A stretch of DNA of 64,000 bases from assembly GCA_018466975.1 (NCBI GenBank), contig CM031555.1, positions 2,542,001-2,606,000 on the forward strand, in the 5' to 3' direction. Position numbers and translations under genes: made by a program. This DNA is from Sparassis latifolia. Taxonomy: Eukaryota > Basidiomycota > Agaricomycetes > Polyporales > Sparassidaceae. Shown in pieces: positions 1 through 64,000 of this stretch; position 1 is the stretch's first letter, and every line of letters starts with the position of its first letter. The notes below the pieces were generated by a model. That model was not told the origin of the DNA. It saw only the letters and a program-made list of their open reading frames with translations, and made no database searches.

Positions 1-445
1 ACGAGCATACCATCCGTCTCTGTTTTATCTTCTCATTTTGTTCACGAATGCGTGCCATGCGTTCTGCAAGCTCATCTTCACTCAATTTATCCTAACCGCA
101 GTCACGTTGGAGAACCGTTAATTGTTGTGTAGATACCAGTGAGATACACACTCGCTGAGCACCGCCAGTCTTGACGCGTTCGGGATTGACATACGGTTTC
201 TTTTTCTCCTTCGAATCGGGTTTCTTAGCCTCGGACTTAGGAGCCTCTCGGCCAGCGGCGTTCTCGTCTACGTTGCTTTTTGGCACGTCTGCGAGCTCAG
301 ACGCCTTTGGGGATTCAGGTTTCGCATCCGCAGTGTCAACAGGGACTGATTTCGGGGATTCGAGCTGTTCCGCGTTATCCTGAATGTGGAGAGCGTCGAG
401 TTCGAGACCTAAAGAATTGGACGAAGGCTCGGCCGTGGTGTCCAT
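1..445 (-). CDS. Conserved fungal hypothetical protein, N-terminal part (runs off the left edge)
   Basis: The start codon is at 445-443. Exon 1 (445-152) encodes 98 residues, a low-complexity acidic/Pro/Ser/Lys leader ending in a basic stretch KKKPYVNPERVKTGGAQR. A 60-nt GT-AG intron (151-92) joins in frame to DKLSEDELAERMARIREQNE and a following KIKQRR in exon 2, which leaves the window at base 1. The second exon is a charged helix rich in E/R/K, likely coiled coil. I recognise the RVKTGG...RM.RI..QNEKIKQRR pattern as conserved in fungi but know no function for it. It is divergently transcribed from phosphoglycerate kinase with only about 165 bp between the two start codons. Confidence 0.7.
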
Positions 446-609
446 GAAGGACGATGGAGGTGGTAGTCACTGGCAGAGCTGGAGGTGTCGAGTCCGAGTC
501 GCGACTAGACTCTTCGGGCACTTGCCGCCCACATGCATGTAACTCGATCGATTATAAGTACTGGCTAGCCCCTTCTCTGCCCTCCTCGTCACCCTCGCTT
601 TCTACCATC
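446..609. promoter_or_regulatory. Shared divergent promoter between the hypothetical gene and phosphoglycerate kinase
   Basis: Only 164 bp separate two start codons that face away from each other. On the plus strand there is a TATA-like ATTATAAG near 550-557, then a pyrimidine-rich tract (about 568-605) directly before the PGK start codon. Such tracts are common in strongly expressed fungal housekeeping promoters. That both genes use this spacer is inferred from the geometry. Confidence 0.5.
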
Positions 610-2228
610 ATGTCGCTCTCAAAGAAACTCTCTATCACCGACCTCGACCTCAAGGGTAAGCGCGTCCTCATCCGCGTCGACTTCAATGTCCCCATGTCCG
701 GGAACAAGGTCACCAACCCGGCCGTACGTCGCCTTCATCCACTTTCGCCGTACACGCACATTCATCTCGTGAATGCTAGCGCATCGTAGCGGCTCTCCCC
801 ACCATCAAGTATGCGTTGGAAAATGGTGTGGTATTTCCCGTCCTTGTGATTGTGATCGGTGCTCATTCATCTCGCAGGTGCTTCCAAGGTCATCCTGATG
901 TCTCACCTCGGTCGCCCGGACGGCAAAGTCGTTGCAAAGTACTCCCTTGCCCCAGTGGCCTTGGAAGTCGAGAAGCATCTCGGCAAATCCGTCATTTTCG
1001 TCCACGAGTCCGTCGGTCCCGACGTTGAGAAGGCCGTCAGCGAGGCCCCCGCTGGATCCGTGATCCTCCTCGAGAACCTGCGATTCCATATCGAGGAAGA
1101 GGGATCAAGTAAAGACAAGGAAGGAAAAAAAACCAAGGCGGATCCTGCCAAAGTCGCTGCGTTCCGGGAGGGTTTGACGAAACTCGGCGATGTCTATGTA
1201 AACGACGCGTTCGGCACTGCCCACCGCGCACATTCCAGTATGGTCGGGGTCAAGCTGTCTCAGAGGGCCGCTGGTTTCCTCATGAAGAAGGAGCTTGACT
1301 ACTTTGCAAAGGCTCTCGAGAGTCCCGAGCGCCCCTTTCTCGCTATCCTTGGCGGCGCCAAAGTCTCTGACAAGATTCAGCTTATCGAGAACATGTTGGA
1401 TAAGGTAAGTCAACGCTGTCAGGAAACCAATGCGTTGCCTCATGTGTGATAGGTCAACTCTCTTATTATCTGCGGAGGAATGGCTTTCACATTCAAGAAG
1501 ACGCTCGAGAACGTCTCCGTAAGTTGTTTACCCCCAATGCGATGCACAGCGTCGACATATCTCATATGGTGCAGATTGGGCAGTCGTTGTTCGACGCCGC
1601 CGGCTCCGAGAAAGTCACCGCACTTGTCGAGAAAGCTAAGAAGAACAACATCAAGATCGTATTCCCTGTAGATTTCATTACTGCGGACAAGTTCGACAAG
1701 GATGCCAAAGTGATTTGTTCCATGCTTTACATGCCGTGACAATTTCTGACCTAACCTCGAAGACGGGCACTGCGACTGACGTCGAGGGCATTCCCGATGG
1801 CTGGATGGGTCTTGATGCAGGGCTGAAAAGCCGTGAATTATTCCGCGAGACGGTTCTCCAGGCCAAGACGATCCTCTGGAACGGGTGGGTACGTTCGCAT
1901 GCAGTTTTGTTCTTGCTTCTGAAGTTTCTTTGTAGACCCCCGGGAGTGTTTGAGTTCCCTGCTTTCGCAGAAGGCTCCAAGGCGCTCCTTGATGCTACCG
2001 TAGAAGCAGCGCAGAAGGGTGCTACTGTTATTGTTGGCGGTGGCGATACCGCGACGGTTGTTGCTCAGTACGGAGCGGAAGCAAAGCTGAGCCATGTCAG
2101 TACGGGTGGAGGTGCCAGCTTGGAGCTTCTAGAGGGCAAGGTGAGAGATCCCTGGATTTGTCTCCCTTCCTACGCTCACATATCTTTTTGAGACTCTTCC
2201 TGGTGTTGCGGAGCTGAGCGAGAAGTAA
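610..2228 (+). CDS. pgk1: Phosphoglycerate kinase
   Basis: Cytosolic glycolytic enzyme that transfers the acyl phosphate of 1,3-bisphosphoglycerate to ADP. Eight exons splice in frame: 610-727, 790-825, 878-1404, 1453-1518, 1575-1709, 1763-1884, 1936-2140 and 2193-2228. They give 414 residues, the normal length for the family. The N-terminal signature [12 protein letters not shown] lies at residues 17-28, [10 protein letters not shown] and the substrate-site HRAHSS follow in exon 3, NGPPGVFEF crosses the exon 6/7 junction, and the nucleotide-binding GGGDT is at residues 369-373. All seven introns are GT-AG and about 48-62 nt. The protein ends [10 protein letters not shown]. Nothing suggests decay. 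The first intron boundary (727/728) was chosen because it gives [17 protein letters not shown] in frame; a one-codon shift there is the only real uncertainty. Confidence 0.97.
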
Positions 2229-2524
2229 CGGTGAGCAAACATAGGTCGGACGTCACAGCGGACACAAAGCAAGCAGTTGTCATATGTCGTATTCACACTG
2301 TAGGAGTGGTAGATCTTACCGAGAAGAAATATAGAAGCATAAGTGTACAATAAACAAATACTATAGGTCACGAGAGAGCCCAGACTTATTACATAAGCAA
2401 GCTGATCTGACTGAGCGACTTACTTTACTTAGTAACGGCACACCTGCAGTATACTGACCGTGCAGTTCAAGTGCAGTCATATATTGTACCACGCGCAGTG
2501 GTAGCACATCTTTCACAGAGAGCG
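2229..2524 (+). promoter_or_regulatory. Intergenic: PGK 3' end and JmjC gene promoter
   Basis: An AATAAA-type polyadenylation signal sits at 2349-2354, about 120 bp after the PGK stop codon. The remaining 170 bp before the next start codon should hold the promoter of the histone demethylase gene. I see no clear TATA box in it. Confidence 0.4.
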
Positions 2525-4868
2525 ATGGCGCGCGCGCGGCGTCGTTCGGGCAGGTCTCATGCCCCGAAAACACCAGAGTCCGGTGCTCCCGAGGATTCGA
2601 CCACTCAACTAGAGGGCGCTGATGCCCCTGACTCGCAGCAGGATGATACATGCCCGGCTTGTAAACGGGATGGGACTGAGGACTGGGCTGCAGTGGACAA
2701 AGAAAGTTGGGTGAGGTGCGACGCTTGCAAGACTTGGTACCACTGGAGGTGCTCCGGTGACGGCGGTGACCTGGATGCAGTGGATAAGTGGTTAGCTTCG
2801 TCTCACCGTGTGCGTACTCTACGTCAACTCGTACTCATATCTGCCCATCCCTTGGGTGCACACTGTAGGTATTGTAAAGAATGTCTGGCCGTCGATCCTG
2901 CTCGCTCAATCACCATGAAACCGCCTGCCCGCAAATCCGCGCGCAAACGCACGCAACGGGACTACGCAGGGTTGAATTCAGGGACGGAGGCCAGTTCCGA
3001 CCGGTGGTTGCGTATGCTAGAAGGGAAGACCATTCAAGGTGACCTCTTCAAGCGCATGAAAGGTAGCGATGTAGGACTGGAATGGTTGGAGAGCGACGAG
3101 AATGCAATGCGAGAGCCCGTTGTTGTGGAGTCTGCAGAAGGGTTAGGCATGAAGATGCCTCCGGACACTCTCAGTGTGGATGAGGTTGCAGAGTTAGTGG
3201 GCGAAGATACGTCCGTGGAAGTCATAGGTGCAGCATACCTATCGTTTATCCCCGGCGATGGTGACCGTGACCCGGAGCTTACGAGTGTGCCCTACAGATG
3301 TTGCTACTCAATCAAATATTCCCGGGTGGACTATGGGAAAATGGGCGGAATACTACGACCTCGAGCCATCTGCGCGTGACAAGATCCGCAATGTCATATC
3401 TCTTGAAATCTCTGGGACCAACCTAGCGGACAAAGTATTACCTCCACGATTAGTTCGTGAAGTAGACTGGGTGGAAAAATTCTGGCCAAGTACGAAGAAG
3501 GGAAGGGGTCACGTCTACCCCAAGGTACAGCTCTATTGTCTCATGGGCGTCGCCGGAGCTTGGACGGTACTTATATCCGACTTTCTGGTTATTGGTGTTT
3601 CTAACTGGTGTTTCTAACGTACTCTAAGGATTGGCACGTTGATTTCGCTGGCTCTTCTGTCTACTACCACATTCTGCATGGATCAAAGGCAATATACTCT
3701 TTTTCCTGTACAATGATCACCAGATTGACCAAGCGCTATCCAGGTCTTCTACTTCATTCGCCCTACTCCTTCGAATCTCATGGCGTATGAGCAATGGTCA
3801 GGGACAGAGATGCAAAATCACTCATGGTTAGGTGATCTGGTTGATGAGGTATTCAAAGTTGAACTGCACGGAGGCAATACAATGTTCATTCCGACAGGTT
3901 GGATTCATGCAGTAGTAAGAGTTTGTCTTCTTGAATTGCTTACTGACCTTTCACACCTACACCGCAGTACACTCCCGTTGACACGTTGGTTTTCGGAGGC
4001 AACTTCTTGCACTCGTACAACGTTGCGATGCGTCAGTGGATATTTTTTCTACGAATTCTTTCGTTTGTTGTTGATGAGTATGTTTACCAGAGCTGAAGAT
4101 CCGAGAAATTGAGATAGCGACCCATGTACCGAAGAAATTTACGTTTCCTCTCTTCGTAAGGTGGGTATCTCCATTGCGGATTTCGATTGGCTGCGGTTAA
4201 AATACTACAGACTGTGTTGGTACGTGGGGGAGAAGTATCTCCGCGACCTCAAAGCGAAGGAGGAGTTCTCCTCTCGGGTGCTCGAATCTATAGAAGCTCT
4301 CGCGGAATTTCTCGTTTCCGAGGCGCGCAGCATGGAACACGGGACAGAACAAGCAAAGAAAGAGACCAAGGAGCAGGTTCCAGGCGATCGGATAAAAGAT
4401 GCAGCAGCCATGGCGAGAGAGTTGCGCTGGAGAGTCCGATTGGCAGCCGGGTACAGCAGCGACGATGAAGGCCACCACCGTCGCAGGACGCAAGTCGACG
4501 GGTCGGATGGACTGGGGCTAGGCAGCAAGCGGAAGCGTGGCAGCGCTGGGGCTGAGGAGAATGGGGAATTGTTTAGGAATTTCAGGCGGAAAGAATGGGA
4601 ACGGGTAGAAGAGCAAGCTACAGAGACGGAAAGGAGGGTAATGAAGATGCGACGACCGGGCGATGGGGGTGACGGTTGGCCAGAAGGCTGGGCGGAATGG
4701 AAGGAGGAGGAAGAGGTGGGAGCTGAGGGAGAGGTGGTGGTGGACCGACGACGGGATGTGGTGATGAAAGTGCGGAGGACTGGGAGCGGGCTCGAGCGGC
4801 AGCGGGTGGAGAGGATAGTCGAGCAGTGGCTCTGGTCGCCGCCCCCTGCCGAGAGCGCACCGATGTAA
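2525..4868 (+). CDS. PHD-finger and JmjC-domain histone demethylase, JHD1/KDM2 type
   Basis: Nuclear Fe(II)/2-oxoglutarate-dependent lysine demethylase; JHD1/KDM2 enzymes remove methyl groups from H3K36. Eight exons splice in frame: 2525-2790, 2869-3227, 3298-3566, 3629-3688, 3744-3914, 3968-4031, 4091-4160 and 4211-4868, for 638 residues. The PHD finger begins CPACKRDG at about residue 43, continues [15 protein letters not shown] and closes YCKEC across the first intron. The JmjC metal ligands are visible: H301 and D303 in DWHVDFAG, and H373 in [25 protein letters not shown] and [19 protein letters not shown] segments typical of this subfamily follow. The C-terminal 200 residues are charged and low complexity. 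Intron 4 (3689-3743) starts with GC, not GT, and using it restores [13 protein letters not shown]. An upstream in-frame ATG at 2471 is possible; 2525 is preferred because the protein then starts MARARRR. Confidence 0.93.
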
Positions 4869-5010
4869 ATTATATATCGAGTTATCTATCATTATTCTGT
4901 ACACTATTCACCGCAAGTCACTACTCTCTCCGGCTGTCGCGTGCCTTCCTCTGCACTTGCTCTACACCTAATCTTTCTCTTTTCTCTCTTCTCTCGAGCT
5001 CTCTCTGCAA

Positions 5011-7415
5011 ATGTCTGATCCTCATGTCGGAGCTGCATCTCGTCGTCACGCCGAACCCCCAGACCCATATACCCATCCACTTCGTTATCATACCCAAGAC
5101 GACTCTGTCTATCATGATACACAGACCGTTCCACCCAAGGATTGTGAGTTGCCGTTCGCCAGCTACCGCTGAACAAATAACCGCCCTGACCATCTATAAT
5201 CCATTTCGCAATGTCGTCGCTAGCGTTTGTCAATTCTCCGTATCACCAGGATTATCCCGTTCCACCCTCACTCGCACAGTCGCCTCCTGATCAACAGGAC
5301 GACACCGTCTCTCCCCTACCGCCGCCGTATGACTCCGCTGATATCCTACAAGGTTTCGAAAACATGCGCATAGGCGACCCGACCGTTCGCGGTAACAGTG
5401 CACCCTCATTTCATCCTGGAGAACCGCTCCCACGAGCAGGCACTTCTATGTCTGTGCGTTCTGCTCAGTCGCCTCCGCGTCTAGCCAGTCACCAGCCGCT
5501 TCCGCTTCCTATATCACCCGAGCAAGCAGCACAACGTGCTGGTATGAGGCGCTCTACCGACCCAGCCCTCGGTTTCGACGGGAGTTCCATTCATTCCGGA
5601 GGCAGTGGAAGCAGCGCATACAATAGTGCATATAGTGACGCGCCTGAGTATGCGCCCTACGATCGTTCCGTGGAGACAGATGGCACAAGCTTATATTCAT
5701 TCGATGATCCTTCCCATCGTGCCCTTGCTGACGGTTATATTCCTCGCGAGGATACCGGGGCCTTTCCACCAGGCCGGAGTTATACTCCTGCGAACTGGCA
5801 AGATCAGCAATCTTACGCTCAGCCTCCCGGGCGTACAGACTTCAACTCTTTTTATGCTGCGGCGTCCGATGTTCTGGGGATGGGACCGCCACCCAGCGCT
5901 CCGCCTCCGGTTGCACAGCACGCTGTTGCAAGTCATTCATCGGCAGCTACCTATTTCCAACCCCCACCCAACCATTCGGCTCAAAATCATCTGTATCGAA
6001 GCACTACCTCTCCTTCCCTATCCCCGAGCTCTTCGGTTCCGTATGCTGGTCCATATCAACAAGCCTTTCCGTCGATGTACACCGGTGCATCTCAGTCTTC
6101 TCTTTCACGCGGGCAACCCGTAGCTTCCCCACCTCCTAACAGCGAGGTGGAGATTGAACCTAGGCCATCCCTACAGCGCTCAGGTACTACAACGTCGGTT
6201 AACTTGCGGACCCAGAAGACTAAGGCAGTGGACCTGAGTGCACCTCCTTACACCAAGGAATATATCGACCAATACCGCCAGAGAGTGAGGGACGACCCTG
6301 ATCCAGAAGTGCATTTCCTATATGCCAAATATCTAATTGATGCGGCGAAGAAGATCGGCGCTGACGCAAAGGACCAGCGAGGCATGAAGAAATACCGAGA
6401 TACTTTGATCGTAGAATCTCTCAAAGTCATGAGACGCCTAGCCACCCAAGGTCAAGCGTACGACGAGGCGCAGTTCTTTCTGGCGAACTGTCATGGGACG
6501 GGCATGTTGGGCCTTCAGGTCGATCATGAAAGAGCATACCACCTCTATCTGCAGGCAGCGAAACAAAACCACGCCGCTGCATGTTATCGAGTGGCCGTCT
6601 GCAATGAAATCGGCGCTGGAACGCGTAGGGAGCCGCAGCGCGCGTTGGCGTTCTATCGCAAGGCCGCATCGCTAGGCGACACTGCTGCCATGTACAAGTT
6701 AGGTGTCATACAGCTTCGTGGCTCCCTCGGTGAACAACCTAGTCCTCGTGAGGCTGTAGCGTGGCTGAAGCGTGCGGCTGAGCAAGCAGACGAGGAAAAC
6801 CCGCACGCGCTGCATGAATTGGCGCTCCTCCACGAAGCATCTAACTCGCAGATTGTGCCTTATGATCCTGCATACGCCAGAGACCTCTACACTCGTGCTG
6901 GACACCTCGGATACACCCATTCCCAGTACAAGCTCGGCCAATGTTATGAATTTGGCGTTTTAACGTGTCCAGTAGATCCTCGGCGGTCTATTGCGTGGTA
7001 CACCAAAGCCGCGGAAAAGGGCCATTCAGAAGCAGAACTGGCTCTGAGCGGCTGGTATCTGACTGGAAGCGAGGGTGTGTTGAAGCAGAGTGACTCTGAG
7101 GCTTATCTGTGGGCGCGAAGGGCAGCGAACAAGGGTTTGAGCAAGGCAGAATACGCTGTGGGGTATTATGCCGAGACTGGGATCGGAATAAAGCAAGACA
7201 TCGAGTTCTCCAAACGGTGGTATATGCGCGCTGCAGGCAAGTTCGATCGTAACCTTCGGCCAGGTAACTGCACTTATGGATATCCTTTTCTCTCAGCGCA
7301 AGGCAACAAAAGAGCAATGAATCGTTTGACCGAGATGAAGCGTTCGGGTAACAAACGCACAAACATGGCGCGTCCGACCCGACAGGAAGCCAAAGATGAA
7401 TGCGTCGTTGGGTGA
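5011..7415 (+). CDS. Sel1-repeat chitin synthase activator (Skt5/Chs4 type)
   Basis: Predicted regulator that recruits or activates chitin synthase at the plasma membrane. I read three exons: 5011-5143, 5224-7236 and 7297-7415 (754 residues). The first exon encodes MSDPHVGAASRRHAEPPDPY and joins through an 80-nt intron to FVNSPYHQDYPVPP; alternatively translation could start at 5211 without it. About 350 residues of Pro/Ser/Tyr-rich disordered sequence precede at least seven Sel1 repeats (AQFFLANCHGTGMLG, AACYRVAVCNEIGAG, AMYKLGVIQLRGSLG, SQYKLGQCYEFGV, AELALSGWYLTGSEG, AEYAVGYYAETGIG). The last intron (7237-7296) appears to begin with GC; using it gives RAAAQGNKRAMNRLTEMKR. The protein ends in CVVG, a CaaX-like prenylation signal as in Skt5 homologues but with Gly in the last position. 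Confidence 0.88.
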
Positions 7416-7512
7416 AGGGAGCTTGAGGGAGCGGGGTTTTTCTCCCGACGGCCACTCTATCCCGTCTTATCTAATCTTATTACCTGTATCATTGTTAATA
7501 CCACGACTCGCG

Positions 7513-8241
7513 ATGGATGAAAGCGAAGTGAGATCGTTCTATGCTCGACGAATCGCAACTGAAACGACTGTGACAGTCGTCCTTGCTGGAGTACCTTGAT
7601 CTTTCGCAGCTGACATGTCTGAACGAAGCTGGACAGCACAATGTCAAGTCTATCCTTGCGAGCAAGGTCCGGAATTCAACATCTTCGTTTCTGGAGAGTG
7701 ATGTTGACGAACAGTTACTCATCAATATCACCGTGGGTCTCTCTTTGTGGTAGTTGGAGACACTAACAGAAGCTTTTCTTCACAGTTCAATCAGACTGTG
7801 CGCATTCGCGCCGTTGCCATACAATCACCAACTGTCGTACAAGCCCCTCGAAGAGTGAAGCTTTACATCAACTCCCCATCTCTGGGATTCGACAACATCG
7901 AGGAAGGGGCTTCAAAGATTGCACAGGAGATAGAACTCTCAGAAGATCAAGTGTCCGAAGGCAAGCGGGTGCCGCTACGCTATGTGCGCTTTCAAGCCGT
8001 GAACAGCCTCCACGTGCGTGCTTCATATGCGATCACTATCTAGTACACTGAAGTCCACTTGTTGCCAGATTTTCGTAGAATCAAATCATGGAGATGATGA
8101 GCACACATGCATCGGCGCCATTGATGTTTTCGGCTTTCCTGTCTTGTAGGTGATTCCTGCAACTCGTCACTGCCTTAGCTCAACTACACTGTGTTCAGGG
8201 GCGCAAGGGATCTGAGTGGTTTGAAGAGACAAGGTGATTGA
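7513..8241 (+). CDS. PITH-domain protein (proteasome-interacting thioredoxin-type C-terminal domain)
   Basis: Five exons splice in frame: 7513-7527, 7577-7732, 7786-8013, 8069-8145 and 8199-8241, giving 172 residues. The PITH domain is almost the whole protein: SLLEYLDLSQLTCLNE, SDVDEQLLINIT-FNQTVRIR, a basic RRVKLYIN strand, RYVRFQAVNSLHIFVESN, and DEHTCIGAIDVFGFPV near the end. The domain is named from thioredoxin-like proteins that bind the 26S proteasome; stand-alone PITH proteins like this one have no thioredoxin active site. The tiny first exon (MDESE) was chosen because the second exon has an in-frame stop directly upstream and a good acceptor at 7576. Confidence 0.87.
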
Positions 8242-8522
8242 GCACACTTCTAGGTAGAAGAAGAATTTAGTTATGTATGAGGAGGATACTGGCTTGATAG
8301 CAATTTATTGTCCTTGTCTTGCATATACCACACGAAAGGTGAACACTACGGAGGTGGTGATGATAGGCGGGTGCAGTGTGGCCACTTTTATTCTGAGGGA
8401 CAGAGTATGGCATTGTGGCGGCGCAAGCGCCAGTCCCCGACTCCGAATGAAGCCCTGGGTTCAGGTTATAGGGAGTGGATTGTGGCAGTCGTGAGATAGA
8501 ATACAGGATGTTTTACAAGTAG
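8242..8522. other. Intergenic sequence without a recognisable gene
   Basis: Probably the 3' end of the PITH gene. I see no convincing reading frame, RNA or repeat here. Confidence 0.4.
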
Positions 8523-9470
8523 CTAGATTGATACTACATCTTCAGTGTCACTGCTCTGGCTGCATTCATGCTCGTTGATGTCAGGCTCCGGAGGAAGCAT
8601 GCCCAGCACCGGTAGCGGCTTGTCATTGTTAACATACCACAGTGTAAAGTCGGCATTGGTGAGGAGGATGCCAGACTGAACATTGGTGATTTTCAGCATG
8701 GTGAAAGTCACCTGTACGTGCAATAGCAAACATTGTTAATCTTAAGATTATATAGTCTGTTTTACTTACTTCAAGTATAAGTACTTGTAGCTCAATTAGG
8801 TGAGTGCTTATAGTCTGCATGTGTACGTGAACATCACTCGGATTCCGGGTGATTGTGGGGTCTGGCAACTAGTGCACGGGGAAATAGGTAGGTGTAAATT
8901 ACTCGAGAAGCGCTTGCTTTAGAGCTCGCCCTTACCTCGCGGGAGTAAGCTTGTTTAGGTACAAGGTATTAGGATGACGAACATAGTTCGTCGAATTTTG
9001 TATTTTTCGGTTTTTTTTAGGTTATGTAATACATGCAGTGATAAAAGTGTAGCTAATGGCGAAAATAGTGAGCTAATGTGTTATATCTTCTTTTGCTTCT
9101 TTGCGGCTAATACATCGTCCGGTAGGTTCATTCTGCATCATTTCGTGGATGAAGTGACCTTGTCTTCATATCCAGGAGGGAGTAAAACAGTGATTTGGGC
9201 GACGTCGGCAAAGAAGGAGTTGGCAGCGCGACCAGTTGACCAGGTTCGTTGGCGAGTGAGGTTGATTGTGATTTTGATGAGGGCACCTTTCAAAGTCATT
9301 TCGCAATCATTGGGGTGTATGGGACATGCAGTGTGGAGATCGAAGGCTAGAAGTGGTATGCCGCGCATGTTGTCTTCAGCAATTACACGTTGCATTTCAT
9401 CAGTGGCCCATTCGGAACGTGAACACATTGTCCAGGTGTGTACGCCGTACTCGGCATTGAGTTCTTGCAT
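8523..9470 (-). pseudogene. Fragment of an unrecognised basidiomycete gene next to a repeat
   Basis: Minus strand. The 110-codon stretch 9470-9138 looks truly coding (EYGVHTWTMCSRSEWATDEM, then RGIPLLAFDLHTACPIHPND and CEMTLKGALIKITINLTRQ) with conservative amino-acid use. A second open stretch at 8729-8523 (MLKITNVQSGILLTNADFTL, ending SQSSDTEDVVSI) may be a later exon. I do not recognise the family. The 5' end of the gene is missing: a repeat starts within about 30 bp upstream (near 9497), so the gene was probably truncated by that insertion. Confidence 0.4.
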
Positions 9471-9496
9471 GAAAGAATGAAATTAGAATGAATTAT

Positions 9497-9770
9497 GATT
9501 CCTTCTTACCTCAGGAATCGTTCTTTATGGGATAGGGCTTCCGCCAGAATCTGAGGGACATGTCCAAGTGCCCCTATGCGTGAGAATGACTTTTCAATAC
9601 AAATTTGTATGCATGGGCTGCACCTAGTCCTGGGTTTGGTCTAGGGTTTAACTACAAACTTTGTAGTGCCTGTTGTTACTGTACTACACCCTGCATACAG
9701 TCGGTCTTTCAAAATGATTGTAGTAGAAACCAACATGACTTGCATAAATAATCTACAACAACAGTGCCAC
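9497..9770 (+). repeat. Terminal-type repeat, copy 1 (family with AGGAATCGTTC terminus)
   Basis: Starts ACCTCAGGAATCGTTCTTTA and continues GGGATAGGGCTTCCGCC. About 250 bp are nearly the same as 11797-12050, the reverse complement of 13670-13922, and 19028-19280. Non-coding; probably a transposon terminus. Confidence 0.75.
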
Positions 9771-9949
9771 TTTCCCTCCTCTCTATCATTGCAGAACCAT
9801 TCATGTCTCCTATCCTAGCTCTTTTGGTTAATTGTCAGTAGTTCATTTAATGGAACAGACAATTATATTATTCACCTTCGAGAAGCTTAATCAATGTGTC
9901 TTGCAGCATGATGGAGCCCATTCAGCCAATATATACCCAAATGTCCATA

Positions 9950-10650
9950 TAACCAAGGTGGAATATTTTGTGTAAATTTCCATAAAACCGAGTGTTGGCC
10001 AAGAATATAATATAGGATCGAGATATAGGGTTGGCCAAGATAAGTAAGCTATATAGGCTAAGTCGTGTATTTAGGAGTTAGCCAAGGGAGGTGCAGTTTA
10101 AAGTCTATATAGATTGTTGGGCATTTTGGGGTTGGCCACCATTTCTCTATATAGATTGCAGCTGAAATAGTGCCATTGGTCAAGAGTCATAAAATTCCAA
10201 TCCTATATAGAGTTTGCAGACAGTTGGGCTTGGCCAAGTGGACCTATATAGAATCTTTGTGTAAATGGTCCACTTGGCCAAGGCACATGAAATTTCGATC
10301 CTATATAGCATCTCCTGAAATTTGGCCATGGTCAAGGGTACCCTATATAGATTTTTGTGAAAATAATGCCTGTGGCCAAGGGTCAAGAAATTTGCATTCT
10401 ATATAGGATTGTCTGAAATTTGGCCTCGGCTTAAAATATCCTATATAGTTCTTGTGGAAATGGTGGCCTCGGCTGAGCGTCCTGGAATTTCTGTTCTATA
10501 TAAGGTCTGCTGAACTTTGGCATTGGCCAAGGATGCCCTATATAGTGTTTGTGAAAATGGTGGCCTCAGCCGAGGATCTAGAAATTTTCATTCTATAGAG
10601 AGTTTTCCACACTCTGGCCATGGCCGTATAACTTTCTACACAAATGGGGC
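9950..10650. repeat. Degenerate tandem array with alternating TATATAG and GGCCAAGG motifs
   Basis: CTATATAG recurs roughly every 50-65 bp (for example near 10125, 10155, 10204, 10246, 10300, 10342, 10400, 10440), with TGGCCAAG/GGCCTCGGC and GAAATTT/GTGAAAAT motifs between. The units alternate, so the true period is about 110 bp. No gene is present. Confidence 0.6.
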
Positions 10651-11079
10651 TTCAGGCTAAGGCATCCAAACTTAATGGTCTTGCTGACACCTTTCTTCTT
10701 TAAGGTCCTGGAGGATATACTCATTCAAATTTAAATAGCCAGTCACACACATTTATTGACTACTTTGCATACCTACCTTTGCAACTCGCAGACTATCTGA
10801 CAATTATTTGACCATTGAATGCCTGCTGTGATTGAAGTGCAAAGTCCTTCCACATTACACCTTGCTTTGCTGCATAGGATGCACGATCACATAGACCTGC
10901 ACTCACTGCCTTCATCTCCCTGGTCTGCCACTCATGCTGCTTGCGTTCAAACCACAGGACAGTCCATAACATTTCATATCACACCTTCGGTACCACCTCC
11001 TTGTATCTTGTGTCTTATGCCTTTGCTCTCAGCCAGTTAACTCGATTAACTGACATGGTAATTACAATCTGTGAATAAT
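10651..11079. other. AT-rich spacer, no gene seen
   Basis: No conserved reading frame, RNA or repeat recognised between the degenerate tandem array and the KDZ relic. Confidence 0.3.
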
Positions 11080-11760
11080 TTTGACTAGGCATGAACAGAT
11101 AGTCACTCACCCTCCTTCATCACTTAGGCTTTATGGCATTTCAACTGACATCTTCCGTATTATTGTCCACACTTTCCACCCATGCATTTCGAGCATTCTC
11201 ACCTTCAAGTTTCCAAAACTATGCCAATCTATCATTCCTCTGCCCAACTCTATTCTCCTCCACAATGTCTCCAGGCATCTTTGTGTCTTCCGAATGTCAA
11301 GATATTGTGTCAACAACTGTTCACTTGCTTCTAAACAGATCAGGGCTTTCCGAGCACACTTGTATCATCTAATGATTTTGCTCTCTTGCTGATCAATCCT
11401 TCTGAGCTTAGCTGCATTTCGGGTTTTGTGCCATTGAGACTTATTATGTCTGAATTTGGTCTGGAAAAGCAAAGACTTGTGACTCAACAAGAGTCGCAAG
11501 TCTTCAAGACAGTTATTGGCTTGGCCAACCTGTAGATGTAACTCCTGCTGTGCAATGCTCTTCCATCCCACTGCCTTGCATTGATCAATGCCAAGTGAGG
11601 AAGGAAGCAGGAGAGTGATGTTTTCTGGCAACACTTTCTCTTCAATATCTTCCGAGTTCTCCTCCACATCCTCCATGGTCCAACTCTCTTCATCTGCCAC
11701 CTCATTAGAAGAGATTTCTAAGTGCTCAATGTCTTCACCGTCTAATAGCGCTGTTGCACA
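11080..11760 (-). pseudogene. KDZ-type transposase, C-terminal relic
   Basis: Reading on the minus strand: ITLLLPSSLG followed by QELHLQVGQANNCLEDLRLL and LSHKSLLFQTKFR, then after a break IVEENRVGQRNDRLA and FWKLEGENARNAWVESVD. This is the order of the C-terminal region of Kyakuja-Dileera-Zisupton (KDZ) transposases in agaricomycetes (LPS.LG, LR.GQ.NDAL..LR..LG.KS.LFR, then NR.GQRN.RLAWFW). The reading frame is broken by a TAG between RLA and FWKL (about 11242-11244) and by a frameshift near 11330. The catalytic core is absent, so it is a dead fragment. Confidence 0.75.
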
Positions 11761-11796
11761 ATTGTGAAATCCATCAATTACAATTTCTGAGGTATG

Positions 11797-13922
11797 AAGG
11801 AATTGTTCTTTATGGGATAGGGCTTCCGCCAGATCTTGAGGGACATGTCCAAGTGCCCCTATGCATGAGAACGACTTTTCAATACAAATTTGTATGCATG
11901 GGCTGCACCTAGTCCTGGGTTAGGTCTAGGGTTCAACTACAAACTTTGTAGTCTCTGTTGTTACTGTACTACACCTTGCATACAGTCCGTCTTTCAAAGT
12001 GATTGTAGTAGAAACCAACACGACTTGCACAAATAGTAATCAACAGAAGTGCCACAGCAGCCACAGAGAACCAATGCATCATAGTCAGTGAAATTATAGA
12101 AGCACATACTAATTTTAACATATAAAAAGCAGTACCATTAGAATCTGTGAAGGAAATGGAGCATAATGCTCTCTTGAACCAGGTAAATCTGAGTAAAACT
12201 GGCTGAGATATCTCAGTTTTGGATTAGAATGCTCAGTGTAAAGTGGAGAAAAATTGTATAAATGCCAGAAAAAATTGTGAATGACTCTACAATGCAAATA
12301 AACATGCTAGATAGGGCGCCTTATTTTTACATGCAGTGCACATTGAAGAAATAAGCAGAAGTGAGAGAAAACTTAGAAAACAGATTGTAGCGCTTCAGCA
12401 AGTGATTCTGATGTTCTAAGAGTAACACCGTCAGATTCAGCGTGAAACTCAGGTCAGAATGGCTACCGGGTTTATCCAAATCCGAGCAGAATTGAGTGAA
12501 CTACAAGCCTGGCAAGTTTGGATACAAGTGGGGTAACAAGTGCTTGAAGCTGGTAGTATCAGACAGCGACAAATAAATTATTATCTACATTATACCAGAT
12601 TATTAACTAATATTAAATGGTAGGCACAAGGTTGGTAGGCAACATAGCAGACATATAAGACTTATGTAATAACATAACATATTATTGTTATAAAGTGTGT
12701 TGCACATTAGTAATCTCTTGTAAGTGCCCTAGTGAACATGTTTACAAGACCCTACAATAGTGAGATATGTCATCTAGTGTCACTTTGCGAGATGCTTACA
12801 ATAGCCTACAAAGTGTTATATTGACTCCTAGTATGTCTAGTAGTGTTTAGTAATCCGGCTTCAACGCCTTATTATACCACTTTTTGAATTCTATTACACC
12901 CTCTAGTAATGGTTGGTAAGGCCTTACAATATTCTAATATGCCATGTAGTATGGATTTGTAAGGACTTTACAATGGCTTACAACATTGTCTAGTTACTTC
13001 TACAAGTCCACTATCATCAAAGGGCCATGCCATAATTTTTCTGGTATTTGTGCGATTTTTCTGCATTTTATTCTGCATGTTTATCTTCAGCCACAAGCAT
13101 GTGCACGTCACATGCCCTACAGGTCACGTTTTGCGCCGTATGAAACGTGACTCGGGTGGCACGTGATACTACCAGCTTCAAGCACTTGTTACCCCACTTG
13201 TATCCAAACTTGCCAGGCTTGTAGTTCACTCAATTCTGCTCGGATTTGGATAAACCCGGTAGCCATTCTGACCTGAGTTTCACGCTGAATCTGACGGTGT
13301 TAGAACATCAGAATCACTTGCTGAAGCGCTACAATCTGTTTTCTAAGTTTTCTCTCACTTCTGCTTATTTCTTCAATGTGCACTGCATGTAAAAATAAGG
13401 CGCCCTATCTAGCATGTTTATTTGCATTGTAGAGTCATTCACAATTTTTTCTGGCATTTATACAATTTTTCTCCACTTTACACTGAGCATTCTAATCCAA
13501 AACTGAGATATCTCAGCCAGTTTTACTCAGATTTACCTGGTTCAAGAGAGCATTATGCTCCATTTCCTTCACAGATTCTAATGGTACTGCTTTTTATATG
13601 TTAAAATTAGTATGTGCTTCTATAATTTCACTGACTATGATGCATTGGTTCTCTGTGGCTGCTGTGGCACTTCTGTTGATTACTATTTGTGCAAGTCGTG
13701 TTGGTTTCTACTACAATCACTTTGAAAGACGGACTGTATGCAAGGTGTAGTACAGTAACAACAGAGACTACAAAGTTTGTAGTTGAACCCTAGACCTAAC
13801 CCAGGACTAGGTGCAGCCCATGCATACAAATTTGTATTGAAAAGTCATTCTCACGCATAGGGGCACTTGGATCTGTCCCTCAGAAATTTGGCGGAAGCCC
13901 TATCCCATAAAGAACGATTCCT
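11797..13922. mobile_element. Foldback (long inverted repeat) element, about 2.1 kb
   Basis: The left arm (11797-12559) and right arm (13168-13922) are inverted copies of about 760 bp with few differences; a 60-codon open stretch is even identical in both arms (12297-12115 minus, 13604-13422 plus). The outer ends are GAAGGAATYGTTCTTTATGG. The 608-bp spacer resembles parts of the longer copy further right: 12600-12700 matches 22740-22860 and 12700-13167 is the reverse complement of 19785-20290. No protein is encoded. Confidence 0.8.
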
Positions 13923-14279
13923 TCGTACCTCAGGAATCGTAGCAAATAAGTAAAAAAAACTGACCTTGTGGAGCAGGCCAATGGCAGCTCCATGCACGAC
14001 TCGCACAGCACAAGGCTGATGGCCAACAATAATATAATGTGTAGAGCACATATGCACCTAGATGCAGGCACACCAAAGTGCATTGGCACCAAAGTGCAAA
14101 ATCCCCCAATTCCCATATACCAGGTGAGAGACACAAGTGGGCACACCTTTCAGTTATGTTACCTGAACTGAACTCCCATTTACCCTGACATTGTCATGAA
14201 CTGGACTGCCAGCGGACGTCGGCCCATCAGTTTGTGTAGAGAGCTGTCAGTGATGGGCTCATGGTGATGAAGGGAAGGC

Positions 14280-15598
14280 TGGAGTGATGGGCCCACTGCC
14301 ATGGGGGTAGTTCTGAGCAATGGGCCCACCGCCATAGGAGTACTTCTGAGCAGTGGGCCCATCACCATAATGCTATTATTTAGCGATGGGTCCACCACCA
14401 TAGAGGCACTTCTGAGCAGTGGGTCCACCACCATAGGTGATGTTCTGAGCAGTGGGCCCACCACCATAGGGGTACTTCTAAGCAGTGGGCCCACTGTCAT
14501 AGGTGTTGTTCTGAGCAGTGGGCACACTGTCATAGATGTTATTGTTTAGCGATGGGCCCACTGCCACAGGGGTACTTCTGAGCAGTGGGCCCACCACCAT
14601 AGGTGATGTTCTGAGCAGTGGGCCCACTGTCATAGATGTTATTATTTGGCGATGGACCCACCGCCATAGGGGTACTTCTGAGCAGTGGGCCCACCACCAT
14701 AGGGGTACTTCTGAGCAGTGGGCTCACCGCCATAGGTGATGTTCTGAGCAGTGGGCCCACCGCCATAGGGGTACTTCTGAGCAGTGGGCCCATCGCCATA
14801 ATGCTATTATTTAGCGATGGGCCCACCGCCATAGGGGTACTTCTGAGCAGTGGACCCACTGTCATAGATGTTATTATTTAGTGATGGGCCCACCGCCATA
14901 GGTGGTGTTCTGAGCAGTAGGCCCACCGCCATAGGGGTACTTCTGAGCAGTAGGCCCACCACCATAGGTGTTGTTCTGAGCAGTGGGCCCACTGTCATAG
15001 ATGTTATTATTTAGCGATGGGCCCACTGCCATAGGGATACTTCTGAGCAGTGGGCCCACCACCATAGGTGATGTTCTGAGCAGTGGGCCCACTGTCATAG
15101 ATGTTATTATTTAGCGATGGACCCACCGCCATAGGGGTACTTCTGAGCAGTGGGCCCACCACCATAGGGGTACTTCTGAGCAGTGGGCCCATCGCCATAA
15201 TGCTATTATTTAGCGATGGGCCCACCGCCATAGGGGTACTTCTGAGCAGTGGGCCCACTGTCATAGATGTTATTATTTAGTGATGGGCCCACCGCCATAG
15301 GTGGTGTTCTGAGCAGTAGGCCCACCACCATAGGGGTACTTCTGAGCAGTAGGCCCACCACCATAGGTGTTGTTCTGAGCAGTGGGCCCACTGTCATAGA
15401 TGTTATTATTTAGCGATGGGCCCACTGCCATAGGGATACTTCTGAGCAGTGGGCCCACCACCATAGGTGTTGTTTTGAGCAGTGGGCCCACCACCATAGA
15501 TGATGTACTGAGCAGTGGGCTCACCACCATAGGAGTACTTCTGAGCAGTGGGCCCACCGCCATAGGGGTACTTCTGAGCAGTGGGCCCACCACCATGA
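14280..15598. repeat. 33-bp minisatellite, left arm, about 40 units
   Basis: The unit reads approximately CTTCTGAGCAGTGGGCCCAC followed by CACCATAGGGGTA. Variants differ mainly in CAC/ATC before CATAG and in the GTTATTATTTAGCGATGGG version. Because 33 is a multiple of three and the array lacks stops, long frames stay open on both strands (units VLLSSGPTTIG plus, MVVGPLLRSTP minus). I take these as a by-product of the repeat, not genes. Confidence 0.85.
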
Positions 15599-15599
15599 G

Positions 15600-16340
15600 T
15601 ACTTCTCCATTCCTTTACATTCTGGTGATAGCGAGACTCAATTTGCCAAAAAGTCGCCAGCCTGGCTCTCGTTCTCTGGTGCAGTTTGTTAAACTTGGAG
15701 GACTGTATGAAACTTGTAGCAGAGGATTTATAAAGTTAAATTCGATAATTTTATGAGTTCCTAGTATATGGCGAGCCATGGCTTTACATCCTGATAATAG
15801 TGTGAGTCAACTGGTAAAAAAGTCGCCAACCTGGCTCTTCTTTGGTGAAGTTTGTTAAACTTGGAGGACTGTCTGAAACTTGTAGTAGGGGATTTATAAA
15901 GTGAAGTGCCACCATTCTATGAGTTTCTGGTATATGGCGAGCCATGGCCTCACATTCTGGTGAAGGTGAGACTCAACCAGTAAAAAACTCAGCAATCTGG
16001 CTCTCCTTCTCTGGTAAAGTTTGTTAAACTTGGAGGACTGTCTAGGATTGATAGTAGTTGATATATAAAGTAAAGCACCACCATTTCATGAGTTTCTGAT
16101 AGATGTTGAGCCATGGCTTCACATCCTGACAATGGCTAGATGTAATCTGGTGATTTTTCACTGACCTGGCGGTCTTTCTCTGGTAAAGTTAATTCAACTT
16201 GAAGCACTGTCTGGAATTGATAACAGCTGTTGTATAAAGTGAAGGGCCACCATGTTATGAGTCCCTGATTGCTGGCCTGCCATGGTATCACACATAAAAA
16301 TGCTAAATGACCAGCTGGCACTGCTTCTGTAATGAAGTCT
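15600..16340. repeat. About 167-bp tandem repeat, left arm
   Basis: GTTTGTTAAACTTGGAGGAC recurs at about 15684, 15850 and 16018, and a diverged version (GTTAATTCAACTTGAAGCAC) at about 16188. Each unit also contains GCGAGCCATGGC and a CTGGT.AAA...AGTCGCCAACCTGGC block. Units become more diverged toward the centre of the foldback. Confidence 0.75.
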
Positions 16341-16349
16341 GTATGCAAT

Positions 16350-17550
16350 GGAGTATCATCTGAAACTTATGGCCAAAGTTATATACTGTGGAGTATGAAC
16401 TGGAACTTGGAGTAGCAATATCATATCGTGACTTAACAGATATTAATTCTCAATAACAATTAAGTGTAACTCTTTGGAGAGAGCTACACTTAAGTTCATG
16501 AAGTGTGTTTTGCTTCTCATATAACTAAATGCCAGACATTTGTTAGAAAATGACAGATATATCTTTTTCAAGACAATATGTAGTCAACTGTAATGTTAAG
16601 TGATTAGCAAGCTTTACTTCTCATAAAACAGCAAAGTTCACTTTGGAAGAGTTAGCAATATTTGACTCCGAGCTTTATAGACTTCTTATAAGCTTGTCAA
16701 GAATCTATCTAGCTCTGATATAAGGTGTATGTAATCATCATCCTTTAATGTAGATAGAAAAATGTATTGAAGAAGAATCTCAAATATATAGAAGAAACCA
16801 CATATAGGAGCCATTATGTTCATGTAGATGTGTGTGCACTCGGAGACTAAAAAGGAAAGTGTGATTCCTTGACCAGTTCAGCAAGTCACCACATAACACT
16901 AAGTGATTGTGATCAAAACTAACCACAACATCATAACTTACATATAAAGTGTTGTACTTTATTACACATAGTATCATGCAGAGAAATGGTAAGTTGTATG
17001 CTGAACTTCTCAAAGTGTTCACAGATCATTAGAATGACTGTGTGTATCTTGCTAAACTTCAAGAAGTAATGCAAGGCTTCTAATTTAGAGCATACAACTG
17101 CTGTTGTAAGATTTAGTCACTCTTCCATATTATATATATATAAGATTATCACAGTCGGTTAGCATGCTAACTTGTGAGTGTATTGAGGATGATTAGATGT
17201 GGCTCACAACCAACTATGAAGTCATACAACACTGGCATTGAACAGTAATGCAACTGCTGCTCTAAGTTTTGAAAGGCTTAGATACTTCACTTTATAATAA
17301 ATAGCAGATTGTCAGCATTGAATCTTGGTGCATCCACACTTTGCCAAAATGTACAAACACAGCCTAACATCAGCCAGAAGTCCATATAAAAGGACATCAC
17401 AGTATATAGCTACTGCTACAACTTATAGTCAGTACTTCATATCATATGAAATTCATCAGTGTATGTGAAAAAAGAAGTATCAGGTTGCCAGTTACATTTT
17501 TGCTGTGGCTCACCATCTATAAGGAACTCACAAAATGCTGGCACCACTTG
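16350..17550. other. AT-rich centre of the foldback, no gene seen
   Basis: No conserved reading frame, RNA or clear tandem repeat. It contains a short (TA)n run near 17133. Confidence 0.4.
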
Positions 17551-17559
17551 ATATAACAT

Positions 17560-18355
17560 TTACTTCAATTTTTAAACAGTGCTCTAAGTTATACAACCTT
17601 TACCAGAGAATAAGTGCCAGATTGGTCATTTGTTTCCTGGTTGAATCTAGCTATTATCAGGATATAAAGCTATAGCTCACCATTGATCAGGAATTCAGAA
17701 AGTGATGTCACTTCACATTATGAAATGTCTACTATAAATTCCACACAGTGCTTCAAGTTTGACTAACTTCACCAGAAAAGAAGAGGAAGGTTAGCGATAT
17801 GTTTATCGGTTGAGTGTAGCCATTATCAGGATATTAAGCCATAACTCTCATCTACAAGAAACTCAAACAATGATGGTGCTTCACTTGATACCGCAGCTAC
17901 TATCAATCCTAGACAGTCCTCCAAGTTTAACAAACTTCGCCAGAGAAGGACAGCCAGGTTGGTGACTTTTTGGCAAATTGAGTCTCGCCATCACCAGAAG
18001 GTGAGGCCATGGCTCGCCATATACCAGGAACTCATAGAATGGTGGCACTTTACTTTATAAATCCCCTACTACAAGTTTCAGACAGTCCTCCAAGTTTAAC
18101 AAACTTCACCAAAGGAGAGCCAGGTTGGCGACTTTTTTACCAGTTGACTCACACTATTATCAGGATGTAAAGCCATGGCTCGCCATATACTAGGAACTCA
18201 TAAAATTATCGAATTTAACTTTATAAATCCTCTGCTACAAGTTTCATACAGTCCTCCAAGTTTAACAAACTGCACCAGAGAACGAGAGCCAGGCTGGCGA
18301 CTTTTTGGCAAATTGAGTCTCGCTATCACCAGAATGTAAAGGAATGGAGAAGTAC
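17560..18355. repeat. About 167-bp tandem repeat, right arm (inverted relative to 15600-16340)
   Basis: AGTCCTCCAAGTTTAACAAA or diverged forms appear at about 17577, 17748, 17916, 18083 and 18249, a spacing of about 167 bp. The outermost copies match the outermost copies of the left arm almost exactly; inner copies are degenerate. Confidence 0.75.
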
Positions 18356-18357
18356 TC

Positions 18358-18670
18358 ATGGTGGTGGGCCCACTGCTCAGAAGTACCCCTATGGCGATGG
18401 GCCCACTGCTCAGCACATCACCTATGGTAGTGGGCCCACTGCTCAGAATAACACCTATGGCGATGGGCCCACTGCTCAGAAGTACCCCTATGACAGTGGG
18501 CCCACTGCTCAGAACACCACCTATGGTGGTGGGCCCACTGCTCAGAAGTACCCCTATGGTGGTGGACCCATCGCTAAATAATAACATCTATGACAGTGGG
18601 CCCACTGCTCAGAACATCACCTATGGTGGTGGGCCCACTGCTCAGAAGTACCCCTATGGCAGTGGGCTCA
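18358..18670. repeat. 33-bp minisatellite, right arm, about 9 units
   Basis: Same unit as 14280-15598 on the opposite strand (GGGCCCACTGCTCAGAAGTA followed by CCCCTATGG). Only about nine units here against about forty on the left. Confidence 0.85.
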
Positions 18671-18794
18671 TTGCTCCAGCCCTCCCTTCATTGCCATGGG
18701 CCCATTGCTGACAGCTCCCTACACAAACGACGTCCGCTGGCAGTCCAGTTCATAACAATGTCAGGGTAAATGGGAGTCCAGTTCACAAACATGA

Positions 18795-18992
18795 CTGAAT
18801 GAGCTGAAGTGGGTCACCCCCACAATGTGGTGCCCTCTGCAGCTCGTTGCCGCATGCCCAGTGTGATCTCCCAAAACTCAAATACCAGGTAAGGGACATG
18901 AGTGGGTCACCCCCAGAACATGGAGCCCTCTGCAACTCATCATCGCATGCCCAGTGTAATCTCCCAAAACCCACATGTACCCCATGACTGGC
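18795..18992. repeat. Two tandem copies of a unit of about 105 bp
   Basis: GTGGGTCACCCCCA, a CCCTCTGCARCTCRT block, CGCATGCCCAGTGTRATCTC and CCAAAACYC appear twice in direct order (from about 18800 and about 18903). Confidence 0.65.
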
Positions 18993-19027
18993 CAAAGACC
19001 AGCCATGGGATTACAATTCCTGAGGTA

Positions 19028-20640
19028 CGAAGGAATCGTTCTTAATGGGATAGGGCTTCCGCCAACTTTTGGAAGGACATGCACTTTTTCCCCAAGGTGT
19101 GGGAACGACTTTTCAATACAATTTTGTATGTAAGAGCTGCACCTAGTCCTGGGTTAGGTCTAGGGTTTAACTACAAACTTTGTAGTGCCTGTTGTTACCA
19201 TCCTACAACTTGAGTACAGTCGATCTTTCAAACTGATTGTAGTGAAAACCAACGCGACTTGCACACATAGTAATCAATAGAAGTGCCACAGCAGCCACAG
19301 AGGACCAATGCATCATAGTCAGTGAAATTATAGAAGCACATGCTAATTCCAACACATAAAAAGCAGTACCATTGAAATCTGTGAAGGAAATGGAGCATAA
19401 TGCTCTCTTAAACCAAGTAAATCTGAGTAAAACTGGCTGAGATATCTCAGTTTTGGATTAGAATGCTCAGTGTAAAGTGCAGAAAAATTGGATAAATGCC
19501 AGAAAAATTGTGAATGACTCTACAATGCACACAAACATGTTAGATAGGGCGCCTTATTTTTTACATGCAGTGCATATTGAAGAAGCAAGCAGAATAGAGA
19601 GAAAACTAAGAAAATAAATTGTAGCACTCCAGCAAGTGATTTTGATGTTCTAAAAGTAACACCGTCAGATTCAGCTTGAAAATTCTGTCAGAATGGCGGC
19701 TTGGTTTATCCAAATCCGAGCAGAATTGAGTGAGCTACAAGCCTGGCAAGTTTGGCTACAAGTGTGGTAACAAGTGCTTGAAGCCGGTAGTGTCACGTGC
19801 CACCCGAGTCACGTTTCCCGCCGTACGAAACGTTAAGCGCTCTCGGGCGCTTAACGTTCCATACGGCGGGAAACGTGACCTGCAGGCCATGTGACGTGTG
19901 GCTGAAGACAAACACGCAGAATAAAATGCAAAAAAATCGCAGAAATACCAGGAAAATTATGGCATGGCCTTTTGATGATAGTAGACTTGTAGATGCAACT
20001 AGACAATGTTGTAAGCCATTGTAAAGTCCTTACACATCCACACTAGATGGCATATTTGAATATTGTAAGGCCATACAAACTGATACTAGAGGGTGTAATA
20101 GAATTCAAGAGGCATTGAAGCAGGCTTCCTAAACACTACTAGACATACTAGGAGTCAATACAACACTTTGTAGGCTATTGTAAGCATCTTACAAAGTGAC
20201 ACTAGATAACATATCTCACTATTGTAGGGTCACATGTTCACTAGGACACTTACAAGAAATTACTAGAGACTATTGAAGGTTACTGAAGATTCTTACAAAG
20301 TGATGCCAGGTAACACTTCCGACTATTGTAAGCTCATTACAAACTCATACTACAAAATATATTAGGAGTCAGTATCATTGGGTGTTGTTGACTTGCTGAA
20401 CATTGCTAGGCAATATACTAAGAGTTAGTAGGCAACTTTGTAGACTATCTAATAATGCGGCCCTTATCAACCCACACAACTTATCAATGTATAGTGGGAT
20501 GTTGTAGGACACTTACTACACATTATTAAATGGCACACTAGGAGTTGGTAGAGGAGTTAGTAGGCGACTTTGTAGACTGTTATCAATGTCTAGTGGAACA
20601 TTGTAGGACACCTACTACACATTATTAGATGATACTAGGA
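19028..20640 (+). repeat. Terminal-type repeat, copy 4, with internal TTACAA/CTAGTA-rich repeats
   Basis: Begins GAAGGAATCGTTCTTAATGG and follows the foldback arm sequence (11797-12559) to about 19795. It then holds a long hairpin and a stretch made of many short, imperfect repeats (cttacaa, actag, tgtaag). The segment 20450-20640 contains two copies of a unit of about 115 bp around GTAGGACACYTACTACACAT. No gene is seen. Confidence 0.65.
19808..19879. repeat. Long near-perfect hairpin
   Basis: Arms 19808-19840 and 19847-19879 (33 nt, two mismatches) around the loop TCTCGG; the arm core is CGTTTCCCGCCGTACGAAAC. The corresponding place in the shorter family copy (about 13125-13155, reverse complement) lacks the second arm. 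Confidence 0.85.
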
Positions 20641-20714
20641 TTTAGTAGATAATATAATAACAATTTATTGTATACATTTTGATGTGTTGCTATAGACACA
20701 TGGGTTATAGTTTC

Positions 20715-21415
20715 TAGTGTTATTTTTTGTAGTGGTTCTTATATGCACATTGGTAACATTTTTTGTAGTGATTCATATAGGCACATTAGTAACAGTTTTT
20801 AGCGTCATTTTTTGTAGTGATTCTTATAGCCACATAACAGCTTCTGGTGTTATTTTTTGTAGTGGTTCTTATAGGCATGTTGGTGACATTTTTTGTAATG
20901 ATTCTTGTAGGCACATTAGTAACAGTTTCTACGGTTGTTATTTGTAGTGGTTCTTATAGGCACATGTGTAACAGTTTCTGCTGTTATTTTTTGTAGTGGT
21001 TCTTATAGACACATTGGTAAGATTTTTTATAGTGAGTCTTGTAGGCACATTAGTAACAGTTTCTCCTGTGATTTTCTGTAGTGGTTCTTATAGGCACATT
21101 GGTAACATTTTTTGTACTGATTCTTGTAGACACATTAGTAACAGTTTCTAGTGTCATTTTTTTGACTGATTCTTATAGGCACATGTGTAACAGTTTCTGC
21201 TGTTATTTTTTGTAGTGATTCTTGTAGGCATATTAGTAACAGTTTCCAGCATAATCTTTTGTAGTGATTATTTTAGACACATATTTGTAACAGTTTCTGG
21301 TGTCATTTTTTGTAGTGATTCTTATAGACTTGTTGGTAACATTTTTGTAGTGATTCTTATAGGCACACTTGCTAGTGTCATTTTTTGTAGAGATTCTTAT
21401 ATATTAAGAGTCTGT
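20715..21415. repeat. Tandem array, alternating units of about 49 and 36 bp
   Basis: ATTTTTTGTAGTGATTCTTA followed by TAGGCACATTAGTAACAGTT repeats through the array, with a shorter unit that omits the CAGTTTCTGGTGTT part. Non-coding. Confidence 0.75.
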
Positions 21416-22059
21416 AAATAAATTTGTAGAGATTCTTATATATTAAGAGTCTGTAAATAAATTTGTATACCAATGTAAGGCTCTTATAAACTCATACTAC
21501 TTAGTGGAGTAGAATATTGTAGAATGCTTACCAGACATTATTATATGACATACTAGGAGTCAGTAAAGTATATAATAGACTATTCATGGTTTGTAGGTGG
21601 TATATTAGAATTTTGTAGATGACATTGTAAATTGTTGTAAGACGCCTATAAACTGATAGTAGGTGGCCTTTCAGACTATTATAAGACCTTACAAATAAAT
21701 ACCAGGTGCCATACCAGGCTATTATAAGGTCATTAGAGTACTGAGCAACTTGCTAAAAGTTAGTAAACTATGTAGTAAGATATTGTAGGAGCTTACCAAA
21801 CATTACCAGATCACATTATGGGGCATTGTAAGGTCTCCATTAAAAATGATAGGCAGTATGTCAGACTACTGTAAGGCACTTACAAACTAATATTAGATGT
21901 CATACGAAAAATCTGATGACATAGAAAAAAATCCGAAACAATTATAGAAATATTAGAAGAATTGTGGCATAACTATAGAATCGAAGATTCTAAGAAAGTT
22001 CTATCAGATAGTTGCCTTAGAGTAAGTACATGACATTGTAGGCTATTAAGGTGATTTTT
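21416..22059. other. AT-rich repeat-derived sequence, no gene seen
   Basis: A direct duplication of ATTCTTATATATTAAGAGTC occurs at about 21391 and 21431. The rest is a continuation of degenerate TTGTAAG/CTTACAA motifs. Confidence 0.4.
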
Positions 22060-22660
22060 GTAAGCTGAATATTAATGAATGCCTTTTTAGTCATATTTTT
22101 ATATACATTTTATACATTGATAATATCATTTTGAAGCTACTTTTTAGCTGAGTCTTTCAGAATGCACACTAGTCACTTTTTAGTAATGTTTTTATATACT
22201 TTTTGCAGAACAACATAGTAGTATCATTTTGAAGCCATTTTGAAGCCCATTTTTTTGAAATGCATACTAGTCACTTTTTGGTAATGTTTTTATATACTTT
22301 TTACAAAATCTCATAGTAATATCATTTTAAAGCCATTTTTCAGCCGAGTCTTTTAGAATGCATACCAATCACTTTTTAGTTATAGTTTTATATAGATTTC
22401 ATAAAATGACATAGTAATATCATTTTGAAGCCATTTTTCAGCTCAGTCTTTTAGAATACATGCTAGTTACTTTTTAGTAATTGCTTATTCACTTTTTGCG
22501 AAATGACATATATTGTCATTTTAAAGCCATTTTTGGCTGAGTCTTGAAGAATGCATACTAGTCACTTTTTGGTTATATTTTTATATAGTTTTTGCAGAAC
22601 CACATAGTAGTATCATTTTAAAGCAATTTTGAAGGTGCTTTTAAGGAGAGGTGTACTAAC
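22060..22660. repeat. Tandem array with unit of about 95-100 bp, about six copies
   Basis: CACTTTTTAGTAATGTTTTT followed by ATATACTTTTTGCA, then ATCATTTTGAAGCCATTTT and GAATGCATACTAGT recurs. Units are diverged. Non-coding. Confidence 0.7.
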
Positions 22661-23520
22661 AATTTTTAGTAACATTCTTATATTGTTTGTTTTAAATAAT
22701 CCTACTCTGAGATGCTTAGTAATATGTCAAACTATTATCAGGCAGCTATAAATAAATAATGATTTACATTATACTATAATATCAACTGACATATAAGACT
22801 CATGTGATAACATAACATATTATTGTTATAAAGTGTGTTTCATACTCTAATACATTGACATAATATTTTTATAAACTACAATCAGGTGACATCTTATAAG
22901 TAAGTTATAAGTATAATATTGTTAAAAGCTTACTATATATTACTAAGCAATGCACCAGTTATTGAATAACATTATAGACTATTATAATGCTTTCATTTAA
23001 ACAGCAGTGGCATTTTCTTGTAACTTTTTTGTATAGACATATAGATGACATGCTGGACTATTGCAGTACTGCTACCAAATATTTGTAAGTAAAATATTAG
23101 ATGAACAGCATACTAAAATATTGTAATGCAGTTGTTAATGATACTTAGAGTATCTAAATAATATTATAAGTCATTCTAATACTTTATTTCTTTTTGCTAT
23201 CGATATAACATGAATTTTCATATAATTTTATTTGGAATAAAAACAGAGTTTCAGAGGTACCAAAAATTATACTCTAACAAGAAAGACTTGCATTCTTTAT
23301 ACTTATTAGTATAACATCAAATTGTACTAGATTTTCACCTAAAGTGACTGTTTTAAGTGAATATGAATAATGAAACCTTGACATAAATACCTAATAAAAA
23401 TACAACATGCTATGCAATGCAATGGATCATTCTTCACAAGTAATCAACTACTAAGGAGTAATACAAAATGAATAAAGTATGTGAAAACAATTAGATGATG
23501 AGAGAAAGAGAGGAACACAA
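22661..23520. other. AT-rich sequence without a gene
   Basis: Includes a 22740-22860 stretch shared with 12600-12700 (AACATAACATATTATTGTTA). Otherwise nothing recognised. Confidence 0.4.
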
Positions 23521-23565
23521 AATCTCAGGAATCGTTCCTGCCATGCAAAGCAATGGCCCACTCCC
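23521..23565 (+). repeat. Candidate transposon terminus, CTCAGGAATCGTTCC type
   Basis: CTCAGGAATCGTTCCTGCCA then TGC...AATGGCCCACTCC is closely matched at 54765-54808 (CAGGAATCGTCCTTGCCATG, then ...ATCGCCCACTCC), which lies next to the KDZ transposase. Probably the end of a related element. Confidence 0.5.
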
Positions 23566-24289
23566 CACAAGTGAAGTCAGTAAAGTGCGCGTCAGCACAC
23601 ATATTACATAATACTGTCTACAGGAAAAGAAACACTTACCATACAAAGGCACTCACAAATAACTGAGCTTTGACACTGCATGTCCATGGTAACATGCAGC
23701 AACAAAGCTCAGCCACTTAAGGCCGGCTTGCTAGAAGGAGATGGTGGCGGTAGAGAAGGAAGAGCAAGTTGCGCCAGCTCATAAAACCATCTATTTGGCC
23801 ATATTTGTTCGGTCATGTGCCCCAGACATCAGACACATCAATATGCAGAAGGTGCACACTGGTGGCTGAAATATTACTACATTTGGAAAATTTTCGGACT
23901 CAGATCGATTTTCAGCCACTGTCCACTAGATTTCAGAAAGTCCAGCCCTCCAAGCATATCATGTGATCTCAATGGGTTTGTGCGCACAAGTCCTTTTGAT
24001 TGCAATCACTGTAATTTGATCTATCTCTCTCTCTCTCTCTTGCTCTATCCTTTCTGTCTTTGCTCTGCTATATTTCTGTTGCTGTGCCTCTGCTGCTTAT
24101 TCTCACACATCTATTTGGCTACTTTTGTATATTCTACCATGCACGGCCAGTCTGAGAAGCACACACAGTCTGCTCAGCCGGCCAGTCAGACCTCTACCTC
24201 ACTAGGCAGGGACATAGTAGTGTAATAAACTATGCAAAGGTCCAAGTATAGTTATAGTAAATGTTATAGTCCAGGTATGAGTTTGTTGG
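23566..24289. other. Repeat-derived sequence, no gene supported
   Basis: A (TC)n run lies near 24020-24035. An open stretch of 136 codons at 23815-24225 is low complexity and not convincing as a protein. Confidence 0.35.
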
Positions 24290-24645
24290 ACCCGTGAAAC
24301 CTGTACACATAGTATGGGTATATGAGGTCCGACTATATAAACCTGCGGAGTTTTTATAAATATATGAGTGAGACTCAAATTAAACTAAATAAATTGAAGC
24401 ACAAATGCTAACACATATATTCTGTAAGAGAGCTACTTAAACTTAAACTTTGCATGTTAAACTTTGCTCTTAAGTACTACTTTACTTAAAGACATGTTCA
24501 GGATGTGTAGTAAACTACACATAGGTACATACATAGTAATAGTACAGGTCATAGTACAGGTTTATCCTTTATAAACCTGTCACCCTCATAAACCTGTACT
24601 ATATGCAGGTCTATGTACCTGTATGTATAGTATAGTGTCCCATCC
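24290..24645. repeat. Cluster of AAACCTGTAC motifs in both orientations
   Basis: AAACCTGT or its complement ACAGGTTT occurs at about 24298, 24341, 24556, 24576 and 24591, with ACAGGTMAT.. and GGTACATA/TATGTACC variants between, giving several small potential hairpins. Confidence 0.5.
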
Positions 24646-25182
24646 ACTGAAAAATCTTGGGTACCATTGACGAAGGGTCTTTGGATTGTCAGCAAGCCTG
24701 AGATAGCACTGACCACAAGGTTGGATACCTCCTTTTTGGTTTGGGTTCATCTGCACCTGTGCTCGCTGCCTGTGCATGGTACCATTGCCAACCTTGTGGA
24801 GGAGTACCTTTGAGCCTATTACGTTGACTGCAGTGAGTTTCTAAATCAGCTGGATGTTGTCTTTGCCTTAAGAGGTTCAGAGGCAACAGAAGGTTATCAT
24901 CTTCATATGCTCAACATAGTGTCAAAAATTTGATCATATGTATTTAGATTAAATTCAGTGGCTCTGAATCATTTGATATGAAGGATATTGGTCTCAGAAT
25001 GTGACAGCAAAGGACTGCCCAACTACTACTACACAAACCCTGAAGGTGGTCTGACCTGGCTCATTATAGCTGATGGCATCACATGTGATGAAACCTGTAC
25101 ATATACACTTGGTGAAGGCCCCAGCTTTAAAACTCCTATGTGTGAAGAGAATTTTGCCCTTTCTGATCAAAACAAATAGAAG
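24646..25182. other. Sequence upstream of the helicase relic, without a recognised family
   Basis: A 63-codon plus-strand frame (24988-25179) contains YYYTNPEGGLTWLIIADGIT and looks coding-derived. It may be a displaced part of the same transposon protein, but I cannot place it. Confidence 0.3.
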
Positions 25183-25188
25183 ATGCTA

Positions 25189-26340
25189 CTTGGCCAAAGC
25201 CAAAGTGTGGAGAAACAGCAGGAGGCCTCTATTGGCAAGGCACTATGGCATCAGGTCACTACTGTAGTTATTCTGCGAGAAAACATGCAACAGCGGTCAC
25301 AAAGTGAAGAAGACAAAAATTTACAAACAGCACTAGAGAATTTAAGATACAAGTCTTGTACTAAGGCAGACATTAAGTTGCTCCAGTCTAGAATAGCTGG
25401 AAGGGGTCCTGACAGACCTAAACTCTCTCAGACAAGATTCAGAAATGTGTCCATCATAAGAAGCTTTAATGCATATCGTGATCGAATCAATTTGCCAGAG
25501 AGACTGGTCAGACACTTCAGACATTTTATTCTGTAGACAGTTGGAAGTCAGAAGACACTAGTAACAAGAAGAGAAAATCAAAGAAGAAGTCTGCTACAGT
25601 AGATCCTAAGCGATCATCAAATAAGATCAGTCCACACTTGCAGGAAAAACTCTGGAACTTGCCGCACTGTTGTACCAATCATCATCCAGGTAAACTGTCC
25701 CTATGTATTGGACTGCCAGTTATGATTAAGAACAATGAAGCAACTGAATGTGGTGTTACCAATGGTGCTGAAGGCATTGTAGTTGGCTGGAAGTCATGAC
25801 CACTTACTCAAGATAAAATGGCTCTTGATACTCTATTTGTAAAGTTGACTGCACCTCCATCTCCTATTCAATTAGATGGCTTACCCCTGAATGTTGTTCC
25901 TATTACACATCAAGTACAAGAGATTGACTGTGTAATGCCGAATGGTGCATGCCTGCACATAAGTCGAGATCAAGTGGCAGTGATTCCAAACTTTGCAATG
26001 ACAGACTTCAATTCTCAAGGCAGAACTCTTCCACATAATGTATGTGATCTTCAGAACTGTCGGACACATCAGTCTATCTATATCTGTCTATCACGAGGTT
26101 CAACATATGCAGGTACAATACTTGTGCAAGGATTTGATCCAGCAAAGCTTACTGGTGGCATAACTGGCTACTTAAGACAAGAATTTCGAGACTTGAAACT
26201 GTTAGATGAAATAACTAGACTGCAGTACAGCAAGAAATTGCCTGCATTTATTGACGGTCCTACTCGTGGTGCAGTCATACATGCATATCATACATGGAAA
26301 GGCCAAGATTATATTCCCAAGATAGTACACCATGCCATTA
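25189..26340 (+). pseudogene. Pif1-like helicase of a transposon, C-terminal helicase half (5' part of a split gene)
   Basis: The frame begins with GKALWHQVTTVVILRENM, LQSRIAGRGPDRPKLS and IIRSFNAYRDRINLPERLV, as in the second RecA-like domain of Pif1/Helitron-type helicases of agaricomycetes. It continues (with frameshifts) through LPVMIKNNEATECGVTNGAE and ends with motif VI (HQSIYICLSRGSTYAGTILV) and the family-specific QGFDPAKLTGGITGYLRQEF. The Walker A half is missing. A stop at 25797-25799 (TGA in KS-stop-PLTQ) is a likely CGA change. The frame stops at 26340, where the giant element is inserted; the next in-frame residues (RWSKEVPYIIEKPLKIAPFK) are found at 53511. Confidence 0.85.
26338..26340 (+). 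other. Left copy of the 3-bp target-site duplication (TTA)
   Basis: GCCATTA precedes the element's first base, and TTAGATGG follows its last base (copy at 53508-53510). Removing the element and one TTA gives GCCATTAGATGG, restoring HAI-RWSK in the helicase frame. Confidence 0.9.
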
Positions 26341-26359
26341 CACCGGAGACGGGGACTAA

Positions 26360-26885
26360 TATCTAAGTTCCTTACATTGTGGGAACATCCGGCCTAACAT
26401 TGTACATGTATGACGGCCCGTATGTAGCTCCGACGGTCGAAAATATGTTTATAATGTAAGGCCTGATGTCTGGGCATGCGATACCCAAATCACACATTGA
26501 TAATGTGTGATATTGCGACATATACAATGTTCGCAAATGGCTATGTTACCATATAACATTCGTCCGAAAATTTTAGGTCTCGTTCGGCATGTCCGACGGG
26601 AAGAAATTCTGATCGACATTATGCCTTTCAGGGCAGACAACAGATTAAATATCGAACTAGTATAAGGGCAACACAAAGTTACAATGTATGATCATTTGAC
26701 ATTTGACATTAGAGTCTATATATGAGGTGAGATGTCAGGGCCTCACACCCTCGACCTAATATTCAAACTGTAAGGAGGTCGGACACCCATAGCGCCGCTA
26801 AGCGGCTTGATGAGTGGCACACTCGATGGCCGCTTAGTGGTCATTGGATCGCCAAGTGTACCGCTCAGCGGCTTTTTAACTGGTC
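26360..26885. promoter_or_regulatory. Subterminal motif clusters of the giant element (left end)
   Basis: ACATTG/CAATGT-type words recur about nine times in the first 370 bp (for example 26371, 26395, 26492, 26522, 26680). Three copies of the near-palindrome CCGCTWAGCGG lie at about 26797, 26829 and 26862. Both sets are present in mirror order at the right end. CACTA transposases and their partner proteins bind short subterminal repeats; that these serve so is inference. Confidence 0.45.
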
Positions 26886-27045
26886 GTGGGAGATCGCACA
26901 AGCACAAGCACAAGTTCGATCAAAGGAAGTACATTAACTGTATATAATGAGAAAGCGGCAAATGACAGGACATCGACAAACAGCACAGGATGCAACGACG
27001 AGGGGCAAGGGACAGGAACAGCACGTAAAATTATGAGGAAACCAC

Positions 27046-29393
27046 TTATTTGCACACAAGCTGGGCCAAGTCATCCCTATCCGCCCTAAGTGTCCTGCTG
27101 CCTTCTTCCAGTACTAGAACAAGCGGGTCTGCCATGCCCCGCATCGTTTTGCCGTATGCTCCGAAGTTGGGGCCATGCTTACACACGATCGCATAATCGC
27201 CAGGGCCTGGTCGCAATATGGCGAGGTCTTGGAGAGAGACATCGGCATATTCTAGCTTTTGTGTCCAGTACTCGCATTGCACCTTGCTGTCCACTGGGGA
27301 GGCTCCCTTCACCGTGGTCATCAGCTTGTCTCAGAGTTGACTGGCTGTGCACATGAACTTAAAGCGATAAGTATGGAACGCAGGTGCCACAGCCGCATCC
27401 AGCATCCATCCATTGGGTGAATTCAGCGGACATTTTCTGTTGATGATGAGGCTACGCACCATTAGGTTCGACTAAAGACATCGATCCATCGGGTCCTAAT
27501 GTGGATTCAGTGGACGCTCGGTAGTGGCAGTGCGGTTACGCACCATTAAGTTCCACCGAATACGCCCACGCTGAATCTGTGTCGTGTGACGCGGGTTCTA
27601 ATTCGTGGCCCAATGAGGTCCGAGGCCGCTCAGGGAGCGGACCACGCTTCACCGTGTTGATGTTGCCCCTGCAATGAGGCAGTTAGATATGACCAGAACT
27701 ACAAGTAGTGAATCTTACCTTTCTTCTGACCGGAATGCGATCTCGGGCTTTTGGAACAAGAGGACGCCCCTCGAGGTTAAAAGCTTGGCTTCAAGCTCAA
27801 CTTCGTAATCGCCGTGGTACGTGACGTTTCACAATGTGCCCACAAATCCCTTCAAAGGGCCTTTGATGACACGCACTGCTTGCCCAATGTCGGGATTCCA
27901 TCAGTCAGGATGCTTGAGGGCAAGCTCCATCTCCACCTCTTCCTCCATTTGCGTCTCAGAGCGTGAGGGGCGCTGCTCTCCCGGCCTTGATACTGTCACC
28001 GACGGCTGTATCAAGGTCCATTCTGCCTTGGACTCTGTGAGTAAGAGATCCCAGGGTAACACATGATGCTATATCGAGTTTTGAGCATCGATAACATCGC
28101 AGGTGGTGGGACATACCTCAGAGGTTTCCAACACAGAAGAAGTATGTATGAAAGACTCCCGTTATTGGGTTTCTAGTTCGCTGAGAAAAGTTCAGTACTT
28201 GGAAGCATCGTCGTACGTAGAACATACATGCTGAGGAAAGTTCCACTATTAAGGATTGCAATTGCATGAGAAGTGCACAACGTACCTCGACTTTGTTCGC
28301 GTGAACAATCGTGACATCGAAATCATCCACGGCAATCACTTGCCCTTCCAAGCCCGCATGGAGGCCCGTCTTAACTTTGACCGCATCGCCAACTGCCCAA
28401 AGGGGGTGTAACTGAGTTACAGGTAGCACGAGAGATGAAAGTTCGTCATCCAACTTCTCGTGGTAGAGATTGGTTAGCGTAGCCTGTCCATTAATGACTG
28501 AATGCACGACACCGATGAGGCCGCATTGCTCGCCCTGTATAACGATCACACGCATGCCTGCAGCTGGTTCGAAGTCAACACAGAATAGAATGAGCTTCAC
28601 TATCGCTGTCTTTGGCATGAATTTCGCTGCATTAAAGATGAATACGTCATTTCAAGTCGCGTGGATGTCGAAAGTCACCCGGTCCAAAGTGAGTTCGAGC
28701 TGCAGGAGGCCGCCTTTGAACTTCTTGCCCTTGAGAATATGTATCAGCCGATCACCTTCGCTTTCTGTCACAGCCTCTCTGAACAACTCCTTCAGTAATG
28801 CTGGCGGCATCGGTTGCTGAGAAGTTCTTCCGTGCTGCCACTTTTTTGTAGTAGGCAAGCGCGGAACCACCCAGACGCGGAGGAGAGAGTCCTCTCGCGA
28901 CTCCACGAAGGCCACATCGTGCTTATATGTACCACGCGAGATGCACACCCAAGGAGAGAGGAAACCATTTTCCATGGCTTGAAGGTGGATTCCATCGGGG
29001 GCAAGAGAGATGACTGTGCCACCCGACTGTGAGGCCCGCTGTGCACATTTAGCCGCCATGTCTCTCTCCGTAATAGACCGGGCCATGGCTTCTGCGTCAG
29101 CAGCATCGTCGCCGACACATGCATTATCAAGACGCGCCCAAGCTTGTTGAGTGCGTTGGACATCGGCGAGCAACTCGGCTGGAAACAAGCTGTAAGATAT
29201 ATCCAATAACGCAGCTGAGACACTTACCCAGTTCCTCCTCCTCTTCTTCTTCTTCCTCCTCCTCCTCCTCCTCCTCGTTGTCGACGATAGCCTCGATATC
29301 CAAGTATGGGTTCTTGGCATTCCATGCATGAGGATTGAAAACGTAAGAACTGACTGCAGTACTTACCGCTTTCCGCGCACGCTTTGAAGACAT
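27046..29393 (-). pseudogene. Spt5-like KOW-domain protein, left-repeat copy
   Basis: Start at 29393 (MSSKRARKA). A 54-nt intron leads to NPYLDIEAIVDN and a poly-Glu run of 15 residues; a second intron starts with a good donor (GGTAAG, about 29228) and leads to AELLADVQRTQQAWARLDNA. WVVPRLPTTKKW follows. Two KOW-type segments are clear (MRVIVIQGEQCGLIGVVHSV; GDAVKVKTGLHAGLEGQVIA) and a third lies further on (GQAVRVIKGPLKGFVGTL). The order acidic N-terminus, linker, KOW repeats resembles Spt5, the Pol II elongation factor; a bona fide NGN domain is not evident. Broken by TGA at 28652-28654 (CGA in the right copy), another TGA in the third KOW (GTL-stop-NV), and a TGA shared with the right copy before the third KOW. 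Confidence 0.7.
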
Positions 29394-30199
29394 GGCAGCG
29401 TCAGTGGTACCGAGAGGTCGGGATAGTGTCCATTAGATTTGAGCAATCGTATCTTATGAGACGTCGCTTGGAGTACACGAGGCTTCGACCACGAGGTGTT
29501 CATCACCAATCAGCCCACATGTACAATTACTTCCGAGTAACACGCGCAATGTCCTTCAACGTCGCACTGCTGGTGATGAGGTGTCACCGAGAAGATTTCC
29601 GATGTAGCGGCTGCTCCTGCAGTTGTGCATGAGCATGCACAAGCGCCGCATTCTCCTATACATTGAGAAACATGTCAGTATAGCTACACCGCCCTTCGTC
29701 CATATCGTGCACATACATTATTGTCAGCCTGTCAGCCTATCAACCTCAGCATGTACAATCGACCTGGCGCGATCTGGCTGTAACTGCAAGGGTGCGTTAA
29801 TGTCAAGGGTCTTCAGAAATTTTTACGCGTAAGGTAATCAATAACCAAATCGGCTGCAATTCGATTGTATCCCACTCTGGTATGCAACCGATGCAAAAGG
29901 GCGATGAAACAAACTGTCCGGCAGCTTGGCTACCTATACTATAGCTAAAGATAACGAGGACCCCACAAGAATAAATAACAACGAAACTACAAAAGAGAGT
30001 GAACTACACTACAACGTTACTAAAGGCTCCAGGCCACATAGCAAATGACAAGCGCTACGGCCGAGAGATGGTGGTGGAACGAGAACAAGAGGAAAGAAAC
30101 ATCCATTCCACCTCCAGCGGAGTTTTGACGCATCTCATCGTTTTGTCCCACGCAAATAAGGCAGCCACACATCACGGGCCACTTGTCATGAGCTGCTTG

Positions 30200-30727
30200 T
30201 CACGAGCCGCTTCTCAGCCTCTGTTTGTCTCGCACAAATAGACCGCGTGTGCCATCTGGCCGCTGTCCAGAATTTGGGCGCCTTCTTCCTTGCCTTCGAA
30301 TTTCCATCATCCCTGCGATATCGGCCAGTTCTTCCGTCGCCATGTCTGCCTCCTCCTCCTCGCCCATGCCCTCCTCACCATTGTCGTTGTCAATGCCATC
30401 ACCCTCTTCCGCTCCAGTGCCGTCGTCGCTGCCCTTTTCCTCACCCACTTCGATGCCCTGAGGGCTTCCTCGTAATGCCCTCTTCCTCACTGAGCCATTC
30501 TCGTGCGCGCCGCTGCGCCTGTTTGAATTAGGGGCCGATAGTATACATTGTATTAGAACCAGCCACATCTCTGATGATTGAGTGCCATATCGGGTTTGTA
30601 CCAAACATAAACATAAGAACAGCGAAAATGCATCATTAATTGGCGCCTGAGCTGCTAGAACAACCCACAGGCCAATATTGGCTCTGCTTGAAAGCCTGGA
30701 ACTGTACGTTGTTGCCCATGGACGCAT
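30200..30727 (-). CDS. Acidic low-complexity protein, copy 1 of 3 (left repeat)
   Basis: Open for 175 codons. The C-terminal 110 residues are well kept in all three copies: KRALRGSPQGIEVGEEKG, an acidic Asp/Glu/Gly stretch (EEGMGEEEEADMATEELADI), then a basic end (RRQGRRRPNSGQRPDGTRG, ending RDKQRLRSGS). No known family. The first 60 residues are less certain and may be untranslated. Whether it is translated at all is unproven, but the frame is intact in three copies. Confidence 0.4.
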   Translation of the reverse strand: MRPWATTYSSRLSSRANIGLWVVLAAQAPINDAFSLFLCLCLVQTRYGTQSSEMWLVLIQCILSAPNSNRRSGAHENGSVRKRALRGSPQGIEVGEEKGSDDGTGAEEGDGIDNDNGEEGMGEEEEADMATEELADIAGMMEIRRQGRRRPNSGQRPDGTRGLFVRDKQRLRSGS

Positions 30728-31127
30728 CGTCCACGGCTCACTCTGGCTATACAGATATTACAGATGCTACATAACGATCACTCGCAAATACCGGTCCTTC
30801 GTCAAGGTCTCGACGTCTCCGCTTTCTACAATACCTGGTGCGTATTCATGGAATGGTCAGAAATTACGAGGATCGACCACCTGAGCGTACCATGTGAGTG
30901 CTCTACGCACATCGCTTACATGAATTCCGTGCTGACGCCGTGCTTCTCGTTGACTTCCGCGACAGGTATTCGTGGAACCATCCGGCACGACGCTTCTAAT
31001 CCCAGGTATGTTGCCTTTATATATCCTGCCTGCTGCTGCCAGGCTGATAATGCGAACCCATCGCCATCCGTCCCGGATTTCGCTGTCCACGCTACTCCCT
31101 CAGAATTTCGAAAAGTCGGCCGCAAAT

Positions 31128-31509
31128 ATGTCAGACAAGGTGGATGTGGAAGTTTGCTGTCCACATTTCAGTTGCTGACGTTACTCGCCTACAGGTCTCC
31201 GTGTCCCCGGTCCAATGTCCAAAATCTAGTACCGAGACGGACGTGGCGAGCACATCCCATCCGCCTTCGTCGGACACGCGCACGTCCTTACTGGAGGAGA
31301 TCGAGGACCTGAAGCGTGAGCACGCGCGTATGCAAGCGAATGCAATGCAGTTAGTTGCAGATATTCGTGCGATGCGGAAATGTTTAGACGAGTCAGAACA
31401 ACACACGGAGGAGCTCAGCCAAATAGTAGATGCCACAGCCGATGCCGTGGACTCTCTCTGTGCAGAGGTCATTGCCGACAGTGCGTACACGCGTTCAACA
31501 TTGTACTGA
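31128..31509 (+). CDS. Short coiled-coil protein, MSDK type (left copy)
   Basis: Exon 1 is 31128-31139 (MSDK), then a 55-nt GT-AG intron, and exon 2 is 31195-31509 (VSVSPVQCPKSSTETDV...). The shared part ends in LLEEIEDLKRE. The C-terminal half, HARMQANAMQLVADIRAMRK then CLDESEQHTEELSQIVDATA, is a heptad-like coiled coil unique to this copy. Total about 108 residues. The start straddles the inner end of the left inverted repeat, so promoter and N-terminus are shared with the mirror gene at 48710-48215 while the coil differs. Function unknown; a dimerisation partner of the transposition proteins is possible. Confidence 0.6.
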
Positions 31510-32218
31510 TGTAGTCTTTATTCACTTCCTCCACTAGTTCGCTGAGCAACCTTTAGGGGTTAGCTGTTCGTGTGTTGGGTCATGTATAGTTTGTCATCCG
31601 AGAACGTATTCATTGTTATCTTGCGCTGCATTGTCGTCGGAGAATGTATGTATTCGTTATCAAGTTCTTTCATCATGTGGGCGCCGGTGAAGCCTGCGAA
31701 GCTCGCGCGTGAGACTCGAAAGCATATGGACCCTCTTCCACTATCCCATACCCAGCACACAATTCATTGTGAATTTAAGGTAAAGATTTATAAAACAAGT
31801 TCTTTCCCGGCCATTGAAAAAAAGGGTTAGATTTTCACACTGCTTCTGTCATCGCTAGAACCCTTCAAAGCTTCACAGCTAAGTAGGAATCGGGATAGTG
31901 GGATTTTGTATAAAATTTTGTATTAAAAGTGTCGCGACATGCCGATGATCGGAGGAAATATATTGTGCCATGTTGCCCGACTGTCTTCGGCTTCAGATAT
32001 TTTTTCTGTAGCATATGGAATGCTCAAACTGCATAGAAAGAAGTATCACCCTTCTGGGGCATGTCGGTCACTAATAGTATTCCACCTATAATTATATAAT
32101 AGGGTCTCATGACTATGCCTATATATATTGCGGTGTCTCCGAGTCTTTCCCCATCTCACGTTCGGAGCATACCACCACCACCACCACCATTCCCCCACTG
32201 CTGTCCAAACTGATCCTC
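31510..32218. other. Intergenic part of the giant element
   Basis: No convincing gene. The segment from about 32100 to 32218 is the promoter-like leader (TATATATATTG, then (CCA)n) that recurs inverted at about 47625-47720 before the mirror gene. Confidence 0.4.
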
Positions 32219-32492
32219 ATGGCTAGTCGTGGTCGTAAGTGATGATTATACATTTTGACTTGAATCGATATTAACATTGTTTACAGAGAGCACTTACATG
32301 GCCTCGGTGTCCTCCATTAGTGACTTACAGGAGGAGGTTCGGACCCTTAGGGCCAGCATATATCGGACCAAGCAGCTCATCGAGGATGTAGACCGGTCCA
32401 TGATGCTCGTTCGCGAGGTCTTCCCTGTCAGCAGCAAGGGAGGTACATCACTCTCCTCCATGCAGCGCTCCTGCAATGTTACTGGCATCTAA
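32219..32492 (+). CDS. Short coiled-coil protein, MASRG type (left copy)
   Basis: Exon 1 is 32219-32234 (MASRG plus one base); an intron of 52 nt (32235-32286, GT-AG) joins to QSTYMASVSSISDLQEEVRT, LRASIYRTKQLIEDVDRSMM and LVREVF. The total is 73 residues ending CNVTGI. The helix after SISDLQ has hydrophobic a/d positions typical of a short coiled coil. Its leader and first intron are almost the same as those of the inverted mirror gene at 47615-47277, but the second half is different. No known family. Confidence 0.55.
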
Positions 32493-33341
32493 CGTAAGTC
32501 TTTGACGAGTTGGTACATTACTTGACTGATCAGATGTGCATGTAGGTGCCATAAGGCTAAGGGGAGGCTGTTGGGAGGCTCGTGGGGCTGTGCAGGGACC
32601 GTGGGGAGATTGTCGTCGCTGTTTGTTGTCTACTTACCGTAAATTCAATGGAGATTGTCAGTCTGTGTTTGTTGTCTACTTATAAATTCAATGTATCTGA
32701 AGCTCGGTGAAGGTGGAGGTGAATGTGTGCTGCAATCAATACTATGGCTCACAAGATCGTCGGCATGCCCCCCAAGTCGGCACCTCGCTCAATTAGCCCT
32801 TTCCCCTGCCTCTACCACTTAGTTATCTCTTATATGTATGATTTTATAGTACTACAACATTCTTGAGGTTGAACGAGCTCAAACGGATCGGTATTGGAGG
32901 AGTCCCTTCTTGACCTCCAATGTAACGCAGACTCACGCTGGCTAGTCACTGGCCGAAGTCTGCCGCGAGCGTCGGCAGCGGGGTTTCAAGTGGTGGCGTT
33001 CACAACGACACGGTCACGACCTTCGCGCATTAGGCTGCTGAGCGGAGTAACAAAACGGCACGCGTTACTGTCTGTGACATATGCGTTACTTTTGCGTTAC
33101 TGCCGACTGGGCATGCCGACGATCTTGTGAGCCTTAGTATCCCCCGTTCAGGCAGCAGCCCGGGACAGCCGACTTATAACTTTACTGACCATTGGTGCAA
33201 ATGGGGTCGACTCGTACAGCGCAGATCTGGAAACAACATGGGATAACGCTACATGAGCGCATGTAGGGCGCCGCTCGAATCCAAACAATTGAGTCTACAT
33301 TCATGACTAAAATCGAGAGCAGTACAACAATGCAGGATATT
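32493..33341. other. Intergenic region of the giant element containing a nested MITE
   Basis: Apart from the MITE at 32742-33137, I see no gene or RNA in this stretch. Confidence 0.4.
32742..33137. mobile_element. 396-bp MITE with TA duplication (Tc1/mariner-like)
   Basis: The left end is CTATGGCTCACAAGATCGTC and the right end, read inward, CTAAGGCTCACAAGATCGTC. The match continues GGCATGCCC and AGTCGGCA to about 38 bp. The dinucleotide TA flanks both ends (32740-32741, 33138-33139). It encodes nothing and would need a transposase in trans. Confidence 0.8.
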
Positions 33342-34080
33342 TTACAACACGGCCGGTGCAACCTGCAGACAAATAAGCATCGGTCATTTGAGGTTCAAAC
33401 TATACTTACAGATGCGCGGGCCTCCTGCTCCTTCCCCCTATCCTTCTTGGTCATGTAGGTCGTGTTTCCTAACTTGGTCTTCAGAACGTCTCTGACCGGC
33501 CAACTCTTCTCGTAGTGCGCGAGCTGGGGATAGAGCTTCGTAGCCTGATGAAGTTCTGTAACCGTCAGTGCCGATCGCGTATGCAACTACCCGACGTACC
33601 TGGGCATACACTGCGTCCAACATCGTCTGATTCTGTTTCGAGATTGTCTTGTCCAATTCCAAATACCTGACTGCCAAGTCACCGATGTCCTTCTGTACTT
33701 GCTAGTCAGCTACAGTCTTTGAAAACATTGCAAGATATGCTTCATACCAGAAACTTGTCATACTTCGCGGTATCCCACCCGTGTCTCCCTAACTCATCGC
33801 TAAGCGTGTAACCTCCTCGGCCTGGGCGACCTACTTGGCCGTCAGGCTTAGGGATGACGGGTTCTGATGCTGCTGCATCAGCTCCTGGGGAATGCGCGTC
33901 GCTAGCAATGCTTTGGCGTGTGCCAGCCTGAACATCTGATTGAGGCTTGATAAGGTGGAATTTCGACCTTGCCGATGAGGGAGGAGGAGTGAGAAGGCGT
34001 TCGGCATCGAAACGCACGCGTCCCGATGAGGGTTGGTACTGGCGCTGGATGTGATGTTTCGTTATCGGCAGTTGGGGCAT
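33342..34080 (-). CDS. Conserved agaricomycete transposon-associated protein, GRGGYTL...WPVRD type
   Basis: Start at 34080 (MPQLPITKHHIQRQYQPSSG). Exons 34080-33748, 33692-33600, 33544 to about 33414, and a short last exon ending in a stop at 33344-33342. Conserved segments are RPGRGGYTLSDELGRHGW near residue 95, AVRYLELDKTISKQNQTM, ATKLYPQLAHYEKSWPVRDV and LKTKLGNTTYMTKKDRGK. I recognise the pattern (GRGGY.L...L.W, then YP.L..Y...WPV.D) from many hypothetical proteins of mushroom genomes; its function is unknown. The frame is intact with GT-AG introns. Position beside the transposase suggests an accessory or cargo role; a DNA-binding role is only a guess. Confidence 0.65.
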
Positions 34081-34269
34081 GCTGGTCGTGGATGGGGAAG
34101 CTCAAAGCCGGGAGAGGTCGCGCCTTCGCGCTAAGTCGCGGTGGACAATAGAACAATAGTCTTACCAATTCAAGTCGCACACTCCATAAGGATTGCAGGC
34201 GACTGACATATACAAAAGAATCAGGCAACCGTAGACCACTGACCATGTTCGACCTCGAATGAGCCAAAC

Positions 34270-35190
34270 AGACACTGCTACGGAAAAAGTACAGTAAATC
34301 AACTTTCAGCAGGTACACGGTGGACATACTTACGAAACTCTGCAACAAGCACAATTTAACGGTCACACCAACTGGCCGGTCGAACGCAGTAAAGCAGGAC
34401 TACATCGATGCACTCTGGAAATATGTGAGTAAATCTCACAGCGAACATAGCAGAAGGCACTTACAGTAGTCAGCGACATGCCCCTGCGGCTCCAACGCTC
34501 GGTCCTTACGCACACGAGGATACCGCGGCCTCAGCACCTCTTGAGAAGTCGACGTCGGAGATCGCACGCAAGCGTAAATCGCCCGAAGAGCGCAACGCGG
34601 AGCGACGAGCAAAATGAGTGCGTCTGACATACAAGCATGTAAGCCTATGATTGCAACGTTCAACCATGTGGTGACCAATGTTATAGTCAAATGCACCCGC
34701 AGACGGCGGGACGGTGGCGCGGCCAGCCAGCAAACGTGCTCTCTCGGGAGAGCGGGAGCGATCGCAAAGCCCTAAACGAGCTCACCTGCAACCCTCCGGC
34801 ATGCCTCCTCCAGCCCCTTCAGGCCTTCGCGACCGAGACGCTTCGTGTATTTATTCCACGATCGGTAAACGATTGGCTCCGCAGAGTTTACGGAAAAAGA
34901 TGCGAGAACTAACAAGAAGGCTCGCGAAGATCAGGTATGACCTCTTGAATTGCGGTGAGACGAGAAAACGTACTGACTCACCTATCGCGGAGAAGCCCAA
35001 CGTAGTCCTGTGCATCAAGATCCCAGCACGGAAGCTGAACGATGAGCAGGCCAAAGTCGTTCATATCAAGCTCTTTGCGAAAGCTAAAGACTGGAAAGCT
35101 ATACGGGAAATTGAATGCCACTGCTCCCAAGACGGAAGCCTGAATCTTCTTCAGGTCGCAGCACAGCTCGGTGTACATGGCAAATGTCGT
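34270..35190 (+). CDS. Possible SAP-like domain protein (fragmentary model)
   Basis: The reading LTKLCNKHNLTVTPTGRSNA followed by VKQDYIDALWKY (about 34320-34425) resembles a SAP-type DNA-binding helix pair. After an intron comes SQRHAPAAPTLGPYAHEDTA, then a Lys/Arg-rich stretch (EIARKRKSPEERNAERRAK) that runs into a stop. A further open segment (34714-34935, PASKRALSGERERSQSPKRA and a basic end) and another after 34985 (KPNVVLCIKIPARKLNDEQA) look coding-derived. I cannot fix all splice sites. The 3' end abuts the third copy of the inverted-repeat segment at 35218, which probably truncated it. Confidence 0.35.
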
Positions 35191-35217
35191 GTAAGTGGGG
35201 TGCATCGCGGTGGGACT

Positions 35218-36556
35218 AGAGCACTCACATGGTACGCTCAGGTGGTCGATCCTCGTAATTTCCGACCATTCCATGAATACGCGCCAGGTATTGTAGAAAG
35301 CGGAGACGTCGAGACCTTGACGAAGGACCGGTATTTGCGAGTGATCGTTATGTAGCATCTGTAATATCTGTATAGCCAGAGTGAGCCGTGGACGATGCGT
35401 CCATGGGCAACAACGTACGGTTACGGGCTTTCAAGCAGAGCCAATATTGGCCTGTGGGTTGTTCTAGCGGCTCAGGTGCCAATTAATGGTGCGTTTTCGC
35501 GGTTCTTATGTTTATATTTGGTACAAACCCGATATGGCGCTCAATCATCAGAGATGTGGCTCGGATGGCTATGATACAGGTTCTAATACAATGTATACTA
35601 TCGGCCCCTAATTCAAACAGGCACGGCGGCGCGCACGAGAACAGCTCAGCGAGGAAGAGGGCACCTGCGCAGAAGAGGGCGTTACGAGGAAGCCCTCAGG
35701 GCATCGAAGTGGGCGAGGAAAAGGGCAGCGACGACGGCACTGGAGCGGAAGAGGGCGATGGCGTCAACAACGACAACGGCGAGGAGGGCATGGGCGAGGA
35801 GGAGGAGGCAGACACGGCGACGGAAGAACTGGCCGATATCGCAGGGATGATGGAAATTCGAAGGCAAGGAAGAAGGCGCCCAAATTCTGGACAGCGGCCA
35901 GATGGCGCACGCGGTCTATTTGTGCGAGACAAACAGAGGCTGAGAAGCGGCTCGTGACAAGCGGCTCGTGACAAGTGGCCCGTGATGTGTGGCTGCCTTA
36001 TTTGCGCGAGACAAAGCGACGGGATGCATCAAAACTCCGCTGGAGGTGGAATGGGCATTTCTTTCCTCTTGTTCTCGTTCCACCACCATCTCTCGGCCGT
36101 AGCGCTTGTCATTCGCTATGTGGCCTGGAGCCTTTAGTAATGTTGTAGTGTAGTTCGCTCTCTTTTGTAGTTTCGTTGTTATTTATTCTTGTGGGGTCCT
36201 CGTTATCTTTAGCTATAGTATAGGTAGCCAAGCTGCCGGACGGTTTGTTTCATCGCCCTTTTGCGCCGGTTGCATACCAGAGTGGGATACAATCGAATTG
36301 CAGCCGATTTGGTTATTGATTACCTTACGCGTAAAAATTTCTGAAGACCCTTGACATTAACGCACCCGTGCGGTTACAGCCAGATCGCGCCAGGTCGATT
36401 GTACACGCTGAGGTTGATAGGCTGACAGGCTGACAATAATGTATGTGCACGATATGGACGAAGGGCGGTGTAGCTATACTGACATGTTTCTCAATGTATA
36501 GGAGAATGCGGCGCTTGTGCATGCTCACGCACAACTGCAGGAGCAGCCGCTACATC
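35218..36556 (+). repeat. Internal third copy of a terminal-repeat segment (about 1.34 kb)
   Basis: Matches 48936-50254 in the same orientation and, inverted, about 29590-30905. It carries the same acidic-protein frame. Sharp borders: similarity starts at AGAGCACTCACATGGTACG (about 35218) and ends at GCCGCTACATC (36556), after which the sequences are unrelated. Confidence 0.85.
35508..35957 (+). CDS. Acidic low-complexity protein, copy 2 of 3 (internal copy)
   Basis: 149 codons, homologous to the frames at 30727-30200 (minus) and 49224-49655. It has an extra in-frame insertion of 18 bp (KRAPAQKRAL instead of KRAL). The end RRPNSGQRPDGARG...RSGS is kept. Confidence 0.4.
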   Translation: MFIFGTNPIWRSIIRDVARMAMIQVLIQCILSAPNSNRHGGAHENSSARKRAPAQKRALRGSPQGIEVGEEKGSDDGTGAEEGDGVNNDNGEEGMGEEEEADTATEELADIAGMMEIRRQGRRRPNSGQRPDGARGLFVRDKQRLRSGS

Positions 36557-36811
36557 CAAAATCTTTGCGGATTTGATCATGAAGCAATTGAAAAAACTGC
36601 AGCGCGGCCGCCATTTGTCTGAAATTGGTATAGACGTGTTCAGGTGATGTGATGCCTGTGCCTATTCATTCCAACGGCTTATTGTCTGGGTCGGTTTTAT
36701 ATCTAGGATGACGTGGAGTGCTTGCTGGTAACGACGCCGATCTGGAGCGTGCTCTCCTCCAGTCGATCAGTGGTGTATATGGAGCAACTATCGCAGACCC
36801 GAGGAGGAGAG

Positions 36812-38449
36812 ATGGCTTTGGAAAGAACACTGTCTGGTCATTCGAAACCAGTCAATTCTATGCTTGTCGCCCAGGATGGTAGTCTACTTCTCAGTGCCGG
36901 TACGTTGTGTGTTAGTGCATTTCTGGTATTCACTTATGTTGCTTCATTCGCAGGCGACGATGCTGTGCTGAAGATATGGAGTTTACGATCGGGAGAACAG
37001 CGGCAAGAAATTTTTTGCACGTTCCACGGGCCTATTGGGGCGATCGCGTGGGTTGATCTGGGGGGCGGATTGGATCGAGCCTTCGTGTTCGGTTGTGGCG
37101 ATGGGTCAATACATTTGTATGTGCGAGATGATGCGACTGTAAGCTATTCATGAAGTGTCTTTTCATCTGTTTCATCCATTAGCAGGATGTCTTTCTTTTT
37201 CGTTCGCTTGTGTGCGCTCACGAGGGATACGTGGAGGATATTCGATTCGATCCCAGCCATGGTCGACTAGTCACTATTGGACAAGGAGCAGTTCAAGTGT
37301 GGAGGTTTGAATCGGAAGGTATGTGGTACGATGTCATTCCAATGTCGTGCATTTTGACGGTGTGCGCAGGTTCGATATCTGCTGTATGGGCAACGAAGCC
37401 TCGTAAGGATTACATGGCTCGAGCAGTGCGCTTCTGTGATGAAGGCGCAAGCGTTGTAGTTTTTTATGTGGAATCACATGAGATGTAAGTCACGCTATTG
37501 CTTTTCGGGGAACGTATAATGATCGCAGTTAGTTGCTGCTACTGCATAGAGCCATTCGGATTAAAGTGGTCGAAGATCTTGCCCACTCGAATGTGAGTCT
37601 TAGTCCTCTGTTGGAGCATGGATTTAATACTTCATCAACAGCGGATATGCCGATTTATCCATCGACGGAAGAAGTCTCTGGGTGACTAACCTATGTGATG
37701 GGCTCGACCAGTATCGATTTCCGTCTATGGAGCGTGTTCGCAGTTATCCCTACCGGATCGTGAACAATTATCCTGTGCATGTCGTGATACATGAATCGTC
37801 GGTTGTGGTAGGCGGCGATGACGGTGTCGTACGGATTTTCGACACAACGAACTATCACAACGTTGAGATGCTGCACCATGGTGCAGGTATGGCTTATTTT
37901 ATTTTCATTGACATGTGACGTTAATCTGATGTTAGCAGGGCAATTGGTACAGGTAGTAACAGTGAGTGGCATTGGGGAGGCATGAGGCTGCACTCATACT
38001 TGCAAAGGCTTATAGCACGGAGAGTGAATTCAAGGTAGCGACAGCTTCTTCCGGTGAGGGTTCATGCTGTATCAAGATATGGCAGCGGAAGCAGGTGAGC
38101 TGTGCTGATTATCTCTAGCGGGCTCCGCCAACAACATCGTTATTCACAGAAGGTCGCTCATCGTCGAGATGAGGCGCGAAGGCGTCAGACTGATGTCGGA
38201 CTCGCATGGTGGCACCTCGTAATCACGGTCATCCTCACGATTGTGGTTGTCAATGCAGCTAATTCTGTGAACTGGGAAGCTGTCACGGGTAGCATGTTTG
38301 ACCAAGTCAGGTCGAAGTCACAACTGGGAGCGTCTGTAGTGCCGACGAGCGCATTCAGCGGGGGGGCAACATTGGTAGTAAATTGCGATTGGTTAGATGC
38401 AGTGTGTGAAGACGAGGATGATGACGGAGACAGTGATGATGACATGTAA
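36812..38449 (+). CDS. WD40-repeat protein with a C-terminal membrane segment
   Basis: Start MALERTLSGHSKPVNSMLVA at 36812 (an in-frame ATG at 36713 is less likely). Exons include 36812-36899, 36954-37138, 37186-37318 and 37370-37484; later exons begin near 37546, 37643 and 37940. WD-type blades are visible: SLLLSAGDDAVLKIWSLRSG, FVFGCGDGSIHLYVRDD, LVTIGQGAVQVWRFESEG, SLWVTNLCDGLDQYRFPSM and VVVGGDDGVVRIFDTTNYHN. The last exon (about 38150-38449) has a hydrophobic helix WWHLVITVILTIVVVNAA followed by an acidic tail ending DEDDDGDSDDDM. One splice junction near 37597-37642 does not keep frame cleanly, so the copy may be damaged. Similar membrane-anchored WD40 genes are frequent in agaricomycete genomes; as transposon cargo its role is unknown. 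Confidence 0.65.
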
Positions 38450-38642
38450 TATTTGTAGCAGTGTCAAGTAGAATCACTCAAAGTGGATAGCGTGGAATGT
38501 ATAGCATAATCATGAAAGTGCTATTCATAGGATGTTCACTGATGCGAAAGCATACTGCTTCCCGTCCCAAGTGGTTCAAAATCGGGCGATCCTGTCCGCA
38601 CTGCATTGCCTCAATACTCCTGTGACCAGTGCATATGGTACG

Positions 38643-41600
38643 TCAGCCTTCAGTTACGTGCTGTAGATGCTGAGTTACCTTCTGCAGGGACTTGAACACA
38701 TAGGTTTCCATTGACCATTCCATCTGGATCACGTGGTCAACACGTTCTGATGCTGAGATGATGCTGACTTCCTCGGTACACATTTTACTCCAGATACTTG
38801 CTCCAAAGTCTGGATATGCACGGAAAGGATCGAGCGCGGAATCTGGCAAAGGTAAGTACTGGTGGATGGCCAGAAATGCGTGCTGAGAATCTTTCTTGTT
38901 ACCATCATCTTCATTGTGACCGACGACCGAAAATATCTGCCGGATGACACCTGGTACTGGCGGCGCCATGGGAGATGTTTGGAAGAACACAAGACTGTTC
39001 TTCTCGTTGGAGTGGACAGTCGAATATCGCGTGCCACGGATTGTGAGATGGCCATGAAGCAAGCAATGTCAGGTGAGTCGCCAGCCTGGGACCAGAATGT
39101 TCAGTTCTGCTGATCGGGCCGTGAGGACATCATAAAATTCGCGTTCCAATCGGTGGACACTAGTCCAGTCAACAGTTGCACTGGTGTCTGGCGAAGGGCC
39201 ATCAAAAATTTGTTCGCCCAAGGTACGGATGTCCATCATCAATGTGCCTCGCTGATCGCCTCCGAAGCATGACTGGACGATGGGTGCGCAGTCCTTCAGA
39301 AATTTTGGGCAGTCATCCCGCTTCAGAAATGCCTTGACATTGGCCGCGGCGCAGAAAGATTCAAGCATAGTCTTCTCGAATTGCCCTGCCAAACAAGTGA
39401 GTGGATATCTTATACAATTAAGAGGACAAATGCTCACCCTGCTTGTAGTTTGTATTCACTTGCTGCAACACTCCGATGAGGCGCTCGAAGGGGAACATCC
39501 ACCAGCCATGGACTGGACCGAAGCGCATGAGGAAGTCACCGAGGTGAAGTGCATTGTGGTGATTGGGCACCAGGGTGAGCCCGGGCTTGAGCTCCAGGAT
39601 GTCGGAGAGGTAAGCGTGCATATGGATTGTATATCTGGTGCGATGATTTTCTGTAGTCCGATATGAAGTGGCTTGACGAACTGCACAGGCCAGCCGCATC
39701 GTGCAGTGAGCGAGATCATGACGGTGCTTAGACTCGTCTGATAAGTTGTCCAGTCGTTCACGGTGCCAATGCTTCATGAGCGAGACAGGTAATTCGAATT
39801 CTATTGCAGCTTTCCAGTGATCGGCTTTGAGCTTGCCTTGGCCTTTCGTACCCATGTTCGCAGGTGGTCCAACGGAATAAACGGGGGGATGTCTCGGCAA
39901 TGTCAGCCTGTACGTGTTTGAGATCTCATTTGCGAAAAGCCCGTATTGACAAGCTGTCCACTTCATCCTGTCTGTCTGCAAGCTTCGCTGTGGCTGCATG
40001 TTCAGCTGCACATTCTGCTGTGTACGCTTCTCCGATCAGAGTCTGAGGTGCAAGCTCTGCAGTATCGGGGGTGCTTGTCAGTGGGGCGCAGTCTGTAGCA
40101 GAAGCGGAAGGGCAAATCCAAACAGCAATGGTCGCATGCATCTGTGTGTAACCTGTTCGCCGAGTCTGATATGAGATCAGTGTTACCATTCGAGCTCAAT
40201 GTGAGTGCATACCAACACATCGGCGAGCACCGATTTTTTCATCTCGTGAACAGGGCGAGGTAACCGGAAGCTGAGCTCTCCGCACATGTGTCCCAGGGTG
40301 ACTTTATTGAAGTGCAACAACAAGCGAGGCTCGGGGTCCTTCCGCAGGAGGCGTCGAAGGCTGATCAAGTCATTCTCCTTGATTTTGCGCGAGTTTCCAG
40401 CATCCTCACGGTCCCCTAGAGGTATGTTCATTCCAATCACTTTTCTGCTATGGAACTGGGTTACTCCGAGAAAGATGTTATGCATCCCGTCAATGACTAT
40501 GCACCGAACGGGATCTCAATACGGTAGGCGATTAAGTTCGGACCATCGAACACCAAACTCCTTAAAAATGCGTTTTCGCTCTTCCTGCATGTCAGCGTCG
40601 CACCAGCGGACAGCGGCTTCCAAGATCTCTTCAGCCGTTTTTATCTTCCAAGTCGTCATGTCAATGTTATTGATACTCTGCTTCTTCAAATGGCACTGCG
40701 AGCAAAAGCACCCTGCGCTATGGCTGGCTAATCCGCCAACCTTACGAGATCCTGGCAAGTCAGTGATGATGAGGGCGAGCGCTGAGCGTACACGGCGACC
40801 GCGAGGATAGTCGTAAGTTCTGTTGTACCAAATGCCACGCTCCCAGGAGACTAACAGTTGGTCGACCAGTGGGCGGAGGAAGTGATTAGTGCACTCGAGC
40901 TTGGGCTCCTTGGGTCCGGGAATAATGCCCATGAGATATAGATTATCGGTTTTGTATCGCATGCTCGGCGGAAGGTATAAACACGACATAGCCATCGACC
41001 CCATCGAAATCGACAACCCTGCAATTTTGTTGAGATATGGGTTGAACCAGTCCACCGAAAGGGCCCAAAGTAAGCATAACTCGCCCTCAGCTGCATCGGC
41101 GAAGGGTTTTCCGTCCGGTCCCTGCATGTCGGCGACGGCGGATCCATCGGTGATGTCGCATAGATTGTAGCGATCTCGTATTGCCTTCCCCTGTCAGAGG
41201 ATCTCCTCCATCCCCGGTCGGCTGATAAGCCCACCCACAAATGCATGGAAGTCTTGAACGATGAAGGGCGTATAGGAGAGCGAACACTTTCGCTGTCCAG
41301 AACGCGAGTAGTCGTCAATCGTGAGTTGCAAGGTTTGCTGCGTGGGCCGCTGCGATGCTGACAATGACTCGGATAAACAGGTATATCGTCTTGATATGAA
41401 GGCGCATATGTGCAGCAGCATGACGGACAAGTTGCGTAAACTATGACAACAGCCTCCAAATTGAAGGCTTTCCACATGCCACGAATGTCACGGGGGAAAT
41501 GATCTAAAATCTGCTCCTCACGGTAGGATAATGACCGTGTGCCTTGGCGCAGTGCAGTGTCCAGCAAAACCTTCAACATCTGCAATGCGAAGTTACAAGT

Positions 41601-42439
41601 CATTCACGGCACCTGACCGAGCAGCTTCAGGATCAGTACTATGAACACCGCCAAGAGCAGAAGGGGATCTCCGCGCTGCAGCGGGTGGTCGAAATAGCGA
41701 CCTAACGTCGGTGAGTAATACTGGCTTGAGTGAGCAAGAGAGACCACTAACTTGTGGTGATCGCATCTGGTGGTGCTGCAGGGCCCTTCACCTTTTCAAT
41801 CCATTCTTGCACGTCTGAAATGTTCGAGGTGAGCCGTTCTAACATTGCATCGCGCAAAATGATCGTTGATTGGTCGCGCAATGTCAACTTCTCTAGCTTG
41901 GTGCAGGTTTCCTGAAACCAAGCCAGCTCCTCGCACAGTGTAGTGCAGGCAGCTGCAGCAGCTTTGCTGTCTTGGGAGGCCACAATACCCTCATCTTTTA
42001 CATGCGAAGTGCTCAAGAAACAGTCTCGGATCTCGTAATCGACAATCCAGAGCCCAGGTAGGGAAGTGAGTGGGGGTGGAATGGGTGGAAGGGGGGACAC
42101 TGTAGGCTGGGAGGGGGGCACTGTTGAAGATGGGTGCTGGGCCGGTGGTGGGGGCGGTGGCGGCAGTGCAGACTCTGCGGTAGGTTCATCCGTGAGTGCG
42201 TCCTTCAAAGTTAATTCAAAGATCCGGTTTGCTAGTTCGTCGCCTTCGAGCACAGAAGACGTCTGGTACTTTTGGAAGTAAATATTTCTTATGTGTTTTT
42301 GTTAATTGCTTACCTTCTTGCGTCTTCCGTCTGCTCTCTGATGCGTGTGGAGCATATTCCAATCTCTAAACTGACCCTGACAGTTGAACGTTTTGCAGTA
42401 GCACGGCCATGCTCGGCCTGCACCCTTCGTCGCGGGCAT
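38643..42439 (-). pseudogene. Tnp2-family (CACTA) transposase
   Basis: Start at 42439: MPATKGAGRAWPCYCKTFNC then QGQFRDWNMLHTHQRADGRR, a Cys/His-rich N-terminus; an intron leads to a Pro-rich linker (42253-41747). The core follows: PFIVQDFHAFVGGLISRPGM, WALSVDWFNPYLNKIAG, GSMAMSCLYLPPSMRYKTDN, LYLMGIIPGPKEPKLECTNH, FLRPLVDQLL, SALALIITDLPGSRKVGG, ASHSAGCFCSQCHLKK, VRWSELNRLPY, then DPVRCIVIDGMHNIFLGVTQ. C-terminal exons hold NHHNALHLGDFLMRFGPVHG, WWMFPFERLIGVLQQVNTNY and a last exon ending at 38643. This is the DDE-type transposase that would cut and paste the element. A TGA at 40516-40518 replaces the Trp expected in LPY-W-DPVR, so this copy is probably inactive. Exact splice sites between 39440 and 41700 were not all resolved. 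Confidence 0.85.
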
Positions 42440-42882
42440 GGGATCAGGGCTGGATCACTAAGGGGCAGATGCTCGTGATATTTATAGACACGTGTTTATA
42501 GACAGGCAGCAAATATAGCGTAAGTTTTACATGATTGCATTGTGATATGAAAATCACTAATCTCGTTACATCCATTGTTCACGGAGCGGCTGAGAAGGTC
42601 GAATAGACATGCGAACTTCCGATAAGTTCCCCATTGTTGCGTTGTAGTTTGACAGTCGCTGGTCACAAGGCACAGTGTTGTGGTGCGAGATATGAGCAGG
42701 CGAACGTGAGAGGACGGGCAAGTCACCTGTGATGTCGCAGCCTTCCAGTGTGCTCACTGCCGACAAGGATGGCTGGTATAGGCCAGCCGTCAATACAGAC
42801 GCAGGAGTCCAGTCAACTTTGTGAGTGTAGTCGCATATCGCGTGGGTACGTTGGCTTACATTCACGATAGTATGGCTCTGCA
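42440..42882. promoter_or_regulatory. Divergent region upstream of the transposase gene
   Basis: It should contain the transposase promoter. A 99-codon minus frame (42865-42566) has no recognisable features and I do not count it as a gene. Confidence 0.3.
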
Positions 42883-43615
42883 GAATGACTTGGCAGAGGA
42901 ATTCACCGTAGGTAAGAATATTTTTCTTCTACGACCTTGTCGAACTTAACGCTGTTCGCCCCTGGTGTAGAGAGAATGCTCTCCCCATATTCCCGGGTGG
43001 ACGGTGCAGCATATGGACTGCTCCCCTTGGACAAGGCACAGGCGCTCCTCCTGGCTTGGATGGTTCAGTCCCTCAGCTAGGGTCTGTCGGTCCTAAATCC
43101 CTGCCTTTGCTTGCCCCTATGCATCACATTGAGCCGCGGCAACCTACTCCGCCCCTGCGAACATTGGAGGAATGGCAAAGGAATCCCTGGTGCCTGCGCT
43201 GACAGTTGAGGTCACAGCCATGCAACAGCTGGTCGAATTTATCGGCCTCGCTGTTGATCAATCGGTGCAGAAGGCACTTTCCAACTTCACTCCGGTACTC
43301 GAATGCCAGAACGAGATCATTAGGCAGTTGGCCCCTCTGGCTACGCTTTTACCATCGGTGTGGGCATCGACATCTGCCAAGAATGAAGGGCGGTCCATTG
43401 TCTCCCACTCCACGCCGAATGGTGAATATGATGGCGGAGAGGAGGATAACGACAATTGCGACGATGCGCTGATCTCGCGTGTCAAGCGCTCCAGAGGAGA
43501 ACGTGATAACATCTTTCATGTGAGTAGCATGCTTATAGCTTATTCTCGTTCTGAATTAACCTACAGGATCGCTTTCGAGAATACCTGAAGGTGAAAGGTC
43601 TTCTACCAAAGGCTT
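42883..43615 (+). CDS. Possible small coiled-coil or unknown protein
   Basis: The clearest part is 43172-43519: MAKESLVPALTVEVTAMQQL, VEFIGLAVDQSVQKALSNFT, ECQNEIIRQLAPLATLLP and an acidic stretch GEYDGGEEDNDNCDDAL. A GT-AG intron (43520-43565) then joins to DRFREYLKVKGLLPKA and a stop near 43615. An upstream exon (from about 42969, a Pro/Gly-rich stretch ending RTLEEWQRNPW) is in another frame, so either a splice site is missed or there is a frameshift. No known family. Confidence 0.35.
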
Positions 43616-44227
43616 GAGACAGCCCCCTCTCTCCGGTCCCGAAGCCGGAAATCATGCAAGCATGGCACAATGGCGGGATGGCGCCATGGCAAGCAAACAC
43701 GTCGAACTTTCTTGTCGTTGCGACGAGTATACTCGCCATCGGTCTCATCCGAACTCATGCCTTCTTGACCTAAGGCCATGTGGATAATCTTGACTTTTCC
43801 CCAGATTGCCGGATTGTCTTGAAGGTTGACCTCGATGATGTCACCGTGCCGTTTATACACCTTCAAATATATATAAGTCAAATCGAAATCAAAGACTGAG
43901 ATGACGTACCGTCTCCCTGCAACTGTTCTTCCTACGTTGCTTCTTTGCAGTGTTCCTCGCTGACTCCACTTCTTCGTCCTCCATTAATTCCACTTCTGTG
44001 AATCGCTTGTGAGGCCCGTTCTGCAGCTTGTGCAGGCAACACTGTGATGCCATCGTGATTGTCCACGCTGGATCGGACACAAGCAGTGGGTGCTTGCCTC
44101 CTGCTACCTGCTTGAGAAACTCCTCAGTGACGATGTGGATCACCTCCTTGTTCCACACAGAACTCAGCGGCAACGACCACTCGATCAGGGGAGCAGCGAC
44201 ATTGAGACCATCCGGATGTGCACCCAC
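43603..44227 (-). CDS. Conserved agaricomycete transposon-associated protein, GMSSDE...PWRHP type
   Basis: Exon 1 is 44227-43910 and exon 2 43860-43603, separated by a 49-nt GT-AG intron. Features: a polar N-terminus ending in a basic KKQRRKNSCRET, then VYKRHGDIIEVNLQDNPA, HMALGQEGMSSDETDGEY and KVRRVCLPWRHPAIVPCLHD. The GMSSDE + VRR..WR.P pattern is one I recognise from many hypothetical proteins in mushroom genomes, often near DNA transposons. Function unknown. The gene may have a further 5' exon upstream of 44227 that I cannot identify. Confidence 0.55.
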
Positions 44228-45002
44228 TTTATCTCACGGAACAAGGCAATTACTCGCTGTCTCGCATCTTTGAAGCAAATGTGTCGTCATCATCCAAGAG
44301 AAAGCCGATCACACAGTTGCCGAAGAACTTCTATAACCCCGACTGGATGAAGACTATCACTCGTGCTCAGCGCAGTACCCTACGGTTCAAACTGGCATTC
44401 AAAATACCTGACCTCGTAAGAAGCATCTTTGTGTGTCATCGTTTGCTGGCTCACGTGTGAACCATAGCCAGAATTCACGGCGAGGAGAAACTAATGATAC
44501 GGACTTAGGCAAATTACCTTCCATGGTGATCACGGATGCGCTGACAGATCACATCGGTTGTAGTAATTGATCGAAATACTATTGTCGTGTGTAGCTCCGT
44601 GCAGAGAATTCTGAGTTCTGAAGCTTCCCAAGCTGCCAAGCTGATCCGATGGTCAATGATTCTGCGCGCATCGCCATCTCATTATCCCTTATCGGTCCCA
44701 TCCAGATATGCAGCGTTATTGTTCTCGTCATTGGCTGAAACACGATGGTGGATCTCCAGGTGAGCTGATGCGCCTGTTCACATGCTCTGTTCGTGAACTA
44801 ATCATTCGGTGCCACCATGGGCACTGCTGGACCGGTTGTGCATTGTCCGCGGTGAATCAATGGTAAGTCTTCCATTGTCCGCTTCAGATCTCCATTGTTC
44901 TCACTGCTTTGTCACTCACCCCGCTAAAGTCTCGGATGCGCTATGCACTGGTCGCTCTTGAGCATATTTAACTTCGAAAGAATCTCCATCCCACACTGTC
45001 CC
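44228..45002. other. Intergenic part of the giant element, no gene supported
   Basis: Several short open frames on both strands, none with recognisable features. Confidence 0.3.
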
Positions 45003-46902
45003 ATGGGCTCGAATTATAGCACGCTTCACTCCGGTTCCCCAAGCATACTTGGGAAACGGTCTACTCTCGATGATGCTCTTGACGCACCACCAGCGAAAAG
45101 GCTCATGTCAGAAGTAAGCTTTCTGCATCCTCTGACCTGCAAGCACATATACCAATGATCACAGTTCTTGTGCACCTTGAACCGTTGCACAAAGCAACAG
45201 CGCTGTGGATTTGTCGAAGATGCCCAGGTATGAGTTCTATGCTTTTCATGCCGGTAGTGTACTCATTATTTAACCTTTAGGTTTTGTCCAAGTGTCGCCA
45301 TGAGGAGGACGATTCGCAGCATCACAAGAAACTTAAAGAAGAGAATTCCAATTCACAGACTGATAAGAGGGTTGTTGTGCATGCGGTACGGTCTGCATCG
45401 TGCAGTCAGTATTCAGACTGATGCACTTTCTTAGACACATCGTCCAGTCAATTCAAAGCACGTATTTCCCTTTTTGATGCTCCCGGTCGAGCTAGGCAAT
45501 ATCATTCTCCATATTTTGGCGAACGATCGTGACACGTTATACACACTTTCACTTGTGTCTGGGCTTCTCTGAGTCTACGTACTGCCGCTCTATCTAAAGG
45601 CCGCAGGCTTCATTGATTCCTCGAACAATGTCAGTCCAGTCATAACTTATGAGCACACACGCCCATCATCGTGTGGCGCGGCATGCAAGGCCTTCCTACT
45701 CCCCCATCTATGTGGATCCGTATCATCGCAAATGCAGCAATGGCCAAACACCAGCTTTACGGGTTGGCGGGATTCTTCATCTCGAGTCGTACCCAGCTCG
45801 CTATATCCAACATTGTCATCGAGCTCCACAATGCGCGGCTCGCTCTAGCCACATGCAAGTTCCTACAGACCGTGGCCGCATCAGGGGTGTCGCACCTATG
45901 TCTGAAGTCGTGCTTGTCTAGCGATCTTCGAGCTATTGAGTCTCCTGAAGACATCCCTGTCGTCAACTCCGGTCTATTTTATCCTCGTCTGCAGAAGATG
46001 CAGGTCAAATCTGCCGTATTCTTCTCCTCGGAGTACATTAGTTGGACGGTTCACACCCTCAACAGCGCAGCGCTCACTGCGCTCGATCTCCAGCTCGACA
46101 ACAGAGGTTCACCATCATGGCGTCTTATTTTACCTCACCTCCACATGGAGCATCTGGAAACCCTCTACATCGATGGTGTGCTACCCATCAACACAATTTT
46201 CCATTTCCTCCTTCATCATCCCAGCATACATGAGCTCTGGATTGGTCGCTTTACTCGCCCTGGTTTCCTCCCCTACGCCGCCCGTCCACCTAATATGGAC
46301 CACCTCGAAGTCCTCACGGGTTCTCACGACTACATAATCCCCTTACTTGTGCGGGGTCTCCCTGCACTGCAGCATCTTGTGGTCATACCGGATCATCCTT
46401 CCGCGATTGGCCTATTTCTCGATTCTGAGCTCCGAGGGGTGATAAACGGTGCTCGACGCTGTACGCGTCTCCAAGAGCTCGACATCGCCCTTCCCTGTGG
46501 TTACATCGCACAGCCAGAATCTGACTCGTTCTTCATTGTAGACGACCCACAACACCTTCGCACGGAACGCGGTCTTTCGAACGTGCACACGATCACCATC
46601 CGCGCTACATGGGACGCAAATGAATTTACCTTATCTTCAACTCATCTGAGTGTTCTTGTAAGTTGCCCATTTCATTCATTGCTTCGCCGCCATTCACATC
46701 AGCACAGAACAGCTTACCGGGGTGGCTAGATCTCTTTCCTTCAGTACGACACTTGCGTATAGTCGAGGGGCGCAGCGTCAAGTTAGACGCCGATCGACGT
46801 GCACAAGTCACTCAATTGTATCGTGCTTGTCCTTACCTAGAAGATATATCGATGTATGCGGGGGATAGGCACCTGGCAGAGTGTTGGAAGCGCAAGATCT
46901 GA
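45003..46902 (+). pseudogene. F-box/LRR-like protein
   Basis: Start MGSNYSTLHSGSPSILGKRS at 45003 with small exons separated by GT-AG introns (first intron 45115 to about 45165). An exon near 45436 carries LMLPVELGNIILHILANDRD and TLYTLSLVSGLL, an F-box-like helix pair. Then comes a long frame (45671-46657) with leucine-rich repeat spacing (LTALDLQLDNRGSPSWRLIL, LHMEHLETLYIDGVLP, LPALQHLVVIPDHPSA, RLQELDIALPCG), joined through the 46658-46707 intron to LPGWLDLFPSVRHLRIVEGR and a stop at 46900-46902. F-box proteins select substrates for SCF ubiquitin ligases. A TGA at 45570-45572 (CGA expected in LL-R-VYVLPLYL) and an unresolved frame change near 45690 indicate damage. Confidence 0.6.
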
Positions 46903-46952
46903 TGTATTTCCATGTCATGTATGTGTAAAGAAGTCAATGAAATTGAGCTTGC

Positions 46953-47168
46953 TGACGATTGTCTTGCGAGATCAGCCTCCAACCTTAAGACTTTCCACGA
47001 CTTCCGAAGGTCATTTCAGGCACAGTAAATAAAAGTACAACAAACGCGGCCGACAATCATGATGATTGTCTTGCGAGATCAGCCTTCAACCTTAAGACTT
47101 TCCACGACTTCCGAAGGTCATTTCAGGCACAGTAAACAAAAGTACAACAAATGCAGCCGACAATCATA
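46953..47168. repeat. Tandem duplication of about 107 bp
   Basis: GATTGTCTTGCGAGATCAGC through AAAGTACAACAAAYGCRGCC appears twice in direct order (from about 46956 and about 47063) with few differences. Confidence 0.8.
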
Positions 47169-47276
47169 CAGAACCCCCGCGGAATGCCCCACACCCGACT
47201 GCCTCCCAGTAACCTTGTGCACATCTGATCAGTCAGGTTATCTACCGATATAAATCACTCATCTTAAGGACTTACG

Positions 47277-47615
47277 TTAGACCGCCTCAGTAACATTGGA
47301 GAAGGGTGGCGCGGAGGAGGGCGGCGCGGCGGAGGGCGGCGCGGCGGAGGGCGGCGTGGCAGAGGGCGGCACAGTGGAGGGCGGCGCGGTGGGCGATGCC
47401 CCTCCGGTGTTGATATCAAGGGCCGCACAAATGATCTCCACGGCCCGCTGCACCTTCAGCGCAATAGCCTCAGTGTGACTTACATCGGCGCTAAGGGCCC
47501 GAATCTGGTTCTGTAAGTCACTGATGGAGGGTGCTGAGGCCACAGCAGTGCAAACAATGTTAATATCGATTCACGTCAAAATGTATAATCATCACTTATG
47601 ACCACGATTAGCCAT
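47277..47615 (-). pseudogene. Short coiled-coil protein, MASRG-type mirror gene (right copy)
   Basis: The leader exon reads ATG GCT AAT CGT GGT C at 47615-47600, but the donor that is GTAAGT in the left gene is ATAAGT here, and the acceptor is also changed. The downstream frame (from about 47543) reads SISDLQNQIRALSADVSHTE then AIALKVQRAVEIICAALDIN and a 15-bp tandem repeat encoding PPSAA/PPSTV units, ending SNVTEAV. It shares leader and SISDLQ with 32219-32492 but has a different second half. Probably no longer spliced. Confidence 0.5.
47300..47395. repeat. 15-bp tandem repeat within the right coiled-coil gene
   Basis: GGAGGGCGGCGCGGC and variants repeat about six times; in the minus-strand frame the unit encodes Ala-Pro-Pro-Ser-Ala. 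Confidence 0.75.
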
Positions 47616-48214
47616 GAGGATCAGTTTGGACAGTAGTGAGGGATGGTGGTGGTGGTGGTGGTGGTATGCTCCGAACGTGAGATGGGGAAAGACTCGGAGA
47701 CACTGCAATATATATAGGCATACCCCTCATGGGTCCCACGTGCCACGAAATTTATAATCTGACAGATCCAAAACAACATACGCATTTTCACGAATTTCGC
47801 ATCACGTACTCTGGGGTAAGAGAGGGTTGCCCATAGTACACGAAGCAAAATTTGGGGAAATGCATCTACTGTTTCCTCGAAAGGTAGCTCCAGACTTATG
47901 GTGGCTTCAGACTTATGGTATAGTTATGTCCACTTCAAACGAATTTGTTTTCAGCAAGGATTATAGAAAACTTATTTAATCTATCTTTAAATGTCCACAT
48001 CGCCGAGCGGCACTTTGCGCACGCATGTACCTCACCTTGCCCGTCTTCTCATCGCGAGTCACACAGATGGCCTGGCAGAATAAATCGACGAGGTCCTTCA
48101 TGGTCTATACTTATCCTGTCGAGTCTCACACGCGACCTTTGCAGCCTTCGTGGGTGCCCGCCTAACGGAAGGACTAGAGATAATTCTCCATCCGCAAACA
48201 GAGCGCAAGATACA
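47616..48214. other. Intergenic part of the giant element (right half)
   Basis: 47625-47720 is the inverted counterpart of the leader at 32100-32218, including a (TGG)n run at 47643-47663. The rest shows no gene. Confidence 0.4.
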
Positions 48215-48710
48215 TTAATATTGAGCGAGGTATATGACACGAACAGCGAAACCAACGCCCCCCGCAAGCAGCTCAGGCACCTGGGAATAGTGAATACAGG
48301 TGTCATCAATAGGATTTTGATCCACGTACGCACCATAAGGGGGAGGGGGAGGGGTGCTCAATGATCCTCGCTCAGCGCGGACCAGTGCAGCCAGGTCAGC
48401 TGTAGCCTCTGCAAACTCTCGAACATGAACTGCACGTCGTTCCGACTGTTCGACTCGGAGCTCCATGGTCTTCACCTCCTTCTCTAAGATAAGGATCAGC
48501 TGCATTAATTTTTGTTGTTCACGCTTCAGGTCCTCGATCTCCTCCAGTAAGGACGTGCACGTATCCGACGAAGGTGGACGGGATGTGCTCGCCACGTCCG
48601 TCTCGGTACTAGATTTTGGACATTGGACCGGGGACACGGAGACCTGTAGGCGAGTAACGTCAGCAACTAAAATGTGGACAGCAAACTTCCACATCCACCT
48701 TGTCTGACAT
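48215..48710 (-). CDS. Short coiled-coil protein, MSDK type (right copy)
   Basis: Exon 1 is 48710-48699 (MSDK), then a 55-nt intron, and exon 2 is 48643-48215. The N-terminal half (VSVSPVQCPKSSTETDV..., ending LLEEIEDLKRE) is shared with 31128-31509 because it lies in the inverted repeat. The C-terminal half differs: QQKLMQLILILEKEVKTMEL, RVEQSERRAVHVREFAEATA, then a Pro-rich linker (STPPPPPYGAYVDQNP). About 146 residues. Both proteins therefore share one promoter and N-terminus but carry different coiled coils. Confidence 0.6.
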
Positions 48711-49223
48711 ATTTGCGGCCGACTTTTCGAAATTCTGAGGGAGTAGCGTGGACAGCGAAATCCGGGATGGATGGCGATGGGTTCGCATTATCAGCCTGGC
48801 AGCAGCAGGCAGGATATATAAAGGCAACATACCTGGGATTAGAAGCATCGTGCCAGATGGTTCCACGAATACCTGTCGCGGAAGTCAACGAGAAGCACGG
48901 CGTCAGCACGGAATTCATGTAAGCGATGTGTGTAGAGCACTCACATGGTACGCTCAGGTGGTCAATCCTCGTAATTTCCGACCATTCCATGAATACGCGC
49001 CAGGTATTGTAGAAAGCGGAGATGTCGAGACCTTGATGAAGGACCGGTATTTGCGAGTGATCGTTATGTAGCATCTGTAATATCTGTATAGCCAGAGTGA
49101 GCCGTGGACGATGCGTCCATGGGCAACAACGTACGGTTCTGGGCTTTCAAGCAGAGCCAATATTGGCCTGTGGGTTGTTCTAGCGGCTCAGGCGCCAATT
49201 AATGATGCATTTTCGCTGTTCTT

Positions 49224-49655
49224 ATGTTTATGTTTGGTACAAACCTGATATGGCACTCAATCATCAGAGATGTGGCTCGGATGGCTATGATACAGGTTCT
49301 AATACAATGTATACTATCGGCCCCTAATTCAAACAGGCGCGGCGGCGCGCACGAGAATGGCTCAGTGAGGAAGAGGGCATTACGAGGAAGCCCTCAGGGC
49401 ATCGAAGTGGGCGAGGAAAAGGGCGGCGACGACGGCACTGGAGCGGAAGAGGGTGATGGCATTGACAACGACAATGGCGAGGAGGGCATGGGCGAGGAGG
49501 AGGAGGCAGACATGGCGATGGAAGAACTGGCCGATATCGCAGGGATGATGGAAATTCGAAGGCAAGGAAGAAGGCACCCAAATTCTGGACAGCGGCCAGA
49601 TGGCACACGCGGTCTATTTGTGCGAGACAAACAGAGGCTGAGAAGCGGCTCGTGA
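49224..49655 (+). CDS. Acidic low-complexity protein, copy 3 of 3 (right repeat)
   Basis: 143 codons homologous to 30727-30200 and 35508-35957, with the same acidic centre (GDDGTGAEEGDGIDNDNGEE) and basic end. Intact frame; function unknown. Confidence 0.4.
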   Translation: MFMFGTNLIWHSIIRDVARMAMIQVLIQCILSAPNSNRRGGAHENGSVRKRALRGSPQGIEVGEEKGGDDGTGAEEGDGIDNDNGEEGMGEEEEADMAMEELADIAGMMEIRRQGRRHPNSGQRPDGTRGLFVRDKQRLRSGS

Positions 49656-50461
49656 CAAGCAGCTTGTGACAAGTGGCCCGTGATGTGTGGCTGCCTTATT
49701 TGCGTGAGACAAAGCGATGAGATGCGTCAAAACTCCGCTGGAGGTGGAATGGGCGTTTCTTTCCTCTTGTTCTCGTTCCACCACCATCTCTCGGCCATAG
49801 CGCTTGTCATTTGCTATGTGGCCTGGAGCCTTTAGTAACATTGTAGTGTAGTTCGCTCTCTTTTGTAGTTTCGTTGTTATTTATTCTTGTGGGGTCCTCA
49901 TTATCTTTAGCTATAGTATAGGTAGCCAAGCTGCCGGACGGTTTGTTTCATCGCCCTTTTGCGCCGGTTGCATACCAGAGTGGGATACAATCGAATTGCA
50001 GCCAATTTGGTTATTGATTACCTTACGCGTAAAAATTTCTGAAGACCCTTGACATTAACGCACCCTTGCGGTTACAGCCAGATCGCGCCAGGTCGATTGT
50101 ACACGCTGAGGTTGATAGGCTGACAGGCTGACAATAATGTATGTGCACGATATGGACGAAGGGCGGTGTAGCTATACTGACATGTTTCTCAATGTATAGG
50201 AGAATGCAGCGCTTGTGCATGCTCACGCACAACTGCAGGAGCAGCCGCTACATCGGAAATCTTCTCGGTGACACCTCATCACCAGCAGTGCGACGTTGAA
50301 GGACATTGCGCGTGTTACTCGGAAGTAATTGTACATGTGGGCTGATTGGTGATGAACACCTCGTGGTCGAAGCCTCGTGTACTCTAAGCGACGTCTCATA
50401 AGATACGATTGCTCAAATCTAATGGACACTATCCCGACCTCTCGGTATCACTGACGCTGCC

Positions 50462-52801
50462 ATGTCTTCAAAGTGTGCGCGGAAAGCGGTAATTACTGCA
50501 GTCAGTTCTTACGTTTTCAATCCTCATGCATGGAATGCCAAGAACCCATACTTGGATATTGAGGCTATCGTCGACAACGAGGAGGAGGAGGAGGAGGAGG
50601 AAGAAGAAGAAGAGGAGGAGGAACTGGATAAGTGTCTCAGCTGCGTTATTGAATATATCTTACAGCTTGTTTCCAGCCGAGTTGCTTGCCGATGTCCAAC
50701 GCACTCAACAAGCTCGGGCACGTCTTGATAATGCATGTGTCGGCGACGATGCTGCTGATGCAAAAGCCATGGCCCGGTCTATTACGGAGAGAGACATGGC
50801 TAAATGTGCACAGCGGGCCTCACAGTCGGGTGGCACAGTCGTCTCTCTTGCCCCCGATGGAATCCACCTTCAAGCCACGGAAAATGGTTTCCTCTCTCCT
50901 TGGGTGTGCATCTCGCGTGGTACATATAAGCACGATGTGGCCTTCGTGGAGTCGCGAGAGGACTCTCTCCTCCGCGTCTGGGTGGTTCCGCGCTTGCCTA
51001 CTACAAAAAAGTGGCAGCACGGAAGAACTTCTCAGCAACCCATGCCGCCAGCATTACTGAAGGAGTTGTTCGGAGAGGCTGTGACAGAAAGCGAAGGTGA
51101 TCGGCTGATACATATTCTCAAGGGCAAGAAGTTCAAAGGCGGCCTCCTGCAGCTCGAACTCACTTTGGACCGGGTGACTTTCAACATCCACGCGACTCGA
51201 AACGACGTATTCGTCTTTAATGCAGCGAAATTTGTGCCAAAGACAGCGATAGCGAAGCTCATTCTATTCTGTGTTGACTTCGAACCGGCTGCAGGCACGC
51301 ATGTGATCGTTATACAGGGCGAGCAATGCGGCCTCATCGGTGTTGTGCATTCAGTCATTAATGGACAGGCTACGCTAACCAATCTCTACCACGAGAAGTT
51401 GGATGATGAACTTTCATCTCTTGTGCTACCTGTAACTCAGTTACACCCCCTTTGGGCAGTTGGCGATGTGGTCAAAGTTAAGACGGGCCTCCATACGGGC
51501 TTGGAAGGGCAAGTGATTGCCGTGGATGATTTCGATGTCACGATTGTTCACGCGAACAAAGTCGAGGTACATTGTGCACTTCTCATGCAATTGCAATCCT
51601 TAATAGTGGAACTTTCCTCAGCATGTATGTTCTACGTACGACAATGCTTCCAAGTACTGAACTTTTCTCAGCGAACTAGAAACCCAATAATGAGAGTCTT
51701 TCATACTTCTTCTGTGTTGGAAACCTCTGAGGTATGTCCCACCACCTGTGACATTATCGATGCTCAAAACTCGATATAGCATCATGTGTTACCCTGGGAT
51801 CTCTTACTCACAGAGTCCAAGGCAGAATGGACCTCGATACAGCCGTCGGTGACAGTATCAAGGCCGGGAGAGCAGCGCCCCTCACGCTCTGAGACGCAAA
51901 TGGAGGAAGAGGTGGAGATGGAGCTTGCCCTCAAGCATCCTGACTGACGGAATCCCGACATCGGGCAAGCAGTGCGTGTCATCAAAGGCCCTTTGAAGGG
52001 ATTTGTGGGCACATTGCGAAACGTCACGTACCACGGCGATTACGAAGTTGAGCTTGAAGCCAAGCTTTTAACCTCGAGGGGCGTCCTCTTGTTCCAAAAG
52101 CCCGAGATCGCATTCCGGTCAGAAGAAAGGTAAGATTCATTACTTGTAGTTCTGGTCATATCTAACTGCCTCATTGCAGGGGCAACATCGACACGGCGAA
52201 GCGTGGTCCGCTCCCTGAGCGGCCTCGGACCTCATTGGGCCACAAATTAGAACCCGCGTCACACGACACAGATTCGGCGTGGGCGTATTCGGTGGAACTT
52301 AATGGTGCGTAACCGCACCGCCACTACCGAGCGTCCGCTGAATCCACATTAGGACCCGATGGATCGATGTCTTTAGTCGAACCTAATGGTGCATAGCCTC
52401 ATCATCAACACAAAATGTCCGCTGAATTCACCCAATGGATGGATGCTGGATGCGGCTGTGGCACCTGCATTCCATACTTATCGCTTCAAGTTCATGTGCA
52501 CAGCCGGTCAACTCTGAGACAAGCTGATGACCACGGTGAAGGGAGCCTCCCCAGTGGACGGCAAGGTGCGATGCGAATACTGGATGCGAAAGCTAGAATA
52601 TGCCGATGTCTCTCTCCAAGACCTCGCTATATTGCGACCAGGCCCTGGCGATTATGCGATCGTGTGTAAGCATGGCCCCAACTTCGGAGCATATGGCAAA
52701 ACAATGCGGGGCATGGCAGACCCGCTTGTTCTAGTACTGGAAGAAGGCGGCAGGACGCTTAGGGTGGATAGGGATGACTTGGTCCAGCTTGTGTGCAAAT
52801 A
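50462..52801 (+). pseudogene. Spt5-like KOW-domain protein, right-repeat copy
   Basis: Start MSSKCARKA (50462-50488), intron 50489-50542, then NPYLDIEAIVDN and poly-Glu. The next donor is GATAAG where the left copy has GGTAAG, so the second intron has lost its GT. From AELLADVQRTQQARARLDNA the frame is open to the first two KOW segments (THVIVIQGEQCGLIGVVHSV; GDVVKVKTGLHTGLEGQVIA), including TRNDVF where the left copy has a stop. A TGA before the third KOW (HPD-stop-RNPDIGQAVRV) is shared by both copies. The last part (52527-52801) reads MTTVKGASPVDGKVRCEYWM and ends DDLVQLVCK. Architecture resembles Spt5 (acidic N-terminus followed by KOW repeats). Confidence 0.7.
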
Positions 52802-53507
52802 AGTGGTTTCCTCATAATTTTACGTGCTGTTCCTGTCCCTTGCCCCTCGTTGTTGCATCCTGTGCTGTTTGTCGATGTCCTGTCATTTGCCGCTTTCTCA
52901 TTATATACAGTTAATGTACTTCCTTTGATCGAACTTGTGCTTGTGCTTGTGCGATCTCCCATGACCAGTTGAAAAGCCGCTGAGCGGTACACTTGGCGAT
53001 CCAATGACCACTAAGCGGCCATCGAGTGTGCCACTCGTCAAGCTGCTTAGCGGCGCTATGGGTGTCCGACCTCCTTACAGTTTGAATATTAGGTCGAGGG
53101 TGTGAGGCCCTGACATCTCACCTCGTATATAAACTCTAATGTCAAATGTCAAATGATCATACATTGTAACTTTGTGTCGCCCTTATACTAGTTCGATATT
53201 TAATCTGTTGTCTGCCCTGAAAGGCATAATGTCGATCAGAATTTGTTCCCGCCGGACATGCCGAACGAGACCTAAAATTTTCGGACGAATGTTATATGGT
53301 AATATAGCCATTTGCGAACATTGTATATGTCGCAATATCACACATTATCAATGTGTGATTTGGGTATCACATGCCCAGACATCAGGCCTTACATTATAAA
53401 CATATTTTCGACCGTCGGAGCTACATACGGGCCGTCATACATGTACAATGTTAGGCCGGATGTTCCCACAATGTAAGGAACTTAGATATTAGTCTCTGTC
53501 TCTGGTG

Positions 53508-53510
53508 TTA
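53508..53510 (+). other. Right copy of the 3-bp target-site duplication (TTA)
   Basis: Directly follows the right terminus; matches 26338-26340. Confidence 0.9.
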
Positions 53511-54513
53511 GATGGTCGAAAGAGGTACCATATATAATTGAGAAGCCACTGAAAATTGCACCTTTTAAACTTTTGGAGAAAGCAAAGAAAGGATCCACTA
53601 CAGACACTGCAGAAACTAAGACACCAACTCAAGCAGAACATCAAGCTCTACAGTTAGCCCATTATGTAGCAGCTGCAGGAACAAAAGCCTTGTTACTCTG
53701 AGTAATGATCCTGGTGCAGCACGTGGTGCTAAGCATAAACATAGTGAAGACACAGCAAGCTCTAAGTCTAAGAAACAGAAGGTTACAAGTGCTACAATAC
53801 CAGAAAATCTGGCTTCACCACAAGGCTTTATTTGGAATGCAGAAACATACAGTTGTGCCTATGACAGTCTCTTCTCAATCTTACATGCTGTATATACAAC
53901 TTCACCTGAATGGTGGATGTCCAATGTTCAGCAGCAGAATATTCACCTGCAGCTTTTTACACAAGTGTTTGATGGTGTTAAACTGGGCAAATTGACAATG
54001 GAGAATGCACGAGACAGAATCAGACTAAGTTTGCACCAAGCTAACTCTGAGGTATTTCCAGCAATAGGTACAGAAGGAACTGATATCTATGCATTATGCC
54101 AGGAGATCTTGAATCACTCTGCAGATATTCTGACTTGCACACTTATATGTGATCACTGTAATGTATTTGAGAGTAATACAGATGGACAAGTGATTTGGGA
54201 TTGTAGCAGAGCAGTTTGGAAAGATAGTCCATTCAAACTTGGGTCCTACAAGAATAGATCAAGTACAGACTGGCTGGATGCAATTTTTGCCAGATGCTCT
54301 GAGCGTGTTTGTCCTAACTGTAATAGTGCATTGCTTTATAATCTGAAATATGAGTCCTTGCCAAATTTTCAGTGTTTCATCACCAACAGTCTGCAGATTA
54401 ACTGGGAATCTGAGTTAGAATTGCAGGATCAGAAGTATAGACTTTGTGGTATAGTTTATTATGGTGAGTTCCACTTTACTGCACGTATCATTACAAAGAC
54501 TGGAAGTGTCTGA
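53511..54513 (+). pseudogene. Pif1-like helicase of a transposon, C-terminal protease-like domain (3' part of a split gene)
   Basis: Continues the frame broken at 26340: RWSKEVPYIIEKPLKIAPFK then a Thr/Ala-rich linker. A frameshift near 53700 leads to KHKHSEDTASSKSKKQK. The C-terminal domain begins FIWNAETYSCAYDSLFSILH, where the N.SCAYD context looks like the catalytic Cys of a papain-like/ubiquitin-peptidase fold. It continues GTDIYALCQEILNHSADILT, has Cys pairs typical of a zinc ribbon (LICDHCNVF and RVCPNCNSA), and near the end a His-containing strand GIVYYGEFHFTARIITKTGS. Helicases with this C-terminal domain are common in agaricomycete mobile elements. AT-rich and CpG-poor, unlike the insertion that splits it. 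Confidence 0.8.
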
Positions 54514-54859
54514 TTTAATGGTGGGGTTATAACTGGGCAGACTTGTATATTAGAGGGATAAATAGCGAGTATGGATTCAACTGCATTGACAAAGTGTAGA
54601 TCAAAGATTAGCTCTGTTATAGTGGATGTTAAAGCATGACTGTATTAGATTGTAATATAGCAAAATGTATATTTAATTATTAAAATGTATAACTATAATA
54701 CTTTTGAATGATGAGTGCAAGAAAAGAGACTAAACACATGTAGGCCTGATAGATATCAAAATCAGGAATCGTCCTTGCCATGCGTTAGCATCGCCCACTC
54801 CAAGCAAGTATATTTATCATGCCTTCACAATAAATGCTGTTTGTGCTAAAACAAGATAT
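54514..54859. repeat. Spacer with a KDZ-linked terminus (CAGGAATCGTCC)
   Basis: CAGGAATCGTCCTTGCCATG at 54765-54784 resembles 23523-23542 and lies just downstream of the KDZ transposase stop codon, so it is the likely left end of the KDZ element. No gene otherwise. Confidence 0.5.
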
Positions 54860-56850
54860 TTACTGCCTACCAAGATCATCCAGGAAGTCAACAAGATGGT
54901 TCGCCTCACGCTCGCTACTCAGCCCTGGAATCCCATGACTGTCCTCACTGTCCTCATCCTCATCAGCTAGATAGACATTACCATTACTGTAGCAGGCCCA
55001 GAATGGTAGAGGAATATTGATTCCCTGTGCGAAATCACATCCAAGGTGACGGCCGCACACCAGCTTCCCTGAGAATCCCATGAGTTGTGACATTTGATAT
55101 TTATATCAAATGTCACAACTCATGGATGGTGCACAATCTTCTCGTTGATTCTGTCATGGTACTTCCACTGGTCAGAAAGGATACGGGCAATGGCAGGCTT
55201 CGTCATGAGGCAGTGGGAGATGGCTATGTGATAGTCGATGTGCTTGTCGACCATCGATGTGAAGAGGCGTGGAATCTCGACGTTTAGACGTTCAATCTCC
55301 TCATGTGCATGCTGAAGGTTGGAATAAGTATTCGTAACCTGACAGTTTGCACGCTGTGCCCATGATAATGCACGTATATCCTGGCGAGCATCGCGGAGTA
55401 GGTTGAAGTCAGTCTCAGCTCGCGTCTTCAGGGCTTTCCTGATCTTCTCGCGAAGCTTGTAACCTGAAGATTGCTCAGCAGTTGTATTGAGGTAAGCACA
55501 ATGAGAACTCACCAACACCGCTCATACCGAGCTTCGTCAGCTCAAACAGGCACTACACGACTAGACACTCGAGGTTGTTGAGTGCACACCGATACTTACA
55601 TCGTCCCAACTCCTCGGCCATTGTCATGTACTCGGGCATACCAGGCATCCACCGCTCAACGAGGCTCAACTCCTCCTCTATCAATCGCGCTTGCTCGGTG
55701 ACGTCCTGGTAGCGATTATATGTGGTGGTCCGATACAGGGTTTGCACCTTGCTGATCTCCTTCTTCTTATATCCATTGACGATAATATTGTAGTTGAGGT
55801 TCTTGTACTTGACATGTGCCTGCTCGCATTTCCACCTAATAAAGTCAACATACAGCTAATAACATGATATAGGAAAACGTACCCAGTGTCCTCGAGACGC
55901 TTCAAGGTCTCCATGTAGTTGATCTTGCGCACCAGTTCGGGAGGCTCCACCTTGAGACCACTCAGATACTCTTGCTCTTTCTTGAGGAATCGCTCATAAT
56001 CGGCTGGCCCAGTCTTCAGCTCCTGTGAGAGAATATCCAGGATCTCCAAATCTTGCTCAATGATAGTAAGGGCCTGCTTGTAGTTATTGTAGATGAAGTT
56101 GCCTGCATGTGAAATGTTCCTTGTTAACGTAATTCATCTACATCGAGGAGCCGCTTACCTGACTCAATGTGCTTCTGTTCATCCCAAAACTCGAAGAATT
56201 GCTCAATCACTTGATGATGATGGAACGGTGAGGTGAGGCGCATGCCAGGCGCAACAGTGTTCGACTCCGAGAAACATCTCTCGCACCCCTCGAAGTCCTC
56301 CTTGCCCACGCTGGTCATATAGAGTGGGTGCCAGTGTACCTGACATCCACAGTTATGGCCATGGCCATGGAACGTGGGGACCACACCAGATACACCTGCT
56401 TTTGCTGCACTGGGCCCAAGCGAACTGCGTGCTAGCATCTTCGCAAATGCGCATACGATGTCGTATCCGACCTTGATATTGAAGCCGTAGACTTTGATGA
56501 GCTTGTCAATAATCGCGAGGGGATATTTCATCCTAAAAATATCAGTACAAGGGATGATGAAAACGTGACAGACTTACAACTCGTCACTGCAAATCATGTC
56601 ACAGAGAACCAGAAGATGGCCATGTCGACAGAGGCATACGAAGATCCCTGTGATGGCGAACAGTGCGAACATCTTCTTTCACGCTTCTGGACCCACATTG
56701 CGCCAGTGCTCAACACAGACTGCTATTGGCTCCAAAACTCCCTCTGCATTGCCATGCTCTGCAGCGACGTCATCATCGATGTCATCATACTTGGCATGCA
56801 CATTGTCCGGGAGGCCTGGGCCACTCCCCTTTTGTGTAGGCTGCTGCGAC
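54860..56850 (-). pseudogene. KDZ-type transposase
   Basis: Reading on the minus strand: CVEHWRNVGPEA-stop-KKMFALFAITG, ICSDEL, then MKYPLAIIDKLIKVYGFNIK, VGYDIVCAFAKMLARSSLGP, VVPTFHGHGHNCGCQVHWHP, EGCERCFSESNTVAPGMRLT and FHHHQVIEQFFEFWDEQKHI. After introns come GNFIYNNYKQAL, a long helical region (DYERFLKKEQEYLSGLK), RCALNNLECLV, YKLREKIRKALKTRAETDFN and LLRDARQDIRALSWAQRANC. This is the core of a Kyakuja-Dileera-Zisupton transposase. The CGA-to-TGA stop is at 56679-56681; the usual segment between KLREKIRKALKTRA and DFNLLRDAR is shortened. A 44-bp palindrome (55080-55123) interrupts the C-terminal part, followed by LMGFSGKLVCGRHLGCDFAQ and a stop at 54860. Confidence 0.8.
55080..55123. 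repeat. Perfect palindrome, 21-nt arms, 2-nt loop
   Basis: ATGAGTTGTGACATTTGATA followed by TTT and the exact inverted copy. It lies inside the KDZ coding region and puts a stop just after ...KIVHHP. Confidence 0.9.
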
Positions 56851-57183
56851 ATCTATCAGATCTATCTTGAGATATAGAGATTGGGCATGTGCTTGTTACT
56901 ATTGCTTCTAATACTAATATATCTATATGAAACTGCTTATCACCATTTTTATAAGCTTTGTTATACATATAAATATGAGAATATTACCTTTCTCACAGCT
57001 TTAATATTAATTTCAGTCTTTAAAATAAACTGATAAATAACAAATACTGAAAAATGTGTTTTTAAAGAGACAAATCATATTAGAAGCAATAGTAATAAGC
57101 AGAATGTAGTAGTTATTACAGAATATTAGAATATGTAATAAAGAAAGAAGTAGCCTTATATAGAATTGAGTTTGTAATTTAAG
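56851..57183. other. AT-rich sequence, no gene seen
   Basis: Upstream of the KDZ reading frame; no motif recognised. Confidence 0.35.
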
Positions 57184-57282
57184 TACGGCAAGATGGCTGA
57201 GTTGGTAATATGGTTAGAAGTTTGCTTATATAATTACCAAAAATGTCGGTGAGGTCAGGGGTTCAATTCCTGCTGAGTGCAA
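57184..57282 (+). other. tRNA-like sequence (pseudogene or SINE head)
   Basis: A-box-like TGGCTGAGTTGG and B-box-like GGTTCAATTCC about 60 bp apart, spacing that suits a long-variable-arm (Leu/Ser class) tRNA. The acceptor arms do not pair well, so it is not called a functional tRNA. Confidence 0.45.
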
Positions 57283-57500
57283 GTGCATTTTGTATAATTT
57301 GTCATTGTATTACAACATGGCTCACCTTAATTACAACAACAATGCTGCCTAGTAAATTACAATTCTACAATGTGACCAGGTTATGCACAATGACCTTAGC
57401 AGCACCTGGGCACATTGTATTACAATGGTGGAAACTACAGCCAGCATTGACCTCCTCTTGGGATGGGTCCGGAAGATGCAGACTGGCGAATGATTGCATG

Positions 57501-57670
57501 CATCAGGAAAAGTCAACTCTTGGTTAGCTCCCTTATTGCCTTGATTAAGGAGGTCTGCTTCCTTATTTGGACAATCAAGGCAAATAAGGAAAAATAATGA
57601 TGGAGATCTCCTTAATTTTTTCTTAATCAAGGGAATAATCCAGGTAAGCAAGAGTTGACTTTTGCTGATG
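57501..57670. mobile_element. 170-bp MITE
   Basis: The left end is CATCAGGAAAAGTCAACTCT and the right end, read inward, CATCAGCAAAAGTCAACTCT; the match extends to about 50 bp (…CCTTGATTAAG). The centre holds a further inverted CCTTATTTG/CAAATAAGG pair. I could not settle the target duplication. It sits in a coding-derived region (57670-57984). Confidence 0.75.
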
Positions 57671-57984
57671 TGCGCGCATACAAGACGATGTCGATGAAGG
57701 TCGTGCATATCTCGTTGACCTCCCTCGGATCGAAATCCGACTCCCCAAAGGCAGTGAGGACCTGGAAGTGATCCTCCAGAGTTCTCTGAGGGACAAGAGG
57801 GGTCAAAAGTGGACAGCGAGGATACTGAGACACTCATCACTAGGTGGGACAGCTCGCCGATCCACGCCTTCTGCGCCTCATCTCCTCCGGACCCATCGGC
57901 CTTCGCAAGATAACGATTCACATCTGCTATGGCGTCGCACACATCGTATTCAGCAATAATGCAGGCATTGGAGGGTTGAGTCAT
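57671..57984 (-). pseudogene. Gene fragment of unknown family
   Basis: Minus strand: MTQPSNACIIAEYDVCDAIA, DVNRYLAKADGSGGDEAQKA, WIGELSHLVM, then in a shifted frame PRCPLLTPLVPQRTLEDHFQ, VLTAFGESDFDPREVNEICT and TFIDIVLYARTS, where the MITE interrupts it. Composition looks coding but I do not recognise it. Confidence 0.35.
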
Positions 57985-58009
57985 CTCAGCATGGATCGTT
58001 CAGGGTTGT

Positions 58010-58240
58010 AGGCCGGGATACAAGGTGCCCTGCGCGCAAGGGAACCACGCGTGAGACTGCGGGCGCTACTTGCATGCATCTCTTCGCACCGCACGCCCGG
58101 GCGCCTGTGCCAGTCTCGCGGGACGCCCGATGAAGGGCCGGTCTCACGAGGCGCCTGACTAGTAATACTCGCGGGGCGCCAACTGGGAGGATCTCAATTA
58201 GCGCTGAACTGAGACAATCTCACGGGCGCAATCGGGTGTC
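58010..58240. repeat. GC-rich stretch with TCTCRCGRGGCGCC-like repeats
   Basis: Variants of CTCGCGGGACGCC occur at about 58113, 58144, 58170 and 58218, in a window otherwise AT-rich. Possible subterminal repeats or a degenerate minisatellite. Confidence 0.4.
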
Positions 58241-58614
58241 GCGTGGTACCCGTGGCTCGTTCTTGTATGGGGGCCCAGGTACCCTGACCGAGGGCGGTCA
58301 GTATTTGAAGTGTTGAGAAGATGAAGGAACGCATAGCGCGCTGAGGTGGGAATCGCATCCGCGAAGAGGTCTCACATTTCGGAGATACCACAGGGTGCTA
58401 CACAACAGACCCTAGTCCGACAGCAATTGGAAGCTGGTTATCGGAGGAGGGAACGCTACAAGCCCGACAGTGATGTCAGTTATGAAAGATAATCTTTTCT
58501 ATCAATAAGTAGCAAATTTTTATGAGAATTGCTACTTTTAAGTAGACTTATTTGTAGGTGCATAGATTAACTCAGGATAATCTGAAGATTAGCAATAAAA
58601 TACAATTTTAACTT

Positions 58615-58715
58615 TGACACCAGCCAGGATTGAACCCTGGACCTCAGGTTGATTTTACAGAATATAATTCCAAGTGACACTTTAGACCACTTGATCATTA
58701 GGCCATACATCATAA
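58615..58715 (-). other. tRNA-like sequence in the left arm
   Basis: On the minus strand: A-box-like TGGCCTAATGATCAAGTGG and B-box-like GGTTCAATCCTGG about 60 bp later. Inverted partner of 59304-59400. Acceptor pairing is poor, so probably a tRNA-derived SINE remnant. Confidence 0.5.
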
Positions 58716-59303
58716 CTATCTTATCTTAAATTAGACATATTTTTTTTGAAAAAGACTTAGCCAAATTCTGTCTATTAGAAGAGAGTAAGTAAAAGACACT
58801 TGACTTTTATCATAGATAGACAAGACTTATAGACAAATAGTACTCTGCATCTTATTATAGTCTTGTCCTACAGCTTACAGTTTTTGTAAACTATCATGCA
58901 GTACTATAGAGTATCTTAATGTAGCCATCTATAATACATAACAAGTTATTGAGAGACAGTATTTTACTTGTTCATTTTAGGCTTATACTCTAGAGTCTAT
59001 TATATTATAGACTGAGCACTTATATATACATGATTTTTATAGCTATCTTCCAATTGTATGGCAAAGTTCTGTTTTACTGAAGCAACTATAGAAACTTATA
59101 TTCTATTAATTACATATTATACTAAATTATATGAAGGCTGCAAGCATTAGAAAAGACTATAAGACTCAGAGTAATGTTTGTCTATAAGTCTTGTCTTTCT
59201 ATGATAAAAGTCAAATGTCTTTTACTTACTCTCTTCTAATAAACAGAATTTGGCTAAGTCTTTTCCAAAAAAAATATGTCTAATTTAAGATAAGATAGTT
59301 GTG

Positions 59304-59400
59304 ATGTATGGCCTAATGGTCAAGTGGTCTAAAGTGTCACTTAGAATTATATTCTATAAAATCAACCTGAGGTTCAGGGTTCAATCCTGGCTGGTGTTAA
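59304..59400 (+). other. tRNA-like sequence in the right arm
   Basis: TATGGCCTAATGGTCAAGTG then GTTCAGGGTTCAATCCTGGC. Same spacing as the left-arm copy. Candidate internal Pol III promoter. Confidence 0.5.
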
Positions 59401-59426
59401 AGTTAAAATTGTATTTTGTTGCTAAT

Positions 59427-59510
59427 CTTCAGATTATCCGAAGATTATCCGAAGATTATCCGGAAGATTATATTAAGATTATCCTAAGATTATCTGAAAG
59501 ATTATCCTGA
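59427..59510. repeat. Short tandem repeat AGATTATCCGA, about 7 units
   Basis: AGATTATCCGA/AGATTATCCTA units follow one another. The matching place in the left arm (58573-58590) has only one or two units, so the expansion happened after the inverted repeat formed. Confidence 0.8.
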
Positions 59511-59802
59511 GTTAATCTATGCGCCTATAAATAAGTCTACTTAAAAGTAGCAATTCTCATAAAAATTTGCTACTTATTGATGGAAAAGATTATCTTTCAT
59601 AACTGACATCACTGTCGGGTAGCGTTCCCTCCTCCGATAACCAGCTTCCAATTGCTGTCGGACTAGGGTCTGTTGTGTAGCACCCTGTGGTATCTCCGAA
59701 ATGTGAGACCTCTTCACGGATGTGATTCCCACCTCAGCGCGCTAATTCTCATGAAAATTTGCTACTTATTGATGGAAAAGATTATCTTTCATAACTGACA
59801 AA

Positions 59803-60464
59803 GATGAGCCCGAATGCTATTTCTAACTCCTCAACTGTGATCCGCAATCGCCTCAAAGTACCATCTGCCAACTCGCGTCTACCGGTGATTCCGCGCATGA
59901 CATCGTACAGTTCGCGGGCCGCATTGCGCAATGTCTCAACCCGAAGGCGCAAGGTTCCTGAGGACAATAAAGCAGAACTAAGGAACGCGATCCCAGGGAA
60001 ATGGGGATAGGACGACTGCGCACCAATGTCAGGGAGACCATCCGGTGGGTGACCCAAACCAAAGTCCTTGTGGACAGCGGGGTCATCGTACAGAACGCAC
60101 GCAGTCAAACCACGAGGAATGACAGCAGGAAGGTGGTCAGCAATCTGAGGGACCATCCGATGGCTGGCTTCCACGATGCGAGCCGTCGCAATTTCCACTT
60201 GGGCAAGGACAGGAATATCGTGCGGAAGGGGTAGGATGATCTCCACGCTGGTCGCTTTGGACTGGGCTTGGATCATAAAGACCTGAGGGACGTGTGCGGA
60301 CTGGACAGCAAAGGAACATATGCTCGCAGGAGCCTCACCAGCAGGACGTGCATTCGGACTGCCCATGCTTTCCACAGGATCAGGTCGAAGGGCTCGGTAA
60401 AGATCTCAATGCAAAGAAGGGCTTCTGCGAGGGTGTATTTGTGAAGGATGACGCTGGCGTCCAT
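59803..60464 (-). pseudogene. Unrecognised gene truncated by the inverted repeat
   Basis: Start at 60464: MDASVILHKYTLAEALLCIE, IFTEPFDLILWKAW. The frame then shifts to SAHVPQVFMIQAQSKATSVE; a GC-AG intron (about 60411-60350) or a 38-nt GT-AG intron would join them. It continues IPVLAQVEIATARIVEASHR, LPAVIPRGLTACVLYDDPAV, LRLRVETLRNAARELYDVM and LRRLRITVEELEIAFGLI. The last residues before the stop (VSYER) come from the inverted-repeat element, so the original C-terminus is lost. Codon use looks like a normal nuclear gene. No known family. Confidence 0.5.
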
Positions 60465-61352
60465 GGATGAGAGATTGAGTTCAGGATGGGAGATATGCCT
60501 TCGAGGCGGGCGGGTGTCTATTAGGTGCTCGGGCGGGCCTGGTGAAGAACGACCCCTCGGATTGAGTAGGAGCGTGAGGGGACGGGATTGTGAGATATGG
60601 CGTGATGGGCAGTGATTCAGCGGGGGCGATTGCTAAGCAGATGCTGGCAATATCAGGAGGGCAGGAAAGGTCAGGACCAGTTAAGTATGATGGCAGGGGA
60701 AGAGGTCGGGGTAGAACCCACCATCCCGGAAGGTACACTTGCAAAGGCCTCATTCACATTTCCATCCCATCCAGTTAGTGCATCTTTGGGCAGTCTTGCA
60801 TTTCTGCATTTCAGCGTTCTCCTTAGAGCAGTGCGATTTTACCCCGACGTGTTTCCAGCGATTATTGTGACTACAGAGATTTTCCTAGCTACGCTTTTGG
60901 GCCACCCACCTCATACCTCTGGAATAGACTCTTCTCCTTCATTGCATCTCAGACCCCACGCGGACTTGATTCCGCTCGTACTCCTCCTTTTCGGCTTGCG
61001 ACGGAACTACAATCTCGTCACCGTGCCGGTGGCCCCGCCCATTGGATCTATAGATCCCAGACATCTTGTCCCACCCATCAAGCTCTCGGCTCCCACCGGC
61101 TATCTCACCACACATTCCCACCACCGGGCGCGCCTCCGTCGTCGTCACTGCCCATGATGACGATGACAAATCTCTTATTTCTCACTCATTTTCCTGTGTT
61201 TTTTTCGGCTTCCTTTTGTTTTGTACATAGTATATCTGTTTAATAACATACTGGGCTGCGTACGATACCAGAGTGGAGCTCACACACCACATTGAGTGTT
61301 CAATGAGATCATGTGACTGTGCGCCCCGCCTTGCACCCGCCAGCACCCACAA
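60465..61352. other. Mostly intergenic; promoter of the truncated gene and a weak candidate frame
   Basis: A 76-codon minus-strand frame (61169-60939: SSWAVTTTEARPVVGMCGEI, then EIVVPSQAEKEEYERNQVRV) might be an exon. The 181-codon plus-strand frame at 60612-61157 overlaps it and is less convincing. Neither is recognised. Confidence 0.3.
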
Positions 61353-61911
61353 GTGGTGCACACCTTCTACACTGCTTCTCTGATGACAGGCGCAAGAGGG
61401 ACAAAGCAGCAGAGCTTATCGCATTTAGGGCGAGTAGCTTCCCTCACGTCTTCTGGGAGCTCTTTGCACCGATGTGGACAGGAAGTCATCTATGGTGCCA
61501 AGGCAATCGCTCTTGAGCAGCAGCGGGCACAGGAGCTATACAGAGCCAACATTGCAGGTACGTATATACTTTTAGTGAGTTATGTCACTTACATGGAATA
61601 CAGGGCTTTCGGGAAAGTCTCTCCAAGTCCTTGCAGACATACAAGGAACAGATGCCCCCATGGAGGATGTTACCACATTCGACGATGCAGAAGCTCCAAT
61701 CGTACAACTTACGGGACCTGCAGATGAACCTGACAGCCTTGATGATCAGACCCACGAGGCGTTCATTCATGCTGTGCGCGACATGGCCAGGGAAAGGTGC
61801 ATGAGCATTCCACCATTTGGTTGTATATCTAACGTCATCGTTGGCGATATCACTGAACACCTTGGAGCTACTCTGATCAATCCAACTCTTCAAAGCTTCA
61901 TTCAGCATTGA
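61353..61911 (+). CDS. Unrecognised small protein, two exons
   Basis: Exon 1 is 61353-61557 and exon 2 61604-61911, joined by a 46-nt GT-AG intron. The best part reads EVIYGAKAIALEQQRAQELY, RANIAGLSGKSLQVLADIQG and TDAPMEDVTTFDDAEAPIVQ, with an acidic middle (ADEPDSLDDQTHEAFIHAVR). The helix with ALEQQRAQEL is reminiscent of coiled-coil tails of fungal transposon proteins, but that is weak. The N-terminal 40 residues are doubtful. Confidence 0.35.
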
Positions 61912-63330
61912 AGCCTTCACTAAATTGCTCTGTCACTACTACAAGGTGAGTCAAGAACCAGTAGTCCGGAAATTAACTGAGTGGTCCTAGGAGTTCGCGT
62001 TGTATCCAATATTAGGTGCAACTGTGCGTGAGTGCTCTGAACGATGAAGCCTCGCAAGCAATGTTCATCGCGGATAAAGGAAATGTGAACTGGAAAACAT
62101 GTAACGAAAGTGCGCACTGCCACCATCATCTTCGCTTCACGAGAGACCTATGCCCATACTCCGGGACCTGCAAGGCGATCTCTACGCCAGGCGACTGGGC
62201 GGACAAGACGTCCTCGTGCAGCTGAAACGCTTTGCACGAGAACATACAGGGGGTGTGCATGTCGTCAATGTTCGCGCTCGACGAGCGGCGAACCCTTCGA
62301 GGACAAATTTGAGGGAGGTGCGCTTTGAGATGACGGTCCGGGGAGCTCACATTGTGCGCTAACATGACGAGAAATCTACGGTGTGTCGAGTAATTCCATT
62401 TTCTAGGAAATCGGGGGAGCCGCGAGATGTTCAGGCGAGGACTACAATAGTTAGAGAACTCACACGTATCCCGCTCGACAATCGCTGCATAACCTGGACT
62501 AGGGAACGTGCAAAGTGGCCGTAATCGAAGGTTAGCACGTCCACATAGCCATCGCTCGCTGTGCAAAGTGTCGGCGATCGTCGCGATCGTAGCTGGGAAT
62601 GGTTGTGCTGAGATGACGAAAGGGAAATTTCGGTGTTGGAGAAGTGTCTCCGATAGTATAGGTGAACGGTCAGAGAATTGGAATGAAGGTCTTGCGTGCA
62701 GTGTATAAGTCACAATTATCATAACCAGAGTTGAAAATTGTCTTTCCATGATGCGCTTCGGGTTGCTTCCTCCAGTTCGTTTAACATCAGCATTGGGTCA
62801 AGGGCGTAGCTAGATGGTATTCATGAAGGAGAGAATAGGAATATCGCAATGAGGGAGAATCGATGTATTCGCAAGTCTAGCTGATATATGCACAAATCTC
62901 TTGCAGAATCACATACACGAAATTGCTGTCACTGAGTCCTTGAAAAGGTAGAGTCAAAGATGGGTGATCGTAAACCAGGAAACGTACGTCTTTATCCCAA
63001 GTCCCAATGGCCGATACCTTCCCTCTGCGCCACACTCAAAACTACAATTGTAGTCCAAGAAACTCCTGGGTCAGTGCGTATTGGCAATCCTCCCATCAGC
63101 GGCGTAGGCGAACTGAGGGCACCCTAGTCAGCCATAAAACAGGACAAGCTTTGAACGACGCACCTTCCCCCATGGCCAGGAATACTCACCTGGGACACAT
63201 ACAGCATTACTCGCGGATGCGTTTGAGATCTATCTCACCATCCTGCGCGAGGTAGACCAGCACATTGTGAAGGTCCTTGGTTGAGACATGGCCAACTGGC
63301 GCGTGAAGAATGCTTGCCCGGCCTGTTACG
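61912..63330. other. Region without a supported gene
   Basis: Overlapping short open frames on both strands (for example 62150-62362 plus and 62749-62126 minus) contradict each other and show no recognisable domain. No RNA gene or clear repeat is seen. Confidence 0.3.
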
Positions 63331-63335
63331 ATTCC

Positions 63336-64000
63336 TGAGGAATGAAGAGAATTGTTCTTATAAGCGGTGGGTCTTTGGAGGCTGAGGTGAACCGTGACGC
63401 ACTTTTCTTTTAACTGTGGGAAATTTCTGGAGGTAGAACTTAGCTATAAACATTCTAATGGCTCTTCTTGTCCAACTATAAGTTGACTATAGGTGAATGT
63501 TCAAAACAGTTGTAATGAAAACCGTGCGACTTGTATAAATAACCATCAACAGATGCATGGCTGCAGCACTTAGATTAGATAACAGATAACAGCTCTATCT
63601 CAGAGAACATTGAAATTATGTTCTATAGAGTGTTATACTAAGTTCAATGCATTGTAACCATCACCATTGAATTGAAACCAAAAAATAGCCCTAGTTAGCA
63701 CTTTAGAACATTCAATTTCATTAAGATTTGAGTGACAAACCACTTTTGCAATACTGAGGTGAATGACATGAAAGCCTGCTTAGTCAGTTTCCTAATTTGG
63801 AAACTGACTTACCTAAGGTACCCATGGTTACCTAGGTCATGTTTCTAAATTTTCCGCCTTTTTCTGCCTTTTAAAAATATTTCTGACCTCAAAATACACT
63901 TGCCCAGATGAGGAAAGTCAGGAGCTGTTGAAGTTACAATTCTTGAGAAATAAAGAGAATCATTCTTACCAGTGATGAGACATTGAGGGCTAAAAAGGTT
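63336..64000 (+). repeat. Diverged terminal-type repeat running off the right edge
   Basis: TTACGATTCCTGAGGAATGA at 63336 and TTACAATTCTTGAGAAATAA at about 63935 resemble the borders at 11787, 13940 (reverse complement) and 19010. Between them, stretches such as GTTCAAAACAGTTGTAATGAAAACC and CGACTTGTATAAATAACCATCAAC are related to the 9497-9770 repeat. Confidence 0.5.

What the first reader, a model, noticed from the sequence alone, without database searches (positions are those of the whole stretch)
26341..53507. A 27-kb CACTA-type transposon inserted precisely into an older helicase gene
The termini are CACCGGAGACGGGG and CACCAGAGACAGAG, the flanking duplication is TTA, and excision restores HAI-RWSK in the helicase frame. 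The element holds a Tnp2 transposase (38643-42439). At 27,167 bp, with many non-transposase genes, it is far larger than ordinary CACTA elements and looks like a cargo-carrying mobile element.
Basis: partly seen in the sequence, partly recalled or inferred. Interest (0 to 1): 0.88.

Follow-up and report, generated by a model that had tools for sequence, protein, structure and literature searches.

The report
Giant mushroom CACTA transposon carrying SPT5-like genes
In a fungal genome, likely of a cauliflower-mushroom relative, a 27-kb CACTA-type jumping element has inserted copies of itself at several sites; each of its two 5-kb ends holds a gene resembling the transcription factor SPT5, which likely serves the element rather than the fungus.

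Summary
The same genome holds 16 places where the two flanks abut (empty sites). Five of five copies with both ends (the window's included) have perfect, mutually different 3-bp duplications (TTA, TGA, AGT, TTT, CCA); three besides the window's are full-length, 27.1-28.5 kb. The whole unit moved.

The inverted repeats are about 5 kb long, and each carries an SPT5-like gene (KOW domains). The core carries a Tnp2 transposase, an F-box-like and a WD40-like gene. Arms of one element resemble each other more than, on average, those of other elements. A segment between two inverted modules is flipped in 2 of 4 complete copies. In nine segments 60-83% of changes between copies are CpG C>T, pointing to methylation. 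Transposase and F-box-like genes recur as near neighbours in Sparassis crispa.

It is a fungal EnSpm/CACTA element and a new variant: exceptional size and arms, SPT5-like cargo. What the cargo does is inferred; many cargo frames are broken, the window's transposase frame has two stops, and selection could not be shown.

The parts
26338..26340 (.). target-site duplication TTA, left
26341..31319 (.). left terminal inverted repeat, about 4.98 kb (97.0% to the right arm)
27049..29432 (-). SPT5-like gene, left-arm copy (limits approximate); one stop within the core exon in this copy
29592..36565 (.). internal segment, inverted in copies C3 and C9, bounded by inverted 1.35-kb modules (29592-30905 and 35217-36565)
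36707..37915 (+). WD40-like gene, several exons (weak beta-propeller matches, below cut-off)
38646..42439 (-). Tnp2 (Transposase_21) transposase gene, several exons (start approximate); two in-frame stops (41194-41196, 40516-40518)
43675..44213 (.). 539-bp stretch inverted in this copy relative to the five other fetched copies that hold it (C3, C4, C5, C7, C9)
45573..46899 (+). F-box-like gene: 358-aa open frame 45653-46726; the upstream part lies in another frame here (45573-45845), while copy C9 has a single 490-aa frame. The F-box label comes from a UniRef name only
48519..53507 (.). right terminal inverted repeat, about 4.99 kb
50423..52799 (+). SPT5-like gene, right-arm copy (428-aa open frame 50493-51776 plus a C-terminal KOW-like exon; limits approximate)
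53508..53510 (.). target-site duplication TTA, right
25300..26340 (+). left part of the interrupted PIF1-helicase repeat (stretch used as query)
53511..54550 (+). right part of the interrupted PIF1-helicase repeat (stretch used as query)

Best explanation
This is a copy of a multicopy 27-kb CACTA/EnSpm-type DNA transposon family of a basidiomycete (likely a Sparassis relative), whose Tnp2 transposase would cut at the CACC...GGTG ends and paste the whole unit with a 3-bp target duplication, and whose 5-kb inverted ends each carry an SPT5-like gene that likely serves the element itself. Shown: identical boundaries with different 3-bp duplications at five sites, base-exact empty sites, whole-length copies, the SPT5-like gene in both arms, arms on average more alike within than between elements, and CpG C>T as the main change between copies. 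Inferred: cut-and-paste by this transposase (motifs present, enzyme not tested); gene conversion between the arms as the reason for their likeness; methylation by the host as the cause of the CpG decay; and a role of the SPT5-like, F-box-like and WD40-like proteins in the element's own expression or escape from silencing. The window copy itself likely makes no full transposase, because its frame has two stops; it would depend on another copy to move again.
For: Copies and duplications. Empty sites. Arms. Tnp2: Transposase_21 E 2.4e-12; a C3-copy query is 95% identical over 87% to S. crispa SCP_0800590. SPT5: KOW2_Spt5 and KOW over their cut-offs, Spt5 chains of the PDB down to E 1.2e-6, collinear over 216 chain residues; one clear host SPT5 at C14:616819, the other two matches of the KOW2_Spt5 model, both below cut-off, being the window's own arms. 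F-box-like gene near the transposase elsewhere: locus tags SCP_0312460 and SCP_0312500, both clusters with longest contig 3,996,915; and two proteins of an unnamed source, 70% and 80% identical, both with longest contig 10,752. Arms: same-element arms are sisters in 6 of 7 elements after CpG columns are removed, 0.16-0.64% within against means of 0.61-1.10% between. CpG: 60-83% of changes from the majority base at 11-18% of positions, in nine segments.
Against: pN/pS between copies does not differ consistently between the coding frame and wrong frames (SPT5 0.51 against 0.52-0.69; short segments scatter widely), so selection on cargo is not shown. Many cargo frames are broken: over the whole 428-aa SPT5-like frame only 3 matches are full-length and stop-free (window right arm, C9, C7); over a 296-codon core 11 of 15 arm copies show no stop, but that count ignores insertions; the window's F-box-like frame is shifted near its start. 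The SPT5-like gene was found in Sparassis only as two annotated proteins, not shown to lie inside an element there. Single between-element arm distances can be smaller than a within-element one. Structure predictions were too poor to use (mean pLDDT 35 and 36). No expression or mobility data.
Confidence: 0.8

Rival explanations
1. The SPT5-like, F-box-like and WD40-like genes are dead passengers captured by chance, carried only because the ends still work. (Odds raised from 0.25 to 0.3, and those of the best explanation lowered from 0.85 to 0.8, on recounting the broken frames.)
For: No selection signal within the genome; many copies hold stops or shifts.
Against: The SPT5-like frame is still open over 428 aa in three places, although it is only 27% identical to the genome's other SPT5 match; related F-box-like proteins at 93%, 88-90% and 70% identity exist as long predicted proteins in other lineages, near the same transposase in S. 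crispa by locus tag.
Confidence: 0.3
2. A nested composite: a small CACTA element into which other elements inserted, rather than one 27-kb unit.
For: Internal repeats and a third copy of a 1.35-kb arm module; C7 has about 20 kb that does not match the window's element.
Against: Four complete copies share the same order over the whole length apart from two inversions and small indels, with their own duplications at the outer ends.
Confidence: 0.05
3. Segmental duplication or assembly artefact rather than transposition.
For: No raw reads were available.
Against: Homology stops at the same base in five copies, each with a different 3-bp duplication, and the flanks abut at 16 empty sites.
Confidence: 0.02
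4. A Starship-type cargo element.
For: Large, fungal, several genes.
Against: No tyrosine-recombinase captain in the frames scanned (of the right arm 49000-53507 only one frame stretch was scanned, its mirror arm in all six); long TIRs and Tnp2 instead.
Confidence: 0.02

Closest known systems
Fungal EnSpm/CACTA elements that carry a TET/JBP dioxygenase (PMC12730594; passages seen)
   Same: CAC...GTG ends, 3-bp duplication, EnSpm-like transposase with C(2)C and H(3-4)H, an extra gene thought there to act against silencing; a Puccinia coronata protein (P0061) aligns over 99% of the transposase query at 29% identity
   Different: no TET/JBP match in the frames scanned; here SPT5-like, F-box-like and WD40-like genes; 5-kb inverted ends
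Large CACTA elements of soybean (20.5 kb, PMC2613891, title only) and red-algal EnSpm of 16-20 kb with 4-5 ORFs (PMC6431247, passage)
   Same: superfamily and great length
   Different: 27 kb, fungal host, gene-bearing multi-kb inverted ends (arm lengths of those elements not looked up)
Plavaka (PlavakaA/B)
   Same: same wider CMCT clade (PMC12730594); weak Plavaka profile match of the S. crispa homologue, E 0.0073, under cut-off
   Different: ends CACC..GGTG, not TGT..ACA or CATCA..TGATG
Starships (known also from the basidiomycete Tremella fuciformis, PMC13066641, passage)
   Same: giant fungal cargo elements
   Different: other recombinase; no captain found

Membership tests
EnSpm/CACTA | 5'-CAC...GTG-3' ends | tested here: met
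   10 of 10 ends of the five copies with both ends begin CACC
EnSpm/CACTA | 3-bp target-site duplication | tested here: met
   5 of 5 copies with both ends
EnSpm/CACTA | Tnp2 transposase (PF02992) | tested here: met
   E 2.4e-12 in window; 69 of 72 listed homologues carry PF02992 (candidates capped at 7998)
EnSpm/CACTA | D-D-C(2)C-H(3-4)H-E arrangement | tested here: inconclusive
   read by eye in the alignment: VDWFNP, TDLPGSRKV, CSQC, NHHNALH, FERLIG; C(2)C/H(3-4)H rule from PMC12730594; which acidic residues are catalytic is my reading, no enzyme test
EnSpm/CACTA | active transposition | not testable with these tools
   no strains or reads
Plavaka | TGT..ACA or CATCA..TGATG ends | tested here: not met
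   against PMC12730594
Starship | tyrosine-recombinase captain (DUF3435) | tested here: not met
   no such Pfam match (right arm 49000-53507 only in part)
SPT5 | KOW domains in the order of Spt5 | tested here: met
   collinear with PDB 8qsz chain Y residues 469-684; KOW2_Spt5 over cut-off; domain numbering of the chain recalled
SPT5 | NGN domain (Spt4 binding; recalled) | tested here: inconclusive
   no NGN match in Pfam scans of these frames; gene model incomplete

The most novel reading that the evidence does not exclude
A CACTA lineage that has made a transcription elongation factor its own: an SPT5 derivative without the NGN domain, kept in two outward-facing, mutually homogenised doses inside 5-kb inverted ends, together with an F-box-like and a WD40-like gene, as a kit that keeps RNA polymerase II running through, or frees, methylated copies of the element.
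Probability: 0.25. Interest if true: 0.8.

Novelty: new variant of a known kind. Interest (0 to 1): 0.62.

Why it matters
Giant cargo elements of fungi are mostly discussed as Starships, moved by tyrosine recombinases (general knowledge; listing). Here a classical DDE-type superfamily moves 27 kb with resident genes in a mushroom-forming lineage, and one resident is a relative of a core transcription factor. If the SPT5-like protein acts on the element's own transcription, it is a second route, beside TET/JBP, by which fungal DNA transposons may answer silencing, and it can be tested directly. The homogenised 5-kb ends and the flipping segment point to recombination inside single elements.

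Tried and rejected
Selection on cargo from pN/pS between copies: uninformative, because control frames gave similar ratios and changes are dominated by CpG decay (matches shorter than 85% and 80% of a segment were dropped, insertions ignored). Raw arm tree and first CpG-free tree set C3, C9 and C12 arms apart, because the last columns of some arms are not homologous; redone on the first 4,350 CpG-free columns with five 50-column windows dropped for the tree. Structure predictions of the F-box-like and SPT5-like proteins: mean pLDDT 35 and 36, not used, no fold search made. Rfam: no match at gathering score in the window. Literature (open-licence PMC library only): no listed paper joins SPT5 with a fungal transposon (20 of 24 listed; 10 of 133; 10 of 29; 8 of 68); no paper on this family among those listed (12 of 12; 8 of 97); no giant fungal CACTA in the listings (9 of 9; 4 of 4; 12 of 89; none found). 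Species name: not settled; S. crispa and S. latifolia proteins are close, not identical.

Full report
Observation. The ends CACCGGAGACGGGG and (reversed) CACCAGAGACAGAG lie at 26341 and 53507, flanked by TTA on both sides. The flanks joined with one TTA read ...KIVHHAIRWSKEVPYII.... Searching the window's own genome (41.4 Mb, 22 contigs) with each flank, the two matches abut at the exact base at 16 places (counted by hand from the 34 and 36 matches, the window's own place left out); one of them (L037) was read at the junction and matches PIF1-like helicase. The target is therefore a multicopy PIF1-helicase repeat.

Copies. The first 860 bases of the element find 41 matches in the genome (a lower bound), 14 of which, the window's two arms included, cover at least 780 bases at 90-100% identity. 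Seven further places were fetched. Four elements including the window's are complete: 27,167, 27,136 (C4), 27,166 (C3) and 28,470 bp (C9); a fifth, C12, is 14,534 bp, lacking the transposase, WD40-like and F-box-like part but keeping both ends. All five have perfect 3-bp duplications, all different: TTA, TGA, AGT, TTT, CCA. C5 and C7 lack the left end, and for C19 no right end was found in the 30 kb fetched. Over matches that touch the central part, six copies differ from the window's by 0.70-1.35% outside CpG and 2.5-3.7% in all (C12, with 236 aligned bases there and 6.94%, is left out).

Anatomy. The inverted repeats are 4,979-4,989 bp in the window's copy, 5,016-5,017 bp in the C4 copy and about 4,600 bp in C3 and C9. 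Within each lies an SPT5-like gene reading outwards. The window's right-arm frame (428 aa) matches KOW2_Spt5 and KOW above their cut-offs and Spt5 chains of the PDB, E down to 1.2e-6, in one collinear stretch. In the genome there is one clear SPT5 elsewhere (C14:616819, E 1.6e-17), 27% identical to the element's. By position, 38 of the 39 protein matches lie in copies or fragments of this family, one group of them (C7:883146-884646) without an end match beside it. Only three full-length matches are free of stops. The core holds Tnp2, a WD40-like gene (weak) and an F-box-like gene that no Pfam model matches; 'F-box' is the UniRef name of its S. crispa relative.

Dynamics. A 1.35-kb module occurs in both arms and once more inside, inverted to the left one. 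The stretch between the left and the inner module is turned round in C3 and C9 and not in the window's copy, C4, C5, C19 and C12, as recombination between inverted repeats would give. Once CpG columns and non-shared columns are removed, the two arms of an element are sisters in 6 of 7 elements (window, C4, C3, C12, C5, C7; supports 96-100), C9's two arms lying near the root; within-element distances are 0.16-0.64%, mean between-element distances 0.61-1.10%. Some single between-element distances are smaller than a within-element one (window left arm to C9 right arm 0.49, window's two arms 0.60). I read this as gene conversion between arms; near-simultaneous copying is an alternative.

Silencing. 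In nine segments (13-15 copies for arm segments, 6-7 for the others) 84-100% of changes from the majority base are transitions and 60-83% are C>T (or G>A) at CpG, which makes up 11-18% of positions. This is the mark expected of methylated CpG (established knowledge); methylation itself was not measured. Because of it, pN/pS in the true frame does not differ consistently from wrong frames, and I make no claim of selection from these copies.

Relatives. The transposase query (from copy C3) is 95% identical over 87% to S. crispa SCP_0800590 and 87% over 62% to SCP_0312500, and more distantly similar to Laetiporus, Trametes and rust proteins. The F-box-like protein is 93% identical to S. crispa SCP_0312460, whose locus tag is 40 numbers from SCP_0312500 and whose longest contig has the same length, and 88-90% to two S. 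latifolia proteins; a 70% relative and an 80% transposase relative both have longest contig 10,752 in an unnamed source, presumably the same contig. The SPT5-like protein has two Sparassis relatives in the list; the S. latifolia one, searched in G000, is found only in pieces of 91% identity or less. So transposase and F-box-like gene have likely travelled together for long; for the SPT5-like gene this is not shown.

Verdict. A real, multicopy fungal EnSpm/CACTA family, of unusual length and with unusual gene-bearing inverted ends. The mobile-element part is near certain; what the cargo does is a hypothesis.

Noticed in passing
G000:C1:364667-364916, C8:291253 and other places: 15 matches of 72-74 bases at 74-80% identity to the element's tip; the two places read (C1, C8) are nearly identical MITE-like repeats of about 250 bp, so related ends have spread in small form. 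Their duplications were not resolved.
   Followed up: partly
window 29592-36565: Segment flipped in 2 of 4 complete copies between inverted modules; could change which exons face each other.
   Followed up: partly
window 43675-44213: 539-bp inversion private to the window's copy, with no long inverted repeat seen by eye at its ends.
   Followed up: partly
G000:C11:3756895-3760811 and C11:3800963-3802088: A Tnp2 relative (45-50%) and a relative of the WD40-like gene (29-39%) lie about 40 kb apart; possibly a second giant family.
   Followed up: no
window 14288-18676: Arrays of 33-bp and 169-bp tandem repeats in mirrored order (14288-16269 against 17641-18676), perhaps ends of another mobile element.
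   Followed up: no
G000:C12:2510413-2524946: 14.5-kb derivative with both ends, SPT5-like sequence in both arms and a CCA duplication but no transposase: a possible non-autonomous form.
   Followed up: partly
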